A stretch of DNA of 64,000 nt from Cellulomonas sp. ES6 (GTDB lineage: Bacteria > Actinomycetota > Actinomycetes > Actinomycetales > Cellulomonadaceae), in NCBI RefSeq assembly GCF_030053835.1, contig NZ_CP125655.1:620001-684000 (forward strand), read 5' to 3'. Position 1 is the stretch's first letter. Each line of letters opens with the position of its first letter. Below are positions 1 to 64,000 of the stretch, one piece after another. Made by a program: the position numbers and the translations under genes. Below the pieces are notes generated by a model that saw only the letters and a program-made list of their open reading frames with translations, did not search any database and was not told the origin of the DNA.

Positions 1-556
1 CGGTCATGAGCCCGTCGCGCGGACCCGGGCCCAGGCGCGCACCGATGTACAGGGCGCTGGCCAGCCCGTTCAGCCCGATGCCCGCGACCACGAGCGCCAC
101 CCGCGCCGGCAGCGGCAGCGGGTCCGGCAGCCGGTCCAGCAGCGCGAGCGCCGGGTCGATCAGCACGCCGATCACCACGACGTTCGCCACGGTGCCGATC
201 CCGGGGCGCTGACGCAGCGGCCACCAGCACAGCAGGACCACCACGCTGTACGCGATCGTCACCGTGCCGAGCGACCAGCCGATCTGGCGGGACGTGCCCT
301 GGCTGAGCACGTCCCAGGGCATGTTCCCGAGCCCGGAGTGCACGAGCAGGGCGATCGACGCGGCGTACAGGACGAGGCCGCCGAGCAGCTGCGCGGCCCG
401 GCGGGTGGCGGTGCCGGTGGCGCGGTCCTCGGAGGCTCCGACGGGGCGGCCGGGGCGGCCGGGGCGGCCGGGGCGGCCGGGGCGGCCGGGGTGCGGCGCG
501 GCGGGACCCGGATCGGGCGAGGCGACGGGGGCAGGGGCGTCGGGAGAGGCGGTCAC
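1..556 (-). CDS. YczE/YyaS/YitT-family membrane protein, C-terminus beyond window edge
   Basis: The reading frame enters from the left edge; about 185 residues are visible. After a Pro/Ala-rich, collagen-like N-terminus the protein has hydrophobic helices and the stretches HSGLGNMPWDVLSQG and ALYIGARLGPGPRDGLMT, which I recognise from the YczE family of inner-membrane proteins. The substrate is unknown. GTG at 556 is taken as the start because the ATG further upstream in another frame stops at once. It is divergent from a MocR-type regulator 61 bp away, the usual partner of yczE genes in actinobacteria, so it is probably the regulator's target. Family call is firm; function is not. Confidence 0.85.
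   Translation of the reverse strand, partial: MTASPDAPAPVASPDPGPAAPHPGRPGRPGRPGRPGRPVGASEDRATGTATRRAAQLLGGLVLYAASIALLVHSGLGNMPWDVLSQGTSRQIGWSLGTVTIAYSVVVLLCWWPLRQRPGIGTVANVVVIGVLIDPALALLDRLPDPLPLPARVALVVAGIGLNGLASALYIGARLGPGPRDGLMT
442..486. repeat. Five perfect 9-bp repeats inside yczE
   Basis: Five head-to-tail copies of CGGGGCGGC with a sixth partial copy. On the minus strand they encode a Gly-Arg-Pro run in the cytoplasmic N-terminus of the YczE protein. The unit is a multiple of three, so copy changes keep the frame. Confidence 0.9.
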
Positions 557-594
557 CACGTCATCCTGCGCCCCGACCGGACTTCCCTGCGATA

Positions 595-614
595 GCCACT
601 TGCGCCACAGTGGC
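595..614. promoter_or_regulatory. Candidate MocR operator and promoter
   Basis: GCCACT (595-600) and AGTGGC (609-614) form an inverted repeat with an 8-bp spacer. GCCAC also recurs as a direct repeat at 595 and 604, nine bases apart. MocR regulators usually bind such short direct repeats. CACAGT at 606-611 fits a -10 that would start transcription at about 618, on the ATG, giving a leaderless message. Binding is inferred. Confidence 0.5.
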
Positions 615-617
615 CTC

Positions 618-2078
618 ATGTCCTCGCTCCTCGTCTCCGACCGTCGCATCGCGGGCCCTGCACTGGCCACGCTGCTGGGCCACTGGCGTCGTCCCGGCCC
701 CGCCTACGCGGCGCTGGCGGACTCCCTGCGCCGGGCGGTGCTCGCCGGGGACCTGCCGCTCGCGACCCGCGTGCCGGGCGAGCGGGAGCTCGCGGCGGCC
801 CTGGGCGTGTCGCGCACGACAACGACGGGAGCGTACGGGGTGCTGCGGGACGAGGGGTACCTGGCCAGCCGCCAGGGCTCCGGGACGGTCACCGCGCTCC
901 CCCGGCCCCGCGCCGCCGGGCCGGGACGAGGCCGTCCCCGGCCGCTCGAGGACGCCACGCTCGTCGACCTCACCGTCGCCGCGTGCGGCGCCCCGCCGGA
1001 GCTCCCCGAGGCCGCGCGGCGCGCCGTCGAGGAGCTCCCGCGGTACTCCGGGCACGGCTACGCGCCGCTGGGGCTCGACGTGCTCCGCGAGGCGATCGCC
1101 GACCGCTACACCGAGCGCGGGACGCCGACCACGCCGGACCAGGTGCTCGTCACCACCGGTGCGCAGCACGCCATCGCGCTGCTGCTCGCCACGCACGCCG
1201 GCCCCGGGGACCGCGTCGTCGTCGAGCAGCCGACCTACCCGCACGCCGTGGACGCTGTCCGCGCCGTCGGCGCACGGCCCGTTCCCGTGCCGACCGGGCG
1301 CGGCGGCACCGACGTGGACCTCCTCGAGTCGACGGTCCGGCAGGTCGCGCCCCGCCTGGTCTACCTCGTGCCGGACCACCAGAACCCGACCGGAGCCACG
1401 CTCGACGAGGAGGCCCGCGCCCGCGTGCGCGACCTCGCCCGGCGCACCGGCACCGTCATGGCCGGGGACGAGGCGCTCACGGACCTCACCCTCGACGGGC
1501 CGCCCCCCGCCCCGTGGTCGGGCGACGGGCGCTCCACGCGGGTGCTCGCGATCGGCTCCCTGTCCAAGAGCCACTGGGGCGGCCTGCGGGTCGGGTGGCT
1601 GCGCGGCCCGGCCGACCTGGTCACCCGGCTCGCCCTCGCGCGGCGCACCGCGGACCTCGGCACCGCGGTGCTGGACCAGCTCGTCGCCGCCGAGCTGCTG
1701 CGCCTCGGGGAGGACCCGCTGCGGCGCCGTCGCGACCAGCTCCGGGCGGGACGGGACCTGCTGACCTCGCTGCTCGCGGAGCACCTGCCGTCGTGGCGGT
1801 ACGCGGTGCCGCGAGGCGGGCAGTCGCTGTGGGTCGACCTCGGGTCACCGGTGTCGTCGGCGCTCAGCGCGCTCGCGCTCGCGCACGGCGTGCGGGTGGC
1901 GCCCGGGCCCGCCTTCGCGGTCGACGGCACGCTCGAGGACCGGCTGCGCGTGCCGTTCACGGCGCCCCCGGACGCTCTCGTGCGGGCGGTCGACGGCCTC
2001 GCGCTCGCCTGGGCGTCGCTCGGGCGCGACGGCCGCGCCCGCGCGGGCGGCGGGGCGGCGCTGCCGGCGCCGGTCTGA
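618..2078 (+). CDS. MocR-type (PdxR-like) GntR/aminotransferase regulator
   Basis: 486 residues. The N-terminal GntR winged helix covers roughly residues 15-95 (GERELAAALGVSRTTTTGAYGVL). A fold-type I aminotransferase-like domain follows from about residue 115, with HQNPTG and SLSKSHWGGLRVGW, whose lysine would hold pyridoxal phosphate. Members sense PLP or amino-compound adducts and activate or repress a neighbour. ATG 618 is chosen because the HTH begins shortly after and the frame further upstream runs antisense to yczE. It probably controls the divergent YczE gene. The effector cannot be told from sequence. Confidence 0.9.
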   Translation: MSSLLVSDRRIAGPALATLLGHWRRPGPAYAALADSLRRAVLAGDLPLATRVPGERELAAALGVSRTTTTGAYGVLRDEGYLASRQGSGTVTALPRPRAAGPGRGRPRPLEDATLVDLTVAACGAPPELPEAARRAVEELPRYSGHGYAPLGLDVLREAIADRYTERGTPTTPDQVLVTTGAQHAIALLLATHAGPGDRVVVEQPTYPHAVDAVRAVGARPVPVPTGRGGTDVDLLESTVRQVAPRLVYLVPDHQNPTGATLDEEARARVRDLARRTGTVMAGDEALTDLTLDGPPPAPWSGDGRSTRVLAIGSLSKSHWGGLRVGWLRGPADLVTRLALARRTADLGTAVLDQLVAAELLRLGEDPLRRRRDQLRAGRDLLTSLLAEHLPSWRYAVPRGGQSLWVDLGSPVSSALSALALAHGVRVAPGPAFAVDGTLEDRLRVPFTAPPDALVRAVDGLALAWASLGRDGRARAGGGAALPAPV

Positions 2079-2130
2079 CTACGGCCCGGGCGCGGCGGAC
2101 GCCGACCCCGGGCGGCGCTCACCGCACGCG

Positions 2131-2376
2131 TCAGTCCGGCCGGCGCCAGGTCACCTGGTCGGGCACCGCCGTGAGGTCGTGCACGGGCGGCACCGCCGTG
2201 CCGTCGTTCCGCAGGCCCGCCCGGTGCACGCCCTGGTCGCGCAGCGCGCGCCACTGCAGCCCGAGCCACTCCTCGGCGTCCGACCGCGTGGCGAACACCG
2301 GCGACAGCGGGCGGTCGAGCAGCTCGCCCCGGGCCCCGGTGAGCTCCCAGACCCACTGGGGTCGCACGGCGGTCAC
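2131..2376 (-). CDS. Conserved small protein, unknown function
   Basis: 81 residues, soluble, with two Trp-rich stretches (PQWVWELTGARGE and EEWLGLQWRALRDQGV). I recall similar small proteins in actinobacterial genomes but no function. Its GTG start overlaps the pyrD stop as GTGA, so it is translationally coupled to pyrD and probably cotranscribed. Coding is supported by this overlap and by normal GC3. Confidence 0.7.
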   Translation of the reverse strand: MTAVRPQWVWELTGARGELLDRPLSPVFATRSDAEEWLGLQWRALRDQGVHRAGLRNDGTAVPPVHDLTAVPDQVTWRRPD

Positions 2377-3431
2377 GCCGGCCGCCGGGCGGTGCGGGCG
2401 GCGGCGACGTCGCCGGCCAGCGCCCTGCCGATGCGCGACGCCCAGAACGGCCCCTGGTAGATGAAGCCGGTGTAGCCCTGCACGAGGTCCGCACCGGCTG
2501 CCAGGTAGGCCCGGGCGTCCGCGGCGGTGCTGATGCCGCCCACGCCCACCACGACCGGGCCGGTGCCCAGCCGGTGCCGCAGGCGGGCGACGACCACCAG
2601 GCCGCGATCCAGGAGGGGCGGACCCGAGACGCCGCCCTCACCCAGGTCGTGGGCGATCGTGGTGTTGACCGCCACCACCCCGTCGAGCCCCAGCTCCGCG
2701 ACGAGGTCGGCGACCGCGTCCACGTCGGCGTCGGCGAGATCCGGGGCGATCTTGACGAGCAGCGGCACCCGGGGGCGCTGCGCCGCGGCGGCGGCCTCGT
2801 CGGCGGCCTCCCGCGTCGCCTGGAGGATCGGGCGCAGCGCGTCGACGGACTGCAGGTCCCGCAGCCCCGGCGTGTTCGGCGACGACACGTTGACGACCAG
2901 GTAGTCCGCCCAGGGCGCGAGGTACCGGGCGCTCGTCGCGTAGTCGCGCGGCGCGTCCTCGGCGGGCGTCACCTTCGTCTTGCCGATGTTGACGCCCACC
3001 ACGAGCGCGCGGCCCGACGCGGTGGACCGCAGCCGGCGCAGCCGCTCCGCCACCGCCACGGCGCCCTCGTTGTTGAACCCCATCCGGTTGCGCAGGGCGC
3101 GCTGGTCGACGATCCGCCAGAGCCGCGGGCGCTCGTTGCCCGGCTGGGCCTGCGCCGTGACGGTGCCGACCTCGACGAACCCGAAGCCGAGCATCGTCAG
3201 GCCGGGGACGCCGACGGCGTTCTTGTCGAAGCCCGCCGCCAGGCCGAACGGCGACGGGAACGTGCGCCCGAGCACCCGCACGGCGCCGGACGACGGGGGC
3301 GTCAGCGCCGCCCGCAGCACGTCGCGCAGCACCGGGACCCGCGACGCGAGCCGGATCCAGGTGAACGCGAGGTGGTGCGCACGCTCCGGGTCGGTGCGGG
3401 AGAAGACCAGGCGGAAGAGGAGGCCGTACAC
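2373..3431 (-). CDS. pyrD: Dihydroorotate dehydrogenase, quinone-dependent (class 2)
   Basis: 352 residues; oxidises dihydroorotate to orotate with FMN and passes electrons to quinone at the membrane (pyrimidine synthesis). The N-terminal amphipathic helix (YGLLFRLVFSRTDPERAHHL) is typical of class 2. FMN and substrate motifs are FGLAAGFDKNAVG and RMGFNNEG, and the catalytic serine sits in NVSSPNTPGLRDLQ. GTG 3431 is preferred over TTG 3440 because TAGGTT at 3444-3439 makes a -10 that starts transcription at about 3432 and would overlap the TTG. The next gene is coupled by a 4-base overlap. Confidence 0.96.
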   Translation of the reverse strand: MYGLLFRLVFSRTDPERAHHLAFTWIRLASRVPVLRDVLRAALTPPSSGAVRVLGRTFPSPFGLAAGFDKNAVGVPGLTMLGFGFVEVGTVTAQAQPGNERPRLWRIVDQRALRNRMGFNNEGAVAVAERLRRLRSTASGRALVVGVNIGKTKVTPAEDAPRDYATSARYLAPWADYLVVNVSSPNTPGLRDLQSVDALRPILQATREAADEAAAAAQRPRVPLLVKIAPDLADADVDAVADLVAELGLDGVVAVNTTIAHDLGEGGVSGPPLLDRGLVVVARLRHRLGTGPVVVGVGGISTAADARAYLAAGADLVQGYTGFIYQGPFWASRIGRALAGDVAAARTARRPA

Positions 3432-3438
3432 GCCGCCC

Positions 3439-3444
3439 AACCTA
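3439..3444 (-). promoter_or_regulatory. -10 element of pyrD containing the upstream stop codon
   Basis: On the minus strand TAGGTT lies 7 bases before the GTG of pyrD, so the message would be leaderless. The first three bases are the TAG stop of the upstream membrane-protein gene. Confidence 0.55.
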
Positions 3445-3933
3445 CTGGTCCGACGCCCGGCCGGGCCGGGACCCGCGTCCGTCCTGCGCCGCGTCGGCCG
3501 AGGTCGCGGCCGGTGCGGCCGCCCGTCCGCGGGTGCGCCACAGCCACGCCAGGCCGAGGAACGGCAGCACCAGCGGCACGTAGCCGTACCCCTGACCGAA
3601 GCCGGACCAGACGGTCTCGTCCGGGAAGTCGCCGGCGTCGAGCACCGAGAGCGTGCCCACGACGAGGACCCCGACGAGCTCGACCGCGACGGCCGCCCAC
3701 GCCAGGCGGCGGTGGTCCCGGGCCAGCGCGACGGTCGCCACGACGTAGACCACCCCGGCCAGCGCGGACAGCAGGTACGCCAGCGGCGCCTCGTCGAACT
3801 TGGCGGCGATCTGGTAGCCGGCGCGTGCCGTGGCGGCGAGGGCGAACACGCCGTAGACCGCGACGAGCACGCGCCCCGGTCCGGTGGCGGTGCTGCGCGG
3901 GGCCGGTCCGCGCGCGGCGGCGGTCGCGGTCAT
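3442..3933 (-). CDS. Four-helix membrane protein, unknown function
   Basis: 163 residues with four predicted membrane helices (residues about 20-40, 50-68, 76-96, 120-140). The loop FPDETVWSGFGQGYGYVPLVLPFLGLAWLWR is familiar from uncharacterised actinobacterial integral membrane proteins next to pyrD. ATG 3933 overlaps the stop of the gene before it (ATGA), so the two are coupled. No catalytic motif is visible. Confidence 0.8.
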   Translation of the reverse strand: MTATAAARGPAPRSTATGPGRVLVAVYGVFALAATARAGYQIAAKFDEAPLAYLLSALAGVVYVVATVALARDHRRLAWAAVAVELVGVLVVGTLSVLDAGDFPDETVWSGFGQGYGYVPLVLPFLGLAWLWRTRGRAAAPAATSADAAQDGRGSRPGRASDQ

Positions 3934-4289
3934 GCGGTCCCCCAGGTCTGGTCGAGGCGGAGCTGGAGGAACGCGACGGCCACCGCCGCCACCAGCAGGA
4001 CGACCGACGACCACCGGGTGCGCTCCGCGAAGGCCCAGAGCGCGGCAGCCGGCAGCAGCACGAGCTGCGTCACCACGTAGCCCCAGAACACCACCGGCTC
4101 GGCGGGGTCGGCCCCGGTCGCCTGCCGGACGCCCGCCACGACGGCCTGCACCAGCAGGAGCGCCTCGACGACGGCGGCGCCCCAGAGCTGACGCAGGACG
4201 ACGGCGCGGTCCCGGATCGCGAACCACCCGGCCCAGCCGGCCAGCACCAGCGCCGCGGCGGCCACGGCGAAGAGGAGGGCGTCGGTCAC
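3930..4289 (-). CDS. Small integral membrane protein, unknown function
   Basis: 119 residues with about four hydrophobic helices (ALLFAVAAAALVLAGWAGWF, a helix near residue 30, VVFWGYVVTQLVLLPAAALW and VVLLVAAVAVAFLQLRL). GTG 4289 is the only plausible start and lies 3 bases after the expected transcription start of a TAGCGT -10. It is the first gene of a coupled set leading to the neighbouring membrane protein. Function not recognised. Confidence 0.75.
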   Translation of the reverse strand: MTDALLFAVAAAALVLAGWAGWFAIRDRAVVLRQLWGAAVVEALLLVQAVVAGVRQATGADPAEPVVFWGYVVTQLVLLPAAALWAFAERTRWSSVVLLVAAVAVAFLQLRLDQTWGTA

Positions 4290-4297
4290 GGTGCCCC

Positions 4298-4322
4298 ACG
4301 CTACCGGGCGCACCGCTAGCAT
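4298..4322. promoter_or_regulatory. Divergent -10 elements for membrane-protein genes and pepA
   Basis: Minus strand TAGCGT (4303-4298) precedes the GTG at 4289; plus strand TAGCAT (4317-4322) precedes the GTG at 4329 by 6 bases. Both predict leaderless or nearly leaderless transcripts. No good -35 hexamers are visible. Confidence 0.5.
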
Positions 4323-4328
4323 CGACGG

Positions 4329-5828
4329 GTGCCCCGAGTGACGTTGACCTCCGCGAACCCCGCCCGCCAGACCGCCGACGCCCTCGTCGTCGCCGTCGCC
4401 AGCTCCCCGGACGGCCCGCGGGTCGTCGGGGCGGACTGGCTGCCGGTCGAGACCGCGACGCAGGTGCGCGAGCTCGCCGGCGTGCTCGGCATCACGGGCG
4501 CCGCGGACGAGGTCCGCAGGCTGCCCGCCACGGGCCCGCTGGCCGCCCGCACCCTCGTGCTGACCGGCCTGGGCGCCGTCGACGGGGCCGTCCCCGACGT
4601 CGAGGCGCTGCGCCGCGCCGCCGGTGCCGCCCTGCGCGAGCTCACCGGGGTGCGCACCGTCGCCGTCGCCCTGCCCGCGGAGGACACGGTGCAGGTCGCC
4701 GCGGTCGCCGAGGGCGCGCTGCTCGGCGCGTACGCCTACACCCGCTACCGCACGGGCGGCTCCGCCGACGACGCGGCCCCCGCCGCCGAGGTCGTCGTGC
4801 TCACCCCGCGCGCCCGGGACAAGTCGGCCGCGAAGGCCGTCGCCCGCGCGGAGGTCCTCGCCGCCGCCGTCCACGGCGTCCGCGACCTGGTCAACGCCGC
4901 GCCGAACGACCTGTACCCCGCCGCCTTCGCGGACGCCGCCAAGGCCGCGGTCAAGGACGCCGGTGCCCGCTCGCTCAAGGTGACCGTGCTGGACGAGAAG
5001 GCGCTGGCCGCCGGCGGGTACGGCGGCATCCTGGGTGTCGGCCAGGGCTCGGCCCGCCCGCCGCGCCTGGTCAAGGTCGCGTACACGCCGTCCCGGCCGG
5101 CCGCGAAGGTCGCGCTCGTCGGCAAGGGCATCACGTTCGACTCGGGCGGCATCTCCATCAAGCCCGCCGCGGGCATGGACGCGATGAAGTCCGACATGGC
5201 CGGTGCCGCGGCGGTGCTGCACACGGTGCTGGCGGCGGCCCGGCTCGAGCTGCCGGTCGCCGTGACCGGCTGGCTGTGCCTGGCGGAGAACATGCCCTCG
5301 GGCACGGCGCAGCGGCCGTCCGACGTGCTGACCATCCGCGGCGGCAAGACCGTCGAGGTGCTGAACACCGACGCCGAGGGCCGCCTGGTCATGGCGGACG
5401 GCCTCGTCGCCGCCGTCGAGGAGAAGCCGGACGTCGTCCTGGACATCGCGACGCTCACCGGCGCGCAGCTCGTCGCCCTCGGCCCGCGCGTGTCCGCCGT
5501 CATGGGCGACGACGCCACGCGCACCGAGGTCGTGGACGCCGCGGACGCCGCCGGCGAGGCGTTCTGGCCGATGCCGCTGCCCGCCGACCTGCGCGCCGGC
5601 CTGAAGTCCAAGGTCGCGGACATCGCGAACATCGGGGACCGGTTCGGCGGCATGCTCACGGCCGGGATCTTCCTGCAGGAGTTCGTGGGCTCCACCCCGT
5701 GGGCGCACCTCGACATCGCGGGGCCGGCGTTCAACGAGAAGGCGCCGTTCGGCTACACGCCGGCCGGCGGCACCGGCGTGGGCCTCCGCACGCTCCTGGC
5801 CCTGATCGAGTCCCGCGCGACCCGCTGA
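4329..5828 (+). CDS. pepA: Leucyl aminopeptidase, M17 family
   Basis: 499 residues, the normal family length. Cytoplasmic hexameric two-metal exopeptidase that removes N-terminal residues in peptide turnover. The C-terminal catalytic domain (about residues 190-495) carries VGKGITFDSGGISIKP with the catalytic lysine, KSDMAGAAAV and NTDAEGRL with metal ligands and the catalytic arginine. GTG 4329 directly follows the TAGCAT -10, giving a leaderless transcript. It is followed by lpdA and sucB, the order usual in Micrococcales. Confidence 0.97.
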   Translation: MPRVTLTSANPARQTADALVVAVASSPDGPRVVGADWLPVETATQVRELAGVLGITGAADEVRRLPATGPLAARTLVLTGLGAVDGAVPDVEALRRAAGAALRELTGVRTVAVALPAEDTVQVAAVAEGALLGAYAYTRYRTGGSADDAAPAAEVVVLTPRARDKSAAKAVARAEVLAAAVHGVRDLVNAAPNDLYPAAFADAAKAAVKDAGARSLKVTVLDEKALAAGGYGGILGVGQGSARPPRLVKVAYTPSRPAAKVALVGKGITFDSGGISIKPAAGMDAMKSDMAGAAAVLHTVLAAARLELPVAVTGWLCLAENMPSGTAQRPSDVLTIRGGKTVEVLNTDAEGRLVMADGLVAAVEEKPDVVLDIATLTGAQLVALGPRVSAVMGDDATRTEVVDAADAAGEAFWPMPLPADLRAGLKSKVADIANIGDRFGGMLTAGIFLQEFVGSTPWAHLDIAGPAFNEKAPFGYTPAGGTGVGLRTLLALIESRATR

Positions 5829-5844
5829 CGGCCCACCACCCCAC

Positions 5845-5879
5845 CCGGTCTCCCGTCGGAGCCTCCGACGGGAGACCGG
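5845..5879. terminator. Long perfect hairpin after pepA
   Basis: A 16-bp perfect inverted repeat, CCGGTCTCCCGTCGGA, with a 3-base loop, lies between the convergent pepA and the 6005-6394 gene. There is no T-run, as is common at this GC content. It probably ends transcription from both sides. Confidence 0.7.
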
Positions 5880-5940
5880 AGGTCTCCGCGGAGCCCTCCG
5901 ATGACGCGCCCTGACCTCCGAGCGCGTTCGGAGCCTCCGA
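5862..5940. repeat. Four CCTCCGA repeats with smaller hairpins
   Basis: CCTCCGA occurs at 5862, 5895, 5915 and 5934. Around them CTCCGCGGAG (5884-5893) is palindromic, and CTCCGA/TCGGAG (5916-5921, 5928-5933) form a second hairpin. The cluster fills the gap between two convergent genes. Confidence 0.6.
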
Positions 5941-6004
5941 GGGGAAGGGGGTGGCGAGCGGGTGCATGCGGGCGGCGGCGCGGGACGGTGCGCCGGTGGG
6001 GCCG

Positions 6005-6394
6005 TCAGGTGGGGTCGGTGGCGCGGCGGGCCGCGCGCTCCTGCGCCGCTCGCTCGCGCGCGATGCGCTGCCGGCTGTTCCAGTCGCGCATCCGCTGCGG
6101 GTAGCCGGTGCGCTGGACGTCGTAGACGGGCAGGCCGAGCGAGCGCGCCAGCTCGTGGGCGGCGCGCGCGTCGGGCACCCGGCGCCGCGTCCACTCGCCG
6201 TCGGTGGCGATGAGCATGATCGTCGTCTGGGTGACGTTGGTCTGCGGCTCGACGTACGCCTCGACGCCGACGCGGGTGCGGGTGAACTCGCGCAGGTGCT
6301 CGAGGGTCTCCTCGCGGGCGGCGCGGCCGGTGGGCGCGGACTCGGGCGCGGGGCCGGCGGGGCGCGATCGGCGCAGGCGGGAGAACAGACCCAT
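6005..6394 (-). CDS. Conserved actinobacterial protein, unknown function
   Basis: 129 residues, soluble. A basic N-terminus (GLFSRLRRSRP) is followed by a folded core (LREFTRTRVGVEAYVEPQTNVTQTTIMLIATDGEWTRRRV) and an Arg/Ala-rich C-terminal helix (DWNSRQRIARERAAQERAARRA). The pattern resembles small uncharacterised proteins next to pepA/lpdA in related genomes, some annotated as oxidoreductases without evidence. ATG 6394 chosen; longer frames add a low-quality extension. Convergent with pepA. Confidence 0.75.
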   Translation of the reverse strand: MGLFSRLRRSRPAGPAPESAPTGRAAREETLEHLREFTRTRVGVEAYVEPQTNVTQTTIMLIATDGEWTRRRVPDARAAHELARSLGLPVYDVQRTGYPQRMRDWNSRQRIARERAAQERAARRATDPT

Positions 6395-6600
6395 GCGGTG
6401 AGGGTAACCGGCGCGCCCGGGGACCCGGTGGGGATTCACCCGGCGGGCCGACTCCGGCCCGGCGGCACCCAGACATGGGATGACTGTCTCCAGAATCACA
6501 CGTCGTGGCCGGTGGTCTGGGTCGTCCGGCCTAGGTGGAGATGACAAGATGGTCGCGGAGCACCGCGTTCCACACATGTCTGCGCCGGAGGAGTCTTCAC

Positions 6601-7986
6601 GTGTCCGACACGACCGGGTCCGCTTTCGACATCGTCGTCCTGGGCGGAGGGAGCGGCGGCTACGCGGCTGCGCTCCGCGGCGCCCAGCTCGGCATGAGCG
6701 TCGCCCTCATCGAGGCCGACAAGGTCGGCGGCACCTGCCTGCACAAGGGGTGCATCCCCACCAAGGCCCTGCTGCACGCGGCCGAGCTCGCGGACAACGC
6801 CCGCGAGGGCTCGCACTTCGGCGTCCACACGCAGCTCACGGGCATCGACATGAACGGCGTCAACGAGTACAAGGCGTCGGTGATCGGCCGCCTGTACAAG
6901 GGCCTGCAGGGCCTCATCAAGTCGCGCAAGATCACCGTGATCGAGGGCTACGGCAAGCTCGTCGCGCAGGACACCGTCGAGGTGGACGGCCAGCGCGTCA
7001 CGGGCCGGCACATCGTGCTCGGCACCGGGTCGTACGCGCGGTCGCTGCCCGGGCTGGAGATCGGCGGGCGCGTCATCACGTCCGACCAGGCCCTGCAGCT
7101 CGACTGGGTGCCGAAGTCCGCGATCATCCTCGGCGGCGGCGTCATCGGCTCGGAGTTCGCGAGCGTCTGGAAGTCGTTCGGCGCGGACGTCACGATCATC
7201 GAGGCGCTCCCCCACCTGGTCCCCAACGAGGACGAGGCGCTGTCGAAGGCGTTCGAGCGGGCGTTCCGCAAGCGCGGCATCGCCTTCAACCTGGGCGTCC
7301 GGTTCTCCGGCGTCACGCAGGACGACAACGGCGTGCACGTCTCGCTGGAGGACGGCAAGACGTTCGACGCGGACCTGCTGCTGGTCGCGGTGGGCCGTGG
7401 CCCGTCGACGTCCGGCCTCGGCTACGAGGAGCAGGGCATCACGCTGGACCGCGGCTTCGTCATCACCGACGAGCGCCTGCACACCGGCGTCGGCAGCATC
7501 TACGCGGTCGGCGACATCGTGCCGGGCCTGCAGCTCGCGCACCGCGGGTTCGCCCAGGGCATCTTCGTGGCCGAGGAGATCGCGGGCCTGAACCCGCAGC
7601 CGATCGTCGAGTCCGGCATCCCGCGCGTGACGTACTCCGACCCGGAGGTCGCGTCCGTCGGCCTGACCGAGGCGAAGGCCAAGGAGGTCCACGGGGCCGA
7701 CGCCGTCGAGACCCTCGAGTACAACCTGGGCGGCAACGGCAAGAGCCAGATCCTCGGGACCACGGGCTTCGTCAAGCTCGTGCGGCAGAAGGACGGCCCG
7801 GTCGTCGGCGTCCACATGATCGGCGCCCGCGTCGGCGAGCTGATCGGCGAGGGCCAGCTCATCGTCAACTGGGACGCCTACCCCGAGGACGTCGCGGCGC
7901 TCGTGCACGCCCACCCGACGCAGAACGAGGCTCTCGGCGAGGCGCACCTGGCGCTCGCCGGCAAGCCGCTGCACGCCCACAACTGA
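6601..7986 (+). CDS. lpdA: Dihydrolipoyl dehydrogenase (E3)
   Basis: 461 residues. Flavoprotein that reoxidises dihydrolipoyl groups of 2-oxo acid dehydrogenases using NAD. FAD site GGGSGG at about residues 15-20; redox disulfide Cys46/Cys51 in GGTCLHKGCIP; NAD site ILGGGVIGSEFA; second FAD motif YAVGDI; catalytic His-Glu pair in HAHPTQNE near the C-terminus. GTG 6601 is preceded by GGAGGAG at a good distance; the longer frame from 6535 adds unrelated residues. It lies 31 bp before sucB, whose product it serves. Confidence 0.97.
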   Translation: MSDTTGSAFDIVVLGGGSGGYAAALRGAQLGMSVALIEADKVGGTCLHKGCIPTKALLHAAELADNAREGSHFGVHTQLTGIDMNGVNEYKASVIGRLYKGLQGLIKSRKITVIEGYGKLVAQDTVEVDGQRVTGRHIVLGTGSYARSLPGLEIGGRVITSDQALQLDWVPKSAIILGGGVIGSEFASVWKSFGADVTIIEALPHLVPNEDEALSKAFERAFRKRGIAFNLGVRFSGVTQDDNGVHVSLEDGKTFDADLLLVAVGRGPSTSGLGYEEQGITLDRGFVITDERLHTGVGSIYAVGDIVPGLQLAHRGFAQGIFVAEEIAGLNPQPIVESGIPRVTYSDPEVASVGLTEAKAKEVHGADAVETLEYNLGGNGKSQILGTTGFVKLVRQKDGPVVGVHMIGARVGELIGEGQLIVNWDAYPEDVAALVHAHPTQNEALGEAHLALAGKPLHAHN

Positions 7987-8017
7987 CCACTAGGCATCGA
8001 AGGAGACACGAGCGGTC

Positions 8018-9811
8018 ATGTCCGACAACGTGCAGCTTCCCGCCCTCGGCGAGTCCGTCACCGAGGGCACCGTCACCCGCTGGCTCAAGAACGTGGGCGA
8101 CCGCGTCGAGGTCGACGAGCCCCTGCTGGAGATCTCGACCGACAAGGTGGACACCGAGGTCCCCTCGCCGTTCGCCGGCGTCCTCGAGCAGATCCTCGTC
8201 CAGGAGGACGAGACCGCCGAGGTCGGCGCGGTCCTCGCGGTGATCGGCGACGGGTCCGGCGCGGGCGGTGACTCGGCCCCGGCCGAGGCCGCCCCGGCGC
8301 AGGAGGAGACCCCGGCGCCCGCCGAGCAGACCACGCAGGGCGAGGGCTACGGCGACCCGACCCCCGAGGCCGAGGCAGCCGCGCCCGCCGCGCAGGAGCA
8401 GGCCGCACCGGCCGCCGCCGCGCAGGACGGCGACGGCCAGCAGGTCACGCTCCCCGCGCTCGGCGAGTCCGTCACCGAGGGCACCGTGACCCGCTGGCTG
8501 AAGCAGGTCGGCGACACCGTCGAGGTCGACGAGCCGCTGCTCGAGATCTCGACGGACAAGGTCGACACCGAGGTGCCGTCGCCGTTCGCCGGCACGCTGC
8601 AGCAGATCCTGGTCGGCGAGGACGAGACCGCCCAGGTCGGCGCCCCGCTCGCCGTGATCGGATCGGGCTCGGCCCCGACGGCCTCGGCCTCGGCCCCGGC
8701 GCAGGACGGCGCCGCCCAGGCGTCCGCCCCCGCGGCGACCGAGGCCGCGCCGCAGGTCGCCGCGCCGGAGAAGGCCCCCGCGCCGACCCCGGCCCCGGTG
8801 CCCGCCCCGACGCAGTCGGCGCCCGCCCAGCCCGCGCCGGCCCCGGCCGCCCCCGCGCAGGCCCAGGGCTCGTACCTCACGCCGCTGGTCCGCAAGCTGG
8901 CCGCCGAGAAGGGCGTCGACGTCGCGACGCTGACCGGCACCGGCGTGGGCGGGCGCATCCGCAAGGAGGACGTGCTGGAGGCCGCCGCGAAGGCGGAGGA
9001 GGCCGCCCGCGCCGCCGCCGCCCCGCAGGCCCCCGCCGCGCCGTCGGCCCCGTCCGCCCCGGCGGCCCCGGCCAAGCCGGTCGAGCCGTCCCCGCTGCGC
9101 GGCACCACCGAGAAGGCCAGCCGCCTGCGGCAGGTCATCGCGGAGCGCATGGTCGAGGCCCTGCACAGCCAGGCGCAGCTGACGACCGTCGTCGAGGTCG
9201 ACGTCACCAAGGTGGCGCGGCTCCGCGCGAAGGCGAAGGACTCCTTCAAGGCCCGCGAGGGCGTCAACCTCACGTTCCTGCCGTTCTTCGTGCAGGCCGC
9301 CGTCGAGGCGCTCAAGGTGCACCCGAAGATCAACGGCGTGCTCGAGGGCAAGGAGATCACCTACCACGGCACGGAGAACGTGGGCATCGCGGTCGACACC
9401 GAGCGCGGCCTGGTCGTGCCCGTGATCCGCGACGCCGGCGACCTCAACCTGGCGGGCATCGCCCGGAAGATCTCCGACCTCGCCGGCCGCACCCGCGCGA
9501 ACAAGGTCACCCCGGACGAGCTGTCCGGCGCGACCTTCACGGTGACCAACACCGGCTCGGGCGGCGCGCTGTTCGACACGCCGATCGTCCCGGGCGGCAC
9601 GTCCGCGATCCTGGGCACCGGCACGATCGTCAAGCGGCCCGTCGTCACGACCGACGAGGACGGCGCCGAGGTCATCGCGATCCGGTCCATGTGCTACCTC
9701 GCGCTGTCGTACGACCACCGCCTGGTGGACGGCGCGGACGCCTCGCGGTACCTGATGACCGTGAAGCAGCGGATCGAGGAGGGCGCGTTCGAGGCGGAGG
9801 TCGGCCTCTGA
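8018..9811 (+). CDS. sucB: 2-oxoglutarate dehydrogenase E2, dihydrolipoyl succinyltransferase
   Basis: 597 residues with two lipoyl domains (about residues 3-78 and 140-216; lipoyl lysines 43 and 181 in the identical context [15 protein letters not shown]). Ala/Pro linkers follow, then a peripheral-subunit binding domain near residue 290 ([22 protein letters not shown]) and a catalytic domain ending with the HxxxD pair His567/Asp571. Transfers succinyl from lipoate to CoA in the TCA cycle. AGGAG precedes the ATG. Forms an operon with lpdA. The two lipoyl domains are typical of actinobacterial SucB; the linkers are long and compositionally biased. Confidence 0.96.
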
Positions 9812-9835
9812 CCTGCGCCTGACCGCAGCGCGCGG

Positions 9836-9868
9836 ACGCCCCGGCAGCCCTCGTGGCCGCCGGGGCGT
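9836..9868 (+). terminator. Hairpin after sucB
   Basis: ACGCCCCGGC (9836-9845) pairs perfectly with GCCGGGGCGT (9859-9868) across a 13-base loop, 25 bp after the sucB stop. No T-run. Confidence 0.65.
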
Positions 9869-9892
9869 TCGCACGTCCGCGGCCGTCCCGCG

Positions 9893-9953
9893 TTGACGCT
9901 GCCGGTCGCCCCCGTTAGCGTGCTGGCGCCATTTCGACAAGTGACGTCGAAAT
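9893..9953 (+). promoter_or_regulatory. Promoter and operator of the secreted glucanase-like gene
   Basis: TTGACG (9893-9898), 17 bp, TAGCGT (9916-9921): the clearest sigma70-type promoter in the window. Just after the expected start site, ATTTCGAC (9931-9938) and GTCGAAAT (9946-9953) form an inverted repeat with a 7-bp spacer, in AT-rich contrast to its surroundings. The position fits repressor blocking. The LacI-type regulator encoded at 12284-13333 is the nearest candidate. Confidence 0.65.
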
Positions 9954-9982
9954 TTCGGCTCCGGCCAACGAGGATGTGACCG

Positions 9983-12166
9983 ATGACTGAGCAGCGCCCG
10001 CCCGACCCGCGCCCCAGCACCCCGCCCGTACCCGACCACCCCGCACCGCCCGCACCGCCCGCACACCCCGGCCGCGCCCGCCGTCCCCGCGGTCGGGCGC
10101 TGGCCGCGGGCGTCGCCGCGCTCGGGCTCGGCCTCGCGGCCACCCTGGCCGGCACCGCCACGGCCCCGGTGGCCCGGGCGGACGCGGCACCGGCCGCCGC
10201 GCCCGTGCCCGCCGCCGTCGACGACGCGCTGCTGCGCACCTGGCTCGCCGACACCTACACCTCGCTCGACGCGATGACGGCTCCCGCCACCGGGCTCGTC
10301 GCGGACAACATCGAGAGCTCGCTCGACCCGGCGACCGCCAGCGCGTACACGTCGCCCACCAACATCGGCGGCTACCTGTGGTCGACCGTCGTCGCGCGCG
10401 ACCTGGGCCTGCTCGACGCGGAGGACGCCTACCAGCGCATGTCGACGACCCTCGCGACGCTCGGCACGATGGACCGGCACGACGAGTCGGGCATGTTCTA
10501 CAACTGGTACGACCCCGCCACGGGCGACCGGGTCGACACCTGGCCCGACGACGGCGCCGTCGTGGAGCACTTCCTGTCGTCGGTCGACAACGGCTGGCTC
10601 GCCGCGGCGCTGCGCGTGGTCGCGTCGGCGGAGCCCCGGCTCGCCGACGACGCCACCGCGCTCTACGACTCGATGCACTTCGGCGTCTACTACAACCCGG
10701 ACGGCCGGCCGGACCTCGGCGTCGGGCTGATCCGCGGGGGGTTCTGGGACGAGGAGCCGTCGGGCTGCTCGGTCCCCGGGAACTACCAGGGCGGCACGAC
10801 CGTCTACTACACCTGCCACCACTACGACACGACGGTGTCCGAGACCCGCATCGCGCTGTACCTCGGCATCGCGGACGGGGAGATCCCGCCGGAGGCCTAC
10901 TGGGGCACCTACCGGACCTTCCCGTCGACGTGCGACTGGTCCTGGCAGGAGCAGCGGCCCAGCGGCGTGACGCGCACCTACGACGGCGTCGACGTCTACG
11001 AGGGCGTCTACCACGACGGCGACACGGCGCTCGTCCCCGGCTGGGGCGGCTCGATGTTCGAGGCGCTGATGCCGGACATGCTGGTGCCGGAGTCCGAGTG
11101 GGCACCGCGGTCCTGGGGCGTGAACCACCCGCTGGTCGTCCAGGCGCAGAAGCGGCACGGGCTCGACGTGGCCGGCTACGGCTACTGGGGCTTCTCCCCC
11201 GCCAGCAACCCGCACGGCGGCTACGCCGAGTACGGCGTCGACTCCCTCGGCCTGCGGTCCGACGGCTACCTGTCGGACGGCACGACGGACGTCGACCTCG
11301 GGTTCCACGGCTGCCGCGAGGCGACGAACCCCGCACCCGAGTTCGGCGACGGGGTCGTCACGCCGCACGCGGCGTTCCTGGGCCTCGAGTACGACCCGGA
11401 GGGCGTCGTGGAGAACCTCACGCGGCTGGCGTCCGACTTCGACGTCTACGGGCCCGGCGGGTTCGCGGACGCCGTGGCGGTGCGGTCCGGGACCGTGGCG
11501 CAGCGCCACCTCTCGCTCGACCAGGCGATGATCGTCGCGGCGATCGGCAACTACCTCGGCGACGGCCTGCTGCGCGACCACGTCGTCGGCCCGGACATGA
11601 CCGAGCGGCTGCGTCCCGTGCTCGCCGCCGAGGTGTTCTCGTCGGCGGCGGCGCCCGTCACCCCGGTCGTCGCGGACCCGGCGCCGGGCTCGACCGTCGC
11701 GCGCATCGAGCGCCTGGCCGGCACCGGCGAGCCCGGTGCGCACCTGACGGTCGCCGGGCCGGACGGCGCCGCGTGGTGCACGGCGGACGTCGACGCCGAC
11801 GGCGCGTGGGCGTGCGACGTCCCCGCGGTCACGACCCCCGGCGAGCACACGCTCGCGGTCTCGACGACCAACGACGCCGGGATCACGGTGACCGGCGAGG
11901 CCGTGACGCTACGCGTCCCCGCGGCGCCCGCGCCCGCGCCGGGGCCGCAGCCCGGCCCGGACGTGCCCGGCGTCGTGGAGCCCGGGGCCGAGGAGCCCCG
12001 GGACGGCGCCGACGGCGGCGTGTCCGCCGAGGGGCCGACCACGGCAGGGACGCCGCGCGACCTCGCGACCACCGGGGCGTCGCTCGCGCTGCCGCTGGGC
12101 GTCGCGCTCGCGGCGCTGGCCGGCGGGACGGCGCTCCTCGTCGCGCGGGCACGGCGCCGGGCCTGA
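9983..12166 (+). CDS. Secreted, wall-anchored glycoamylase-fold glycosidase (PF10091/GH144-like)
   Basis: 727 residues. A Pro-rich start and hydrophobic helix (residues about 35-60) form a signal peptide ending near ARADA. The (alpha/alpha)6 catalytic region (about 70-555) has NIGGYLWSTVVARDLGLL, DNGWLAAALRVV, WGGSMFEALMP and YGYWGFSPASNPHGGY, the signature of PF10091/COG5368, which includes endo-beta-1,2-glucanases of GH144. An Ig-like domain follows (about 560-645), then a Pro/Glu linker and a C-terminal signal LATTG, hydrophobic helix and RARRRA. LAxTG is the class E sortase motif of high-GC actinobacteria, so the enzyme is probably cell-wall linked. Substrate not determined. Confidence 0.8.
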   Translation: MTEQRPPDPRPSTPPVPDHPAPPAPPAHPGRARRPRGRALAAGVAALGLGLAATLAGTATAPVARADAAPAAAPVPAAVDDALLRTWLADTYTSLDAMTAPATGLVADNIESSLDPATASAYTSPTNIGGYLWSTVVARDLGLLDAEDAYQRMSTTLATLGTMDRHDESGMFYNWYDPATGDRVDTWPDDGAVVEHFLSSVDNGWLAAALRVVASAEPRLADDATALYDSMHFGVYYNPDGRPDLGVGLIRGGFWDEEPSGCSVPGNYQGGTTVYYTCHHYDTTVSETRIALYLGIADGEIPPEAYWGTYRTFPSTCDWSWQEQRPSGVTRTYDGVDVYEGVYHDGDTALVPGWGGSMFEALMPDMLVPESEWAPRSWGVNHPLVVQAQKRHGLDVAGYGYWGFSPASNPHGGYAEYGVDSLGLRSDGYLSDGTTDVDLGFHGCREATNPAPEFGDGVVTPHAAFLGLEYDPEGVVENLTRLASDFDVYGPGGFADAVAVRSGTVAQRHLSLDQAMIVAAIGNYLGDGLLRDHVVGPDMTERLRPVLAAEVFSSAAAPVTPVVADPAPGSTVARIERLAGTGEPGAHLTVAGPDGAAWCTADVDADGAWACDVPAVTTPGEHTLAVSTTNDAGITVTGEAVTLRVPAAPAPAPGPQPGPDVPGVVEPGAEEPRDGADGGVSAEGPTTAGTPRDLATTGASLALPLGVALAALAGGTALLVARARRRA

Positions 12167-12187
12167 TCCCCGCCCGGGCGGACCGCC

Positions 12188-12219
12188 CGTGCCCCCGCGT
12201 CGTCCGGCGCGGGGGCACG
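12188..12219. terminator. Terminator between glucanase-like gene and lacI-type gene
   Basis: CGTGCCCCCGCG (12188-12199) pairs perfectly with CGCGGGGGCACG (12208-12219) over an 8-base loop. It lies between convergent genes and can serve both. Confidence 0.75.
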
Positions 12220-12283
12220 TCCGCCGCGTCCCGGCGCAGCCCCGGGCCCGTCCGGTGCGACCCGGTGCGACCCGTGCGACCGC

Positions 12284-13333
12284 TCAGCGCGGCGGTGCCG
12301 TCGAGGACCGCACCACCAGCGTCGTGGCCAGCTCCAGGTGCGCCGGGCCCCGCTGCCCCTCCCGGGCGCGGTGGACGAGGCTCACGGCGGCGTCCCCCAT
12401 CTCCGCCAGCGGCTGCCGCACGGTGGTGAGCGCAGGGTCCAGCCACGCCGCCACCGGCAGGTCGTCAAAGCCGGTCACCGCGAGGTCGTCCGGCACCCGC
12501 AGCCCGTGCTCCCGTGCGGCGCGCAGCACGCCGAGCGCGGTGTCGTCGCTGCCGGCCACGACGGCCGTCGGCGGGTCGTCGAGCTCCAGGAGCAGGTTCG
12601 CCGCCCGGAAGCCGCCGTCCACCGAGTAGTCGCCGGTGCGCACCAGGTCGTCGTCGCCGCCGATGCCCGCCTGGATCAGGGCGGTCCGGTACCCCGCCAG
12701 CCGCGCGACCGCGTTGTCCTGCTCCAGCGGGCCGGTGATGGTGGCGATGCGCCGGTGCCCGAGGCCGACCAGGTGCGCCGTCGCGTCCAGCCCGCCCCGG
12801 AAGTTCGTCGCCCCGACCACCAGCACGTCCGGGTCGCAGCGCGTGCGCGGGTCGACGACCACCACGGGGACCTGCGCCCGGGCGAGCTCCGCCCGCGACG
12901 CCGCGTCCGGCACCCCCACCACGCTGACCAGGCCGTCGGTGCCGCGGTCGAGCGCGTGCCGCACCCACGCACCGCAGGCCTGCGCATCCGGGTCGACCGT
13001 CACGACGAGGTCCGAGCCCAGCCGCGACGCCGCCTGCGCCGCGCCCCGGACCACCGCCTCCGCCCACGTCGAGTCGAGGTCGACCACGCGCAGGTCGATC
13101 AGCCCGGTGCGGCGGCTGCCCGACGGACGGACCGTGTACCCGTGCCGGGCCAGGGCCTCCGCGACCCGCGCCCGGGTCGCCTCCGCGACGTCGCGGCGCG
13201 AGTTCAGCACCTTCGACACGGTCGGCACGGACACGCCGGCCTCGGCGGCCACCACGGCGAGCGGCGGCGGGCCGGCGGCACGCGCGGGCCCGGGCGCGGG
13301 CGTGCCGGCGGTCGGTCGGGCGGCGGCCTCCAT
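12284..13333 (-). CDS. LacI-family transcriptional regulator
   Basis: 349 residues. The N-terminal HTH (about residues 23-70, LAVVAAEAGVSVPTVSKVLNSRRDVAEATRARVAEAL) is followed by a periplasmic-binding-protein-like ligand domain with DLAVTGFDDLPVAAWLDPALTTVRQPLAEMG near the C-terminus. The family senses sugars; this subtype resembles actinobacterial regulators of glycoside utilisation. ATG 13333 lies just after a TAGGGT -10, so the message is probably leaderless. It probably represses the convergent glucanase-like gene through the 9931-9953 repeat; this is inference. Confidence 0.9.
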   Translation of the reverse strand: MEAAARPTAGTPAPGPARAAGPPPLAVVAAEAGVSVPTVSKVLNSRRDVAEATRARVAEALARHGYTVRPSGSRRTGLIDLRVVDLDSTWAEAVVRGAAQAASRLGSDLVVTVDPDAQACGAWVRHALDRGTDGLVSVVGVPDAASRAELARAQVPVVVVDPRTRCDPDVLVVGATNFRGGLDATAHLVGLGHRRIATITGPLEQDNAVARLAGYRTALIQAGIGGDDDLVRTGDYSVDGGFRAANLLLELDDPPTAVVAGSDDTALGVLRAAREHGLRVPDDLAVTGFDDLPVAAWLDPALTTVRQPLAEMGDAAVSLVHRAREGQRGPAHLELATTLVVRSSTAPPR

Positions 13334-13341
13334 GGCGCCCC

Positions 13342-13390
13342 ACCCTAGGGGCTGCACGCCGCGCGGTGGACGGCCCCTCGCGCGTAGGGT
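13342..13390. promoter_or_regulatory. Mirrored TAGGGT -10 elements, two leaderless promoters
   Basis: Minus strand TAGGGT (13347-13342) serves the lacI-type gene starting at 13333. Plus strand TAGGGT (13385-13390) serves the gene starting at 13397, where the predicted +1 falls on the ATG. Confidence 0.55.
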
Positions 13391-13396
13391 CGGCGC

Positions 13397-14284
13397 ATGA
13401 TCGTCGTGGTGGCGGGCTCGAGCGGGCTGATCGGGACGGCGCTGGTCGCGCGGCTGACGGCGGAGGGGCACCAGGTGCGACGCCTCGTGCGGCGCCCCGC
13501 GCGGACCCCGGACGAGCGCACCTGGGACCCGGACGCCGGCGTGCTCCCGCCGGAGGCCCTGGCGGGTGCGGACGCGGTCGTGAACCTCGCCGGCGCCGGC
13601 GTCGGCGACAAGCGGCTCACCGCCGACCGCAAGCGCGTCGTGCTGGAGTCCCGGACCCGCGGCACGGGCCTCATCGCGTCGACGCTCGCCGGCCTGGACT
13701 CCCCGCCCCGCGTGCTGCTCCAGGGGTCGGCCACCGGCGCGTACGGCGACCGGGGCGACGACGTCGTCACGGAGGACGAGCCGTACGGCGACACGTTCCT
13801 GGCGGGCGTCGTCCGGCGGTGGGAGGCCGCCGCCGCGCCCGCTGTCGAGCACCCGGACGTGCGGGTGGCCTTCCTGCGGACCGGCATCGTGCTGTCGGCG
13901 CGGGGCGGGGCGCTCGGCCGCCTGCTGCCGCTAGTGCGTCTCGGGCTCGGGGGCCCGCTCGGCAGCGGCCGGCAGTACTGGAGCTGGATCACCCTGGAGG
14001 ACGAGGTGCGTGCCGTCCTGCACCTGCTCGACGCGCCGGTGTCCGGGCCGGTCAACCTCGTCGCGCAGCCGGCGACGCAGGTCGAGGTCGTGCGTGCGCT
14101 CGCCGCACGCCTGCACCGGCCCGCCGTCCTGCCCGTCCCCGCGTGGGCGCTGCGGGTGGCGCTCGGGGAGTTCTCGCAGGAGATCCTCGGGTCGCTGCGC
14201 GCCGTCCCCGACGCGCTGACCGCGGCCGGCTTCGTCCACCGGCACCCCACCCCGGAGGCCGCGGCGGCGGCGCTGCTCCCCTGA
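13397..14284 (+). CDS. TIGR01777-family NAD-dependent epimerase-like protein
   Basis: 295 residues, full family length. Rossmann motif GSSGLIGTALV at the N-terminus, then VVNLAGAGVGDKRLT, LLQGSATGAYGDRG and FLRTGIVLSARGGALG; the C-terminal DUF1731-like part has LGEFSQEILGSLRAVPDALTAAGF. These SDR-like proteins (YfcH/SulA-like) have no settled reaction. In related genomes this gene sits between sucB and lipB; here it lies beyond the glucanase-like and LacI-type genes, and lipB/lipA are not found after it. Confidence 0.9.
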   Translation: MIVVVAGSSGLIGTALVARLTAEGHQVRRLVRRPARTPDERTWDPDAGVLPPEALAGADAVVNLAGAGVGDKRLTADRKRVVLESRTRGTGLIASTLAGLDSPPRVLLQGSATGAYGDRGDDVVTEDEPYGDTFLAGVVRRWEAAAAPAVEHPDVRVAFLRTGIVLSARGGALGRLLPLVRLGLGGPLGSGRQYWSWITLEDEVRAVLHLLDAPVSGPVNLVAQPATQVEVVRALAARLHRPAVLPVPAWALRVALGEFSQEILGSLRAVPDALTAAGFVHRHPTPEAAAAALLP

Positions 14285-14315
14285 CCCCCGCCGGTGGCGC
14301 GCGGCGGCCGCGGGG

Positions 14316-15353
14316 TCAGCCGTCCAGCCGGACGACCCGCTCCTCGTCCGCGGCGACCCGGGCGGCGTCCAGCACCCGCGCGGTGACGACGGCGTCCGCG
14401 GGGTCGACGGGGACGGGCCCGGCGCCGCGCACCCACGCCTCGACCGCGCGGTAGAAGTCCGCGTGCCCTCCGGGGGCCCGGCGGACGGGGACGCGCTCGT
14501 CGCCGTGCACCAGCCAGCCCTCGTGCTCACCGCCCACCTCGTCGTCGAGCCCGGAGAACGGCGTGGCCTCCCCCTCGAAGCTGGTGACGAGGTACGCCGC
14601 GCGGTCGCCCAGCACGCGCGTGCGGGGACCGGGCGCGCCGACGAGACCACCGGCCTGCAGGTGGCTGATGACCGCGGTGCCGTCCGGCCGGGCGGCGTGC
14701 GTGAGCGCGAGGAACACGTCGTCGGTCGCCGGCGTCGTGAGGCTGCGGAGCTCGGCGTGCACCGACGCCACGGGTCCGAAGAGCTGGACCGCCGAGTCGA
14801 CCAGGTGGGCGCCGAGGTCGAGCAGGAGCCCCCCGGCGCGCGTGTCGTTCTCCTTCCAGCGGTCCTGCGGGACGGGGCGCCACCGCTCCCACCGCCGCTC
14901 GAACCGGTGCACCCGCCCGAGCTCCCCCGCGTCCAGCAGGGCCCGCAGCGTGAGCTGCTCCGGGTCCCATCGCCGGTTCTGGAACACGGTCAGCCGGTCG
15001 CCCGCCTCCGCCCCGAGGCGCGCGAGCTCGGCGGCCTCGTCGGCGGTGGGGGCCAGCGGCTTGTCGACGACCACCGGCAGCCCGGCGGCCAGCGCGAGGC
15101 GGACGTGCTCGACGTGGTCGCCGGTCGGGCTCGCCACCACGACGACGTCCAGCGCGTCGGCGTGCGCGAGCAGCGCCGGCACGTCCGCGTCGACGGCGAC
15201 ACCCGGCCAGTCCCGCTCCGCGGCGGTGGCACGCGCCGGGTTGCGGCTGACCACCCGGACCACCTGCGCGCCGACGTCCCGCAGCAGGCGCGCGTGGATC
15301 CCCCGCCCCGCCGAGCCGTAGCCGACCAGTCCCACCCGCAGCGCGTCCGTCAT
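14316..15353 (-). CDS. Gfo/Idh/MocA-family NAD(P)-dependent oxidoreductase
   Basis: 345 residues. N-terminal Rossmann fold (GLVGYGSAGRGIHARLL), the DKPLAP variant of the family EKP motif near residue 98, and a C-terminal alpha/beta substrate domain with KENDTRAGGLLLDLGAHLVDSAVQLFG supplying the conserved Gly-His segment. Usually oxidises a sugar, inositol or amino-sugar hydroxyl. The substrate is not evident and no linked sugar operon is present. ATG 15353 follows a TAGGGT -10 by 7 bases. Confidence 0.88.
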   Translation of the reverse strand: MTDALRVGLVGYGSAGRGIHARLLRDVGAQVVRVVSRNPARATAAERDWPGVAVDADVPALLAHADALDVVVVASPTGDHVEHVRLALAAGLPVVVDKPLAPTADEAAELARLGAEAGDRLTVFQNRRWDPEQLTLRALLDAGELGRVHRFERRWERWRPVPQDRWKENDTRAGGLLLDLGAHLVDSAVQLFGPVASVHAELRSLTTPATDDVFLALTHAARPDGTAVISHLQAGGLVGAPGPRTRVLGDRAAYLVTSFEGEATPFSGLDDEVGGEHEGWLVHGDERVPVRRAPGGHADFYRAVEAWVRGAGPVPVDPADAVVTARVLDAARVAADEERVVRLDG

Positions 15354-15360
15354 GGCCGAC

Positions 15361-15366
15361 ACCCTA
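15361..15366 (-). promoter_or_regulatory. -10 element of the Gfo/Idh gene containing the MMPL stop codon
   Basis: TAGGGT on the minus strand; +1 is expected at about 15354, next to the ATG. Its TAG is the stop codon of the MMPL gene upstream. Confidence 0.55.
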
Positions 15367-17805
15367 GGCCCGCGCCCCGTCCTCCCCGGCCCCGGGGGCG
15401 TCGCTGCCGGCGGGCGACCGGGACAGGCGGGACGGCCACCAGGTGCGCGCGCCGACGTCGTGCACCAGAGCGGGCACGAGGAGGCTGCGCACCACGAGCG
15501 TGTCGAGCAGGACGCCGAACGCCACGATGAACGCGAGCTGCGCCAGGAACAGCAGCGGGATGACGCCGAGCGCCGCGAACGTCATCGCCAGCACGACGCC
15601 CGCCGACGTGATGACGCCGCCCGTGACCGCCAGGCCCCGCAGCACGCCGTCCCGTGTGCCGACGCGCGCGCTCTCCTCGCGCACCCGCGTCATGAGGAAG
15701 ATCGAGTAGTCGACCCCGAGCGCCACGAGGAACGTGAAGGCGTACAGCGGCACGGCCGGGTCCGCGCCCGGGAAGTCGAGGACGTGGTCGAACACCACGG
15801 CGGCCACGCCGAGCGCGGCGGCGAACGACAGGACGTTGGCCAGCATGAGCAGCACCGCGGCGAGCACGGACCGCAGCAGCAGCATGAGGATCAGCAGGAT
15901 CACCACGAGCACGACGGGCACGATCACCCGCAGGTCGCGGGTGCCGGCGTCCTGGGCGTCGAGCGTCTCGGCCGCCGCACCGCCGACCAGCGCGTCGGGG
16001 GCGACCTCGTGGACGGCGTCCCGCAGGCGCCCGACGGTCGCGACGCCCTCGGTGGTGTCGGCGGCGGCCTCGGTGGTCACGTCGACCCGGACGCGGCCGT
16101 CGACCACGACCGGCTCGGCAGGCTCCGCGGCACCCTGCGCCCCGTCGCCGGACCCGTCGCCGGACCCGTCGCCCGCCGCTGCGCCGTCACCCGCACCCGC
16201 GCCGCCCGCGCCGCCCGGTGCGCCCGTCGCGGACGCACCGGTGTACGGCGCCGCCGCCTGCACGCCCTCGACGCCGAGCGCGGCCTCGACGACCGCGTCG
16301 GCCTCGTCGGCGTCCACCACGACCACCGCCGGCTGCACGACGCCCGCCGGGAAGTGCGCGGCGAGCACCTCCTCGCCGGCCACGGAGTCGACGTCCGTCA
16401 GGAACACGTCCGCCTGGCTGGTGCCCGACGCCTGGAACGTCGGCACGAACGCCGCGCAGCCGAGCAGCACCACGCTGGTCACGACCCACACGACGCGGTC
16501 GCGGCGCCCGACCCAGCGCGCGAGACGACCCCACAGGCCCGTGGCGGGCAGCGGGTCCGGGGCGCTCCCCGCGGCGACGTGCGCGCCGGCGCGGGCGCCC
16601 GCCGCGTCCGGCTCCTCCGGGGCGTCGGCCGGACCGGCGTCCTCCGGACCGGCGACGTGCGCCGCGGCGTGCGGCCGCGGGATGCGCGGCCAGAACAGCG
16701 CCCGGGAACGCGGGCCGGCCACCAGGAGCAGCAGCGGCAGCAGGGTGAACGCGGCGAGGAACGCCGACGCGATGCCGAGCGCACCGACCGGGCCGAGGCT
16801 CCGGTTCGACGCCAGGTCGGACAGCAGGAGGCACAGCAGGCCCGCGACGACGGTGCCCGCGGACGCGGCGATCGGCTCGAGGCTGCGGCGCAGGGCGCGG
16901 CGCATCGCGGCGGCGGGCCGCTCGACGTGGCGCAGCTCCTCGCGGTACCGGGCGACGATCAGCAGCGCGTAGTCGACGGACGCGCCGACGACGAGGATCG
17001 AGAGGATGCCCTGCGCCTGCCCGTTGAGGGTCAGGGTGCCGGCGTCGGCGAGGTGGTAGACGGCCAGGGCGGCGGCGCAGAGCGCGAAGACCGCCGTGAG
17101 GATGACCGCGAGCGGGAGGAACGGCGAGCGGTACACCAGCACGAGGATGACGAGGACGGCGCCGAGCGCGACGAGCAGCAGCACGCCGTCGATGCCGCCG
17201 AACGCGTTGGTGAGGTCCGCGACGAAGCCACCGGGCCCGGTGACCCAGGCGTTCAGCCCCGCCTCCCCCGCGCTGTCCGCGGTGGCGCCGAGCTCGTCCG
17301 CGAGCGTGTCGCGCACCGCCTGGACGACGCCCCCCACGACGCTCTCGTCGTCGGCGAGCGCCTGCTCCGTCGCGTCCGCGTCGAGCGAGAGCGGGACCAG
17401 CAGCGCCTCGCCGTCCTCGGAGGGCACGACGACGGGCTCGCCGGTGAGCACGTCCCCGAGGGTGGCGGGGTCTCCCGCGGCGGGGTCCGCGCCGGGGATC
17501 GCGACGCCCGGCAGGTCCTCGACGACCGGCTGCACGACGGCGAGCGCCTGCGGGTCGAGCGCCCCGCCGCCCTCGGGCGCCAGCACGACCAGCACGGGCA
17601 GCGACTCCGCCTCGGTGAACCCGGACGACAGCTCCGCGGCGCGCGTCGACTCGGCGGACGACGGCAGGAACGCCGCCGAGTCGTTGGTCTGCACCTGCGA
17701 CAGCCGGCCCTGCGCCATGCCGCCGAACGCCCCGACGGCCAGCCACGCGGCCGCCAGCGCCAGCACCAGCAGACCGCTCCCGACCCCACGCCAGATCCTC
17801 AGCAT
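15364..17805 (-). CDS. MMPL/RND-family membrane exporter
   Basis: 813 residues in two homologous halves. Each has one N-terminal helix, an extracytoplasmic domain and about five further helices (first bundle residues about 195-375, second about 610-790). Typical RND features are ILVVGASVDYALLIVARYREE in half one and FLVALGVDYSIFLMTRVREES in half two, where the Asp-Tyr pairs would relay protons. An acidic Gly/Ala-rich insert lies near residues 530-560. Probably exports lipids, siderophores or drugs. ATG 17805 coincides with the predicted transcription start. Controlled by the divergent MarR gene through a palindrome on the start codon. Confidence 0.9.
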   Translation of the reverse strand: MLRIWRGVGSGLLVLALAAAWLAVGAFGGMAQGRLSQVQTNDSAAFLPSSAESTRAAELSSGFTEAESLPVLVVLAPEGGGALDPQALAVVQPVVEDLPGVAIPGADPAAGDPATLGDVLTGEPVVVPSEDGEALLVPLSLDADATEQALADDESVVGGVVQAVRDTLADELGATADSAGEAGLNAWVTGPGGFVADLTNAFGGIDGVLLLVALGAVLVILVLVYRSPFLPLAVILTAVFALCAAALAVYHLADAGTLTLNGQAQGILSILVVGASVDYALLIVARYREELRHVERPAAAMRRALRRSLEPIAASAGTVVAGLLCLLLSDLASNRSLGPVGALGIASAFLAAFTLLPLLLLVAGPRSRALFWPRIPRPHAAAHVAGPEDAGPADAPEEPDAAGARAGAHVAAGSAPDPLPATGLWGRLARWVGRRDRVVWVVTSVVLLGCAAFVPTFQASGTSQADVFLTDVDSVAGEEVLAAHFPAGVVQPAVVVVDADEADAVVEAALGVEGVQAAAPYTGASATGAPGGAGGAGAGDGAAAGDGSGDGSGDGAQGAAEPAEPVVVDGRVRVDVTTEAAADTTEGVATVGRLRDAVHEVAPDALVGGAAAETLDAQDAGTRDLRVIVPVVLVVILLILMLLLRSVLAAVLLMLANVLSFAAALGVAAVVFDHVLDFPGADPAVPLYAFTFLVALGVDYSIFLMTRVREESARVGTRDGVLRGLAVTGGVITSAGVVLAMTFAALGVIPLLFLAQLAFIVAFGVLLDTLVVRSLLVPALVHDVGARTWWPSRLSRSPAGSDAPGAGEDGARA

Positions 17806-17841
17806 GCTGAGCACTATGCGCGACGCGCGCGCTTCCGGCAA
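17798..17841 (-). promoter_or_regulatory. MMPL promoter with MarR-type operator
   Basis: Minus strand TTGCCG (17841-17836), 17 bp, CATAGT (17818-17813), +1 at about 17806. A perfect 14-bp palindrome CTCAGCATGCTGAG (17798-17811) covers the start site and the ATG. This fits direct repression by MarR and a leaderless exporter message. Confidence 0.65.
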
Positions 17842-17886
17842 CATGAGCCGGGGACGCGGCGCCGGGGGCGCCAGGAGGGACACCAG

Positions 17887-18369
17887 GTGGAGCGGCACGG
17901 GGAGCACGGCGCGGCCGACCAGCACCCCCGCTGGGCGGCGATGGCCGCCCCCGACCCCTCCGGCTGGCCGGTCGGCCGCCTGCTGTCCGCGGCGGCGCGG
18001 CGCGTCGAGCGCGACTGGAACAGCCACCTCGCCGGCTGGGAGCTCAACCACGCCAGCCAGCCCGTGCTCGTGATCCTGCTGCGCGGACCCCGCACCCAGG
18101 CCGAGCTCGCCGCCCTGTGCGAGGTCACCGAGCAGACGATGAGCCGCGTCCTGGCCCGCATCGAGCGGACCGGCTACATCACGCGCACCGCGCACGCGAC
18201 CGACCGGCGCAAGCAGCAGGTGTCCATCACCGACGCGGGGCGCGCGGCCGTGCTCGCGGCCTCCGACCCGGTCGCGGCCGAGCAGCTCGTCACCGAGGGG
18301 CTGACACCCGAGCAGGTCGAGCAGCTGCGCCACCTGCTGCTGCTCGTGGCCCGCCGCGGCGCGGGCTGA
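17887..18369 (+). CDS. MarR-family transcriptional regulator
   Basis: 160 residues. Winged helix at about 55-125 (RTQAELAALCEVTEQTMSRVLARIERTGYITRTAHATDRRKQQVSITDAGR), with dimerisation helices at both ends. GTG 17887 is chosen because GGAGGG ends 7 bases upstream; the downstream ATG at 17941 has no comparable site. Divergent from the MMPL exporter, which is the usual target of such regulators. Ligand unknown. Confidence 0.9.
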   Translation: MERHGEHGAADQHPRWAAMAAPDPSGWPVGRLLSAAARRVERDWNSHLAGWELNHASQPVLVILLRGPRTQAELAALCEVTEQTMSRVLARIERTGYITRTAHATDRRKQQVSITDAGRAAVLAASDPVAAEQLVTEGLTPEQVEQLRHLLLLVARRGAG

Positions 18370-18387
18370 CCCGCCCGGACGCGGCGC

Positions 18388-18897
18388 TCAGCCCCGCTCG
18401 ACGCGCTGCGGGCGGGACAGCTCGCGGGCGATCCCCGCCGCCCACTCCTCGACGTCCTCGAAGTCCCGGAAGTCACCGGGCTGCGCGTCGATCATCGCGA
18501 CCAGCGCCCGCTCCGCCAGCCCCAGCTCCTCGCGCTCCAGCCGGCCCGCGAAGCACCGGGTCTCCCGGGCGCGGACCCGGCGGGCGACGACACCCACGTC
18601 GTCCGGCTCCCCCGCGGGCAGCGGCGGCGTGCCGACCGGCCCGGACCAGAACAGCCACACCGGCAGCGACGCCAGCGCGCCCGCCAGCCGGTCCACGAGC
18701 TCCCGGAGCGCCGCCGCCAGCCGTCCGACGTACACCGACGAGCCGAGCACGACGGCGTCGTAGCCGTCGAGCGCCCGGACCTCGTCCGGGTCCGCCTCCG
18801 TCACGTCGTGACCCGCGTCCCGCAGGACCTGCGCGACGGCCTGACCGATCTCCCTCGTCCCGCCGTGCCGGGACGCCACCGTCACCAGGACCCGCAT
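18388..18897 (-). CDS. Flavodoxin-domain protein, HemG-like
   Basis: 169 residues. The FMN phosphate loop is altered to TVASRHGGTREIG, followed by DAVVLGSSVYVGRLAAALRELV, as in menaquinone-dependent protoporphyrinogen oxidase (HemG) and flavodoxin_5 proteins. Reaction unproven; may simply be an electron carrier. Convergent with the MarR gene. A second flavodoxin of different type is encoded at 49488. Confidence 0.8.
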   Translation of the reverse strand: MRVLVTVASRHGGTREIGQAVAQVLRDAGHDVTEADPDEVRALDGYDAVVLGSSVYVGRLAAALRELVDRLAGALASLPVWLFWSGPVGTPPLPAGEPDDVGVVARRVRARETRCFAGRLEREELGLAERALVAMIDAQPGDFRDFEDVEEWAAGIARELSRPQRVERG

Positions 18898-19029
18898 CGT
18901 CGCCTCCCCCGCGCTCCGAGCCCCGGCCCGGCGTGCCGCGGCTGTCCGCCCAGGCTCGCGCGCCCCGTCACCCCCGCGCCAGGGACGGAGGTCCCCGCCG
19001 CCGACGTCCGGCGGACCCCCGCACGCCGG

Positions 19030-19035
19030 TAGACT
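19030..19035 (+). promoter_or_regulatory. -10 element of the DUF4191 gene
   Basis: TAGACT lies 8 bases before ATG 19044, predicting a leaderless or 1-2 base leader transcript. No -35 hexamer is convincing. Confidence 0.5.
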
Positions 19036-19043
19036 CCACGGTC

Positions 19044-19769
19044 ATGGCCCGTGACAAGTCCGCGTCCGCGAGCGCGCCCGCGAAGCCCGCCAAGGTGAAG
19101 AAGACCCGGTGGTACCACCAGGTCTGGCAGGCGTACCAGATGACCCGCGAGCAGGACGCCGCGGTCACCTGGCTGATCCTCGCGGTGTTCTTCGGCGTCG
19201 TCGCCGTGGGTCTGCTCATCGGCCTGCTGTGGGGCCCGTGGCTGTACATGCTGCTGCTGAGCCTGCCGTTCGCGGCGCTCGCCGCCATGTTCACGCTGAC
19301 GCGCCGGGCCGAGCGCGCCGCCTACGCCCGCATCGAGGGCCAGCCGGGCGCCGCGATCTCCGCGCTCGGCACCATCCGCCGCGGCTGGACGTTCACGCAG
19401 GAGCCCGTCGCCGTCGCCCCGCGCACCCAGGACATGGTGTTCCGCGGCGTGGGCCGGCCGGGGATCGTGCTGATCGGCGAGGGCCCGGCGCACCGGGTCG
19501 ACAAGCTGCTCGAGTCCGAGCGCAAGCGGACCGCGCGCGTGCTGCAGGGCGTGCCGATCACGGTCATCGAGGTCGGCCGCGAGGAGGGCCAGGTCCCGCT
19601 GCCGCAGCTCGCCCGCAAGGTGCAGCGCCTCAAGCCGCAGCTCACCAAGCAGGAGGTCGGCGAGGTCGTCAAGCGCCTCCAGGCGCTCGGTGCCGTGAAG
19701 ATGCCGGTGCCCAAGGGCATCGACCCGCTGCGCGTGCGCCCCGACCGCAAGGGCATGCGCGGCCGCTGA
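19044..19769 (+). CDS. DUF4191 membrane protein
   Basis: 241 residues. Lys-rich N-terminus (KPAKVKKTRWYHQVWQAYQMTREQD), two membrane helices (about 43-65 and 70-90), then a basic cytoplasmic domain (GTIRRGWTFTQEPVAVAPRTQDMVFRGVGRPGIVLIGEG). This conserved actinobacterial family sits next to lipA and upstream of glnA; its function is not established. The usual lipA neighbour is absent here. Confidence 0.9.
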   Translation: MARDKSASASAPAKPAKVKKTRWYHQVWQAYQMTREQDAAVTWLILAVFFGVVAVGLLIGLLWGPWLYMLLLSLPFAALAAMFTLTRRAERAAYARIEGQPGAAISALGTIRRGWTFTQEPVAVAPRTQDMVFRGVGRPGIVLIGEGPAHRVDKLLESERKRTARVLQGVPITVIEVGREEGQVPLPQLARKVQRLKPQLTKQEVGEVVKRLQALGAVKMPVPKGIDPLRVRPDRKGMRGR

Positions 19770-19834
19770 CCCGGTCGGGCTGTCGGGCGGGCTCGGGCGT
19801 CGACCCGCCACCCCCACCCTGCTGCCTCCGTCCG

Positions 19835-20051
19835 TTCGGATCCCGAAGGCCCGGCACGCCCGGCGCGTCCGCCTGTTCGGATCCCTACGCCCCTGCACGC
19901 CCGGCCCGTCCGGCCGTTCGGATCCGTACGCCCCTGCACGCCCGCTGTCTCCGGCTGCTCGGATCCGTACGCTCCGGCGCACCCGCTGTCTCCGACCGTT
20001 CGGATCCGTACGCCCCGACACGCCCGGCGCGTCCGGCCATTCGGATCCGAA
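19835..20051. repeat. 41-bp tandem repeat, six units
   Basis: TTCGGATCC (CTCGGATCC in unit four) recurs at 19835, 19876, 19917, 19958, 19999 and 20040, exactly 41 bp apart. The rest of each unit is a diverged TACGCCCC, CACGCCCG and TCCGGCCG series. Every unit holds GGATCC; the last ends in the palindrome TTCGGATCCGAA. The array fills most of the 348-bp gap (19770-20117) between two convergent genes. I see no open frame with coding character in this gap. Confidence 0.9.
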
Positions 20052-20082
20052 CGGCAGGGCAGTGGGTGGGTGAGCAGCGGCC

Positions 20083-20122
20083 GGGTCAGCGGGTCAGCGG
20101 GTCAGCGGGTCAGCGGGTCAGC
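20083..20122. repeat. Five 8-bp repeats at the end of the RDD gene
   Basis: Five copies of GGGTCAGC run directly into the C-terminal codons of the RDD gene. Each copy contains a minus-strand TGA in a shifting frame, and the RDD stop at 20118-20120 is one of them. Confidence 0.85.
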
Positions 20123-20615
20123 GGCGGACGATCGCCGTCCCCGCCGCGCGGTCGTGCAGCCCGCGGCCGTCCGCGTCCCACACGACGGCCGGGATCACCA
20201 GGCACAGCAGGACCGTGCGGACGAGGCCGAGCAGCAGGTTCGGGGGGACGTCCGGCCCGGCGTCGGGCGCGGGCCCGTCGCCGGTGTCGAGCAGCGTGCG
20301 CGGCGGCGCCACCCGGCGCACCCGGATGCCGAGCAGCCGGTGCCCCAGGGTCGTGCCGGTCGTGCCGACCAGCAGCACGTTCTCGAGCGCGAACACGGCG
20401 AGCGTCGCCCACGCCTGCGCGTCGGCCGGGAAGAACGCGAACGCGATGAGCTGGCAGACGAACCAGTCGACGACGAGCGCCACGACCCGCCGGCCCATCG
20501 GCGCCTGCGACCCACGACCCTCCGGCGGCAGCCCGAGCCGGCTCCCCCGGGCGGTGCCGGGCTGACCGGTGGGCGGGCCGGACAGCCACGACCCGACGTC
20601 CTCGCGATCGACCAT
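20118..20615 (-). CDS. RDD-family membrane protein
   Basis: 165 residues. RDD core: RRVVALVVDWFVCQLIAF (Arg...Asp in helix one, about 42-60), second helix about 68-88, and a third near 130-150. GTTGTTLGHRLLGIRVRR is the typical RDD loop. Role unknown; often beside glnA in actinobacteria. Divergent from glnA. The C-terminus is bounded by an octamer repeat, so its last residues may vary between strains. Confidence 0.88.
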   Translation of the reverse strand: MVDREDVGSWLSGPPTGQPGTARGSRLGLPPEGRGSQAPMGRRVVALVVDWFVCQLIAFAFFPADAQAWATLAVFALENVLLVGTTGTTLGHRLLGIRVRRVAPPRTLLDTGDGPAPDAGPDVPPNLLLGLVRTVLLCLVIPAVVWDADGRGLHDRAAGTAIVRR

Positions 20616-20691
20616 GCGACCACGGTAACCGGCCCCGCACGGGGTGCCCGCACCCCCACGTCACACGGTCGCAACGCGGCACGGGGGTCAC

Positions 20692-20745
20692 GTAACACGT
20701 CGGAAACAATCGGTACACCCGAGGGAAACTGCGCCGCCCTAGCCT
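20692..20745 (+). promoter_or_regulatory. GlnR-type site and promoter of glnA
   Basis: GTAAC (20692-20696), 6 bp, GAAAC (20703-20707) matches the a-site/b-site spacing of actinobacterial GlnR boxes. A weaker pair, GTACA (20713) and GAAAC (20725), follows. TAGCCT (20740-20745) is a possible -10. Nitrogen control of glnA is expected from the family; the site itself is seen in sequence. Confidence 0.65.
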
Positions 20746-20787
20746 CGACGTGCCCGACTGAGGGCAAGCCAACCCGAGGAGCAGCGG

Positions 20788-22212
20788 ATGTTCAGCAAGC
20801 CAGAGGAAGTCCTGGCCTTCATCAAGAGCGAGGACGTCAAGTTCGTCGACGTCCGGTTCTGCGACCTGCCCGGCGTGATGCAGCACTTCAACGTGCCTGC
20901 CGCCTCCGTGGACGAGAGCTTCTTCGTCGAGGGCCAGATGTTCGACGGGTCCTCGATCCGCGGATTCCAGGCCATCAACGAGTCGGACATGAAGCTCATC
21001 CCGGACGTGACGACGGCCTACCTGGACCCGTTCCGCACCGAGAAGACCCTCTGCCTGAACTTCCACATCGTCGACCCGTACACCGACGAGCCCTACAGCC
21101 GTGACCCGCGTCAGGTCGCCGCCAAGGCCGAGGCGTACCTGCGGTCCACCGGCATCGCGGACACGGCGTTCTTCGCCCCCGAGGCCGAGTTCTACATCTT
21201 CGACGACGTGCGCTTCGAGACGAAGCAGAACACGTCGTACTACTCGATCGACTCCATCGAGGCCGCCTGGAACACGGGCCGCGTCGAGGAGGGTGGCAAC
21301 CTCGGCCACAAGACCCCGTACAAGGGCGGCTACTTCCCGGTCCCGCCGGTCGACCACTTCGCCGACCTGCGCGACAAGATCTCGCTGCAGCTCGACGCCC
21401 TGGGCCTGCAGGTCGAGCGCGCGCACCACGAGGTCGGCACCGCCGGCCAGGCGGAGATCAACTACCGCTTCGACACGCTCGCCAAGTCGGCCGACAAGGT
21501 GCAGCTGTTCAAGTACGTCGTGAAGAACGTGGCGCACGCCGAGGGCCGCACCGCGACCTTCATGCCGAAGCCGCTGTTCGGCGACAACGGCTCGGGCATG
21601 CACGTGCACCAGTCGCTGTGGAAGGACGGCAAGCCGCTGTTCTTCGACGAGAAGGGCTACGGCGGCCTGTCCGACCTCGCCCGCTGGTACATCGGCGGCC
21701 TGCTCAAGCACGCCCCGTCGCTGCTGGCGTTCACCAACCCGACGGTGAACTCCTACCACCGCCTGGTCCCGGGCTTCGAGGCGCCGGTCAACCTGGTCTA
21801 CTCGGCCCGCAACCGCTCGGCGTGCATCCGCGTCCCCGTGACCGGCTCGAACCCGAAGGCCAAGCGCATCGAGTTCCGCGTGCCGGACCCGTCGTCCAAC
21901 CCGTACCTGGCCTTCGCGGCCATGCTCATGGCGGGCCTCGACGGCATCCAGAACCGCATCGAGCCGCCGGAGCCGGTCGACAAGGACCTGTACGAGCTGC
22001 CCCCGGAGGAGCACGCGCTCATCCAGCAGGTCCCGGGCTCGCTCGCCGAGGTGCTCGACAACCTCGAGGCCGACCACGACTGGCTGACCGCCGGCAACGT
22101 CTTCACGCCGGACCTCATCCAGACCTGGATCGACTACAAGCGCTCCGCCGAGGTCGACCCGATCCGGCTGCGCCCGCACCCGCACGAGTTCGAGCTGTAC
22201 TACGACGTGTGA
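20788..22212 (+). CDS. glnA: Glutamine synthetase, type I
   Basis: 474 residues, dodecameric GSI-beta length. Makes glutamine from glutamate, ammonia and ATP. Visible motifs: DGSSIRGFQ near residue 53, EAEFYIFD (metal glutamates), [22 protein letters not shown] and NRSACIRVP. Tyr402 in DLYELPPEE is the adenylylation site acted on by GlnE, whose gene is partly visible at the right end. GAGGAG precedes the ATG. Preceded by a GlnR-like box and followed by a strong terminator, so it is monocistronic. Confidence 0.98.
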
Positions 22213-22258
22213 TCGTCAGGTGTCACGGCTGCTCCCGTAGCGCCTGACCCGCACGACC

Positions 22259-22293
22259 GGAACCCCCGTCACCCTCGCGGTGGCGGGGGTTCC
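22259..22293 (+). terminator. glnA terminator
   Basis: A 15-bp stem, GGAACCCCCGTCACC against GGTGGCGGGGGTTCC with one G-U pair and a 5-base loop, 46 bp after the glnA stop, followed by ACTTGT. Confidence 0.8.
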
Positions 22294-22449
22294 ACTTGTC
22301 CGTCGGGCGCCGTGCGACCGGTACCACCCGCGGACGCGGCGATCCGGTGACGGTCACGCGGATCACCCTCGTGTCCCCTCCTGCGTCGGCTACAGTCGCC
22401 GAACGCCTGCTCAGCACCACGGGAAGCCCTCGTCCGGCACGGAGCCACC

Positions 22450-22965
22450 ATGCGACACCGCCCGGGACCCACGACCCTCGCCTGCGTCGTCGTCCTGGCG
22501 CTCGTGACGTCCTGCACCACTGCGGACACCCCGACGACCGCCCAGTCACCGACCGCTCCCCCGTCCGGCAGCAGCACCGGCCGGGCGCCTGCGAGCGCGC
22601 CCGCGACGCCGGAGCGGGACGCCGCGACCTCGGAGCCGGTCGAGGACCTGTGCGCCGAGTTCCCGCCGCGAATGCCCCAGGAGGACAACCTCGAGGGGTG
22701 GTGGAACGGCACCCCGGCGGACGAGGACGGTCACGTCCAGCACGACCCCGCCCAGTGGCCCGACGTCCTGCGCGAGCACCCGGCGGTCGCGGTGCTCGAC
22801 GGCGACACCGGCTCGGTCGCCTCGACCTGGGACCGGAGGACCTGCGGGCCCCTCGCCGACTCCGTCTCGCCCGTGGTCCCCGACTCCTCCACGGCCGGGA
22901 CCTGGGTCGTCGTGGACTCCCTCACCGGGGAGGTCCTGGGCACCGCCGTCAAGATGCCGCGGTAG
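22450..22965 (+). CDS. Putative lipoprotein, unknown function
   Basis: 171 residues. Signal peptide with lipobox LVTSC (Cys about residue 22), then a Thr/Ser/Pro/Ala linker and a small C-terminal domain with two cysteines (VEDLCAEFPP and RRTCGPLAD) that could form a disulfide. The ending TAGTWVVVDSLTGEVLGTAVKMPR suggests a beta-rich fold. Not recognised. It is expressed as a single gene between glnA and the P-type ATPase. Confidence 0.7.
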   Translation: MRHRPGPTTLACVVVLALVTSCTTADTPTTAQSPTAPPSGSSTGRAPASAPATPERDAATSEPVEDLCAEFPPRMPQEDNLEGWWNGTPADEDGHVQHDPAQWPDVLREHPAVAVLDGDTGSVASTWDRRTCGPLADSVSPVVPDSSTAGTWVVVDSLTGEVLGTAVKMPR

Positions 22966-23093
22966 GCGCCTGCCGGGTCCGGCACGGTGGGGCCTGGGAC
23001 CTCCGGCCCCGCGGGCCGCCCCGCAGCCGCACGTACCGTGGAGGGACCACCGAGGACAGCGGCCCACGGGAGGAGGCCGCGGAGGAGGCCACC

Positions 23094-24989
23094 GTGACGA
23101 CCGCACCGGCCATGCTCCCCGCACGACCCGGGACGCCCCCGGACCGCCCGCCGCGTCGGCTGGCGTCCGCGGTGCGGCGCTACCCGCTGGTCGCCGTGAC
23201 GCTCGCCGTCGGGCTGCTGACGGCGTCGCTCGGGGCCGCGGGGCAGCCCGTGGTCGCCCGGTGGGTCGGCTCGGCGTGGGCGCTGCTCGTGGCGGCGCGG
23301 CTGGCGGTCGCGATGGTGCGGGAGCTGCGCGCGGGCCGGTGGGGCGTGGACCTGCTGGCGGTGACGGCGGTGGTCGCCACGGTCGCCGTCGGCGAGACGG
23401 TCGCGGCCCTGGTCGTCGTGCTGATGCTGACCGGGGGTCAGGCGCTGGAGGACGCCGCGGCGACCCGGGCGCGCACGGAGCTGCGGGCGCTGCTGGAGCG
23501 GGCGCCCACCACCGCGCACCGCCTGGACCCGGCGGGCACGCCCGTCGACGTGCCCGTCGCGGAGCTGAGGGCCGGTGACCTGCTGCTGGTGCGGCCGGCG
23601 GAGGTGCTGCCGGTCGACGGCACGCTGGTGAGCGACGAGGCCGACCTGGACGAGTCGTCCCTCACCGGGGAGAGCCTGCCCGTGACGCACCGGGCGGGCG
23701 ACCCGGTGCTGTCCGGCGCGCTCAACACCCAGCAGGCCGTGGTGGTCCGGGCGACCGCCGCCGCGGCCGACAGCCAGTACGCGCGCATCGTCGCGATGGT
23801 GCAGGAGGCCGCGGAGTCCCGCGCGCCGGTGGTGCGGCTCGCCGACCGGTACGCCGCGCCGTTCACGGTCCTGGCGCTCGCGGTGGCCGGCGCGGCCTGG
23901 TGGTGGCACGGCGACCCGACGGTGGCCGCCGCGGTGCTGGTGGTCGCGACCCCCTGCCCCCTGCTGCTGGCCGCGCCGGTGGCGTTCCTCGCCGGCATGA
24001 GCCGGGCCGCGCGCGGCGGGGTGATCGTCAAGGACGCCGGCACGCTCGAGCGCCTGGCGGCGGTCCGGGCGGTCGCGTTCGACAAGACCGGCACGCTGAC
24101 GTCCGGCCGGCCGGAGCTGGTCGCCGTGCACCCCGTGCCGCCGTGGACCGCGGACGACCTGCTGGCCGCGACGGCGTCCGCGGAGCAGTACTCGTCGCAC
24201 GTGCTCGCGGCGTCCGTCCTGGCGGCGGCCGCGGCCCGCGGGCTGCCGCTCGCGCCGGCGGTGGACGCCCGCGAGGAGGCGACGGCGGGCGTCACCGCGC
24301 GCACCGGCGGGCACCTGGTGGTGGTCGGCAAGCGCGCGCACGTCGCCGCGTCGGCGACCGGGGTGGTGGAGCAGCCCCTGGGGCCGGGCGAGCTCGCGGT
24401 GTACGTCGCGGTCGACGGCCGGGCCGCCGGGACCCTGGTGATGCGGGACCACCCGCGGCCCGAGGCGCGCGCGACCATGGACGCGCTCGAGGCGCTCGGC
24501 ATCACGGAGCGCCTGGTGCTGAGCGGCGACGCCCCGGCGACCGTCGGGCACGTGGCCGCGGAGGTCGGCATCACCCGCGTGCACGCGCAGTGCCTGCCGC
24601 AGGACAAGGTGCGCCTGGTGCGCGACCTGCCGACGCGCCCGGTGATGATGGTCGGCGACGGCGTCAACGACGCCCCGGTGCTCGCCGCGGCGGACGTCGG
24701 CGTGGCGATGGGTGCGCGGGGCTCGACCGCGGCGAGCGAGTCGGCGGACGTCGTGGTCCTCACGGACGACCTGTCCCGGACGGTCGCGGCGGTGCGCGTC
24801 GGTCGCCGCACGGTGCGGGTGGCCCTGGAGAGCATCTGGATCGGCATGGCGCTGTCCGTGGTGCTGATGGGCGTCGCCGCGCTGGGCGCGATCCCGCCGG
24901 TGCTCGGGGCCGTGAGCCAGGAGGCCGTCGACCTGCTGGCGATCCTCAACGCCCTGCGGGCGCTGCGCCCCGGCGCCGACGAGCGGTGA
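23094..24989 (+). CDS. Heavy-metal P-type ATPase (P1B), no N-terminal metal-binding domain
   Basis: 631 residues. About eight helices, actuator motif DESSLTGESLPVTH, phosphorylation Asp330 in DKTGT, hinge MVGDGVNDAPVLAAADVGVAMG. The transport-site helix reads VVATPCPLLLAAPVAFL with Cys288-Pro-Leu instead of the usual Cys-Pro-Cys. There is no HMA domain or His-rich tail. Such forms are common in bacteria but their metal is unassigned; Cd, Zn, Co or Mn are possible. GTG 23094 follows GGAGGAGG. No metal regulator is adjacent. Confidence 0.88.
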   Translation: MTTAPAMLPARPGTPPDRPPRRLASAVRRYPLVAVTLAVGLLTASLGAAGQPVVARWVGSAWALLVAARLAVAMVRELRAGRWGVDLLAVTAVVATVAVGETVAALVVVLMLTGGQALEDAAATRARTELRALLERAPTTAHRLDPAGTPVDVPVAELRAGDLLLVRPAEVLPVDGTLVSDEADLDESSLTGESLPVTHRAGDPVLSGALNTQQAVVVRATAAAADSQYARIVAMVQEAAESRAPVVRLADRYAAPFTVLALAVAGAAWWWHGDPTVAAAVLVVATPCPLLLAAPVAFLAGMSRAARGGVIVKDAGTLERLAAVRAVAFDKTGTLTSGRPELVAVHPVPPWTADDLLAATASAEQYSSHVLAASVLAAAAARGLPLAPAVDAREEATAGVTARTGGHLVVVGKRAHVAASATGVVEQPLGPGELAVYVAVDGRAAGTLVMRDHPRPEARATMDALEALGITERLVLSGDAPATVGHVAAEVGITRVHAQCLPQDKVRLVRDLPTRPVMMVGDGVNDAPVLAAADVGVAMGARGSTAASESADVVVLTDDLSRTVAAVRVGRRTVRVALESIWIGMALSVVLMGVAALGAIPPVLGAVSQEAVDLLAILNALRALRPGADER

Positions 24990-25016
24990 GGCCCGCCGGC
25001 ACCGGGACGCCGCGCG

Positions 25017-25640
25017 TCACTCGACGGTGACCGCCATCGGCGTCACGTGGTACGCGTTGCAGGGGTTGTGCTCCTCGGGGCAGTTGGAGAACCCGACGTA
25101 CACGTCGCTGAGCACCTCCAGGACGATCCGGTCGCCCGCCGACGTGGTCGGCTCGACGATCTCCATGCGCCCGTCGGGGTGGTGGAGGATGTTCATGAAC
25201 AGCGAGATGCACTGGTCCGGGTTGATGGCCGTGACGTCCAGGCCCAGCTCCTCCCAGTCCCCGATGAGGTTGTCGAGGCAGCCCCACGTCTCCTCGACGC
25301 CGTACCGGATGGCGTTGGAGTACCGGGTGCAGTAGCCGCCGGTCATGTTGTGCGTGCCGTTGTCGTCGTGCACGACGCGGAACATCGGGCGGCACCGGTC
25401 GGAGTAGATGGTGTAGCCCTGCTTCAGGTCCCACTTGCCGGACGAGACGCGGGTGAACATGGCGGACAGCCGCTCGTCCGGGTCGTCGACCATCGAGGCG
25501 ATGAAGTCCATCACCTGCTGGCCCTCCAGGTCGGTGACGGTGACGCGCTGCCCCGCGCGGAGCTTGAGCGCGAGCCGGCCCTTGGGCGGCAGGACGGTGC
25601 TGCCGGGGACGGCCCAGTCGGCGGTCGTGGTGGTGGTCAT
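25017..25640 (-). CDS. DUF1989 / urea-carboxylase-associated family protein
   Basis: 207 residues. Family features: VTDLEGQQVMDFIASMVDDPDERLS, TIYSDRCRPMFRVVHDDNGTHNMTGG, NPDQCISLFMNI and a Cys-rich end (SNCPEEHNPCNAYHVTPMAV). DUF1989 proteins occur beside urea carboxylase, allophanate hydrolase and hydantoinase genes; their activity is unproven. Last gene of the minus-strand cluster, 31 bp after hyuB with its own GGAGGT-like site. Confidence 0.88.
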   Translation of the reverse strand: MTTTTTADWAVPGSTVLPPKGRLALKLRAGQRVTVTDLEGQQVMDFIASMVDDPDERLSAMFTRVSSGKWDLKQGYTIYSDRCRPMFRVVHDDNGTHNMTGGYCTRYSNAIRYGVEETWGCLDNLIGDWEELGLDVTAINPDQCISLFMNILHHPDGRMEIVEPTTSAGDRIVLEVLSDVYVGFSNCPEEHNPCNAYHVTPMAVTVE

Positions 25641-25671
25641 GTCGGAGGTCCTCTCGGTTCGGGGGGCGGGG

Positions 25672-27213
25672 TCAGGCGGCGCCGTAGCCGCCACCGCCGG
25701 GGGTGCGCAGCAGGATCCGCGAGCCGGGCTGCAGGGCGGTCCTGCCCTTGGGGGCGGCCACGTCGACGTCGTCCACGCGCAGCAGGCCGGTGGCGCCGTC
25801 CTGCCCGCCCGCCAGGCCGGGGGCGGCGTGCTCGATGCGCTCGGTGAGGAACACGATGTCCAGCGGCTCGTCGTGCACGGACCGCACGACCACCTCCTGC
25901 CCCTCGCCGCCGGTCCACCGCCCGGCGCCGCCGGAGCCGCGGACGATCCGCTTGGCCTCGACGAGCACCGGAACCTGCGACTCGACGACCTCGACGGGGG
26001 TGTTCGAGACGTTCGACGGGGTGGACAGCGTCGCGTAGCCGTCCTGGCCCTGCGAGGCGCCCTGGCCGCCGTTGAAGCACAGCAGCGACGCGAACGGGCC
26101 GTCCGCCGCCTCACCGCGGATGCCGACCACCCAGAACGGGGTGCCGGCGGCGGCCGACACCCGGGTGGGCAGCGGGCCGAGCAGCGCGCGGGACAGGACC
26201 GCCGGGATGGCGTGCGCCGGGAAGTTGGCCGACACCGCGGCCGTCTTCGTCGGCTTGAGCAGGGAGCCCTCGGGCACCCGGATGGTGACGGGACGCAGGG
26301 CGCCCTCGTTGTTCGGCACGTCGGGCGCGAGCAGGCACGCCAGCCCGTACCGGGTGTACCCGTAGGTCGGGGACGCGGAGTTGATGCCGAACCGCGACTG
26401 CGGGGACGTCCCGGCGTAGTCGACCACCAGCTCGTCGCCGGCGACGTCCACGGTGACGTGGATCGTCTTGGGCTCCTCGAACCCGTCGAGGTCGACCGAC
26501 GCCGTGTACCGGCCGTCGGGGATCGCGGCGATGGAGCGACGCACGGCGCGCTCGGTGGCGCCGCAGATGTGCTCGGCGGCCTCCCGCAGGTCGAGGTCGG
26601 GGTCGGCGTCGAGCATGGCCTGCAGCCGCCGCTCCCCCAGCGCGTTCGCCGCGACCAGGGCGTCGACGTCGCCGAGCACCTGCCCGGGCACGCGGACGTT
26701 GCGCGCGAGGATGCGGCGCACCAGGGCGTTCGGCACGCCCTCCTCGACGAGCTTCACCGGCGGCAGGCAGAAGCCCTCCTCGTACACGTCCTGCGCGAAG
26801 GCGCCCTCGGACGTGCCGCCGATGTCGGACAGGTGGCAGATGCTCGCCACGTAGGCCACGATCTCGCCGTCGCGGAACACGGGCGTGACCGCCGTGAGGT
26901 CGGGCAGGTGGGTGTTGCCGAACCACGGGTCGTTGGTGGCGACCACGTCGCCCGGCCGCAGGTTCTGCTTGCCGAGCTCGGCCACCATCGCGGTCGCGGT
27001 GCCCGCCACCGTGCCGGTGAACACCGGCACCGACCGGCCGTACTCCACCAGCAGCGTGCCGTCGGCGGTCAGCACCGCGCAGGCCAGGTCGTTGGACTCC
27101 CGCACCACGGAGGAGAACGCGGTGCGCAGCAGCACCGCGGCCATCTCGTCCGCGACGGAGATGAGGCGCTGCCACACGATCTGCAGCGACGCGGCGTCCC
27201 AGGTCGTCGTCAT
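25672..27213 (-). CDS. hyuB: Hydantoinase/oxoprolinase subunit B (HyuB)
   Basis: 513 residues, usual length. N-terminal QRLISVADEMAAVLLRTAFSSVVRESNDLACAVL; further blocks GDVVATNDPWFGNTHLPDLT, HLSDIGG and GRWTGGEGQEVVV with the C-terminal Gly-rich end. Forms a heteromer with HyuA for ATP-dependent hydrolysis of hydantoins, 5-oxoproline, lactams or, in the related carboxylases, acetone. AAGGAG lies just before ATG 27213. Encoded 14 bp after the U32-like gene. Confidence 0.93.
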   Translation of the reverse strand: MTTTWDAASLQIVWQRLISVADEMAAVLLRTAFSSVVRESNDLACAVLTADGTLLVEYGRSVPVFTGTVAGTATAMVAELGKQNLRPGDVVATNDPWFGNTHLPDLTAVTPVFRDGEIVAYVASICHLSDIGGTSEGAFAQDVYEEGFCLPPVKLVEEGVPNALVRRILARNVRVPGQVLGDVDALVAANALGERRLQAMLDADPDLDLREAAEHICGATERAVRRSIAAIPDGRYTASVDLDGFEEPKTIHVTVDVAGDELVVDYAGTSPQSRFGINSASPTYGYTRYGLACLLAPDVPNNEGALRPVTIRVPEGSLLKPTKTAAVSANFPAHAIPAVLSRALLGPLPTRVSAAAGTPFWVVGIRGEAADGPFASLLCFNGGQGASQGQDGYATLSTPSNVSNTPVEVVESQVPVLVEAKRIVRGSGGAGRWTGGEGQEVVVRSVHDEPLDIVFLTERIEHAAPGLAGGQDGATGLLRVDDVDVAAPKGRTALQPGSRILLRTPGGGGYGAA

Positions 27214-27227
27214 GGGGGTCTCCTTCA

Positions 27228-28130
27228 TCAGAACTCGGGCTGGTCGGACGCGACCGCCTCGGGGAGCAGGCGCCGCAGCACCTGGTCGTCGAGGAGGATC
27301 TGGCGGGCGACCGCGGCGAGCTCGCGCTCGGTGGGGGCGGTCTCGGCGAAGTCCTGCGCGGCGTTCCCGGACTTCAGGTAGACCGGTGCGCCCACGCGCA
27401 CCAGCTCGGGGACGTCGTAGCCGCGCAGGAACCCGCCGGTCTGGCGCGGGTTGTCGGTGTGGAGGTCGAGCGGCACGGGCGTCGCGGCGCGCACCGCGGC
27501 GACCATCCGCACGTCGAGGTCGCGCTGGAGGTTGACGGAGTCCGCGCCCGCCTCGGCGAGCAGCAGCGCGTGCGCGGGGTTGGCCGCGCCCATGTTGGAC
27601 GACGCCTTGAGCCGCAGGTCCGCCGGCAGCTCGCCGGCGGCGCGCAGCCGGTGCAGCACCAGCAGCAGCCCCTCGTCGAACACGAGGAACCCGCGCACGC
27701 CCAGGTCGACGGCGTGCGCGACGTCCTCCAGCCCCTGCGCGAGGTGGTCGGCGCCGCGCAGCCGGTACGCGCTGGCCGCGGCGACCGCGCTCGACGCGAG
27801 CTTCTGCCCGCCCACGTCGTGCAGCCCGCGCGGCCCGACGGCCATCCGCAGCTGGATGCCGCGCTCGCGCGCCACGGCGACGAGGTCGGTCACCTCGGCG
27901 TCCAGGTACCGCATCGTGCCGACGGTGTTCGTCACCTGGTGCAGCCGCACGCCGCCGGCGGCCAGCAGGTCGTGCAGCCGCGCGGTCGACGGGGCGTCCA
28001 GGGCGCCGGCGACCTCCCACTTGTAGTGCCCGCCGTCGGCGAACCGCCCGGTGCTGGTCGCCGGGACGGCCGGGTCCTCGCCGGGCAGGCCGAGGCCGGT
28101 CAGCCACGCGCGGGCGCGCTCCGGGCTCAT
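27228..28130 (-). CDS. U32-peptidase-like TIM-barrel protein of hydantoinase cluster
   Basis: 300 residues. Blocks such as RLHQVTNTVGTMRYLDAEVTDLVAVARERG, LRLKASSNMGAANPAHALLLAEAGADSVNLQRDLD and VPLDLHTDNPRQTGGFLRGYDVPELVRVGAPVYLKSGN read as beta/alpha-barrel strands. The closest match I can name is the peptidase U32 superfamily; a racemase- or aldolase-like role is equally possible. Overlaps hyuA by ATGA and precedes hyuB, so it belongs to the same pathway. Function not assigned. Confidence 0.7.
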   Translation of the reverse strand: MSPERARAWLTGLGLPGEDPAVPATSTGRFADGGHYKWEVAGALDAPSTARLHDLLAAGGVRLHQVTNTVGTMRYLDAEVTDLVAVARERGIQLRMAVGPRGLHDVGGQKLASSAVAAASAYRLRGADHLAQGLEDVAHAVDLGVRGFLVFDEGLLLVLHRLRAAGELPADLRLKASSNMGAANPAHALLLAEAGADSVNLQRDLDVRMVAAVRAATPVPLDLHTDNPRQTGGFLRGYDVPELVRVGAPVYLKSGNAAQDFAETAPTERELAAVARQILLDDQVLRRLLPEAVASDQPEF

Positions 28131-30211
28131 GCGCCCACCTCCGCCAGCGGCACCTGCACGGCGGGCAGGTCGATGCGGATGTGCAGGTTGCCGTCCTCGT
28201 CGAGCCGCGCCTCGTCCCCGGGGCCGATCACCGCGGTCGACTCGGGGAGCTGGAGCACCGCCGGCCCGGTGACCGCGAAGCCGGGACGCTGCTCGAGCAT
28301 CCGCAGCACCGGCGCCTCCACCGGGCCGGTCTCCGGGAACCAGACCGTGCGGCTGCGGGCCGGCGCGGGGCCGTCCGCGGCCGGCGGGACGGTGCGGACC
28401 AGCTCCGGCTGCTCGAACGCGCCGTACACCCGCACGCGCCACGTCACGACCTCCGCGCGGTCGTAGTCCGGCCGGGTGCCGTACACCCGCTCGTACTCGG
28501 TGCCGAACGCCGCCAGGTACTCCGCCGGCCCGTCACCGTCGGCCACGGGCACCTCGATCTCGAAGCCCTGCCCGACGAACCGCATGTCCACGAACCGCTC
28601 GACGCGGTCCACCGGCTGGGCGAGCTCGGCGGCGGCCTGCGCGACCAGGCCGTCGTACAGGTCGGCGACCGTGCCCGGCTGCCAGGCGGCGAGCTCGGTC
28701 AGGTGCGTGCGGGACACCTCGACCATGGGCGGCGCCACCAGCAGCCCGGTCGCGGACAGCACACCGGCCGCGGACGGGATGACCACCTCGCGCAGCCCCA
28801 GCGTGCGGGCCACCCGCGCGGCGTGCACCGGCGCGGCACCGCCGAACGCCAGCATCGTGAACGTCCGGGGGTCGTGCCCGCGCTCGGTCGCGTGCACCTG
28901 CATGGCCAGCGCCATGTGCTCGTCGACCACCCGCACGACGCCCGCGGCCGCGGCGAGCGGGTCGTCGCCGAACGCGGCCCCGAGGTGCTCGACCATCGCG
29001 CGGCGCGACGCCTCGACGTCCAGCGACATCCGGCCGCCGAGGAAGTAGTCCGGGTCCAGGTACCCCAGCACGATGTCCGCGTCGGTGACCGTCGGGCGGT
29101 CCCCGCCGAGGCCGTACCCCGCGGGGCCCGGGCGGGAGCCCGCGGAGTGCGGCCCGACCTTGAGCAGCCCCAGGTCGTCGAGCGCCGCGATGGAGCCGCC
29201 GCCCGCCCCGATCTCCAGCATGTCGACCACCGGCATGCTGACCGGCAGCCCGGACCCGGCCTTCAGGCGGTGCACCCGGCCGACCTCGAACCCGTGGTGG
29301 ACGGTCGGGCGTCCTCCCTCGATGAGGCAGACCTTGGCGGTGGTCCCGCCCATGTCGAACGCGATGAGACGGTCCAGCCCCAGCCGGCGGCCCACGTACG
29401 CGGCGCCGATCGCGCCGGCCGCCGGGCCCGACTCCAGCAGGCGCAGCGGGTGCTCGCGGGCGGTCGGGGTGGAGATCACGCCGCCGTTCGACTGCATGAG
29501 CACCAGCGGCTGGTCGATGCCGAGCCGGCCGACGGCGCGCTCGATGTCGGCGAAGTGCTCCCCCGCGACCGGGCGGACGTACGCGTTGGCGAGCGTCGTG
29601 ACCGTGCGCTCGTACTCCCGGATCACCGGCACCAGGTGGCCGGACAGCGTGACCGGCACGCCGGGCAGCCGGTCCGCGAGCACCTTGCCCACCGCCTCCT
29701 CGTGCGCCGCGCTGGCGTAGGAGTGCAGCAGGCACACCGCCACGGACTCCACGCCGAGCTCCGCGAGCCGGTCCGCGATGCGGGCCACCTCGTCCAGGTC
29801 GAGCGGGGTGGCGACCGAGCCGTCGGCGCGCAGCCGCTCGGTGACCTCGAACCGCTGCGCCACGGGCACCAGCGGCTCCGGGAGCTTCAGCTGGGCGTCG
29901 TACAGGTCGTACCGCCACTCGCGGCCGATCTCGAGGGTGTCCCCGAAGCCGCGGGTGGTCAGCAGGGCGGTGTCGGCGCCGCGGCGCTCGATCAGCGCGT
30001 TGGTCACGAGGGTGGTGGCGCCGACGACGGAGTCGCCGACGGCGTCCGCCCCGGTGCCCGCCGCGTCGAGCACCTGGCGGATGCCCTGCTCGATGGCGCG
30101 GCTGAAGTCGTCGTAGGTGGTCAGGCACTTGCCCAGCCAGGCACGGCCGGACACGTCGTCCAGCAGCACCAGGTCGGTGAAGGTGCCGCCGATGTCGAAG
30201 CTCACTCGCAC
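28127..30211 (-). CDS. hyuA: Hydantoinase/oxoprolinase subunit A (HyuA)
   Basis: 694 residues. Actin-like ATPase domains: phosphate loop FDIGGTFTDLVLL at the N-terminus, QSNGGVI and AFDMGGTTAKVCLI in the second half, GAGGGSIA later. Provides ATP-dependent activation of the cyclic substrate together with HyuB. GTG 30211 is preceded by GAGGAG. A 105-bp gap to the MFS gene upstream is the largest break in the cluster and might hold an internal promoter. Confidence 0.94.
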   Translation of the reverse strand: MRVSFDIGGTFTDLVLLDDVSGRAWLGKCLTTYDDFSRAIEQGIRQVLDAAGTGADAVGDSVVGATTLVTNALIERRGADTALLTTRGFGDTLEIGREWRYDLYDAQLKLPEPLVPVAQRFEVTERLRADGSVATPLDLDEVARIADRLAELGVESVAVCLLHSYASAAHEEAVGKVLADRLPGVPVTLSGHLVPVIREYERTVTTLANAYVRPVAGEHFADIERAVGRLGIDQPLVLMQSNGGVISTPTAREHPLRLLESGPAAGAIGAAYVGRRLGLDRLIAFDMGGTTAKVCLIEGGRPTVHHGFEVGRVHRLKAGSGLPVSMPVVDMLEIGAGGGSIAALDDLGLLKVGPHSAGSRPGPAGYGLGGDRPTVTDADIVLGYLDPDYFLGGRMSLDVEASRRAMVEHLGAAFGDDPLAAAAGVVRVVDEHMALAMQVHATERGHDPRTFTMLAFGGAAPVHAARVARTLGLREVVIPSAAGVLSATGLLVAPPMVEVSRTHLTELAAWQPGTVADLYDGLVAQAAAELAQPVDRVERFVDMRFVGQGFEIEVPVADGDGPAEYLAAFGTEYERVYGTRPDYDRAEVVTWRVRVYGAFEQPELVRTVPPAADGPAPARSRTVWFPETGPVEAPVLRMLEQRPGFAVTGPAVLQLPESTAVIGPGDEARLDEDGNLHIRIDLPAVQVPLAEVGA

Positions 30212-30316
30212 GGGTCGCTCCTCGCGGAGGTCGAAGGGGTCAGGGGGCGGGTGCGGGGCGGTCCGTCGGCGGGCGGGGAGGCACGAGCAGCACGGGCTGG
30301 CGGTCCGGGACGTGGC

Positions 30317-31366
30317 TCACGCGACCACCACCGGGTAGGCCAGGACCGGCAGGACGAGGCCGAGCTGGCCGCCGCGCTGCGTGCGGGCGAGGGCGGTCAG
30401 CCCCCGCGGCGCGGCCGCGCGCAGGGCCGCGTCGAACCCGACGCCCGCGGCGGCGCCGAGCAGCGCGGCCGACGCGAGCGCCCCGGCGAGGTGGCCGGCG
30501 TGCAGCGCCACCGCCTCCCCCGCGGCGCCCGCCACGGCGGCGGCCAGCGCGAGGGCGTGCACCCGCCGGGCGGGCAGGCCGCCGAGCAGCAGCCGGGCAC
30601 CGCCGGCGCTCAGCATGACCAGGCCCGTGGTCGCGCCCGCGACGGTCGCCGCTCCCCCGGCCAGCGCGGCCACGACGCCCGGGAGGGTCGACGAGAACAG
30701 GCCGAGGACGCCGGTGCAGGCGAAGGCCAGCAGGGCGGGCAGCGTCGCCGCCTGGACGCGGACCGCCGAGGACACCGCCACCGGCGAGGACGCCCCGACC
30801 GCCCCGACGACCCCGGCCACCTCGACCCGCCGCACGAGCACCGCCGCCGCGGGCAGCAGCACCAGGCCGACGCCGAGCACCGCGGGCCGCGTCCACCCGG
30901 CGGCGGCGAGGCCGCCCGCGAGGAGCGCCCCGGCGCCGACCGCGCCCAGCACCGCGGCCGTCGCGACCGCCGTCCCGCGCGGGTGCCGCGCGAGCCCCGC
31001 GGTCGCCAGCGGCGTGAGCGCCCCGAGCGCGAGCCCCGTGACGACCCGCCCGGCGAGCAGCAGCGCGAACCCGCCGGGCGCGGGCGCGGCGACGAGCAGC
31101 AGCGCGCCGGCGGTGTCCAGGAGCAGCAGCGCCGCGACGACCCGCCCGGTGGCCGCCCCGGACGCCCGCGCCGCGGTCCGCGGCCGGGCGACCACCGTCA
31201 TGGCCGCGACCTGCGCGACCCCGTGGGCGGCGAACAGCACCGCGGCGGTCCACCGGGAGCCGGTCTGCTCCTGCACGAGGTGGTACCAGGCCGACGGGAA
31301 CGCCGAGTACGCGCCGGCGGCGGCGAGCGCCAGGGCGAGCCGGGTGGTGCCGGTGGTGCCCGTCAC
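30317..31366 (-). CDS. MFS-type transporter, unusually short
   Basis: 349 residues, Ala/Leu/Gly-rich, with ten to eleven helices (normal MFS proteins have about 400 residues and twelve). VVTGLALGALTPLATAGLARHPRG resembles the MFS loop 4-5 region. Substrate unknown. GTG 31366 overlaps the stop of the ornithine-cyclodeaminase-like gene as GTGA. Could export an intermediate or import the substrate beside the ABC system. Confidence 0.75.
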   Translation of the reverse strand: MTGTTGTTRLALALAAAGAYSAFPSAWYHLVQEQTGSRWTAAVLFAAHGVAQVAAMTVVARPRTAARASGAATGRVVAALLLLDTAGALLLVAAPAPGGFALLLAGRVVTGLALGALTPLATAGLARHPRGTAVATAAVLGAVGAGALLAGGLAAAGWTRPAVLGVGLVLLPAAAVLVRRVEVAGVVGAVGASSPVAVSSAVRVQAATLPALLAFACTGVLGLFSSTLPGVVAALAGGAATVAGATTGLVMLSAGGARLLLGGLPARRVHALALAAAVAGAAGEAVALHAGHLAGALASAALLGAAAGVGFDAALRAAAPRGLTALARTQRGGQLGLVLPVLAYPVVVA

Positions 31367-32211
31367 GGCCGCACCCCCGGCAGGCACGCGGCCAGCGCGA
31401 CGTCGCAGACGGCGGAGCCCGCGACGTCGAGCAGCACCGGTCCGCGCGGCCGCTCGACGAGCCCGGCGAGCAGGCGCGGCACCGCGGGTGCCTCGGCGCC
31501 CGGCCGCACCTGGTCGTCCAGCACCGGCACGCCCGGCGGCCGGTGCCACGTGCGGGCGCCGTCCAGCGCGACGACGGTCGCGTCCGGCGCGAGCGCCGCC
31601 AGGTCCGCGACGGGCGCGTCCGCGCCGGTCGCGGAGAACGCCCAGTCCGCGCCGGCCAGCACCGCCGTGTCCGTCCCGACCCGCAGGTCCGCCACGCGGG
31701 GCGCCAGCTCGGCGTGCAGCGAGCGCGCCGACGCCGCCGTCCGCACGAGCACGCGCACGGCCGCCGTCGGCTCCGCGGCGAGCACCGCGTCGAGCACCGC
31801 GCGGTTCGTGGACCCGCAGCCGACCAGCGCGACCGCGCCCGGCGGCCGGGTGGCCGCGGCACGGGCCACCGCGACGGCCGTCGCCGCCGTGCGCACCCGC
31901 GTGAACGCCATGCCGGTGACGACGGCGAGCGGGGTGCCGTCCGACGCGTCGGACACGACCACGGTCGAGGTGGACGTCCCCGGCCGGCCCGGCGCGCCCG
32001 GGGCGTACGAGGCCCACTTGGCGGCGGCCAGCCCCAGCCGCGGCACGACGCCGGCCAGCGAGAGGAAGAACGCACCAGGCCCGGTGGGCAGCACGGCCTT
32101 CGGCGCCTGCGACGCCGCCCCGGTGCCCAGGTCGGCCAGGCAGCGCGCGACCTCCGCGACCACCGCGGGCAGGCTCACGCGGGCCACGTCCGCGTCCGTC
32201 AGCTCACGCAC
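31363..32211 (-). CDS. Ornithine cyclodeaminase / mu-crystallin family protein
   Basis: 282 residues, slightly short for the family (about 320). Substrate side: PKAVLPTGPGAFFLSLAGVVPRLGLAAAKWASYAP; then VVVSDASDGTPLAVVTGMAFTRVRTAATAVAVARAAA and Rossmann motif VALVGCGSTNRAVLDAVL. Members are NAD(P)-dependent deaminating cyclases, cyclic imine reductases or alanine dehydrogenases. GTG 32211 overlaps the regulator stop by 8 bases. In this cluster it may reduce or deaminate a cyclic imine formed from the imported compound. Confidence 0.82.
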   Translation of the reverse strand: MRELTDADVARVSLPAVVAEVARCLADLGTGAASQAPKAVLPTGPGAFFLSLAGVVPRLGLAAAKWASYAPGAPGRPGTSTSTVVVSDASDGTPLAVVTGMAFTRVRTAATAVAVARAAATRPPGAVALVGCGSTNRAVLDAVLAAEPTAAVRVLVRTAASARSLHAELAPRVADLRVGTDTAVLAGADWAFSATGADAPVADLAALAPDATVVALDGARTWHRPPGVPVLDDQVRPGAEAPAVPRLLAGLVERPRGPVLLDVAGSAVCDVALAACLPGVRP

Positions 32212-33625
32212 CCGTCGCCTCCCGTCCCGCTCGCGCGCCACCGCCGGGGTCGGCCCCCGGCAGCACGTCCGGTGCGCCACCGGCCCCGGCGTCCAGCGCC
32301 GCGTCGCGGGTGCGGGCCTCGACGGCCAGCGCGACGACGGCGGCGACGGTCCGCAGGTACGCGGACCGGGCGGGCGGGAACGCCCGGGGCGCGCGGCTGA
32401 CGAACGCGAGGTCCCCCCACACGCGGCCGTGCACGTGCAGCGGGAACATCACGCACGCGTGCAGGTCCTCCGCGGTGGACATCCGGGCGGTCACCGGGAA
32501 CCGCTTGGACAGCCGCGTCATGTCGGACATCTGCACGACCTCGCCGCGGGCGTACACCTGCGAGCCCATGAACCCCTCGCTGATGGGGTGCCCGGTCGCG
32601 ATGGACTGCCGCCACCGCGCGGACATCCCCGCCGACGCCACCAGCCGCGAGACGCCGCGGCCGGCGTCGTCGACGTCGAGCCGGAACACCGTCGCCGCGT
32701 CCCCGAAGCCCCGCGTCACGGCCCACTGCACGACCGTCTCGGCGATGGTCGCCGGGTCCTGCGCGGCCGGCAGCGTGTCGATCAGCGCCTGCAGCGCGTC
32801 CGCCTGCGCGTTGAGCACCGCGATCGCCTGCCGCAGCCGCTCCTCGCTGCGGTCCTCGCCGAGCTCGGCGACGGGCTGGAGGAACTGGTAGCCGAGGCCG
32901 CGCGCGGACCCGATCCACCGCGGCGCGCGCGGCGGGTCGCCGATCTTGCGCCGCAGCCGGCCGACGTGGATCCGCAGGGTGTTGCGGACGTCGCCGTGCC
33001 GCCACCCCCACACCTGCTGGGCGATCTCGTGGTGCCCCGCCACCTGCTGGGCGCGCCCCATGAGGTAGGCCAGCAGGTCGAACTCGGTCTGGCTGAGCGG
33101 CACCGGCTCGTCGTCGAGCAGGCAGCGCCGGGCCTGCAGGTCCACCCGCATCGGGCCGGCCTGCAACCACCGCACCTGCAGCAGCGCGTCACCGGCGGCG
33201 CTGCGGCCCAGCGCCGTGAGCCGCGCCACCACCTCGCGGGCCCCGGCGCGGGGCTCGACCACCAGGTTCGCGCCCGCCCCCAGGAGCGTGAGCTCCTCGT
33301 CGGCGGTGACATCGGTGGCGACCACGGCGAGCGGGAACGAGCCGGCCCTCCGCAGCTGCCGCACGGCCTGGTGCACCCACGCGAACGTGCTGCCCCCGAC
33401 CAGCACGATCCGGGTGTCGCGGACGGACGCGACGTGCGCCGCGCGCGTGATGTCGTCGTGCACCGCCGTCGGCCACTCCGCGCGCCCCGCCCGCCCGCGC
33501 AGCCGGGACGCGGGCGACCCCGGCTCCGCGCACAGCACGGCCGGGCTGAGCACCGCGAGGTCCTGCGGGGTCAGCGCGCGGCCGAGGCCGGCCTCGAGCG
33601 GCGTCGGGGACGTGGCGACCACCAC
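32204..33625 (-). CDS. Winged-helix/GAF regulator with a receiver-like domain
   Basis: 473 residues. Residues about 70-140 look like a response-regulator fold (RIVLVGGSTFAWV, VVATDVTADEELTLLGAGANLVVEP) but lack the acidic pocket and a clear phospho-Asp. An OmpR-type winged helix covers about 155-250 (RRCLLDDEPVPLSQTEFDLLAYLM, NTLRIHVGRLRRKIG, GLGYQF), and a GAF-like domain about 280-440. It lies within the transport and hydantoinase cluster, 3 bp after the ABC ATPase, and probably controls it by sensing a ligand with GAF. No partner kinase is nearby. Confidence 0.8.
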   Translation of the reverse strand: MVVATSPTPLEAGLGRALTPQDLAVLSPAVLCAEPGSPASRLRGRAGRAEWPTAVHDDITRAAHVASVRDTRIVLVGGSTFAWVHQAVRQLRRAGSFPLAVVATDVTADEELTLLGAGANLVVEPRAGAREVVARLTALGRSAAGDALLQVRWLQAGPMRVDLQARRCLLDDEPVPLSQTEFDLLAYLMGRAQQVAGHHEIAQQVWGWRHGDVRNTLRIHVGRLRRKIGDPPRAPRWIGSARGLGYQFLQPVAELGEDRSEERLRQAIAVLNAQADALQALIDTLPAAQDPATIAETVVQWAVTRGFGDAATVFRLDVDDAGRGVSRLVASAGMSARWRQSIATGHPISEGFMGSQVYARGEVVQMSDMTRLSKRFPVTARMSTAEDLHACVMFPLHVHGRVWGDLAFVSRAPRAFPPARSAYLRTVAAVVALAVEARTRDAALDAGAGGAPDVLPGADPGGGARAGREATGA

Positions 33626-33628
33626 GGC

Positions 33629-34399
33629 TCAGAGCACCTTCGACAGGAAGGAGCGGGTGCGCTCGTGGGCCGGCGCGCCGAGCACCTGCGCGGGGGCGCC
33701 CTGCTCGACGACCAGGCCGTCCGCCATGAAGGCGACCTGCGAGGCGACCTCGCGGGCGAACGCCATCTCGTGCGTGACGACGATCATCGTCATGCCGTCG
33801 GCGGCGAGCCCGCGCATCACGTCGAGCACCTCGCCGACGAGCTCCGGGTCCAGGGCGGACGTCGGCTCGTCGAACAGCATGAGCCCGGGCCGCATCGCCA
33901 GGCCGCGCGCGATGGCGACGCGCTGCTGCTGGCCGCCCGACAGGCTGCGCGGGTAGGCGTCGGCCTTCTCGGCCATCCCGACGCGCGTCAGCAGGTCCAT
34001 CGCGGTCGAGACCGCGGCGTCCCGCGAGTACCGCCGCACCCGCATCGGCGCCTCGATGACGTTCTGCAGCACGGTCAGGTGCGGGAACAGGTTGAAGTGC
34101 TGGAACACCATGCCGATGTCGGCGCGCTGCGCGTGCACCGCCTTCGGGGACAGCTCGTGCAGCCGGCCCCCGCGCTCCTCCATGCCGATGAGCCGGCCGT
34201 CGACCACCACCCGGCCCGCGTCGGGCCGCTCCAGGTGGTTGATGCAGCGCAGCAGCGTCGACTTGCCGGAGCCGGAGGCGCCGATCAGGCACAGCACCTC
34301 GCCGGCGCGCACGTCGAGGTCGACGCCGCGCAGCACCTCGTGGGAGCCGAACCGCTTGCGCAGCTCGCGCACCTGCACTAGCGCCTGGGGAGCAGCCAC
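33629..34399 (-). CDS. Polar amino acid ABC transporter, ATPase
   Basis: 256 residues. Walker A GASGSGKST, Q-loop FQHFNLFPHLTV, signature LSGGQQQRVAIARGLA, Walker B LMLFDEPTSALDPE and H-loop VVTHEMAFA. Belongs to the GlnQ/HisP group (PAAT family). GTG 34399 is chosen for GGAAGG about 9 bases upstream; it overlaps the permease gene by 22 bases. Serves the permease and binding protein encoded just before it. Confidence 0.95.
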   Translation of the reverse strand: MAAPQALVQVRELRKRFGSHEVLRGVDLDVRAGEVLCLIGASGSGKSTLLRCINHLERPDAGRVVVDGRLIGMEERGGRLHELSPKAVHAQRADIGMVFQHFNLFPHLTVLQNVIEAPMRVRRYSRDAAVSTAMDLLTRVGMAEKADAYPRSLSGGQQQRVAIARGLAMRPGLMLFDEPTSALDPELVGEVLDVMRGLAADGMTMIVVTHEMAFAREVASQVAFMADGLVVEQGAPAQVLGAPAHERTRSFLSKVL

Positions 34400-35295
34400 C
34401 GGGCCCACCTTCCGTTGCGGGTGACGTCGTCCGGGGTCCGGCGGAAGCCGGCGCCGAGCCGGGCCTCGACGCGGGACTCCACCGCCGTCAGGGCGGTGAC
34501 CACGGCGAGGTACCAGAGGCACACGACGATGAGGACGGGGATGGTCTCGTACGTGCGGGCGTAGATGAGCTGACCGGCGTACAGCAGCTCCGGCAGCGCG
34601 ATCACCGACACGACGGACGAGTACTTGAGCAGGCCGATGGCCTCGTTGGCGGCCGGCGGGACGATGACGCGCAGCGCCTGCGGCAGCACGATCCGGCGGA
34701 ACGTGTCGAGGCGGCCGAGCCCGAGCGCGTGCGCGGCCTCCGTCTGCCCCTTGTCGACCGAGATGATCCCGGAGCGGATGATCTCGCCGAGGTACGCGGC
34801 CTCGTTGAGCGCGAGGCCGAGGATCGCGGCCGTCCACGGGGTGATGAGGTCGTTGGTGCTCGCCGACCACAGCGTGGGGCCGAACGGCACCCCGATGCTC
34901 ACCGTCGGGACCAGGATCGCCAGGTTGTACCAGAGGATCAGCTGCACCAGCACGGGCGTGCCGCGGAAGAACCAGACGTACGCCCCCGCGGTGCCGCGCA
35001 GCAGCGGGCTGGTCGACAGCCGCATGGTCGCGAGCACCAGGCCGAGCGCCGCGGCGATGACCGTGCCGATGAGCGTGAGGAGCAGCGTCGTGCGCAGGCC
35101 GGCGAGGATGCGCGGGTCGAACAGGTACCGGGCGACGACGTCCCACTGGTAGTTCGGGTTCGTGACGAAGGACGAGACCACCGCGACCGCGAGCACCGCG
35201 ACCACGGCCATGCCCACCCAGCGCCACGGCCTGGGCCGCGGGACGACGACGTTGTCGGCGCCCCGCGGCGCCAGGGTGAGGTCCGGGCGCGTCAT
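34378..35295 (-). CDS. Polar amino acid ABC transporter, permease
   Basis: 305 residues with an N-terminal extension, one helix at about 28-46 and a HisM-type core (GLRTTLLLTLIGTVIAAALGLVLATMRLS). The EAA loop reads EAAHALGLGRLDTFRRIVLPQALRVIVPP. Only one permease gene is present, so it probably works as a homodimer. ATG 35295 overlaps the stop of the binding-protein gene. Confidence 0.94.
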   Translation of the reverse strand: MTRPDLTLAPRGADNVVVPRPRPWRWVGMAVVAVLAVAVVSSFVTNPNYQWDVVARYLFDPRILAGLRTTLLLTLIGTVIAAALGLVLATMRLSTSPLLRGTAGAYVWFFRGTPVLVQLILWYNLAILVPTVSIGVPFGPTLWSASTNDLITPWTAAILGLALNEAAYLGEIIRSGIISVDKGQTEAAHALGLGRLDTFRRIVLPQALRVIVPPAANEAIGLLKYSSVVSVIALPELLYAGQLIYARTYETIPVLIVVCLWYLAVVTALTAVESRVEARLGAGFRRTPDDVTRNGRWARWLLPRR

Positions 35296-36143
35296 CAGAA
35301 CGGCGACCCGTTGACGATCGGCTCGTCCAGGGCCCGGGACGGGATGCCCCAGTCCTCGAGGATCGCGGTGTAGGTGCCGTCGGCCATGATCGCCGCGAAG
35401 GCCTCCTCCACCTGGGCGGTGAGCTCGCTGTCCTTCGGGAACGCCGCCGCGAAGTAGCCCTCGTTGAGGTAGCCGCCGGACGTCTTCAGGTCCTCGGGGC
35501 TCTGGGACAGGATGTACGCGTTCGCGGCCGAGTCGTTCGGCGTGACGTCGATGCGACCGGACTTCAGGGCCAGCACCGTCGCGTCGAGGTCGGCGAACTC
35601 GTTGACGGTGATCGCCGGGTCGCCCGCGTCCGTGCACGCGGTCGAGGCGTCGGCGAGCAGGCCGGCCTCCAGCGCGCCGCCGGGGATGCCGACGACCTCG
35701 CCGCACAGGTCGTCCATGGACGCCACGTCGCGGAAGTCCGAGCGGGTCAGGAAGTTGTTCTCCGCGAGCAGGTAGTCGACGAAGTCGACCGTCTGCTGCC
35801 GCTCCTTGGTGTCGAACATGCCCGTGAGCGCCATGTCGTACCGGCCGGACGCCAGGCCCGGGATGATCGTGTCGAACCCGGCGCTGGTCATCTCGACCGG
35901 CCGGCCGAGCTGCTCGGACAGCGCGGCGGCCAGGTCGACGTTGATGCCCTCCCAGGTCGAGCCGTCCTCGCCGAGGAAGTTGTACGGCAGCAGGGAGGGG
36001 TCGGCGGCGGCGACGACCGGGTCGCCGCCGGCGCTCGACGAGGGGGTGTCGCCGGTCGCGTCGGCGGAGCCGGAGCAGGCCGAGAGGCCGAGCACCAGCG
36101 CCGAGGCGCCGGCCACGAGGAACCGCGTGCGGGAGGTGCGCAT
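35295..36143 (-). CDS. Polar amino acid ABC transporter, binding lipoprotein
   Basis: 282 residues. Signal peptide with lipobox LGLSAC, then an SBP_bac_3 fold: DPSLLPYNFLGEDGSTWEGINVDLAAALSEQLGRPVEM, GRYDMALTGMFDTKERQQTVDFVDYL, DVTPNDSAANAYIL, GYLNEGYFAAAFPKDSELTAQVEEAF. Solute class is polar or modified amino acids; the true ligand is presumably the compound degraded by the downstream enzymes. First gene of the cluster. Confidence 0.94.
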   Translation of the reverse strand: MRTSRTRFLVAGASALVLGLSACSGSADATGDTPSSSAGGDPVVAAADPSLLPYNFLGEDGSTWEGINVDLAAALSEQLGRPVEMTSAGFDTIIPGLASGRYDMALTGMFDTKERQQTVDFVDYLLAENNFLTRSDFRDVASMDDLCGEVVGIPGGALEAGLLADASTACTDAGDPAITVNEFADLDATVLALKSGRIDVTPNDSAANAYILSQSPEDLKTSGGYLNEGYFAAAFPKDSELTAQVEEAFAAIMADGTYTAILEDWGIPSRALDEPIVNGSPF

Positions 36144-36313
36144 GGGGACTCCGTTCGGGGCGGGTCGAGGATCAGGTGGGGGGAGAGATCCCGGCACCGG
36201 GCGCCGTCCGCAGGGGGTCGGCCGGTGCCCGGGGTGCCGTGGTGACCATGAGACGGACCGGGTGTTACAGCCGCGTGACGCTGGACGGTCCGCGCGGTTT
36301 CGACCCCGCGGAA

Positions 36314-36395
36314 CCGACACGTTCCCGACACGGAGGGCTTCCTACGATGGCCGGGACGCCCCTCCTCGCGGTCGGGCCGACATGTTCCCGACGCA
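36314..36395. promoter_or_regulatory. Two 19-bp direct repeats between divergent operons
   Basis: CCGACACGTTCCCGACACG (36314-36332) and CCGACATGTTCCCGACGCA (36377-36395) differ at three positions and are 63 bp apart, close to six helical turns. The first also contains GGAAC/GTTCC in inverted form with its flank, and overlaps a possible -35 for TACGAT (36343-36348). They are good candidate operators for the regulator encoded at 32204-33625. Confidence 0.55.
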
Positions 36396-36409
36396 CGAGA
36401 GGCCCCTCG

Positions 36410-37600
36410 GTGCCCCCGACTCCCCCGACGCCGCCCGCCCCGACGCAGCCCCCCTCGCCCGCCGCGGGGGACGCGGTCGCCCGCATGATGGCCACCGAGA
36501 CCGCCCCGGACGAGGTGGACCTCTCGATCGGCGAGCCGGACCAGCCGCTGCCCGGGGTCCTCGTGGAGGCGGCGGTCGCGAGCCTGCGCGCCGGGCGCAC
36601 CGGCTACACGCCGAAGCTCGGCCTCAGCGACCTGCGGGCGCTGGTCGCCGAGGACGTCGAGGCCGGCACCGGGTTCCGCCCCGACCCCGCCGACGTCGTC
36701 ATCACCGTGGGAGGGACCGGTGCCGTCGCGGTCGCCCTGGCGGCGACGTGCGCGCCCGGGGGTGCGGCCGTGGTGCCCGACCCCGCCTGGCCCAACTACC
36801 GGGTGCTCGCCGACCGTCTGGGGATCGCGGTGCTGCCCTACCGGCAGGGCCCGTCCGGCGACGCGTTCGCCGACCTGGACGCCGTGGAGGCGGGGCTGCG
36901 CGCGGGCGCCCGCCTGGTGGTCGTGAACTCCCCGAGCAACCCCACGGGCGCGGTGGCGTCGTCCGCGGCGCTGCGGGACGTCGTCGCGCTGGCGCGGGAG
37001 CACGACGCGTTCGTGCTGTCCGACGAGGCCTACGAGGCCGTCGTGTTCGCGGGCGGCCGCGCCCCGTCACCGCTCGCGGACGGCGGCCACGACCGCACGC
37101 TCGCGGCCCGGACCTTCTCCAAGACGTGGTCGATGACGGGCCTGCGGGTCGGCGCCCTCGTGGCACCCCCGGCCCTGCGGGAGGCCGTCGCCGCGCTGCA
37201 CGGCACCACGGCGGGCTGCGCACCGGTCACGGCCCAGCTCGTCGCCGCCGAGGCGCTGCGGTCGCTGCCCGGCCGCGGCGCCGAGCTCGCAGCCGTCTAC
37301 CGGGCGCGGTCCGAGCGCGCGGTCCGCCTGCTCGGGCCGTGGGCGCCGCAGGAGCCGGTCGCCGCGCTCGGCGGGTTCTACCTGTGGGTGGACGCCCGGC
37401 GCACCGGTCGCACCAGCGCCGAGCTCGTCGCCGCCCTGCGGGGCCACGGCGTCGTCACCTCGGCCGGCACCGTGTACACCGCGCAGGACGGCTACGTGCG
37501 GCTCGCGCTCACCGCGCCGGACGACGTCCTGGACGCGGCCCTCGCGACGACCCGGCGGACGCTCGACGCGCTCGCCGCCGAGGCTCCGGCGCCGCGCTGA
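36410..37600 (+). CDS. Class I/II aminotransferase
   Basis: 396 residues. Fold-type I PLP enzyme: EVDLSIGEPDQPLP, NSPSNPTGAV, SDEAYEAVVF and ARTFSKTWSMTGLRVGALV with the Schiff-base lysine; substrate arginine near VRLALTAP at the C-terminus. GTG 36410 follows GAGAGG by 7 bases; further upstream residues look non-coding. Divergent from the ABC/hydantoinase cluster with shared repeats, so it probably acts on the amino acid released by HyuAB. Confidence 0.88.
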   Translation: MPPTPPTPPAPTQPPSPAAGDAVARMMATETAPDEVDLSIGEPDQPLPGVLVEAAVASLRAGRTGYTPKLGLSDLRALVAEDVEAGTGFRPDPADVVITVGGTGAVAVALAATCAPGGAAVVPDPAWPNYRVLADRLGIAVLPYRQGPSGDAFADLDAVEAGLRAGARLVVVNSPSNPTGAVASSAALRDVVALAREHDAFVLSDEAYEAVVFAGGRAPSPLADGGHDRTLAARTFSKTWSMTGLRVGALVAPPALREAVAALHGTTAGCAPVTAQLVAAEALRSLPGRGAELAAVYRARSERAVRLLGPWAPQEPVAALGGFYLWVDARRTGRTSAELVAALRGHGVVTSAGTVYTAQDGYVRLALTAPDDVLDAALATTRRTLDALAAEAPAPR

Positions 37601-37612
37601 CGGCGACGCCGC

Positions 37613-37828
37613 TCAGCCGGCGAGCCGCACCAGCGCGCCGAGCGCGGCCGTCGCGGCGACGCCGGCCACGGTCCAGGCGACCATGCTCCCCGCCACCCAG
37701 CCGGTCAGCCGGGCGCGGCTGCCGGGCGCCCACAGCGGCGCGGGCTCGTCGCGCAGGTGGTCCAGGGCGTCGCGGACCGCGCGCAGCGGGGTGGTGGTAC
37801 GGGCGGCGGTGGGCGTGACGGTGCTCAT
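37613..37828 (-). CDS. Small single-helix membrane protein
   Basis: 71 residues: Thr-rich start, a helix with RAVRDALDHLRDEPAPLWAPG, then one membrane span (WVAGSMVAWTVAGVAATAALGAL). A GAGGAG site precedes ATG 37828. Last gene of the stress-protein operon that starts at 41336. Function unknown. Confidence 0.7.
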   Translation of the reverse strand: MSTVTPTAARTTTPLRAVRDALDHLRDEPAPLWAPGSRARLTGWVAGSMVAWTVAGVAATAALGALVRLAG

Positions 37829-37881
37829 GGTGCTCTCCTCGTGGGTGGGCGGGTCGTGCAGGGGGCCGGGGTCACCGGCCG

Positions 37882-38916
37882 TCACCAGGATGCCCGCGCC
37901 CGGACGCCGCCGGGTGGGCTCTTCGGCCCGGGCAGCAGCACCGCGGCGCCCGCGAACCGCCCCGCGCGCAGGTCGGCGAGCGCCGCGTCGGCGCGGTCGA
38001 GCGGGTACGGCACGGCGTGCACGCGGACGCCGGCCCGGACGGCCTCCGCGAGGAACGCCCGGCCGTCCTCGCGAGTGTTCGCCTCGACCGACCGCAGGGT
38101 GCGCTCGTGGAACAGGTGGCGCCGGTAGTCGAGCGGCGGCACGTCGCTGAGGTGGATGCCGGCGACGGCCACCGTGCCGCCGGGCCGCACGGCCGCGAGC
38201 GCCACCGGCACGATCTCCCCGGCCGGTGCGAACACGATCGCGGCGTCGAGCGGCTCCGGCGGGGCGTCGGTCGCGCCGCCCGCGGACGCGCAGCCCAGCT
38301 CGAGCGCGAGGCGGCGGGCGTCCGCCCCGCGTGTCAGGACGTGCACCCGGGCGCCGCGGGCGAGCGCGACCTGGGCGGTCAGGTGCGCCGAGCCGCCGAA
38401 CCCGTACAGGCCGAGCACGCCGCCGGCGGGCAGCTCCGCGCGGGACAGGGCCCGGAACCCGATGATCCCGGCGCACAGCAGCGGCGCGTGCGTGGCCGGG
38501 TCGAGCTGCTCGGGCCAGTGGTAGGCGTAGGCGGCGGGCACGGTCGCGTACGGGGCGTACCCGCCGTCGGCGTCCCACCCGGTGTAGCGCGAGGCCCGGC
38601 AGAGGTTCTCGCGTCCGGCGCGGCAGTCGGCGCACGTGCCGCAGGTGTGCCGCAGCCAGGCGATGCCGGCCGCGTCCCCGGTCGCCCACCCGGAGACGTC
38701 GGGTGCGGCGTCCACGACGCGCCCCACGGCCTCGTGCCCGGGGACGACGGCCGGGCGGTGGGGCGGCAGGTCGCCGTCGAGGACGTGCAGGTCGGTGCGG
38801 CAGACGCCGCACGCCTCGACGCGCACGAGCAGCTCCCCCGGACCCGGCGCGGGCACCGGGCGCTCGACGCGTGCGAGCACGCCGGCCGGCCGCACCTCCC
38901 ACGCCAGCACGGTCAC
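37882..38916 (-). CDS. Zinc-dependent alcohol dehydrogenase (MDR family)
   Basis: 344 residues. Catalytic zinc ligands in [13 protein letters not shown] and PGHEAVG; structural zinc site with four cysteines in [16 protein letters not shown]; nucleotide motif [16 protein letters not shown] (GxGGxxH variant of AdhA-like enzymes). Interconverts alcohols and aldehydes with NAD(P)H. GTG 38916 overlaps the stop of the RelA-like gene. In the stress operon it may dispose of reductant as alcohol during oxygen limitation (inference). Confidence 0.9.
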
Positions 38917-39584
38917 TCCCCTCCCCGGGCGGCGACGTCCGCGCGGATCCGGTCGAGCTGGCGGTCGAGCCGGTCGGCACGGTCGGCCGCCGACCGCAGC
39001 CGCGCCCGCAGGTCCTCCGGGGCGTGGTCGTCCAGCGACCGCCGGACCGCGTCCCACGCGTCCATGACCGCCGTGAGGACCTGGACCTCCACGGTGCGGG
39101 TCCCGGGGCCGCCCGGCAGCGCGACCGGCACCGCGAGCACGGCGTGCAGGGCGCGGCAGCCGGACGCCGGCGGGTGGGCGAGGTGGTCGTCGACCGCCAG
39201 CAGGCCCGCGCCGGGCCCCGCGAGCAGCGCGCCGAGCACCGGCCGCAGGTCGCCGCGCGACGTGCACACGAGCCGGACCCCCGCGACGTCCGTGACCCCG
39301 CGCCGCAGCGCGCCCGGCGACGGCTCCGGGCCCCGGCGCAGGGCGGCGGCGACGATGCTCTCCGGGCTGCGCACCCACCACGCGACCCGCTCCACCGGGT
39401 CCGTGCCGTGCAGCTCGACGAGCCGGGCGCGGACCGCGGCGACGCGCCGGAGCGTCTCGTCCACGGCCAGCCGGGCGTCGGAGCGCAGCAGCGCGACCTC
39501 GCCCCGCAGGCGCAGCGAGGCGGCGGGGTCGGGCGCCGCCGGGCCCGTCGCGCGCTCCGCACCGGCGGACGCGGGGCGGTCCAC
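38913..39584 (-). CDS. RelA/SpoT-domain protein with degraded synthetase motifs
   Basis: 223 residues. Alignable in outline to small alarmone synthetases: [56 protein letters not shown] and [17 protein letters not shown]. Key positions differ from active RelQ/RelP: the expected K in the first block, YRS-LH changed to CRA-LH, and the arginine of QIRT changed to Leu. It may be inactive and regulatory, or bind another nucleotide. Starts 9 bases after the preceding stress-protein stop, behind GAGG, and is coupled to the alcohol dehydrogenase gene. Confidence 0.75.
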
Positions 39585-39592
39585 CGGGCACC

Positions 39593-40432
39593 TCAGCCGC
39601 GCTCGACCAGCACGGGGCACGGGGAGTGCAGGACCACCGCGTGGCTCGTCGAGCCGAGCAGCATCCGCGAGACGCCGTGCAGCCCGCGGCTGCCGACCAC
39701 CAGGAGCCGCGCGCTGTCGGCGGCGGCGAGCAGCGCGCCGGCCGGGTCGGTCTCGACGAGCCGCCGCCGGACCTCCAGGCCCGGGTGCTCCTCCTCGAGC
39801 CCCGCCGACGCCGCCTCCAGCACGGCGCGGGCGTGCGCGTGCGTCGCGGACCCGAGGTCCGGCGGCACGCGGACCGCCCACAGCACCGAGGCCTCCTGCC
39901 AGGCGTGCACGACGTCGAGCACGCCGCCGGTGCGCGCCGCCTCGACCGCCGCCGCGCGGACCGCGGCGGCGCTCTCGGCCGAGCCGTCGGTCCCGACCAC
40001 CACGCGGTCGGCGGCGGGGCGGGTCAGCGGGGGCACCACGGCGACGGGGCACTGCGCGCCCGCGACCACCTGGTAGGCCAGGGAGCCGGAGAACACGCGC
40101 TGGGTGGGTCCGAGCCGCCGCGTGCCGACCACGACCAGGGCGGCGCCCGCCGAGCGCTCCGTGAGGCTGCGCGCGGGGGTCTCGAGGTCGATCTCGGTGC
40201 GCGCCTTCAGGTCGGGGACCGCGGCGCACACGCGCTCCGCCTCCCGCTCGAGCATCTCCCGGACGCCCGCGCGCACGGCCTCCTCCCAGACCTCGCCGTA
40301 GCCGGCGCGCGGCCGGCCCACGGCGTGGACGAGCACCAGCTCGGCCCCGCGCGCCGCTGCCTGCTCCCCTGCCCAGTGCACCGCGCGCTCGCTCGACAGC
40401 GTGCCCGCGACCCCGACGACGACCTCGGTCAT
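39593..40432 (-). CDS. Tandem universal stress protein
   Basis: 279 residues, two Usp domains (about 1-140 and 146-279). The C-terminal domain has the full nucleotide motif in [20 protein letters not shown] (G-2x-G-9x-G-S/T). In the N-terminal domain the second glycine is replaced: [15 protein letters not shown]. Mycobacterial tandem Usps of the DosR regulon (Rv1996, Rv2005c, Rv2623) have this architecture and bind ATP. Second gene of the 41336-37613 operon. Confidence 0.93.
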
Positions 40433-40487
40433 GATGCCTCTCCCCTCGATGCGGGACGTGCGCCCCGGTGCCGCCCCGGCGGACGGC

Positions 40488-41336
40488 TCAGTGCGACCGG
40501 ACGACCAGGACGGGGCACGGCGCGTGCAGCACCAGCGCGTGGCTCACCGAGCCGAGCAGCATCCGCGCCACGCCGCCGCGCCCGTGGCTGCCGACCACCA
40601 CGAGACGGGCGGTGGCGCAGGTCGCGAGCAGCGCGGCGGCGGCGTCCGCCTGCACGAGCGTGCGCTCGACCTCCAGGTCGGGGTACATCTCCCCGAGCCC
40701 CGCGGTGGACTCCCCGAGCACGACGCGCTCCTCGTCCTGCACCGCCGACGGCAGCTCGGGCGGCACCCAGCCCACGGACGCCAGCACCGCGGGCTCCTGC
40801 CAGGCGTGCACGACCTGGAGCGAGGCCCCGACCCGGTCGGCCTCCTGCGCGGCGGCGGCCACGGCGGCGACGCTGTCGCGGGAGCCGTCGACACCGACGA
40901 CGACGCGGTTCTCCGGGACGCGCAGGGACGGCGGGACGACCGCCACCGGGCAGTGCGAGCCCGCGACCACCTGGTACGCGAAGGAGCCGGAGTACACGCG
41001 GTGCGCGGCGGTGGTGCGGCGGGTGCCGACGACGAGCAGCCGCGCGGTGCCCGACCGGCGGGTCAGCGCCCGGCCGGGGGTCTCCAGGTCGATCTCCGTG
41101 CGCACCGTCAGGCCCGGGTGGTCCTGCGTGGCGACCTCGACCTCGTGCGCGAGCATCCGCTGCACGCCGGCCCCGACCGCGTCGTCCCACACGCTCTCGA
41201 ACCCGCTCACCGGCAGCCCCAGGGCGTGGACGACCACGAGCGTCGCCCCGCGGGCCCGCGCCGCGTCCGCGGCCCACCGGACCGCCTGCTCGCTCGACGG
41301 CGTGCCCGCGACGCCCACGACGACCTCGCCGCTCAT
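40488..41336 (-). CDS. Tandem universal stress protein
   Basis: 282 residues, two Usp domains. Domain two keeps [15 protein letters not shown]; domain one has GTRRTTAAHRVYSGS. Conserved family stretches [12 protein letters not shown] and PDLEVERTLVQADAAAALL. ATG 41336 gives [19 protein letters not shown], matching the starts of its paralogues. First gene of an operon of five with a DevR-like box 81 bp upstream. Confidence 0.93.
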   Translation of the reverse strand: MSGEVVVGVAGTPSSEQAVRWAADAARARGATLVVVHALGLPVSGFESVWDDAVGAGVQRMLAHEVEVATQDHPGLTVRTEIDLETPGRALTRRSGTARLLVVGTRRTTAAHRVYSGSFAYQVVAGSHCPVAVVPPSLRVPENRVVVGVDGSRDSVAAVAAAAQEADRVGASLQVVHAWQEPAVLASVGWVPPELPSAVQDEERVVLGESTAGLGEMYPDLEVERTLVQADAAAALLATCATARLVVVGSHGRGGVARMLLGSVSHALVLHAPCPVLVVRSH

Positions 41337-41416
41337 CGGGTGCTCCCTCCTCCGGGGCGCGGGCACGACGACCCGGCCGACGGACCCACGGTCCCGCCCG
41401 GGAGCCGGGACCGCCC

Positions 41417-41432
41417 AGGGCCGAACGACCCC
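41417..41432 (-). promoter_or_regulatory. DevR/DosR-like box upstream of stress-protein operon
   Basis: Minus strand GGGGTCGTTCGGCCCT; shares GTTCGGCCCT exactly with boxes at 48614-48628 and 53756-53769. Lies 81 bp from the ATG at 41336. A -10 is not obvious here. Confidence 0.6.
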
Positions 41433-41463
41433 GCGCCCCGCCGCAGCCGACCCTCGGGCGCCG

Positions 41464-41709
41464 TCAGCCGTGCGAGGACAGCACGCGGGCCAGGCCCGTG
41501 CCGTGCACGCCGGGGTACTCGACCGAGATCACGTAGTCCCGGCCCCCGGCGCGACGCTGCGCCCACCCCTGCACCTCCAGCACGTCACGCGCCTCGAAGA
41601 CGCGGTGCACCTCGCCGGAGGGCCGGCCGTGCGCGACGAAGTCGACGCGGTAGACGGGCTGGTCGTCGTCCTCGGCGGCGTGCCGGGGATCCCGGGGAAG
41701 CGTGCGCAC
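41464..41709 (-). CDS. Small protein, paralogue of the 57260 gene
   Basis: 81 residues. PVYRVDFVAHGRPSGEVHRVFEARDVLEVQGWAQRRAGGRDYVISVEYPGVHGTGLARVL aligns along its length with the 89-residue protein encoded at 57260-57529. GTG 41709 follows AGAGAGGA. Downstream of a stress protein gene. No known domain recognised; a small alpha/beta fold is likely. Confidence 0.75.
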   Translation of the reverse strand: MRTLPRDPRHAAEDDDQPVYRVDFVAHGRPSGEVHRVFEARDVLEVQGWAQRRAGGRDYVISVEYPGVHGTGLARVLSSHG

Positions 41710-41752
41710 GGCGGTGTCCTCTCTCTGGGCGGTGGGTCCGGTACCACGGTGG

Positions 41753-42085
41753 TCAGGGGCGGGCACCCGGCCGGCGCCGGCGCGCCAGCCCGCGCAGCCC
41801 GCGGCGCCCGTGGTCGAACTCCTCGACCGCCTCGAGCGCCTCGTCGAACGTCCGGAAGATCGTGCCGCGCCCCTCGATGAGCTGCGGCGGCGTCCCGGTC
41901 GCGGGCACGAACACCGCCTCCCACCGCAGGTCCCGGATGCAGCGGACCTCGTAGCAGCCGTCGGCCGTCCCCGCGACGTGCGAGCTGCCCACCAGGTGCC
42001 ACGCGAAGTCCGGTCCCGGACGCGGCCGGCCGACCCTCCCGCCGACCGGCGTGCCGTCCGCGGGCGTCATCGTCTGCTCGTGCAT
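41753..42085 (-). CDS. Conserved small protein of stress cluster
   Basis: 110 residues. Core [63 protein letters not shown] with a basic tail ([17 protein letters not shown]). ATG 42085 is preceded by GGGAGGA. In operon with the stress protein gene 34 bp upstream. Function not recognised. Confidence 0.75.
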
Positions 42086-42119
42086 GGCTCACGTCCTCCC
42101 TGCCCCGGCGCCGTTCCCG

Positions 42120-42965
42120 TCAGCGCCGCACGACCAGCACCGGGCACGGCGAGTGCAGGACGACCGCGTGGCTCGTCGAGCCGAGCAGCATCCGCGCCAC
42201 CCCGTGCAGCCCGCGGCTGCCGACGACGAGCAGCCGTGCCGAGGCCGCGGCGGCCAGCAGCGCCGCGGCGGGCTGCGCGCGCACGAGCGTCCTCTCGATC
42301 TCCAGGTCGGGGAAGTCCTCGCCGAGCCCGGCGGACGCCTCGGCCAGCACGACCTCCTCCTCCTCGCGCGTGACGTCGGACAGGTCCGGCGGCAGCCACG
42401 TGGCGCTCATGATCACGGCGGGCTCCTGCCAGGCGTGCACCACCTCCAGCACGGCGCCGGCGCGGTCGGCCTGCTCGGCGCCCGCGCGCACGGCGGCGAC
42501 GCTGTCCGGCGAGCCGTCCGCACCGACCACGACGCGGTCCTCCGCCGGTCCGGTCACGGGCGGCACCACGGCGACGGAGCAGTGCGACCCGGCGACCACC
42601 TGGTACGCGAGCGAGCCCGTGAACACCCGCTCCGCGGCGGTCATGCGGCGGGTGCCGACGACGACCAGGCGCGCGGTCGCCGAGCGACGGGTCAGGCAGC
42701 GCGCGGGCGTGTCGGCGTCCACCTCCGTGCGGATCTTCAGCTCCGGCAGGTCGTGCCGCGCCCGGCCGGCCTCCCGGTCCAGCATCGCGGCGACCTCGGC
42801 CTCGAGCATCGCGTCCCACGCCGCCTCGAGCCCCGGCGAGGGGCGACCCGTGGCGTGCACGAGCACCAGCTCCGTCCGCCGCGCCCACGCCTCCTGCGCG
42901 CCCCACTGCACCGCGCGACGGCTCGACTGGGTGCCGTCCACCCCGACGACGACCTCGTGGCCCAT
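42120..42965 (-). CDS. Tandem universal stress protein
   Basis: 281 residues, two Usp domains; domain two has [18 protein letters not shown], domain one [15 protein letters not shown]. Starts [19 protein letters not shown]. Leads a three-gene operon (42965-41464). Its promoter has a DevR-like box and TAGCGT (43018-43060). Confidence 0.93.
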
Positions 42966-43017
42966 GCCGGACTCCCTCCGTCCCGCGCCGAGCGACGGCG
43001 TGCTGCCGTCACCCGTG

Positions 43018-43060
43018 ACGCTAGGACGGGCCCCTGCGGGGCGCAGGTGCCGGTCGTCCC
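43018..43060 (-). promoter_or_regulatory. DevR-like box and -10 of a stress-protein operon
   Basis: Minus strand GGGACGACCGGCACCT (43060-43045), 21 bp, TAGCGT (43023-43018). The box sits over the -35 region, the position used by DosR at many mycobacterial promoters. Confidence 0.65.
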
Positions 43061-43088
43061 CTCCGCGGTCGCCGACCGTCCCGCGCGC

Positions 43089-44768
43089 TCAGGGCCCCGC
43101 CCCGGGCGGGCGGACCGGCCCCAGCGGCACGCTCCACACCAGCCGCGTCCCGCCCTCCGGGCGCTCCCGGATGCTGAGGCCGCCGCCCAGCTCCGCGGCC
43201 CGCGAGCGCATGTTGCGCAGGCCGTTCCCGGGGACGACGGCGCCCTCGGACAGCCCCGCGCCGTCGTCGTCCACCTGCAGGGTGAGGGCGTCCGGCCGGG
43301 CGGAGACCAGCACCTGCACGGTGTGCGCCTGGGCGTGCCGCGCGACGTTCGTCAGCGCCTCCGTGAGCACGGACGTCAGGTGCCCGGCGACCGGCTCCGG
43401 CACCACGGTGTCCAGCGGCCCCTCCATGCGGATGCGCGGCTCGCAGCCGAGCGCCGGGACCACCGCGCCGACCGTCTCCGTCACCCGCCCCCGCAGCCCC
43501 TCCGCCATCCCCGGGCGCTGCAGGGCGAAGATCGCCGACCGCAGGTCGCGGATGGCCTCGTCGAGCTGGCCGACCACCTCGTCCGCCGCGGGACGCAGCT
43601 CCTGCGGCAACCGGGGGCGCATGCTCTGGACGGTGAGGCCCGTGCCGAAGATGCGCTGGATGACGAGGTCGTGCAGGTCCCGGGCGATCCGCTCGCGGTC
43701 CCGGTAGACCGCCAGCGTGCCGCGCTGCACCTGGGACGTCGCGAGCTCCAGGGCCATCGCCGCCTGCCGGGCGAAGGCGTCCACCATCGCGCTGTCGTGC
43801 TCCCCGAGCGGCGACGCGCCCGGCCGGCGGGCGACGAGCAGCACGCCCAGCGCGTGCCCGCGCGCGGACATCGGCACGATCCGCGCCGGCCCGAGCACCG
43901 GCGCGCCCCGCAGCGTGGCGGCGCGCGGGTCGGTGCGGAAGTCCACGACCCCCTCCGGCGCCCCGGCGCGCAGCACCGCCCCGCTGAGCGACCGCCCGAC
44001 GGGCACGCGCGCCCCCCGCACCCCGCCGGCGGCGCGCCCGCTCGCGGCGTGCACGACCAGGTCGTCCCCGTCGGGCAGCAGCACGCACACCAGGTCCGCC
44101 CGCGCGAGCTCGCGGGCCCGGTCGCAGACCAGCGTCAGCGCCGCGGAGCGGGGCAGGCCGGCGAGCAGCTGCTGCTCGATCTCGACCGACGCCTCGAGCC
44201 ACTGCTGCCGGTGCCGGCCCGCGTGGTACTGCCGGGCGTTGTCGATCGCGACCCCGGCCGCCGCGGCGAGGGAGACCATGAGCTCCTCGTCGTCCGCGGT
44301 GAAGTCCGCGCCGCCCCGCTTGTGGGCCAGGTAGAGCACGCCGAAGACCCGCGAGCGCACGAGGACGGGCACCCCGAGGAACGTGTGCAGCCCGGGGTGC
44401 CGGGGCGGGTCCGCCGCGGCGGCCGGGTGCACCGCGAGGTCGTGCACCCGCAGCGGCCGGGGGTCGTCGACGAGCGCGCGCAGCACGCCGCGCCCGCCCG
44501 GCGGCTCCCACGCGCGCTGCCCGGGGACCTCGGGCACGCCGGCCGTGACCGAGGTGCCGATGCTCAGGTCGGGGCCCACCACGGCGAGCGCGCCGTAGCG
44601 GGCGTCGGTCAGCACGCACGCGGCCTGCGCGAGCCGGCCGAGCACGTCGCGCAGGTCGCCGTCGTCCTGCACCGCGACCATCGTGTCGATGAGCGCGCGG
44701 GCGTGCCGCCGTGCCACGGCGAGTCCGTCGGCCCTCGCCGACGCCGTCCGTCCGCCGACCGTCGACAT
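43089..44768 (-). CDS. devS: DevS/DosT-like two-GAF sensor histidine kinase
   Basis: 559 residues. GAF1 about 37-180, GAF2 about 200-345, HisKA_3 with phospho-acceptor His366 in [20 protein letters not shown], HATPase about 455-550 ([33 protein letters not shown]). GAF1 contains [13 protein letters not shown]; His124 or His128 lies where DevS/DosT carry the haem-ligating histidine, so gas or redox sensing is likely but not shown. No membrane helix. Divergent from the devR-like gene 69 bp away, its probable partner. Confidence 0.9.
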
Positions 44769-44825
44769 GCCTGCCCCCACCTGCTCGCTCGCCCGGGGGG
44801 GGTGCCCCGGGGTGCCGGTGTGCGG

Positions 44826-44831
44826 TACAAC
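44826..44831 (+). promoter_or_regulatory. -10 element of devR
   Basis: TACAAC places +1 at about 44838, on the ATG, so devR is probably leaderless. No copy of the DevR-like box is visible in the 69-bp gap. Confidence 0.45.
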
Positions 44832-44837
44832 ACCAGC

Positions 44838-45494
44838 ATGGCCCAGAGCGGCGCCGCTGCACAGATCCGCGTGTTCGTCCTCGACGACCACGAGGTGGTG
44901 CGGCGCGGCCTGCGCGACCTGCTCGGCCAGGAGCCGGACATCGAGGTCGTCGGCGAGAGCGGGTCGGCCGCCGAGGCGACGCGGCGCATCCCCGCGCTGC
45001 GGCCCGACGTGGCCGTGCTCGACGCGCGGCTCCCCGACGGCAGCGGCATCGAGGTGTGCCGCCAGGTGCGGTCCCAGGACCCGTCGGTCGCCGCGCTGAT
45101 CCTCACGTCGTACGACGACGACGAGGCCCTGTTCGCCGCGATCCTCGCCGGCGCCGCGGGCTACGTGCTCAAGGAGATCGGCGGCGGCGAGCTGCTCGCC
45201 GCGATCCGGCACGTCGCGGCCGGGCACTCGATGCTCGACCCGGCGGTCACGGGACGCGTGCTCGCGCGGCTGCGGGCCGGCCCCCCGGAGCCCGACGAGC
45301 TGCACGACCTCACCGAGCAGGAGCGGCACATCCTGGCGTACATCGCCGAGGGCCTGACGAACCGCCAGATCGGCGAGCGCATGTACCTCGCGGAGAAGAC
45401 CGTGAAGAACTACGTCTCGCACGTGCTCGCGAAGCTCGGCGTCGAGCGGCGCACCCAGGCGGCCGTGCTCGCCGCGCGGCTGCTGCGCGACTGA
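44838..45494 (+). CDS. devR: DevR/DosR-type NarL-family response regulator
   Basis: 218 residues. Receiver with Asp16/Asp17, phospho-Asp62 ([11 protein letters not shown]), Thr90 and Lys112; LuxR-type HTH about 150-215. The recognition segment [13 protein letters not shown], and [11 protein letters not shown] after it, are nearly identical to Mycobacterium DosR as I remember it, including the Lys-Lys-Asn residues that contact DNA. Similarity extends through the receiver ([10 protein letters not shown]). It should therefore recognise DosR-like boxes, several of which lie in this island. Confidence 0.93.
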
Positions 45495-45507
45495 CCGGCA
45501 GGGCCCG

Positions 45508-46050
45508 TCAGACGAACAGCAGCTGCGCGCCCGCCGTCTTCTCGACGAACTCCGCCGCGCTGATGATCCCCTCCAGGTCCTCGCGCAGGTCCGACTCGTC
45601 GAGCGCGAACATGTCGGCCGACATCCGGCAGCCCCACAGGTGCCCGCCGGCCGCGACGATCTGGTCGAGCAGCTCCGGGACGTCCGGGATCCCGAGGTCG
45701 CGCAGCTGGCGGCGCATCATGCGGGTCGTCACCGCCGAGACCCCGGGGGCCGGGGCCACCGCCTGGGGCAGCCGCAGGTCCCGCAGCGGCAGGTGCATCG
45801 CGGTGTTGGCGACGGGCGAGAACCGCAGGTCGTGCATCCGCGAGCGCACCACCATGTCGAAGCCCCAGAACGTGAAGAACAGGTGCGTCTCCACGCCCTC
45901 GCCGAGGGCGGCGTTGGCGATGATCAGCCCCGGGTACGCCATGTCGAGGTTGCCCTTGGAGCAGATGATGGCGATCGTCCGGTCGTCGCCGGCGTCGTCG
46001 CCGAAGTCGGGGACGATCGCGGGCCGGGGTGCGGCCGTCGTGTCGGTCAC
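45508..46050 (-). CDS. DsrE2-like sulfur carrier protein
   Basis: 180 residues. IAIICSKGNLDMAYPGLIIANAALGEGVETHLFFTFWGFDMV and GGHLWGCRMSADMF are typical of the DsrE/DsrF-like DsrE2 group; Cys141 is the expected persulfide-carrying residue, Cys30 a second. DsrE2 proteins pass sulfane sulfur to TusA or related carriers. GTG 46050 follows GAGGAGG. Encoded 9 bp after tusE and downstream of the SQR-like gene. Confidence 0.87.
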   Translation of the reverse strand: MTDTTAAPRPAIVPDFGDDAGDDRTIAIICSKGNLDMAYPGLIIANAALGEGVETHLFFTFWGFDMVVRSRMHDLRFSPVANTAMHLPLRDLRLPQAVAPAPGVSAVTTRMMRRQLRDLGIPDVPELLDQIVAAGGHLWGCRMSADMFALDESDLREDLEGIISAAEFVEKTAGAQLLFV

Positions 46051-46059
46051 GGGTCCTCC

Positions 46060-46374
46060 TCAGACGCAGCCGTGCGGCTTGGGCAGTCCCGCGACGTAGG
46101 CCATCTTGCGGCCGGGCTTGCGGGGGAAGAGCGCGAACTGCTCCTTGACCGGGACGCCGCCGACCACGTCGACCCGGCGCGTCGTGGGGGTCTGGCCCCG
46201 CTCCGCGTAGTCGGCGCGCAGGAAGCGCAGCACCTCCCAGTGCCGGTCGGTCAGGGTGATCCCGATCTGCTCCGCGAGCGCCTTCGCGAGGTCCTCGTCC
46301 CACTCCTCGGGGCGGCTGAGGAACCCCTCGTCGTCGACGTGCACCGCGCGCTCGCGGATCTGCACCACGGGCAT
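46060..46374 (-). CDS. tusE: TusE/DsrC-family sulfur relay protein
   Basis: 104 residues. DEEGFLSRPEEWDEDLAKALAEQIGITLTDRHWEVLRFLRADY and the C-terminal arm AGLPKPHGCV are diagnostic. Only the penultimate cysteine (Cys103) is present; the second cysteine of dissimilatory DsrC, eleven residues earlier, is Ala. It therefore fits a persulfide carrier like TusE rather than a DsrAB partner. AGGAGG precedes ATG 46374. Sits between SQR-like and DsrE2-like genes. Confidence 0.92.
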   Translation of the reverse strand: MPVVQIRERAVHVDDEGFLSRPEEWDEDLAKALAEQIGITLTDRHWEVLRFLRADYAERGQTPTTRRVDVVGGVPVKEQFALFPRKPGRKMAYVAGLPKPHGCV

Positions 46375-46387
46375 GGCGTCCTCCTGG

Positions 46388-47632
46388 TCAGGCCGCGGCA
46401 CGGGTCGCGGCGGGTTCGCGCCGCGGGGCGCGGCTGGGGATCGGGACCGGGCGTCCGTGCAGCAGCACGTTCCAGTACAGGCGCTGCGTCGCGGCCTTCG
46501 CCCAGTGGTTCGCCCGCGTCTCGGCGAGCAGGCTCAGCGGCCCGACCACCGGCAGCGGGTACCGGCCGGGCAGCGGCTCGGCGTCGTAGCCGAAGTCGAG
46601 CAGCAGGGCGCGGCCCCGGCCCGACTCGACGAAGCAGTTCGCGTGGCCGTCGTACAGCCGGGTCATGGGCCGCCCGCGGTCGTAGGACACGAGGTTGTCG
46701 GCGAACACGTCGGCCTCGAAGTGCGCCACCGAGCCGGCCTTGGACGTCGGCACGTCCGTGGCGTCCCCGACCGCGAACACCCCCGGGTGGGCCCGCGACA
46801 TCAGCGTGCCGGGGTCCACCGGCACGTCCTGGAGCTCGTCCCCCATCCCGGAGCGCGCCACGAAGTCGGCCCCGAGGTTGACGGGCACCGTGACGAGCAG
46901 GTCGAACGGGACCTCCCGGTCGTCGACGGACACGAGGCGCCCGTCGTCGACCCGGTCGACGACGAAGTCCGTCCGCACCCGGACGCCGCGCGCGTCGAGC
47001 ATGCCGCCGAGCCGCTCGCGGGCGACCGGCTGGGTGAACGCGCCGTCCAGCGGCGTGACGTACGTCAGCTCCGTGCCGGCCCGCAGGCCTCCGCGGCGCA
47101 GCGCGTCGTCGAGCAGGAAGGTGAACTCCAGGGGCGCGACCGGGCACTTGATGGGCATCTCCGTGACGTGCACGACGACCCGCCCGCCGAGCCACCGCTC
47201 GAGCCGGCGGTGCAGCGCGACGGCGCCGTCGGGCGTGTAGAACTCGTGCACCCGCCGCCGCCACTGGTCCCCGGCCATGCCCGGGGTCTGGTCGGGCCGC
47301 GGCGACGTCCCGCTCGCGACGACCAGGTAGTCGTACGGCAGGACGCGGCCGTCCTCCAGGTGCACCCGGCCGCGGGCCGGGTCGACGCCCTCGACCTCGC
47401 CGAGCACCAGCTCGACGCCCGGCTCCAGGTACCGGCGCCGGGACCGGACGAGCTGGTCGGGCGTCGCCGCCCCGAACGGCACGGTGAGCAGGCCCGGCTG
47501 GTAGAGGTGCCGGTCGTCGCGGTCCACCACGGTCAGGCGCCAGAAGTCGCGCTCCACCCGCAGCCGGTGCAGCAGCCGGTTGGCGACCATCGTCCCGGCG
47601 GTGCCGCCGCCCAGGATCAGCAGGTGCTTCAT
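46388..47632 (-). CDS. SQR-like FAD-dependent oxidoreductase
   Basis: 414 residues. FAD motif LLILGGGTAGTMVANRL at the N-terminus, YDYLVVASGTSPRP, and the second FAD motif GVFAVGDATDVPTSKAG near 305. Cys163 in EMPIKCPVAPLEF occupies the place of an SQR redox cysteine. The C-terminus (GPLSLLAETRANHWAKAATQRLYWNVLLHGR) could bind the membrane. Probably oxidises sulfide to persulfide with quinone, feeding the TusE and DsrE2 proteins encoded next to it. It has few cysteines, so another quinone-linked role is possible. Confidence 0.82.
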   Translation of the reverse strand: MKHLLILGGGTAGTMVANRLLHRLRVERDFWRLTVVDRDDRHLYQPGLLTVPFGAATPDQLVRSRRRYLEPGVELVLGEVEGVDPARGRVHLEDGRVLPYDYLVVASGTSPRPDQTPGMAGDQWRRRVHEFYTPDGAVALHRRLERWLGGRVVVHVTEMPIKCPVAPLEFTFLLDDALRRGGLRAGTELTYVTPLDGAFTQPVARERLGGMLDARGVRVRTDFVVDRVDDGRLVSVDDREVPFDLLVTVPVNLGADFVARSGMGDELQDVPVDPGTLMSRAHPGVFAVGDATDVPTSKAGSVAHFEADVFADNLVSYDRGRPMTRLYDGHANCFVESGRGRALLLDFGYDAEPLPGRYPLPVVGPLSLLAETRANHWAKAATQRLYWNVLLHGRPVPIPSRAPRREPAATRAAA

Positions 47633-47683
47633 GGTCGGTCCCTTCGGGGTCGGGCGGCCGGGCGGCGCGGGGCGCGGCCCGTG

Positions 47684-47893
47684 TCAGGTGCGGTGGCGCG
47701 GCGGTTCGTCGCCGTGGTGCACGGTCACGCCCGGACCGGGGAAGAACAGGCCCACGTGGCCGGTGTCCGACCAGCGCACGGAGTACGGCGGCGACCCGTC
47801 GGGGTGCGGGACGGCGACGATCTCGCCGTCGCGGTCCGGGGCGTCCACCTGCGGTCCGGGGACGACGATCCGGTCCCCCACTGCGGCTCTCAT
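47684..47893 (-). CDS. DUF1918 protein (Rv0569/Rv2302 type)
   Basis: 69 residues. MRAAVGDRIVVPGPQVDAPDRDGEIV then GSPPYSVRWSDTGHVGLFFPGPGVTV match the DUF1918 barrel family; Rv0569 is a DosR-regulon member in Mycobacterium tuberculosis. Function unknown, possibly nucleic-acid binding. 51 bp upstream of the SQR-like gene in the same direction. Confidence 0.85.
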   Translation of the reverse strand: MRAAVGDRIVVPGPQVDAPDRDGEIVAVPHPDGSPPYSVRWSDTGHVGLFFPGPGVTVHHGDEPPRHRT

Positions 47894-47919
47894 CGTGACC
47901 TCGCCGGGGACGGGAGCGA

Positions 47920-47955
47920 GGTCGTGCGCCGCGCCCCGGTGAGCGGCGCACGACC
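47920..47955 (-). terminator. Terminator after the DoxX-like gene
   Basis: GGTCGTGCGCCGC and GCGGCGCACGACC form a perfect 13-bp stem with a 10-base loop, just after the DoxX-like stop and before the DUF1918 gene. Confidence 0.7.
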
Positions 47956-47964
47956 CGACCGGGG

Positions 47965-48546
47965 TCAGCGCAGGACGGGCCAGCGGCGGACCGCCGGCGT
48001 CTGCGCCCACCATCGCCCGACGCCCCAGGTGTCGCCCGAGCGCAGGACCGCGCAGACGATGAGCACGAGCGCGAAGATCACGTGCGAGTCGACGGCCGGG
48101 TTGGTCGACCCCTGCGTCGGCGGCCACTCCGCGAGCCACATCAGGGCCATGAGGAGCGTGCCGGCGCCGGCGGCCACGGACAGCCCCGCCCCGGTGACGA
48201 CCGCGATGCCGATGCCCGCGAGCGCGAGCATGAACAGCCAGTCGGCGACGGTCGGGTCGAGCCAGTCGAAGAACCCCTCGGCCGGGCCGGTCACCGACGC
48301 CAGGTACCCCGCTGTCGGCGACCCGCCGTCGACCCAGGCCGTCCCGAGCTGCTGCCCGTCGACGACGGCCCCCGTCGAGTAGGTGAGGCCGAACAGCTTG
48401 TCCAGGAACGCCCACAGGAAGACGAACCCGATCGCGAGCCGCGTCACGGCGAGCCACCGGCGCGCCGAGGCGGTCGAGACCAGGTCGGTCTCCACGAGGA
48501 CCGTCGGGTGGACGGTCCGGTGCGAGGGCTGGTGCGCGGTGCTCAT
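47965..48546 (-). CDS. DoxX/DoxD-like membrane protein
   Basis: 193 residues, about four helices. RWLAVTRLAIGFVFLWAFLDKLFGL, TVADWLFMLALAGIGIAVVTG, a Gly-rich third helix and AVDSHVIFALVLIVCAV; the end GDTWGVGRWW is common in this family. DoxD is the large subunit of thiosulfate:quinone oxidoreductase, and other DoxX proteins act in redox stress. Given the sulfur genes next door, a thiosulfate or quinone role is possible. A DevR-like box precedes it. Confidence 0.82.
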   Translation of the reverse strand: MSTAHQPSHRTVHPTVLVETDLVSTASARRWLAVTRLAIGFVFLWAFLDKLFGLTYSTGAVVDGQQLGTAWVDGGSPTAGYLASVTGPAEGFFDWLDPTVADWLFMLALAGIGIAVVTGAGLSVAAGAGTLLMALMWLAEWPPTQGSTNPAVDSHVIFALVLIVCAVLRSGDTWGVGRWWAQTPAVRRWPVLR

Positions 48547-48585
48547 GACGTCCCCCTCCGGGTGCGTGCTCTGCCAGGTGGCACC

Positions 48586-48628
48586 ACGCTGCCGCGGGCC
48601 GCCCGCCCGCCCCAGGGCCGAACGCCCT
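48586..48628 (-). promoter_or_regulatory. DevR-like box and -10 of the DoxX gene
   Basis: AGGGCGTTCGGCCCT (48628-48614, palindromic arms AGGGC/GCCCT), 22 bp, CAGCGT (48591-48586). Confidence 0.6.
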
Positions 48629-48676
48629 CAGCGCCCGGCCGAGCGACCCGTCCGGGCCGGGACCGGCGACCGGATC

Positions 48677-48714
48677 GGGACCTTCGGTGCCCGCCGCCCG
48701 GACCGTCCGGCTCT
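48677..48714 (+). promoter_or_regulatory. Candidate DevR-like boxes before the DUF1876-ATPase operon
   Basis: GGGACCTTCGGTGCCC (48677-48692) and GGACCGTCCGGCTCT (48700-48714) resemble the DosR half-site pattern. No TAGCGT-like -10 lies at 22 bp, so this promoter is less certain than the others. The 265-bp gap 48547-48811 holds no gene. Confidence 0.45.
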
Positions 48715-48811
48715 GACGTGCGCGCACGCCCTCCCGCCACGCTGAGGCAGCACACCAGCAGCCGCGGCGCACCACCCGGTGCCGCACCGACCCGGAGGGA
48801 CGACGACCACC

Positions 48812-49096
48812 ATGACGCACACCTGGGACGTGCGGATCGACCTGTTCGAGGCCTCCGACGTCCCCGCCGCGGATCACACCACGACCACCGCCCACGCGAT
48901 CCTCAGCACCTCCGCGGGCACCCGCATGAGCGGGACCGGCCGGGCGCGTCGCCGTCCGGGCGAGACCGACGTGCCGGAGATCGGCGACGAGCTCGCCGCG
49001 GCCCGGGCGCTGCGGGAGCTCGCGGACCGGCTGCTGGCGGCCTCGTCCGCCGACATCTCGGAGATCGAGCACCGCGAGGTGCGCCTGGCTCGGTGA
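48812..49096 (+). CDS. DUF1876 protein (Rv1738-like)
   Basis: 94 residues. WDVRIDLFEASD, TTTTAHAILSTSAGTRMSGTGRARRRPG, VPEIGDELAAARALRELADRLL: the dsRBD-like fold of PF08962. Mycobacterial Rv1738 is strongly DosR-induced and resembles ribosome hibernation factors. First gene of an operon with an HTH protein, flavodoxin and P-type ATPase. GGAGGG lies upstream of the ATG. Confidence 0.9.
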   Translation: MTHTWDVRIDLFEASDVPAADHTTTTAHAILSTSAGTRMSGTGRARRRPGETDVPEIGDELAAARALRELADRLLAASSADISEIEHREVRLAR

Positions 49097-49120
49097 GCCG
49101 CGGAGCAGGAGGAGGGCGTC

Positions 49121-49483
49121 GTGAGCCAGGACCTGTCGCCGGCACCGGGTGCCGGGATCGCGCCGGGGGTGCCGGCGCTGAGCGAGCGCGAGCGCGTCGT
49201 GCTGCGGGAGCTCCTCAGCGCGCAGACGCTCGACGAGGTGGCCGGGCGGCTGTACGTGTCGCGCAACACCGTGAAGTCGCAGGTGCTCAGCATCCACCGC
49301 AAGCTCGGCGTCACGTGCCGCGCGGAGGCCGTCGCGTGGGCCCGCGCGCACCTGCCCGACGTCGCGGGGTCCGACCGCGCCGGCGGGGGCACGGCCGGCG
49401 GGGGCGTCGCGGGCGTCGCGGCACCCCGCGGGGCGTCCGTCCCCGCCCGCCCGCTCGGGGCGCCCCGCCGCCCGGGGGCGTGA
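49121..49483 (+). CDS. Stand-alone LuxR-type HTH protein
   Basis: 120 residues. HTH about 20-85: LSERERVVLRELLSAQTLDEVAGRLYVSRNTVKSQVLSIHRKLG. No receiver or ligand domain; the tail is Gly/Ala/Pro-rich and disordered. It may regulate the surrounding genes or antagonise DevR at shared sites; that is inference. 24 bp after the DUF1876 gene, 4 bp before the flavodoxin gene. Confidence 0.8.
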   Translation: MSQDLSPAPGAGIAPGVPALSERERVVLRELLSAQTLDEVAGRLYVSRNTVKSQVLSIHRKLGVTCRAEAVAWARAHLPDVAGSDRAGGGTAGGGVAGVAAPRGASVPARPLGAPRRPGA

Positions 49484-49487
49484 CGCG

Positions 49488-50023
49488 GTGTCCGCGCTGG
49501 TGGTGTACGAGTCGATGTTCGGCAGCACGCGCGACGTCGCGCACGCCGTCGCCGACGGGCTGCGCGAGACGGTCCCCGTGCGGGTGGTGGAGGTCGGGGC
49601 CCTGCTCGCGGAGCCCGGCGGCACCGCGGTCCCCGAGGAGGTCACCCTGCTGGTGGTCGGCGGCCCGACCCACGCCTTCGGCATGAGCCGCGAGTCGACC
49701 CGGGCGTCCGCGGCCCGGGAGGCGCGGACGGGGGCCGAGGCGCTCGTGTCCCCGCACGCCGGCATCCGGGAGTGGCTCGACGTCGTCCGCATGCCCGCGC
49801 ACACGCTCCTCGTCGCGACGTTCGACACGAAGCTGCGCCGGCCGAACCTGCCGGGCTCGGCCGCCCGGTCCGCCGAGCGCGCGCTGCGGCACCGCGGCGC
49901 GGTCCCCGTCGTGGAGGCCCGGTCGTTCGAGGTGCTCGGCATGGCCGACGGCCTGGCGGAGGGCGAGCTGGCGGCCGCCCAGGAGTGGGGGCGCCTGCTG
50001 GCCGGGACGCTGCCCGCGGCCCG

Positions 50024-50027
<4 letters not shown>
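49488..50027 (+). CDS. Flavodoxin family protein
   Basis: 179 residues. FMN phosphate loop YESMFGSTRDVAHAVADGL, then LLVVGGPTHAFGMSR, with the Trp-containing loop replaced by a longer segment. Electron carrier or flavin oxidoreductase in the cytoplasm. Its stop overlaps the ATPase ATG (ATGA). Confidence 0.87.
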
Positions 50028-52765
<2,738 letters not shown>

Positions 52766-52779
52766 CGCCTCGGGTCCGG

Positions 52780-53607
52780 TCAGGCCCGGACCACGAGCAC
52801 CGGCCGCCGGGCGTGCAGGATCACGGCGTGGCTCGTCGAGCCGACGAGCAGCCGCGAGACGCCGTGCAGGCCCCGGCTGCCGACCACGACCAGCCGCGCG
52901 TGCGAGCCCGCGGCGAGCAGAGCGGTCGCGGGCTGCGCCTTCACGAGCGTGCGCTCGACCTCCAGGTCCGGGAACCGGTCCGCGAGCCCGGCCGTGGCGT
53001 GCGCCAGGACCGCGGCCTCGCTCTCGCGCAGCCGCGCCGTCATGTCCGGCGGCACGTACCCCTGCGCGAGCAGGAGCGCCGGCTCCTCCCAGGCGTGCAC
53101 CACCTGCAGCACCGCGCCGTGACGCTCGGCCTCCTGCGCCCCGGCGGCCACGGCGGCCACGCTGTCCGGCGAGCCGTCGACCCCGACGACCACGCGGTTG
53201 TCCGCCTCCACCGGCACCGCCGGGACGACGGCGACGGAGCAGCTCGCGGCCGCGGCGATCTCGTACGACCGCGACCCGGAGAACACCCGCTGCGCCGGCG
53301 TCAGCCGGCGGGTGCCGACCACGAGCAGCCGGGCGGAGCCCGAGCGCCGCACGAGGCAGCGGGCGGGCCGGTCGGCCTCCACCTCCGTGCGGATCTTCAC
53401 GGACGGGCTGACCTCGCGTGCGTGCGCGGCGGCCCGGTCGAGCACGTCGCGGGCGGCGTCCGCGAGCGCGTCGTCCCACTCGACGTCACCGAGCGCGTGC
53501 ACCAGCAGCAGCTCCGCGCCGCGGGCCGCCGCGGCCTCCGCGCCCCAGCTCACGGCACCCTCGCTGGAGACGGTGCCCTCCACCCCGACGACGACCTCGT
53601 TGCTCAT
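52780..53607 (-). CDS. Tandem universal stress protein
   Basis: 275 residues, two Usp domains; domain two [18 protein letters not shown], domain one GTRRLTPAQRVFSGS. Starts MSNEVVVGVEGTVSSEGAV. Single gene convergent with the P-type ATPase; own promoter at 53652-53695. Confidence 0.92.
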   Translation of the reverse strand: MSNEVVVGVEGTVSSEGAVSWGAEAAAARGAELLLVHALGDVEWDDALADAARDVLDRAAAHAREVSPSVKIRTEVEADRPARCLVRRSGSARLLVVGTRRLTPAQRVFSGSRSYEIAAAASCSVAVVPAVPVEADNRVVVGVDGSPDSVAAVAAGAQEAERHGAVLQVVHAWEEPALLLAQGYVPPDMTARLRESEAAVLAHATAGLADRFPDLEVERTLVKAQPATALLAAGSHARLVVVGSRGLHGVSRLLVGSTSHAVILHARRPVLVVRA

Positions 53608-53651
53608 CGGACCGCTCCTCCACCTCTCGCCCGGCTCTGCGTCCACCGCCG

Positions 53652-53695
53652 ACGCTACGGAGGCCGGGTGCGCGCCGGGCAGGGGCCGACGGGCC
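53652..53695 (-). promoter_or_regulatory. DevR-like box and -10 of a stress-protein gene
   Basis: Minus strand GGCCCGTCGGCCCCT (53695-53681), 23 bp, TAGCGT (53657-53652). Confidence 0.62.
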
Positions 53696-53755
53696 GTCGC
53701 GCGCGGGACTTCGGACCCCGCCCGCCCCCCGGTGCCCGTCCGTCCCGCCCCGCCC

Positions 53756-53797
53756 GGCCGTTCGGCCCTTCCGGTGGCGGCGGACGCCCGGTGGCAT
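53756..53797 (+). promoter_or_regulatory. DevR-like box and -10 of the DUF1876-fusion gene
   Basis: GGCCGTTCGGCCCT (53756-53769), 22 bp, TGGCAT (53792-53797). A further related site, GGGACTTCGGACCC, lies at 53705-53718. Confidence 0.62.
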
Positions 53798-53828
53798 GGC
53801 GGTGCAGCGCACACACCGGGAGGGCACC

Positions 53829-54521
53829 GTGGACAGCACCCCGTTCGCCGCCGTGTCCTGGCAGTCGCGCGGGGCCCTGGTCCGCCTCGAGCACGAGCAC
53901 CCCGGCCGGGCGTACCTCGCGGTGCGGTCCGCGCCGACGCCGCGGGGCGACGCCGCGGCCCGGGACCTGGTCTGCGCGGCGGTGGTGCGGGCGCGGGCGG
54001 AGCGCATCAGCCACCTGGTGACCACCCTCGACGCGTCCCGCCCGGTCTGCGGCGTGGTGCTCACCGCGCTGCGGGAGCAGGTCGGCACGCACGTGCGGGA
54101 GCTGGAGTGCCACCGCAGCGGCGCGAGCGTGCTCGTGTCCGTCGAGCTCCTGCCGCCGGCCGCGGACCAGGCGGCCGGCGCGTCGCGCGACGCCCGGCTC
54201 CCCCCGGTCTCGCTCGCGTGGCACGTGCGGGTCTACCTGGCGGCGGCGCCCGACGTGCCGTCGCGCGGCCACGGCACGACGACGGCGCACGCCGTGCTCA
54301 CGGTGAGCGACGCGAAGCGCCTCACGGGGACGGGACGCGCGCACCGGCACCCGCACGACGTCGACGTGCGGGAGGTCGGCGAGGAGCTGGCCACGGCCCG
54401 CGCGCTCGCCGAGCTCGCGGACCGGCTGCTCGCCGACGCCCGGGAGCAGGCCGGCGCCGCGAGCGCCGGCGGGCCCGCGGGAAGCAGCGGCACGGCGGGC
54501 ACCGGCCGCGCGCCCCGCTGA
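53829..54521 (+). CDS. Two-domain protein with C-terminal DUF1876
   Basis: 230 residues. The C-terminal half (about 122-212) is DUF1876: WHVRVYLAAAPD, TTTAHAVLTVSDAKRLTGTGRAHRHPHD, VREVGEELATARALAELADRLL. The N-terminal half (AAVSWQSRGALVRLEHEHPGRAYLAVRS, ...VCGVVLTALREQVGTHVRELECHRSG) is not recognised. GTG 53829 chosen because GGGAGGG lies 5 bases upstream; ATG 53796 would overlap the -10. Possibly a ribosome- or RNA-linked stasis factor like Rv1738. Confidence 0.8.
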   Translation: MDSTPFAAVSWQSRGALVRLEHEHPGRAYLAVRSAPTPRGDAAARDLVCAAVVRARAERISHLVTTLDASRPVCGVVLTALREQVGTHVRELECHRSGASVLVSVELLPPAADQAAGASRDARLPPVSLAWHVRVYLAAAPDVPSRGHGTTTAHAVLTVSDAKRLTGTGRAHRHPHDVDVREVGEELATARALAELADRLLADAREQAGAASAGGPAGSSGTAGTGRAPR

Positions 54522-54530
54522 CCCGCCTGC

Positions 54531-54560
54531 TTGCCCGGCGGATACCCCCGGGGGCATAGT
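54531..54560 (+). promoter_or_regulatory. CsoR/CstR-type operator inside promoter
   Basis: TTGCCC (54531-54536), 18 bp, CATAGT (54555-54560). Between and over them lies ATACCCCCGGGGGCAT (54542-54557), a near-perfect palindrome of the ATACCCCC/GGGGTAT type bound by CsoR-family repressors. Autoregulation of the next gene is likely. Confidence 0.7.
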
Positions 54561-54634
54561 GGCGCAGCACCGCGCCGGCTCGCGGAGCGCTCCCCCGGGC
54601 GCTCCCGCCGGCGCCCACCACCCGGGAGGACCCC

Positions 54635-54913
54635 ATGCCCGCCACCACCGACCCCGAGGCCGCCCGCCGCATCCTCAACCGCCTGCGCCGCGCGCGCGGA
54701 CAGCTCAACGCCGTCATCGACGCCGTCGAGAACGGCGGGTCGTGCCGCGACGTCGTCACGCAGCTCGCCGCCGTCTCCAGCGCGCTCGACCGCGCCGGCT
54801 ACACGGTGATCGCCACCGCCATGAAGGAGTGCCTCGTCGAGCCCGGCTCCGTGCGCACCGAGGACGGCCTCACGCCCGACGAGCTCGAGAAGCTGTTCCT
54901 CACCCTCGCCTGA
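54635..54913 (+). CDS. CsoR/RcnR-family repressor, CstR-like cysteine pattern
   Basis: 92 residues, all-alpha DUF156 fold: RILNRLRRARGQLNAVIDAVENGGSCRDVVTQLAAVSSALDRAGYTVIATAMKECL. Cys37 and Cys66 match the two cysteines of CsoR, but the metal-binding histidine four residues before the second cysteine is Ala62. A Cys-x-Cys site without the histidine is the mark of persulfide sensors such as CstR. Copper sensing is therefore unlikely. An operator lies in its own promoter. Confidence 0.85.
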   Translation: MPATTDPEAARRILNRLRRARGQLNAVIDAVENGGSCRDVVTQLAAVSSALDRAGYTVIATAMKECLVEPGSVRTEDGLTPDELEKLFLTLA

Positions 54914-54963
54914 CGCCCGACGCCCGACGCCTGACGCCTGACGCGGGCCGCGGTCGCGCGTCG

Positions 54964-55725
54964 TCAGTGCGTGGTCCAGCCGCCGTCGATCACCAGCTCC
55001 GCGCCGGTCACGAACTTCGACTCGTCGCTGGCCAGGTACAGGTAGCCGTACGCGATGTCCATCGGCTCCCCGGCGTGGGGCGGCAGCGGCGTGCGGCCCT
55101 GGTCGAACGCCGCCATGGCCTCCAGCGACTCGATCCCGGCCGCCCGGGCCATCCCGGTGAACACCGCGCCCGGGTGCACCGAGTTCACGCGGATGCCGTC
55201 GCCGGCGAACCACTGCGCCGCGTGCTTCGTCATCGACCGCACCGCGCCCTTCGACGCGCTGTACGCCGCGCCGTGCCCGTCCGCCTCGCCGCCGATCAGC
55301 CCCGCGATCGACGAGCAGTTCACGATGGACCCGCCGCCGCGCGCCTGCATCTGCGGGATCACCGCCTTCATGCCGAGCCAGACGCCCATGGCGTTGACCG
55401 ACAGGATCCGGTCCCAGTCCTCGCGCTCGGTCTCGAGCACGCCCTTGGCGAGGAACACGCCCGCGTTGTTGACCAGCACGTCCACGCCGCCGTACGCGCG
55501 GACGGCCGTGTCCACGACGTGCGCCCACTGATCCGCCCGCACGACGTCGAGCGGTACCGCCGTCAGGTCGCCCGCGAGCCGGCCCACCTGCGCCTCCAGC
55601 ACGTCCGCGACGACGTCGGCGGCCACCACCCGCGCCCCCTCCCGGGCGAACAGCTCCGCCGCGGCCAGCCCCATGCCGCTCGCCGCTCCCGTGATGACGG
55701 CGACCTTCCCGCTCAACCGGTCCAT
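54964..55725 (-). CDS. Short-chain dehydrogenase/reductase
   Basis: 253 residues, classical SDR. Cofactor motif TGAASGMGLAA, DVLVNNAGVF, catalytic Ser in NCSSIAGL, YSASKGA (Tyr and Lys of YxxxK), GIRVNSVHPGAVFT. Resembles 3-alpha/20-beta-hydroxysteroid and 3-oxoacyl reductases. Asp after the second strand (AADVV) suggests NAD preference. Substrate unknown. Divergent from a stress protein gene. Confidence 0.9.
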   Translation of the reverse strand: MDRLSGKVAVITGAASGMGLAAAELFAREGARVVAADVVADVLEAQVGRLAGDLTAVPLDVVRADQWAHVVDTAVRAYGGVDVLVNNAGVFLAKGVLETEREDWDRILSVNAMGVWLGMKAVIPQMQARGGGSIVNCSSIAGLIGGEADGHGAAYSASKGAVRSMTKHAAQWFAGDGIRVNSVHPGAVFTGMARAAGIESLEAMAAFDQGRTPLPPHAGEPMDIAYGYLYLASDESKFVTGAELVIDGGWTTH

Positions 55726-55882
55726 CGTGGTCCTCTCCCTCCCGCGAGCGCCGCACCGTGCGGCACGGGGCCGCGGCCCCGTGCTCGCACCGTGGCAGGG
55801 ACGGGTGGGCGACCGGCACGGGCGGACGTCACGAGACCGCGGGTCCGACGTCCCGGCACCGGGCCCATCGGCTCGGGGCGAC

Positions 55883-55926
55883 GTGCCGACCGGCCCCTGA
55901 CCGGGCGCACCCCGCCGCCGTAGCGT
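55883..55926 (+). promoter_or_regulatory. DevR-like box and -10 of a stress-protein gene
   Basis: GTGCCGACCGGCCCCT (55883-55898; 13 of 16 positions shared with the 43045-43060 box), 22 bp, TAGCGT (55921-55926). Confidence 0.65.
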
Positions 55927-55953
55927 GGGAGCACGCGGGCAGGAGGCGCTGCG

Positions 55954-56751
55954 ATGGGTCACGAGGTCGTCGTCGGCGTGGAGGGGACGCTCTCCAGCAG
56001 GCGTGCCGTGCACTGGGCCGCCGAGGCGGCGTGGGCGCGCCGCACGGAGCTGCTGCTGGTGCACGCCGTCGGCAAGCCGGCACCCGGGCAGGAGGCCGCC
56101 TGGTCGCAGGCCGTGGACGGCGGGGTCCACGAGATGCTCCGCCGCGAGGCCGACCGGGTGCGCCGCGCCGAGCCGGGCCTGACCGTCCGGGCCGAGGTGG
56201 ACCTCGACACACCCGCCCGGGCGCTCACGCAGCGTTCGCGCACCGCGCAGCTGGTGGTCGTGGGCACCCGCCGCACCACCGCCGCGCAGCGCGTGTTCTC
56301 CGGCTCGCTGTCCTACCAGGTCGCCGCCGGGGCCTCCTGCTCGGTCGCCGTGGTCCCGCCGCTGACGGGGCACGCCGAGAACCGCGTCGTCGTCGGCCTC
56401 GACCACTCGCCCGACGCCCAGGCCGCCGTCCGCGCCGGTGCCCGCGAGGCCGACCGCGTCGGTGCCCGCCTGGAGCTGCTGCACGCCTGGCAGCCGCCCG
56501 GCGAGGCCGGGGACCGGGCGCTGGTCGACGGTGCGGCGGACGACCTCGCCGACGACTTCCCGGGGCTCGCCGTGGACCGGCGGCTCGTGCAGTCCCACCC
56601 CGCGATCGCGCTGCTCACGGCCGCCGCCGGCGCGCGGCTGCTGGTCGTCGGCAGCCGCGGGACGGACGGCGTCCCGCGGATCCCGCTGGGCGCCACCAGC
56701 CACGCGCTGGTCCTGCACGCCCCCTGCCCGGTGCTCGTGGTCCGCACCTGA
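55954..56751 (+). CDS. Tandem universal stress protein, shortened second domain
   Basis: 265 residues. Starts [19 protein letters not shown]; domain one GTRRTTAAQRVFSGS; domain two GSRGTDGVPRIPLGATSH. It is 10-17 residues shorter than its four paralogues because the segment after HAWQPPGEAGD is trimmed. Monocistronic. Confidence 0.92.
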   Translation: MGHEVVVGVEGTLSSRRAVHWAAEAAWARRTELLLVHAVGKPAPGQEAAWSQAVDGGVHEMLRREADRVRRAEPGLTVRAEVDLDTPARALTQRSRTAQLVVVGTRRTTAAQRVFSGSLSYQVAAGASCSVAVVPPLTGHAENRVVVGLDHSPDAQAAVRAGAREADRVGARLELLHAWQPPGEAGDRALVDGAADDLADDFPGLAVDRRLVQSHPAIALLTAAAGARLLVVGSRGTDGVPRIPLGATSHALVLHAPCPVLVVRT

Positions 56752-56787
56752 CCCGGCGCGGTCGAGCTGCCGGTCGCGACCTGCCGG

Positions 56788-57195
56788 TCACGCGCGGTGC
56801 GCGCCCCAGCCGTGCCAGCGCTCGACCTCCACCACCGCGTCCCACCGGGGGCTCTCGCGGTCCGGGTACGGGTGCCCGGTGTAGTGCCGCGACAGCCGGT
56901 CGATGCCCGAGCGGTCGACGTCCTCCGTCAGCTCCACGACCCGCCCCACCAGGGTGACGTGCGTGTACCAGTCGTCGCCGTCGAGCACGGTCAGCGTCAC
57001 GCGGGGGTCGCGACGCAGGTGCCGCAGCCGCACCCGGGAGCCGTCCAGGTTGAGCAGCACCCGGCCGTCCTCCCGCCAGAGGTACCAGGTGGCGGCGGAC
57101 ACGGGCGTGCCGTCGGACCGGAGCGTCGCCATCACGGCGGGGTTCGGGCGCCGCAGCATGGCGACGGCGTCGGGGGGCAGGGGCGGACGGGCCAC
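56788..57195 (-). CDS. PPOX-class flavin or F420-dependent oxidoreductase
   Basis: 135 residues, split-barrel fold: AMLRRPNPAVMATLRSDGTPVSAATWYLWREDGRVLLNLDGSRVRLRHLRRDPRVTLTVLDGDDWYTHVTLVGRVVEL. The pattern matches the TIGR03618/F420-binding subgroup. GTG 57195 is preferred to GTG 57204 because GGAGGAGG then has correct spacing. Convergent with the stress protein gene. Cofactor is inferred. Confidence 0.82.
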   Translation of the reverse strand: MARPPLPPDAVAMLRRPNPAVMATLRSDGTPVSAATWYLWREDGRVLLNLDGSRVRLRHLRRDPRVTLTVLDGDDWYTHVTLVGRVVELTEDVDRSGIDRLSRHYTGHPYPDRESPRWDAVVEVERWHGWGAHRA

Positions 57196-57259
57196 GACGG
57201 GCACCTCCTCCGGGGTGAGGGGACGCGCACCAGTCTGCCGGGCGGCGCGCCGCCCCGCC

Positions 57260-57529
57260 TCACCAGCCCGAGACGCGCCGCAGCCCGGTCGCCGGGGTGA
57301 GCTGGACGAGAGCGGTGCCGCCCGCGTCCTCGACCTCGAGGCTCACGGCCGCCGCCCGGCCCTGCTGGTGGCGCGCCACCCACTCGAGCACCTCGAGCAC
57401 GTCGCCCGCGCCCACGAGCCGCCAGCGCTCCGCCGGCCGGCCCGCCGAGGTGTGCAGGTCCACGACGTACACGGGGTCGTCGACCTGCACCCACGAGTAC
57501 CGCGCACCCGCGTCCCGCACCGCCTGCAT
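57260..57529 (-). CDS. Small protein, paralogue of the 41464 gene
   Basis: 89 residues: DDPVYVVDLHTSAGRPAERWRLVGAGDVLEVLEWVARHQQGRAAAVSLEVEDAGGTALVQLTP aligns with the 81-residue protein encoded at 41464-41709 (PVY-VD, DVLEV, -W, G-AL). Both occur in the stress island. No known domain recognised. Confidence 0.72.
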   Translation of the reverse strand: MQAVRDAGARYSWVQVDDPVYVVDLHTSAGRPAERWRLVGAGDVLEVLEWVARHQQGRAAAVSLEVEDAGGTALVQLTPATGLRRVSGW

Positions 57530-57674
57530 GGTCGTCCCCTCCGGTCGTCCGCGCCTGCGGCCAGTCTCGGCGCGGGCGGTGAACGCCGGACGACGGCGAG
57601 GTGGCCGGGGCGGGGCGGGTGCGCGGACGGCGGGCGGACGCCGGGGCGTCGCGGCGCCCGGCGTGGCCCCGCGC

Positions 57675-58934
57675 TCACACCGCCGACCGCCGCACCATCC
57701 CGGCGAGCCCGGCGCGGGCCGCCTCCTCCCGCTGCCACGTCGCCCCGGTGCCCCGGGCGAGCACCTGCTCCGCGCGCCGCTCGGCGACGGCCCGGTCGCC
57801 GGTCGCCTCGAGGGCCGGCGCGACGTGCGCGAGCAGCGCCGCCACGGCGGACCCCGCCGGCACCGGCAGCCCCGAGAGCGGGTGCAGCAGCTCGCCCGAC
57901 ACCCCGGACCGGCTCGCCCGCCAGGCCGCGAGCCGCAGCAGCCCCGTGTCGACGGCCGGTGCCGGCAGGCCCGCGCGCCACTCCCGGGCGGCGGTGTCGA
58001 CCAGGCCGCGCGCGAGCGCCGCGACCAGCACGGCGTCCTCGACGTCCCGGCACACGTCCGCCACGCGCACCTCGACCGTCGGGTACCGGTGCGACAGCCG
58101 GGCGTCGGCGTAGAGCATGCCGGCGTCGAGCAGCACGCCGGAGTCCAGGTACCGGCGCAGCCGCTCGCGGTACGCCGCCACCGAGCCGTACAGGTCGGCC
58201 GGGCCGGTCGTGGGCCACCGCCACCACACCTGCGTGCGGTAGCCGGCGTACCCGGTGTCCTCGCCGTCCGCGAAGGGCGAGTTGGCCGCGAGCGCCGCCA
58301 CGACGGGCAGCCAGACCCGCACGCGGTCGAGCACGGCGACCCCCTCCCGCGCCGACCGCACCGCGACGTGCACGTGGCAGCCGCACGTCAGCTGCTGGAG
58401 GCACGTCAGCGCGAACCGGTCGCGGATCGCCTCGTACCGGGCGTCGTGCGTCAGCGAGGGCCGGCCCGGCAGCGGGGCGGTCGCGAGCGGCACCGCCAGC
58501 ACCCCCGCCGCCCGGGCGGCGCGCCCGGCGCACGCGCGCAGCAGCCGCAGGTCGTCCTCCACGGCACCGAGCGCCGTGCGCGGGGGCGTGGCGGTCTCGA
58601 CCTGCTCCTGCTGCAGCTCGGAGGTCAGCAGCGGCGCCCCGGCGGCGTCGGCGGCGAGCGCGAGCACCGCCGGCGCCACCGGCACCGCCCGTCCGCTGCC
58701 GGGGTCCACCAGCAGCAGCTCCTCCTCGACGCCCACGGTCCGCACGGCGGCGGACCGGTCGGGGAACCGGTCGACGACGTGGTCCGGCACCCGCTGACCC
58801 GCGCCGGCCGGCAGCCACGCCGGCGGGCCCGCCGGCGCCTCGGGCGGCGCATCCAGGCACGGCTCGGGGACCCGGCCCGGGCCCGGCGGGAACGTCGTCG
58901 CCGACCCGCCGGCCGTGGACGTCGGCAGCTCCAT
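57675..58934 (-). CDS. ybdK: Glutamate-cysteine ligase family 2, YbdK-type carboxylate-amine ligase
   Basis: 419 residues. GVEEELLLVDPGSG at about residue 68, LTSELQQEQVETATPPRT, TCGCHVHVAVRS (metal and substrate region) and LSHRYPTVEVRVADVCRDVEDAV. Ligates glutamate to an amine with ATP; the true substrate of many actinobacterial members is unknown and mycothiol users do not need glutathione. ATG 58934 gives a 60-residue low-complexity N-terminus; a later start is possible. Confidence 0.87.
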   Translation of the reverse strand: MELPTSTAGGSATTFPPGPGRVPEPCLDAPPEAPAGPPAWLPAGAGQRVPDHVVDRFPDRSAAVRTVGVEEELLLVDPGSGRAVPVAPAVLALAADAAGAPLLTSELQQEQVETATPPRTALGAVEDDLRLLRACAGRAARAAGVLAVPLATAPLPGRPSLTHDARYEAIRDRFALTCLQQLTCGCHVHVAVRSAREGVAVLDRVRVWLPVVAALAANSPFADGEDTGYAGYRTQVWWRWPTTGPADLYGSVAAYRERLRRYLDSGVLLDAGMLYADARLSHRYPTVEVRVADVCRDVEDAVLVAALARGLVDTAAREWRAGLPAPAVDTGLLRLAAWRASRSGVSGELLHPLSGLPVPAGSAVAALLAHVAPALEATGDRAVAERRAEQVLARGTGATWQREEAARAGLAGMVRRSAV

Positions 58935-59002
58935 CGCAGGCCCCCTCGCGTGCGTGGGCGGGCGCGCCCCGACCACCGGGGCGCCGCACCGTCCGCCCAG
59001 CG

Positions 59003-61633
59003 TCACACGTCCGCGCCCGACCCGCCATCGACGTCCGGCCCTGGTCCCGCGCCCTCCTCGGTCCCGTCCTGGAGGGCCAGGTGGGCCACCAGCAGGGCGA
59101 TGTCGTCGTCGGGGGCGTCGCCGGCCGTGCCGCGGCTGAGCACCGCGTCGGCCAGCCACGCGGCGTCGAGCACGGCGTGCTCCCCGGCCCGCCGGCGGGC
59201 CTCGGGCACCAGCCGTGCGACCAGCTCCGCCAGGCGGTCCAGGCCGTCCTGCAGGTGCTCGCCGCGCCGCTCCACCAGGCCGTCCGTGAACAGCAGGACC
59301 GTCGAGCCGCGCGGCACGGGCACCTGCGCGTCGGTGCGGCCGCCGCCCGCGGTGACCCCGAGCACCAGCTCCGGCTCGGTGCGCAGCTCGCGCACGGTGC
59401 CGTCCGGGGTGACGAGCAGCGGTGGCAGGTGCCCCGCGTTCGTCCAGCGCAGCGTGGTCCGCCCCGCCGCCCGGTCCTCGGCGCCCTGCTCGAGGCGCAG
59501 GACGACGGCGGACGCCATCGCCTCCACCCGCAGCCGCTCCATCGTCGTGTCGAGGGCGGTGAGCATCTGCGCGGGCGTGCCGCCGCTCGTCGCCCCGATG
59601 CCGCGCAGCAGCGTGCGGACCTGGCTCATCGCCGCCGCCGCGTGGCGGTCGTGGCCCATGACGTCGCCGATCACCAGCACCGTCGCGCCGTCCGGCTGGA
59701 CGAACGCGTCGTACCAGTCGCCGCCGACCTGCGCCGCGCTCGCGGCGGGGACGTAGCGGACCGCGAGGTCGAGGTCCGGCGGCTGCGCCGGCGCGGTCAG
59801 GAGCGCGCGCTGCAGCGTCTCGGCCATCCGCCGCTGGCCCTGGTAGAGCTGCGCGTTGTCGAGCGCGACCCCCGCGCGGTCCGCCACCTGCACCAGGAGT
59901 GCGACGTCCTCGTCCGCGAGGTCCGGCTGGTCGTCGTCGAGGAACAGGGTGATGGCGCCGACGGTGCGCCCACGGGCGCGCATCGGCACCGCGTACGCGG
60001 CACGCGGGGCCAGGCCGAGCAGCACGTCGCGCGCCTCGCCGCTCAGGAGCACGGAGATCCGCTCCGTCGCGTCCGGCACCACCACCAGCTCGCCGCTGCG
60101 CAGCGCCCGGTGCAGGTAGGACCCGGGCGCGAGCGCTCCGAGGCGCAGCCGGGCGTAGCGCGCGACGGCGGGGCGCAGGTGCGGCTCGGCGTGCCAGCCC
60201 GCGATGTCGCGCAGCCGGTGCTCCTCGTCCCAGAGCGTCACCAGGCACCAGGAGCCGAACTCGCGGACGAGGTGCCGCGCGAGCCGGCCGACGGCGTAGT
60301 CCGTGTCGAGCGTCGAGCTGAGGTCGTCGCTCACGGTGGCCAGGACGGCGAGCCGGTGGGTCGCCGCGTCCGCCGCGGTGCGGGCCAGCAGGCGCTGCTC
60401 CTCGGCGCGCCGCCGGCCGGTGACGTCGTGGAAGTACACCGACAGGCCGTCCGGCCCGGGAAACGCCCGCACCTCGTACCAGGCGTCGAGCGGGGGCGGG
60501 TAGTACGCCTCGAACGACCGCGGCTCCCCCGCCGCGACCGCGCCGCGGTAGTGCTCCTCGAACGCCGAGCCCGGGGCGGACGGGAAGACGTCCCAGACCA
60601 CCTCGCCGAGCAGCTCGCCGCGACCGCGGCCCAGGAGCCGCTCCGCCTCGGCGTTCACGTACGCGAACCGCCACGCGCCGTCCAGCAGGAAGAACGCCGT
60701 GGACATCGTCTCGAGCACGCGCGCGATCCGGGCGTCCGCGTCACGCTCGGCGGTCGTGTCGTACGCCGCGCCCAGCACCCGCTCCGCCGCGCCGTCCGGT
60801 CCGGCGAGCGCCAGGCCCTGCGCCTTCACCCAGCGGACCGCCCCGTCCGGGTGCACCACCCGGTACTCGGCGGTGTAGCGGGCGACGCCGTCCACCGCCT
60901 CCCGGAGCGCCGCGTGCACCCGCGGCCGGTCGTCCGGGTGCACGCACGCGGTGAACGCCTCGATCGTCCCGCCGAACGTGCCCGGCTCCAGGCCGAACAG
61001 CAGGTGGAGCTGGTCGTCCCACACGAGCGCGCCCGTGCGCAGGTCCCAGTCGAAGCTCCCCACCCCGCCCGCCGTGACGGCGAGGTGCCAGCGCACGCGG
61101 TCCGCCTCGTAGTCGACGGCCAGCGCGGACAGCTCGAGCTCCGCGACCGCCGACGCGGCCAGGTCCACCAGCGCCGCGACCTCGTCGGGGGTCCACGACC
61201 GGACACGGGAGTCGTGGACACCGAGCGCGCCGACGACGCGGCCCCCCGACGTCACCAGGGGGACGCCCAGGTACGCGCACCACAGGCCCGCCTCGACCTC
61301 GGCGAGCCCGCGCAGCCGGACGTCGTCGCGGGCGTCGGCCACCACCAGCGGCCCGCCCAGCCGCGCGACCACCTCGGCCAGCGCCTCGGGCGCGGCGGGC
61401 GACGTGCCGTCCGTGGCGGCCGTGCCGTCGGACGGCGCCGGGACCTCGTCGAGCAGCGTGGCGCGGGCGGACGGCGCGGAGAGCAGCCGGGCGGCCAGCC
61501 GTTCCAGGCGCGCGAGGAACAGGTCCCGGGACGCCTCGGGCCCGGCGTGCGGACCGGCAGGCGTGCTCGCGTCGGCGTCCTGCCCCCGCGGCGGCAGCGG
61601 CCGTGGCGGATGCTCGGGCACGGGTCCCTCCAT
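59003..61633 (-). CDS. GAF-PAS-PAS-GAF-SpoIIE serine phosphatase
   Basis: 876 residues. GAF about 30-175 (GVPLVTSGGRVVGALGVHD), PAS about 180-300 (GVGSFDWDLRTGALVWDDQLHLLFG), PAS about 305-420 (MSTAFFLLDGAWRFAYVNAEAERLLG), GAF about 440-620, PP2C/SpoIIE about 650-850 (AAQVGGDWYDAF, VIGDVMGHDRHAAAAMSQ, LFTDGLVERR, PDDDIALLV metal aspartates). Likely dephosphorylates an anti-sigma-factor antagonist in a stress cascade. No partner STAS or kinase gene is in the window. Confidence 0.92.
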   Translation of the reverse strand: MEGPVPEHPPRPLPPRGQDADASTPAGPHAGPEASRDLFLARLERLAARLLSAPSARATLLDEVPAPSDGTAATDGTSPAAPEALAEVVARLGGPLVVADARDDVRLRGLAEVEAGLWCAYLGVPLVTSGGRVVGALGVHDSRVRSWTPDEVAALVDLAASAVAELELSALAVDYEADRVRWHLAVTAGGVGSFDWDLRTGALVWDDQLHLLFGLEPGTFGGTIEAFTACVHPDDRPRVHAALREAVDGVARYTAEYRVVHPDGAVRWVKAQGLALAGPDGAAERVLGAAYDTTAERDADARIARVLETMSTAFFLLDGAWRFAYVNAEAERLLGRGRGELLGEVVWDVFPSAPGSAFEEHYRGAVAAGEPRSFEAYYPPPLDAWYEVRAFPGPDGLSVYFHDVTGRRRAEEQRLLARTAADAATHRLAVLATVSDDLSSTLDTDYAVGRLARHLVREFGSWCLVTLWDEEHRLRDIAGWHAEPHLRPAVARYARLRLGALAPGSYLHRALRSGELVVVPDATERISVLLSGEARDVLLGLAPRAAYAVPMRARGRTVGAITLFLDDDQPDLADEDVALLVQVADRAGVALDNAQLYQGQRRMAETLQRALLTAPAQPPDLDLAVRYVPAASAAQVGGDWYDAFVQPDGATVLVIGDVMGHDRHAAAAMSQVRTLLRGIGATSGGTPAQMLTALDTTMERLRVEAMASAVVLRLEQGAEDRAAGRTTLRWTNAGHLPPLLVTPDGTVRELRTEPELVLGVTAGGGRTDAQVPVPRGSTVLLFTDGLVERRGEHLQDGLDRLAELVARLVPEARRRAGEHAVLDAAWLADAVLSRGTAGDAPDDDIALLVAHLALQDGTEEGAGPGPDVDGGSGADV

Positions 61634-61784
61634 CCGGTCGCGTCCTCGCCCAGCATAGGCGAGACGGTCCTGCGTGCCGCGGCGAGCCGGCCCCGCTCAC
61701 GACTCACGCGAGGCGCTGACCTGCACGGAGCCGTCCGCGAGTACCCTGACGGCGCCCCCACTCGGCCGACCACCGGAGCCCCGC

Positions 61785-62996
61785 ATGACCGACCACGAGG
61801 ACCCCGCACCGGTCTCGACGGACTCCGCCGCGGCACCCCCCGCCACGGCGGCCACAGCGGCCACGGCGGTCCCGGCGGACCCCCGCCGGCCGCCGCGGTG
61901 GCTGCCGCGCGCGCTGGTCATGGCGGTCGCCGCCGTGTTCGCCGGCATCCTCGTCTGGCGCGCCGCCTCGATGCTCGGCAACGTCTTCACGATCCTGGTG
62001 ATCTCCTGGTTCCTCGCCCTGGCGATGGAGCCGATGATCCTGTGGCTCGGCCGGCGCGGCGTGAAGCGCCCGCTCGCCACCGGCATCACGATGCTCGGCT
62101 CCCTGGTGGTAGGGATCGGCGTGCTCGCGCTGCTGGGCGGCCTGTTCGTCAACCAGCTCGTCGCGCTCGTCCAGTCCATCCCCGGCTACTACGCCGACCT
62201 GCGCGGGTTCCTCGACGACCGGTTCGAGGTCACGCTGCCGCGCACCGACGAGCTGCTCACCAACGCCGGCGACTACGTGGACGACATCGCCCCGGGCGTC
62301 ATCGGCGTCGGCACGTCCATCGCCGGCGGCCTGTTCACCGCCACCGCCGTGCTGCTCGTCGTGTACTACATGGCCAGCGCCGGCCCCCGGTTCCGCGCGT
62401 CCGTGTGCCGCTACCTGGCGCCCGACCGGCAGCGCGAGGTGCTGCGGCTCTGGGAGGTCTCGCAGGACAAGGTCGCCGGCTTCATCACCTCGCGGATCGC
62501 CCTCGCGGCCATCTCGACCGCCGCGACCTGGGTGTTCCTCGCCGTGCTCGGCATCCCGTACGCGCTGCCCCTGGCGACGTTCACCGGGCTCGTCTCGCAG
62601 TTCGTCCCGACGGTCGGCACGTACATCGGCGGCGCCCTGCCGGTGCTCGTGGCGCTGTCGGTGTCCCCGCTGCGGTCGCTCGCCGTGCTGGCGTTCATCA
62701 TCGCCTACCAGCAGGTCGAGAACCTGTTCCTCACCCCGAAGGTCTCGCAGCGCTCGCTCGCGCTGAACCCCGCCGTGGCGTTCCTGTCGGTGATCGCGTT
62801 CGGGGCGGTCTTCGGGCCGCTCGGGGCGTTCCTGTCGCTGCCGGTGGTCGCGACCGTGCAGGCCGTCGCCTCGACGTACGTGCGTCGGCACGAGCTCGTG
62901 GACTCCGCGCTGCTCCAGGACGAGCAGCCCGGCCGCACCCGGGCCCCGGAGGCGGAGCTGCGGCCCCCGGTCGCGCCGCCCTCCGACCCGGCCTAG
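61785..62996 (+). CDS. AI-2E family transporter (PerM/TqsA family)
   Basis: 403 residues. Thr/Ala-rich cytoplasmic N-terminus, then about eight helices: VFTILVISWFLALAMEPMILWL, GITMLGSLVVGIGVLALLGGLF, SRIALAAISTAATWVFLAVLGIPYALPLATFTGLVSQFVPTVGTYIGGALPVLVAL and QQVENLFLTPKVSQRSLALNPAVAFLSV. May export a small molecule or act as a Na/H antiporter; AI-2 is not proven for most members. ATG 61785 with GGAG upstream and TACCCT (61742-61747) as possible -10. Confidence 0.9.
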   Translation: MTDHEDPAPVSTDSAAAPPATAATAATAVPADPRRPPRWLPRALVMAVAAVFAGILVWRAASMLGNVFTILVISWFLALAMEPMILWLGRRGVKRPLATGITMLGSLVVGIGVLALLGGLFVNQLVALVQSIPGYYADLRGFLDDRFEVTLPRTDELLTNAGDYVDDIAPGVIGVGTSIAGGLFTATAVLLVVYYMASAGPRFRASVCRYLAPDRQREVLRLWEVSQDKVAGFITSRIALAAISTAATWVFLAVLGIPYALPLATFTGLVSQFVPTVGTYIGGALPVLVALSVSPLRSLAVLAFIIAYQQVENLFLTPKVSQRSLALNPAVAFLSVIAFGAVFGPLGAFLSLPVVATVQAVASTYVRRHELVDSALLQDEQPGRTRAPEAELRPPVAPPSDPA

Positions 62997-62999
62997 CGT
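62994..62999 (+). promoter_or_regulatory. -10 element containing the AI-2E gene stop codon
   Basis: TAGCGT begins with the TAG stop of the transporter gene. Predicted +1 is 63006, exactly the next ATG, giving a leaderless message. Confidence 0.5.
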
Positions 63000-63005
63000 C
63001 GAGGC

Positions 63006-63197
63006 ATGACCGACGGCACCGACGACTGGATCCCCGACTCCCCCGCCGACGACCCGGACGCGGTCGACGGCCCCGACGCCCCCGACCTCGGCGGGGTGGA
63101 CCGCGGCGACGACGTCGCGCAGGACCTCCAGGAGAACCTCGAGGACGGCGCGCTCGGCCGCAGCCCGGTCCCGGACCCGGTCGAGCCCCCGGACTGA
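63006..63197 (+). CDS. Small acidic protein, unknown function
   Basis: 63 residues, about one third Asp/Glu, no hydrophobic core; the most ordered part is GDDVAQDLQENLEDGALGR. Coding is supported by the exact placement of its ATG at the predicted start of a leaderless transcript and by GC3. Possibly intrinsically disordered. No family recognised. Confidence 0.6.
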   Translation: MTDGTDDWIPDSPADDPDAVDGPDAPDLGGVDRGDDVAQDLQENLEDGALGRSPVPDPVEPPD

Positions 63198-63248
63198 CGG
63201 GCTGACGGGGCCGGGCCCCCTCGGGCGCGACCCGACGCCCCCAGGCCG

Positions 63249-64000
63249 TCAGGCGTAGAACACGGCCTCGACCACCGCCCGGGCGCGGCGCGACGCCCGC
63301 AGCCACGCGTCCTCCAGCTCCTGCGCGGAGCCCGACGGGTAGCCGACCACCGCCGCGAGCCCCGTCATCACGCGCCGGTCGTGCGGCAGCACGTCGGCGT
63401 GCGCGCCGCCCGTCCGCCCGGTCCACAGCACCAGCGCGTCCCGCAGCCGGGACGCCAGCTCCCACGCCTCGACGAGCACCGCGGTGTCGTCCTCGCCGAG
63501 CAGCCCCGCGTCGCGCGCGGCCGCCAGCGCCTCGAGCGTCGACGGCGTGCGCAGGGCGGGGTGCTCGTGCGCGTGGCGGAGCTGCAGCAGCTGTGCCGTC
63601 CACTCGACGTCCGCGATGCCGCCCCGCCCGAGCTTGAGGTGCCGCGTGGGGTCGACGCCGCGCGGCAGCCGCTCGGACTCGACGCGGGCCTTGATGCGCC
63701 GCACCTCGCGGACGCCGGCCGGGTCCAGCCCGCCCTCGGGGTACCGCAGCGGGTCGACGAGGGCCACGAAGCGCTCCCCGAGCGCCGCGTCGCCCGCCAC
63801 CGGCCGCGCGCGCAGCAGCGCCTGGCTCTCCCAGACCAGCGACCAGCGCGCGTAGTACTCGGCGTAGGCGTCGAACGAGCGCACCAGCGGACCGTTGCGC
63901 CCCTCGGGCCGCAGGTCCGCGTCGACCTCGAGCGCCGGCTCCGGGCCGACCGCCCCGAGCAGCGCCCGCAGCCGCGTCGCCACCCCGGTCGCGAACGCCT
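63249..64000 (-). CDS. glnE: Glutamine synthetase adenylyltransferase/deadenylase, C-terminal part
   Basis: About 250 C-terminal residues; the gene continues past the right edge. EVDADLRPEGRNGPLVRSFDAYAEYYARWSLVWESQALLRARPVAGD is the nucleotidyltransferase end of the C-terminal (adenylylating) domain, and RHLKLGRGGIADVEWTAQLLQLRH the conserved segment after it; the GlnD_UR_UTase helices finish the protein. It adenylylates GlnA at Tyr402. In relatives glnE lies close to glnA; here about 41 kb separate them. Confidence 0.95.
   Translation of the reverse strand, partial: AFATGVATRLRALLGAVGPEPALEVDADLRPEGRNGPLVRSFDAYAEYYARWSLVWESQALLRARPVAGDAALGERFVALVDPLRYPEGGLDPAGVREVRRIKARVESERLPRGVDPTRHLKLGRGGIADVEWTAQLLQLRHAHEHPALRTPSTLEALAAARDAGLLGEDDTAVLVEAWELASRLRDALVLWTGRTGGAHADVLPHDRRVMTGLAAVVGYPSGSAQELEDAWLRASRRARAVVEAVFYA

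Follow-up and report, generated by a model that had tools for sequence, protein, structure and literature searches.

A 64,000-nucleotide stretch of the Cellulomonas sp. ES6 genome, referred to here as the window, raises the question of whether a mycobacterial type of dormancy switch can lie with its regulon in one place in another actinobacterium, and to which signal such a switch would respond. An earlier note had read positions 37613 to 57529 as a compact, transferable 20-kb quiescence or hypoxia module under joint DevR control. In a block of about 19 kb, a sensor, a regulator, likely targets and predicted binding sites do lie together, and the kinase and regulator are surrounded by five Usps, two DUF1876 proteins, a DUF1918 protein, a flavodoxin and a P-type ATPase (Table 1). 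Gene starts were taken from our own codon-model gene caller or picked by eye.

Table 1. Genes and predicted DosR/OsdR-type boxes of the block; distances are to gene starts, and G071 is the sister species.
Feature	Position	Strand	Basis and remarks
Small protein	37613..37885	-	No Pfam family; present in G058, no match in G071
Zn alcohol dehydrogenase (ADH)	37882..38916	-	TIGR02822, 500 bits, cut-off 283.5
RelA/SpoT-like small alarmone synthetase (SAS) homologue	38913..39584	-	Motifs degenerate; dN/dS 0.54
Usp1, two Usp domains	39593..40432	-	Pfam; ATP-type motif GX2GX9GS
Usp2	40488..41336	-	Pfam; box at -88
Predicted box AGGGCCGAACGACCCC	41417..41432	.	-88 of Usp2; score 13.8; one change in G071, 12.1
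Small protein, no known family	41464..41709	-	dN/dS 0.13 vs G071
Small protein, no known family, block marker	41753..42085	-	No Pfam match; 3/60 genus genomes
Usp3	42120..42965	-	Pfam; box at -88
Predicted box GGTGCCGGTCGTCCCC	43046..43061	.	-88 of Usp3; score 10.4; one change in G071, 16.0
DevS/DosT/OsdK-type sensor kinase, 559 aa	43089..44768	-	GAF-GAF-HisKA_3-HATPase_c (Pfam)
DevR/DosR/OsdR-type response regulator, 218 aa	44838..45494	+	Receiver + GerE; divergent from devS
DsrE_2 family sulfur carrier	45508..46050	-	Pfam
TusE/DsrC family, only penultimate Cys kept	46060..46374	-	TIGR03342; alignment
Type III sulfide:quinone reductase (SQR)	46388..47632	-	NF049943, 537.8 bits, cut-off 525
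DUF1918 protein	47684..47893	-	Pfam
DoxX-like membrane protein	47965..48546	-	Weak, Pfam E 4
Predicted box, weakest case	48614..48629	.	-75 of DoxX-like, -190 of DUF1876; score 11.7; G071 6.3
DUF1876 (Rv2632c-like) protein	48812..49096	+	Pfam
LuxR-type HTH protein without receiver domain	49121..49483	+	Pfam
Flavodoxin	49488..50027	+	Pfam, 24.6 bits, just below cut-off 25
Cation P-type ATPase	50024..52765	+	Pfam; best NCBIfam matches, below cut-off, point to type II
Usp4	52780..53607	-	Pfam; box at -82
Predicted box	53682..53697	.	-82 of Usp4; score 11.0; identical in G071
Predicted box	53754..53769	.	-154 of Usp4, -34 of DUF1876 fusion gene; score 13.2; identical in G071
Protein with C-terminal DUF1876 domain (DUF1876 fusion gene)	53796..54521	+	Pfam
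CsoR-family repressor	54635..54913	+	Pfam; Cys-Ala-Cys rather than Cys-His-Cys
Short-chain dehydrogenase (SDR)	54964..55725	-	Pfam
Predicted box	55882..55897	.	-64 of Usp5; score 9.3; identical in G071
Usp5	55954..56751	+	Pfam; box at -64; exact ATP motif absent

The gene content proved largely as first described. Both DUF1876 proteins (PF08962, in the longer one within the C-terminal part) and the DUF1918 protein, presumably of the Rv0569 type, were recovered, as was the cation ATPase, whose likeness to CtpF is putative. All five Usps have two domains; they are not in tandem as had been stated, three lying at 39593-42965 and the others at 52780-53607 and 55954-56751. Judging from spacing, Usp2 is probably the first gene of a unit Usp2-Usp1-SAS-ADH-small protein, and Usp3 that of a unit continuing with the small genes at 41753 and 41464. 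DNA homology with G080, a genome lacking the block marker, begins at 56785, placing the PPOX gene (56788-57204) and the small gene at 57260-57529 outside the block. The families of the flavodoxin, the Zn-ADH and the PPOX protein all hold and the regulator and stress-gene block is real, but its right edge, PPOX included, belongs to the genus backbone. The product of 57260-57529 matches the 41464-41709 protein at 39%. Overlooked in the first reading were the RelA/SpoT-like protein, SQR-TusE-DsrE (45508-47632), the DoxX-like protein, the stand-alone LuxR-type HTH protein, the CsoR-family repressor, the SDR and two family-less small proteins (41464-41709 and 41753-42085). Orthologues in G071 were found for 25 of the 26 genes tested between 37613 and 57529, the search with the small gene 37613-37885 giving no match there; dN/dS was 0.39 or less in 24 of the 25 pairs, the RelA/SpoT-like protein being the other.

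The regulator was compared with proteins of known structure, among which DosR (3c3w) was the best match at 261 bits, 114 bits above VraR (147), with NarL at 122. Its recognition stretch EKTVKNYVS, called near-identical in the earlier note, is identical to that of DosR, and its dN/dS against G071 is 0.04. In a quick tree with flagged long branches, DevR groups with DosR, while paralogues of the genus at about 48% identity form another clade. A more careful tree places it in the sister half to one holding DosR and four of six Streptomycetaceae rows (branch 98/97). By structural matches and trees, DevR does not rank with NarL, the outcome that the earlier note had named as a refutation; judged by sequence, it is a DosR-type regulator.

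The kinase has the two-GAF architecture ascribed to it, and the best PDB matches of its GAF-A domain are DosT and DevS. Its start was set by choice at the ATG at 44768 (the gene caller favoured 44717), leaving a gap of 69 bp to the divergent devR; a longer frame, 43089-45422, runs into devR only as a result of antisense frames remaining open at the GC of this DNA. His124 aligns with the haem-ligand position, which we take to be His149 in DevS, and Tyr146 with the distal position; the DevS Glu87 position is occupied by Ala62. The distal residue of DevS/DosS is Tyr171, according to PMC9062744. A search of 92 loci for related kinases gave a GAF-A match in 68, and among the 65 covering these positions the haem His is kept in 63 and the distal Tyr in 61.

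Joint control was approached with a box matrix for which 18 of the 25 distinct sequences tabulated for Streptomyces in PMC5069765 were used. Intergenic positions scoring at least 9 number 6 of 1576 in the block, 2 of 3500 in the rest of the window and 1 of 24470 in background stretches (block versus background, Fisher p 3e-7, neighbouring positions not being independent). At each of three thresholds, all 300 mirrored column permutations of the matrix fell short of the observed count, and five of the six block boxes still score at least 9 in G071. The exception lies between the DoxX-like and DUF1876 genes, in a stretch where two further blocks are unchanged in G071. The distances are similar to those at the highest-ranking sites in S. 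coelicolor (-81, -100, -99 and -102, within a table range of +36 to -391; PMC5069765). Since boxes of the DosR/OsdR type precede most units of the block, their joint control by DevR, as the earlier note supposed, is likely. Autoregulation of devR is unsupported, as the devR-devS gap contains no box with a score of at least 7.

A strict palindrome gave 11 sites genome-wide versus 14 in a reversed control, showing no enrichment, and was discarded as a detector of the regulon. Among its ten sites outside the window, three lie inside genes and only that of the PPDK gene, where a predicted box stands at -91, matches a target in the Streptomyces table; the S. coelicolor PPDK gene SCO0208 has a predicted OsdR site at -102 (PMC5069765). 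A further palindrome site at -32 of aceE is a lead. Box density around DevR of relatives is only modestly above that of other actinobacterial loci (at score 10, 0.112 per kb in named DevR loci and 0.117 in those of the same order and genus, versus 0.067 in SQR loci).

The M. tuberculosis DosS/DosT-DosR system likewise has a regulator with a haem-GAF kinase, Usp targets and a related box, and DosR targets there include the DUF1876, DUF1918 and P-type ATPase families. Its genes lie in nine genome blocks, according to PMC5309233, and here in one. Such clustering outside mycobacteria is not new, the OsdK-OsdR cluster of S. coelicolor (SCO0203/SCO0204, within SCO0167-SCO0219) having been published in 2016 (PMC5069765). 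Close relatives of DevR (E 1e-68 or better) are widespread, 61 of the 396 phylum genomes carrying them. Shared with the OsdKR cluster are the DevS/DevR-type pair, several Usps, a Zn-ADH, a nearby PPOX gene, AGGGCCGATCGGCCCT-type boxes, many about 80-100 bp upstream of targets, and a PPDK target (PMC5069765). In S. coelicolor, however, osdR-osdK form an operon with an upstream box, and nitrate reductase and transporter genes lie close by, whereas here the two regulatory genes are divergent with no box detected between them. The predicted OsdR targets in Table 1 of PMC5069765 include no SQR-TusE-DsrE, DUF1918 or P-type ATPase by name, although a flavoprotein oxidoreductase called CoA disulfide reductase (SCO6039) does appear there. 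In relatives, too, DevS, Usp, DoxX-like, flavodoxin, CtpF-like or ADH genes are neighbours of DevR; DoxX-like homologues are near it in 15 of the 80 named loci. DosR-type switches outside mycobacteria are already known; sulfide genes beside one are unusual.

The gene order and single strand of the cassette recur in all 25 actinobacterial SQR-TusE-DsrE loci examined, some having about 0.7 kb between SQR and TusE, but these seldom lie near DevR-type genes, while in the present block dsrE and devR converge, with 13 bp between their ends. SQR has two Cys (163 and 333), which we take to be catalytic; both align with Cys of SQOR. The copper sensor CsoR is recognized by its Cys-His-Cys ligands. In the CsoR-family protein of the block, Ala occupies the His position of M. 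tuberculosis CsoR (2hh7), and the copper His is absent.

The RelA/SpoT-like protein shows clear homology to YwaC. The active-site motifs, named from the alignment as DY...K..GY.SLH, E.Q.RT and EH, are present in YwaC and in 12 of 12 aligned homologues and altered in both the window and G071 proteins, and the reading as a working (p)ppGpp synthetase was set aside. PADLOC, run on four odd proteins, gave only a weak match (E 1e-5), to this protein.

These data have led us to favour, at a probability of about 0.77, a member of the DevRS/DosRST/OsdKR family whose core regulon has been assembled around it, together with a sulfide-oxidation cassette. The haem-GAF kinase would be activated by loss of O2 from its putative haem, or by binding of a different small ligand there, and would phosphorylate DevR. 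DevR would then bind 16-bp palindromic boxes upstream of four Usp genes (at 64-88 bp), a DUF1876 gene (34 bp) and the DoxX-like gene (75 bp), and would induce stress proteins, redox enzymes and an ion pump in oxygen shortage. The SQR-TusE-DsrE cassette would have been taken into the block in the present lineage; as the families suggest, SQR would pass sulfide electrons to quinone, with TusE and DsrE carrying sulfane sulfur.

That a NarL/VraR-like pair of other function stands among stress genes by chance is highly improbable. LuxR-family regulators are numerous, offering many candidates per genome, and the genome has Usp domains in several places (the block accounts for 10 of 18 matches); yet the structural matches put DosR far ahead of VraR and NarL, the haem-pocket residues are kept, DosR/OsdR boxes lie upstream of the neighbours, and the 48% paralogues fall, with long branches, in another clade. 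A more serious possibility, though still a doubtful one, is that the block is a moved island whose donor resembled Nocardioides or Micromonospora. Among named organisms, the ten best matches to DevR come chiefly from Nocardioidaceae and Micromonosporaceae and are 73-77% identical to the window DevR and five other such proteins of the genus only 59-62%, a 98/97 branch of the careful tree parts it from the latter, and the marker is patchy, one of its other two carriers being of the same species. DevR of three same-order genomes is nearly as close, however, at 71-73%, and a tree joining the window DevR to two same-order rows came out slightly ahead of the free one. For the other genes of the block, the named loci contain no set as close, and the GC of the block stays inside the range seen elsewhere in the window. 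A search of the window gave no tRNA gene, and the part of its proteins scanned with Pfam includes no integrase. Despite the 98/97 branch, a single clade of the window DevR and the genus's other DevR is not rejected by an AU test (p 0.26), which is compatible with descent within the genus; firm horizontal transfer is not established, and "transferable" is not shown.

The remaining alternative concerns the signal. The kinase could mainly report reactive sulfur rather than oxygen: in this dormancy switch turned sulfide switch, H2S at the oxidised, ferric DevS haem would act through DevR on SQR-TusE-DsrE and the stress genes, so that the block oxidises sulfide and arms the cell with Usps, and the Cys-Ala-Cys CsoR-family repressor would be a second, persulfide-type sensor layer. 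The cassette adjoining devR, with both aligned Cys in SQR and the terminal Cys of TusE, is consistent with this, as is the missing copper His. In M. tuberculosis, DosS is reported to bind H2S through its ferric haem, with induction of the regulon (PMC9062744), and H2S reportedly induces both the Dos and copper regulons (PMC6987094). SQR and DevR are found together in 13 genomes against an expectation of about 4 (odds ratio 6.2, p 3e-5, kinship ignored), and strong boxes precede SQR in two DevR-positive genomes, G260 (14.9) and G266 (12.0). We nevertheless consider it unlikely. Boxes upstream of SQR do not differ between DevR-positive and DevR-negative loci (13 versus 12, one-sided p 0.98), the DevR-negative locus of G318 scores 11.2, and on this negative test of 25 loci the idea that SQR is generally under DevR control was rejected. 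Of the 26 foreign SQR-positive genomes, 24 were covered, all but G235 and G298. Only 2 of the 80 named DevR loci have the cassette nearby, and one (L179) of 24 loci reached through SQR has Usp, ATPase and DUF1876 neighbours. Within the genus, 16 of 60 genomes have SQR, the block marker being absent from 13 of these, and the sole box of the sulfur unit (48614) is the one that falls to 6.3 in G071.

The DosR-type reading offers a compact regulon model of 19 kb in a non-mycobacterial organism. It also places a sulfide cassette beside a kinase family whose M. tuberculosis member reportedly senses H2S (PMC9062744), so that H2S as a natural signal becomes testable without M. tuberculosis. Were the sulfide switch true, it would provide a genetic explanation for the response of DosS-type kinases to H2S.

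Judged from sequence, the block running from 37613 to about 56780 is a genuine regulatory cluster of the DosR/OsdR type, and its predicted binding sites are supported. The window spans 620001-684000 of a chromosome of 4.12 Mb, assembled as one contig. GC content in the window ranges from 70 to 81% (2-kb steps), at which many false open frames arise, and genes were therefore called with a codon model. The sister species G071, in which the block is collinear, has orthologues of 25 of the 26 genes tested, and dN/dS is at most 0.39 in 24 of these; the small gene at 37613 has no match there. The RelA/SpoT-like gene has evolved faster than its neighbours (dN/dS 0.54 against G071). Its substrate motifs are altered, an alteration common to the window and G071 proteins, and the product may be a pseudo-synthetase.

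Features of the block and one outside gene, in window coordinates, with predicted boxes by distance from the gene
Feature	Position	Strand	Box
Flavodoxin outside the block	18388-18897		18981-18996 (about 91 bp upstream)
Small protein		-	
Zn-ADH		-	
RelA/SpoT-like	38913-39584	-	
Usp1		-	
Usp2		-	-88
Two small proteins		-	
Block marker (one of the two small proteins)	41753-42085		
Usp3		-	-88
DevS kinase	43089-44768	-	
DevR (divergent from kinase)	44838-45494	+	
DsrE		-	
TusE		-	
SQR	46388-47632	-	
DUF1918		-	
DoxX-like membrane protein	47965-48546	-	-75
DUF1876		+	
LuxR-type HTH		+	
Flavodoxin		+	
P-type ATPase		+	
Usp4		-	-82
DUF1876 fusion		+	-34
CsoR family	54635-54913	+	
SDR		-	
Usp5		+	-64

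Comparison of DevR with all solved protein chains gave 261 bits for M. tuberculosis DosR, 147 for VraR and 122 for NarL (scores from the best 60 of 207 matched sequences), bearing out the earlier note's assignment of the regulator to the DosR rather than the NarL type. The top solved matches of the first GAF domain of the kinase are DosT and DevS. In alignments with DosT and DevS, His124 of the kinase occupies the haem-ligand position and Tyr146 the distal Tyr position, while the Glu87 position of DevS holds Ala in the window kinase and Gly in DosT. A GAF-A match was present at 68 of 92 DevR loci, and in the 65 where all three positions were covered the haem-ligand position is His in 63, the distal position Tyr in 61 and the third (Glu87) position Gly in 62. 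Y171 of DevS is named in a passage of PMC9062744.

Binding sites were predicted with a matrix of S. coelicolor OsdR sites; Table 1 of PMC5069765 gives 25 different sequences, of which 18 were used, and the source genome contributed none. Scores of at least 9 occurred at 6 of 1576 intergenic positions in the block, at 2 of 3500 in the remaining window and at 1 of 24470 background positions (twelve 20-kb stretches of the same genome), and when the matrix columns were permuted in mirrored fashion, none of the 300 versions gave as many sites as the real matrix, whichever of three matched thresholds was applied. Five of the six boxes keep a score of at least 9 in G071 and the sixth falls to 6.3; the 96 box positions hold 3 changes between the two genomes, with flanking sequence 82-91% identical. 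The same matrix found no site scoring 7 or more in the devS-devR gap.

Outside the block, the box upstream of the second flavodoxin gene scored 14.2 in a first scan, whose matrix held three extra sites; a homologue of this flavodoxin lies near DevS in another genome (G057, locus L120). A genome-wide scan for the strict palindrome returned 11 sites versus 14 for the reversed control, and the strict palindrome is therefore no regulon detector. One of its sites lies at -91 of the pyruvate phosphate dikinase gene, whose Streptomyces counterpart, SCO0208, is described as an OsdR target in PMC5069765. A box-like palindrome stands at -32 of aceE, encoding pyruvate dehydrogenase (L266:2519-2534; G000:C1:712518), making aceE a possible second pyruvate-node target.

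The SQR scores above the cut-off of the NCBIfam model for type III, and both of its Cys align with Cys of SQOR. The family model that it matches bears the name of a selenoprotein subtype, and at the SQR locus of G175 (L150) the match runs through one in-frame TGA. SQR, TusE and DsrE keep a constant order on one strand at all 25 loci examined, some with about 0.7 kb between SQR and TusE; of the 26 foreign genomes positive for SQR, 24 are represented, and the remaining locus is L095, a named one found through DevR. Usp, ATPase and DUF1876 neighbours accompany the cassette at one (L179) of the 24 SQR-derived loci, and six others carry scattered ADH, SDR, CsoR or a 37% regulator match. A regulatory link between DevR and SQR might be read from the presence of DevR in 13 of 27 SQR genomes versus 48 of 369 others (p 3e-5, kinship ignored). 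It is disfavoured because the boxes in the 400 bp before SQR show no preference for DevR-positive genomes (p 0.98), strong ones occurring in two genomes with DevR (14.9, 12.0) and one without (11.2), and because SQR is found mostly without the block marker (13 of the 16 SQR-bearing genomes among 60 of the genus). In the paper collection searched, sulfide quinone oxidoreductase together with DosR led to work on H2S in M. tuberculosis, and SQR, TusE and DsrE together with actinobacteria led to papers listed under other subjects. M. tuberculosis DosS is reported as an H2S sensor (PMC9062744).

In the CsoR-family repressor, Ala replaces the His of the Cys-His-Cys set in alignment. That position is Asn or Ala in the solved 7mq1/7mq3, a persulfide sensor deposited under the name csoR, and His in 6ahx, 5fmn and 2hh7.

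The block marker occurs in 3 of 60 genus genomes: the source genome, a conspecific one and G071. No match to block genes was found in the 40 kb examined of G080, a genus genome without the marker. Homology with G080 resumes at 56785; PPOX, which had been counted as a block member, is therefore backbone, as is the last small gene. A DevR tree of 47 rows is divided by a 98/97 branch. Window DevR shares its side with Micromonosporaceae, Nocardioidaceae and Frankia, with rows of the same order and with two Streptomycetaceae. The opposite side contains M. tuberculosis DosR, one row of the same order, another four Streptomycetaceae rows and four rows besides; four DevR proteins of the genus, out of the five other than window DevR, also fall here. 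An AU test on 94 rows did not reject a clade uniting window DevR and all five of these genus proteins (p 0.26), and same-order DevR proteins at 71-73% identity to window DevR exist. The block may plausibly have been acquired by transfer. As a separate observation, a 128-bp copy of glnA1 3'-end sequence lies in G071 (G071:C1:1681888-1682015) about 95 kb away from glnA1, and hints at insertion beside glnA1 in that genome.

Of 396 genomes from the phylum, 61 contain a DevR relative at E 1e-68 or better, source genome counted. Among the 80 best-matching named loci listed, some cut short by contig ends, DevR is accompanied by a DevS relative at 59, Usp at 39, DoxX-like at 15, ATPase at 10, ADH at 9, flavodoxin at 6, and DUF1918 and DUF1876 at 3 each, with sulfur-cassette parts at 2. 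The DoxX-like protein is also a common neighbour of DevR within the order and the genus, at 8 of 12 loci. Another cluster order, DevR-flavodoxin-DevS-DoxX-like, was seen in 5 of 35 other genus genomes (L124-L128), whose DevR is 59-62% identical to window DevR. The whole gene mix of the block was found at none of the loci examined beyond G071 and G058, another block-bearing genome. PMC5069765 shows OsdR to be a functional orthologue of DevR whose core regulon is clustered, and the review PMC5309233 notes that DosR genes are also conserved among environmental bacteria and may have spread horizontally. Given the published OsdR cluster, the widespread DevR relatives and the known gene neighbourhoods, the class of system is known; what is new is chiefly the sulfide cassette and the divergent regulator pair.
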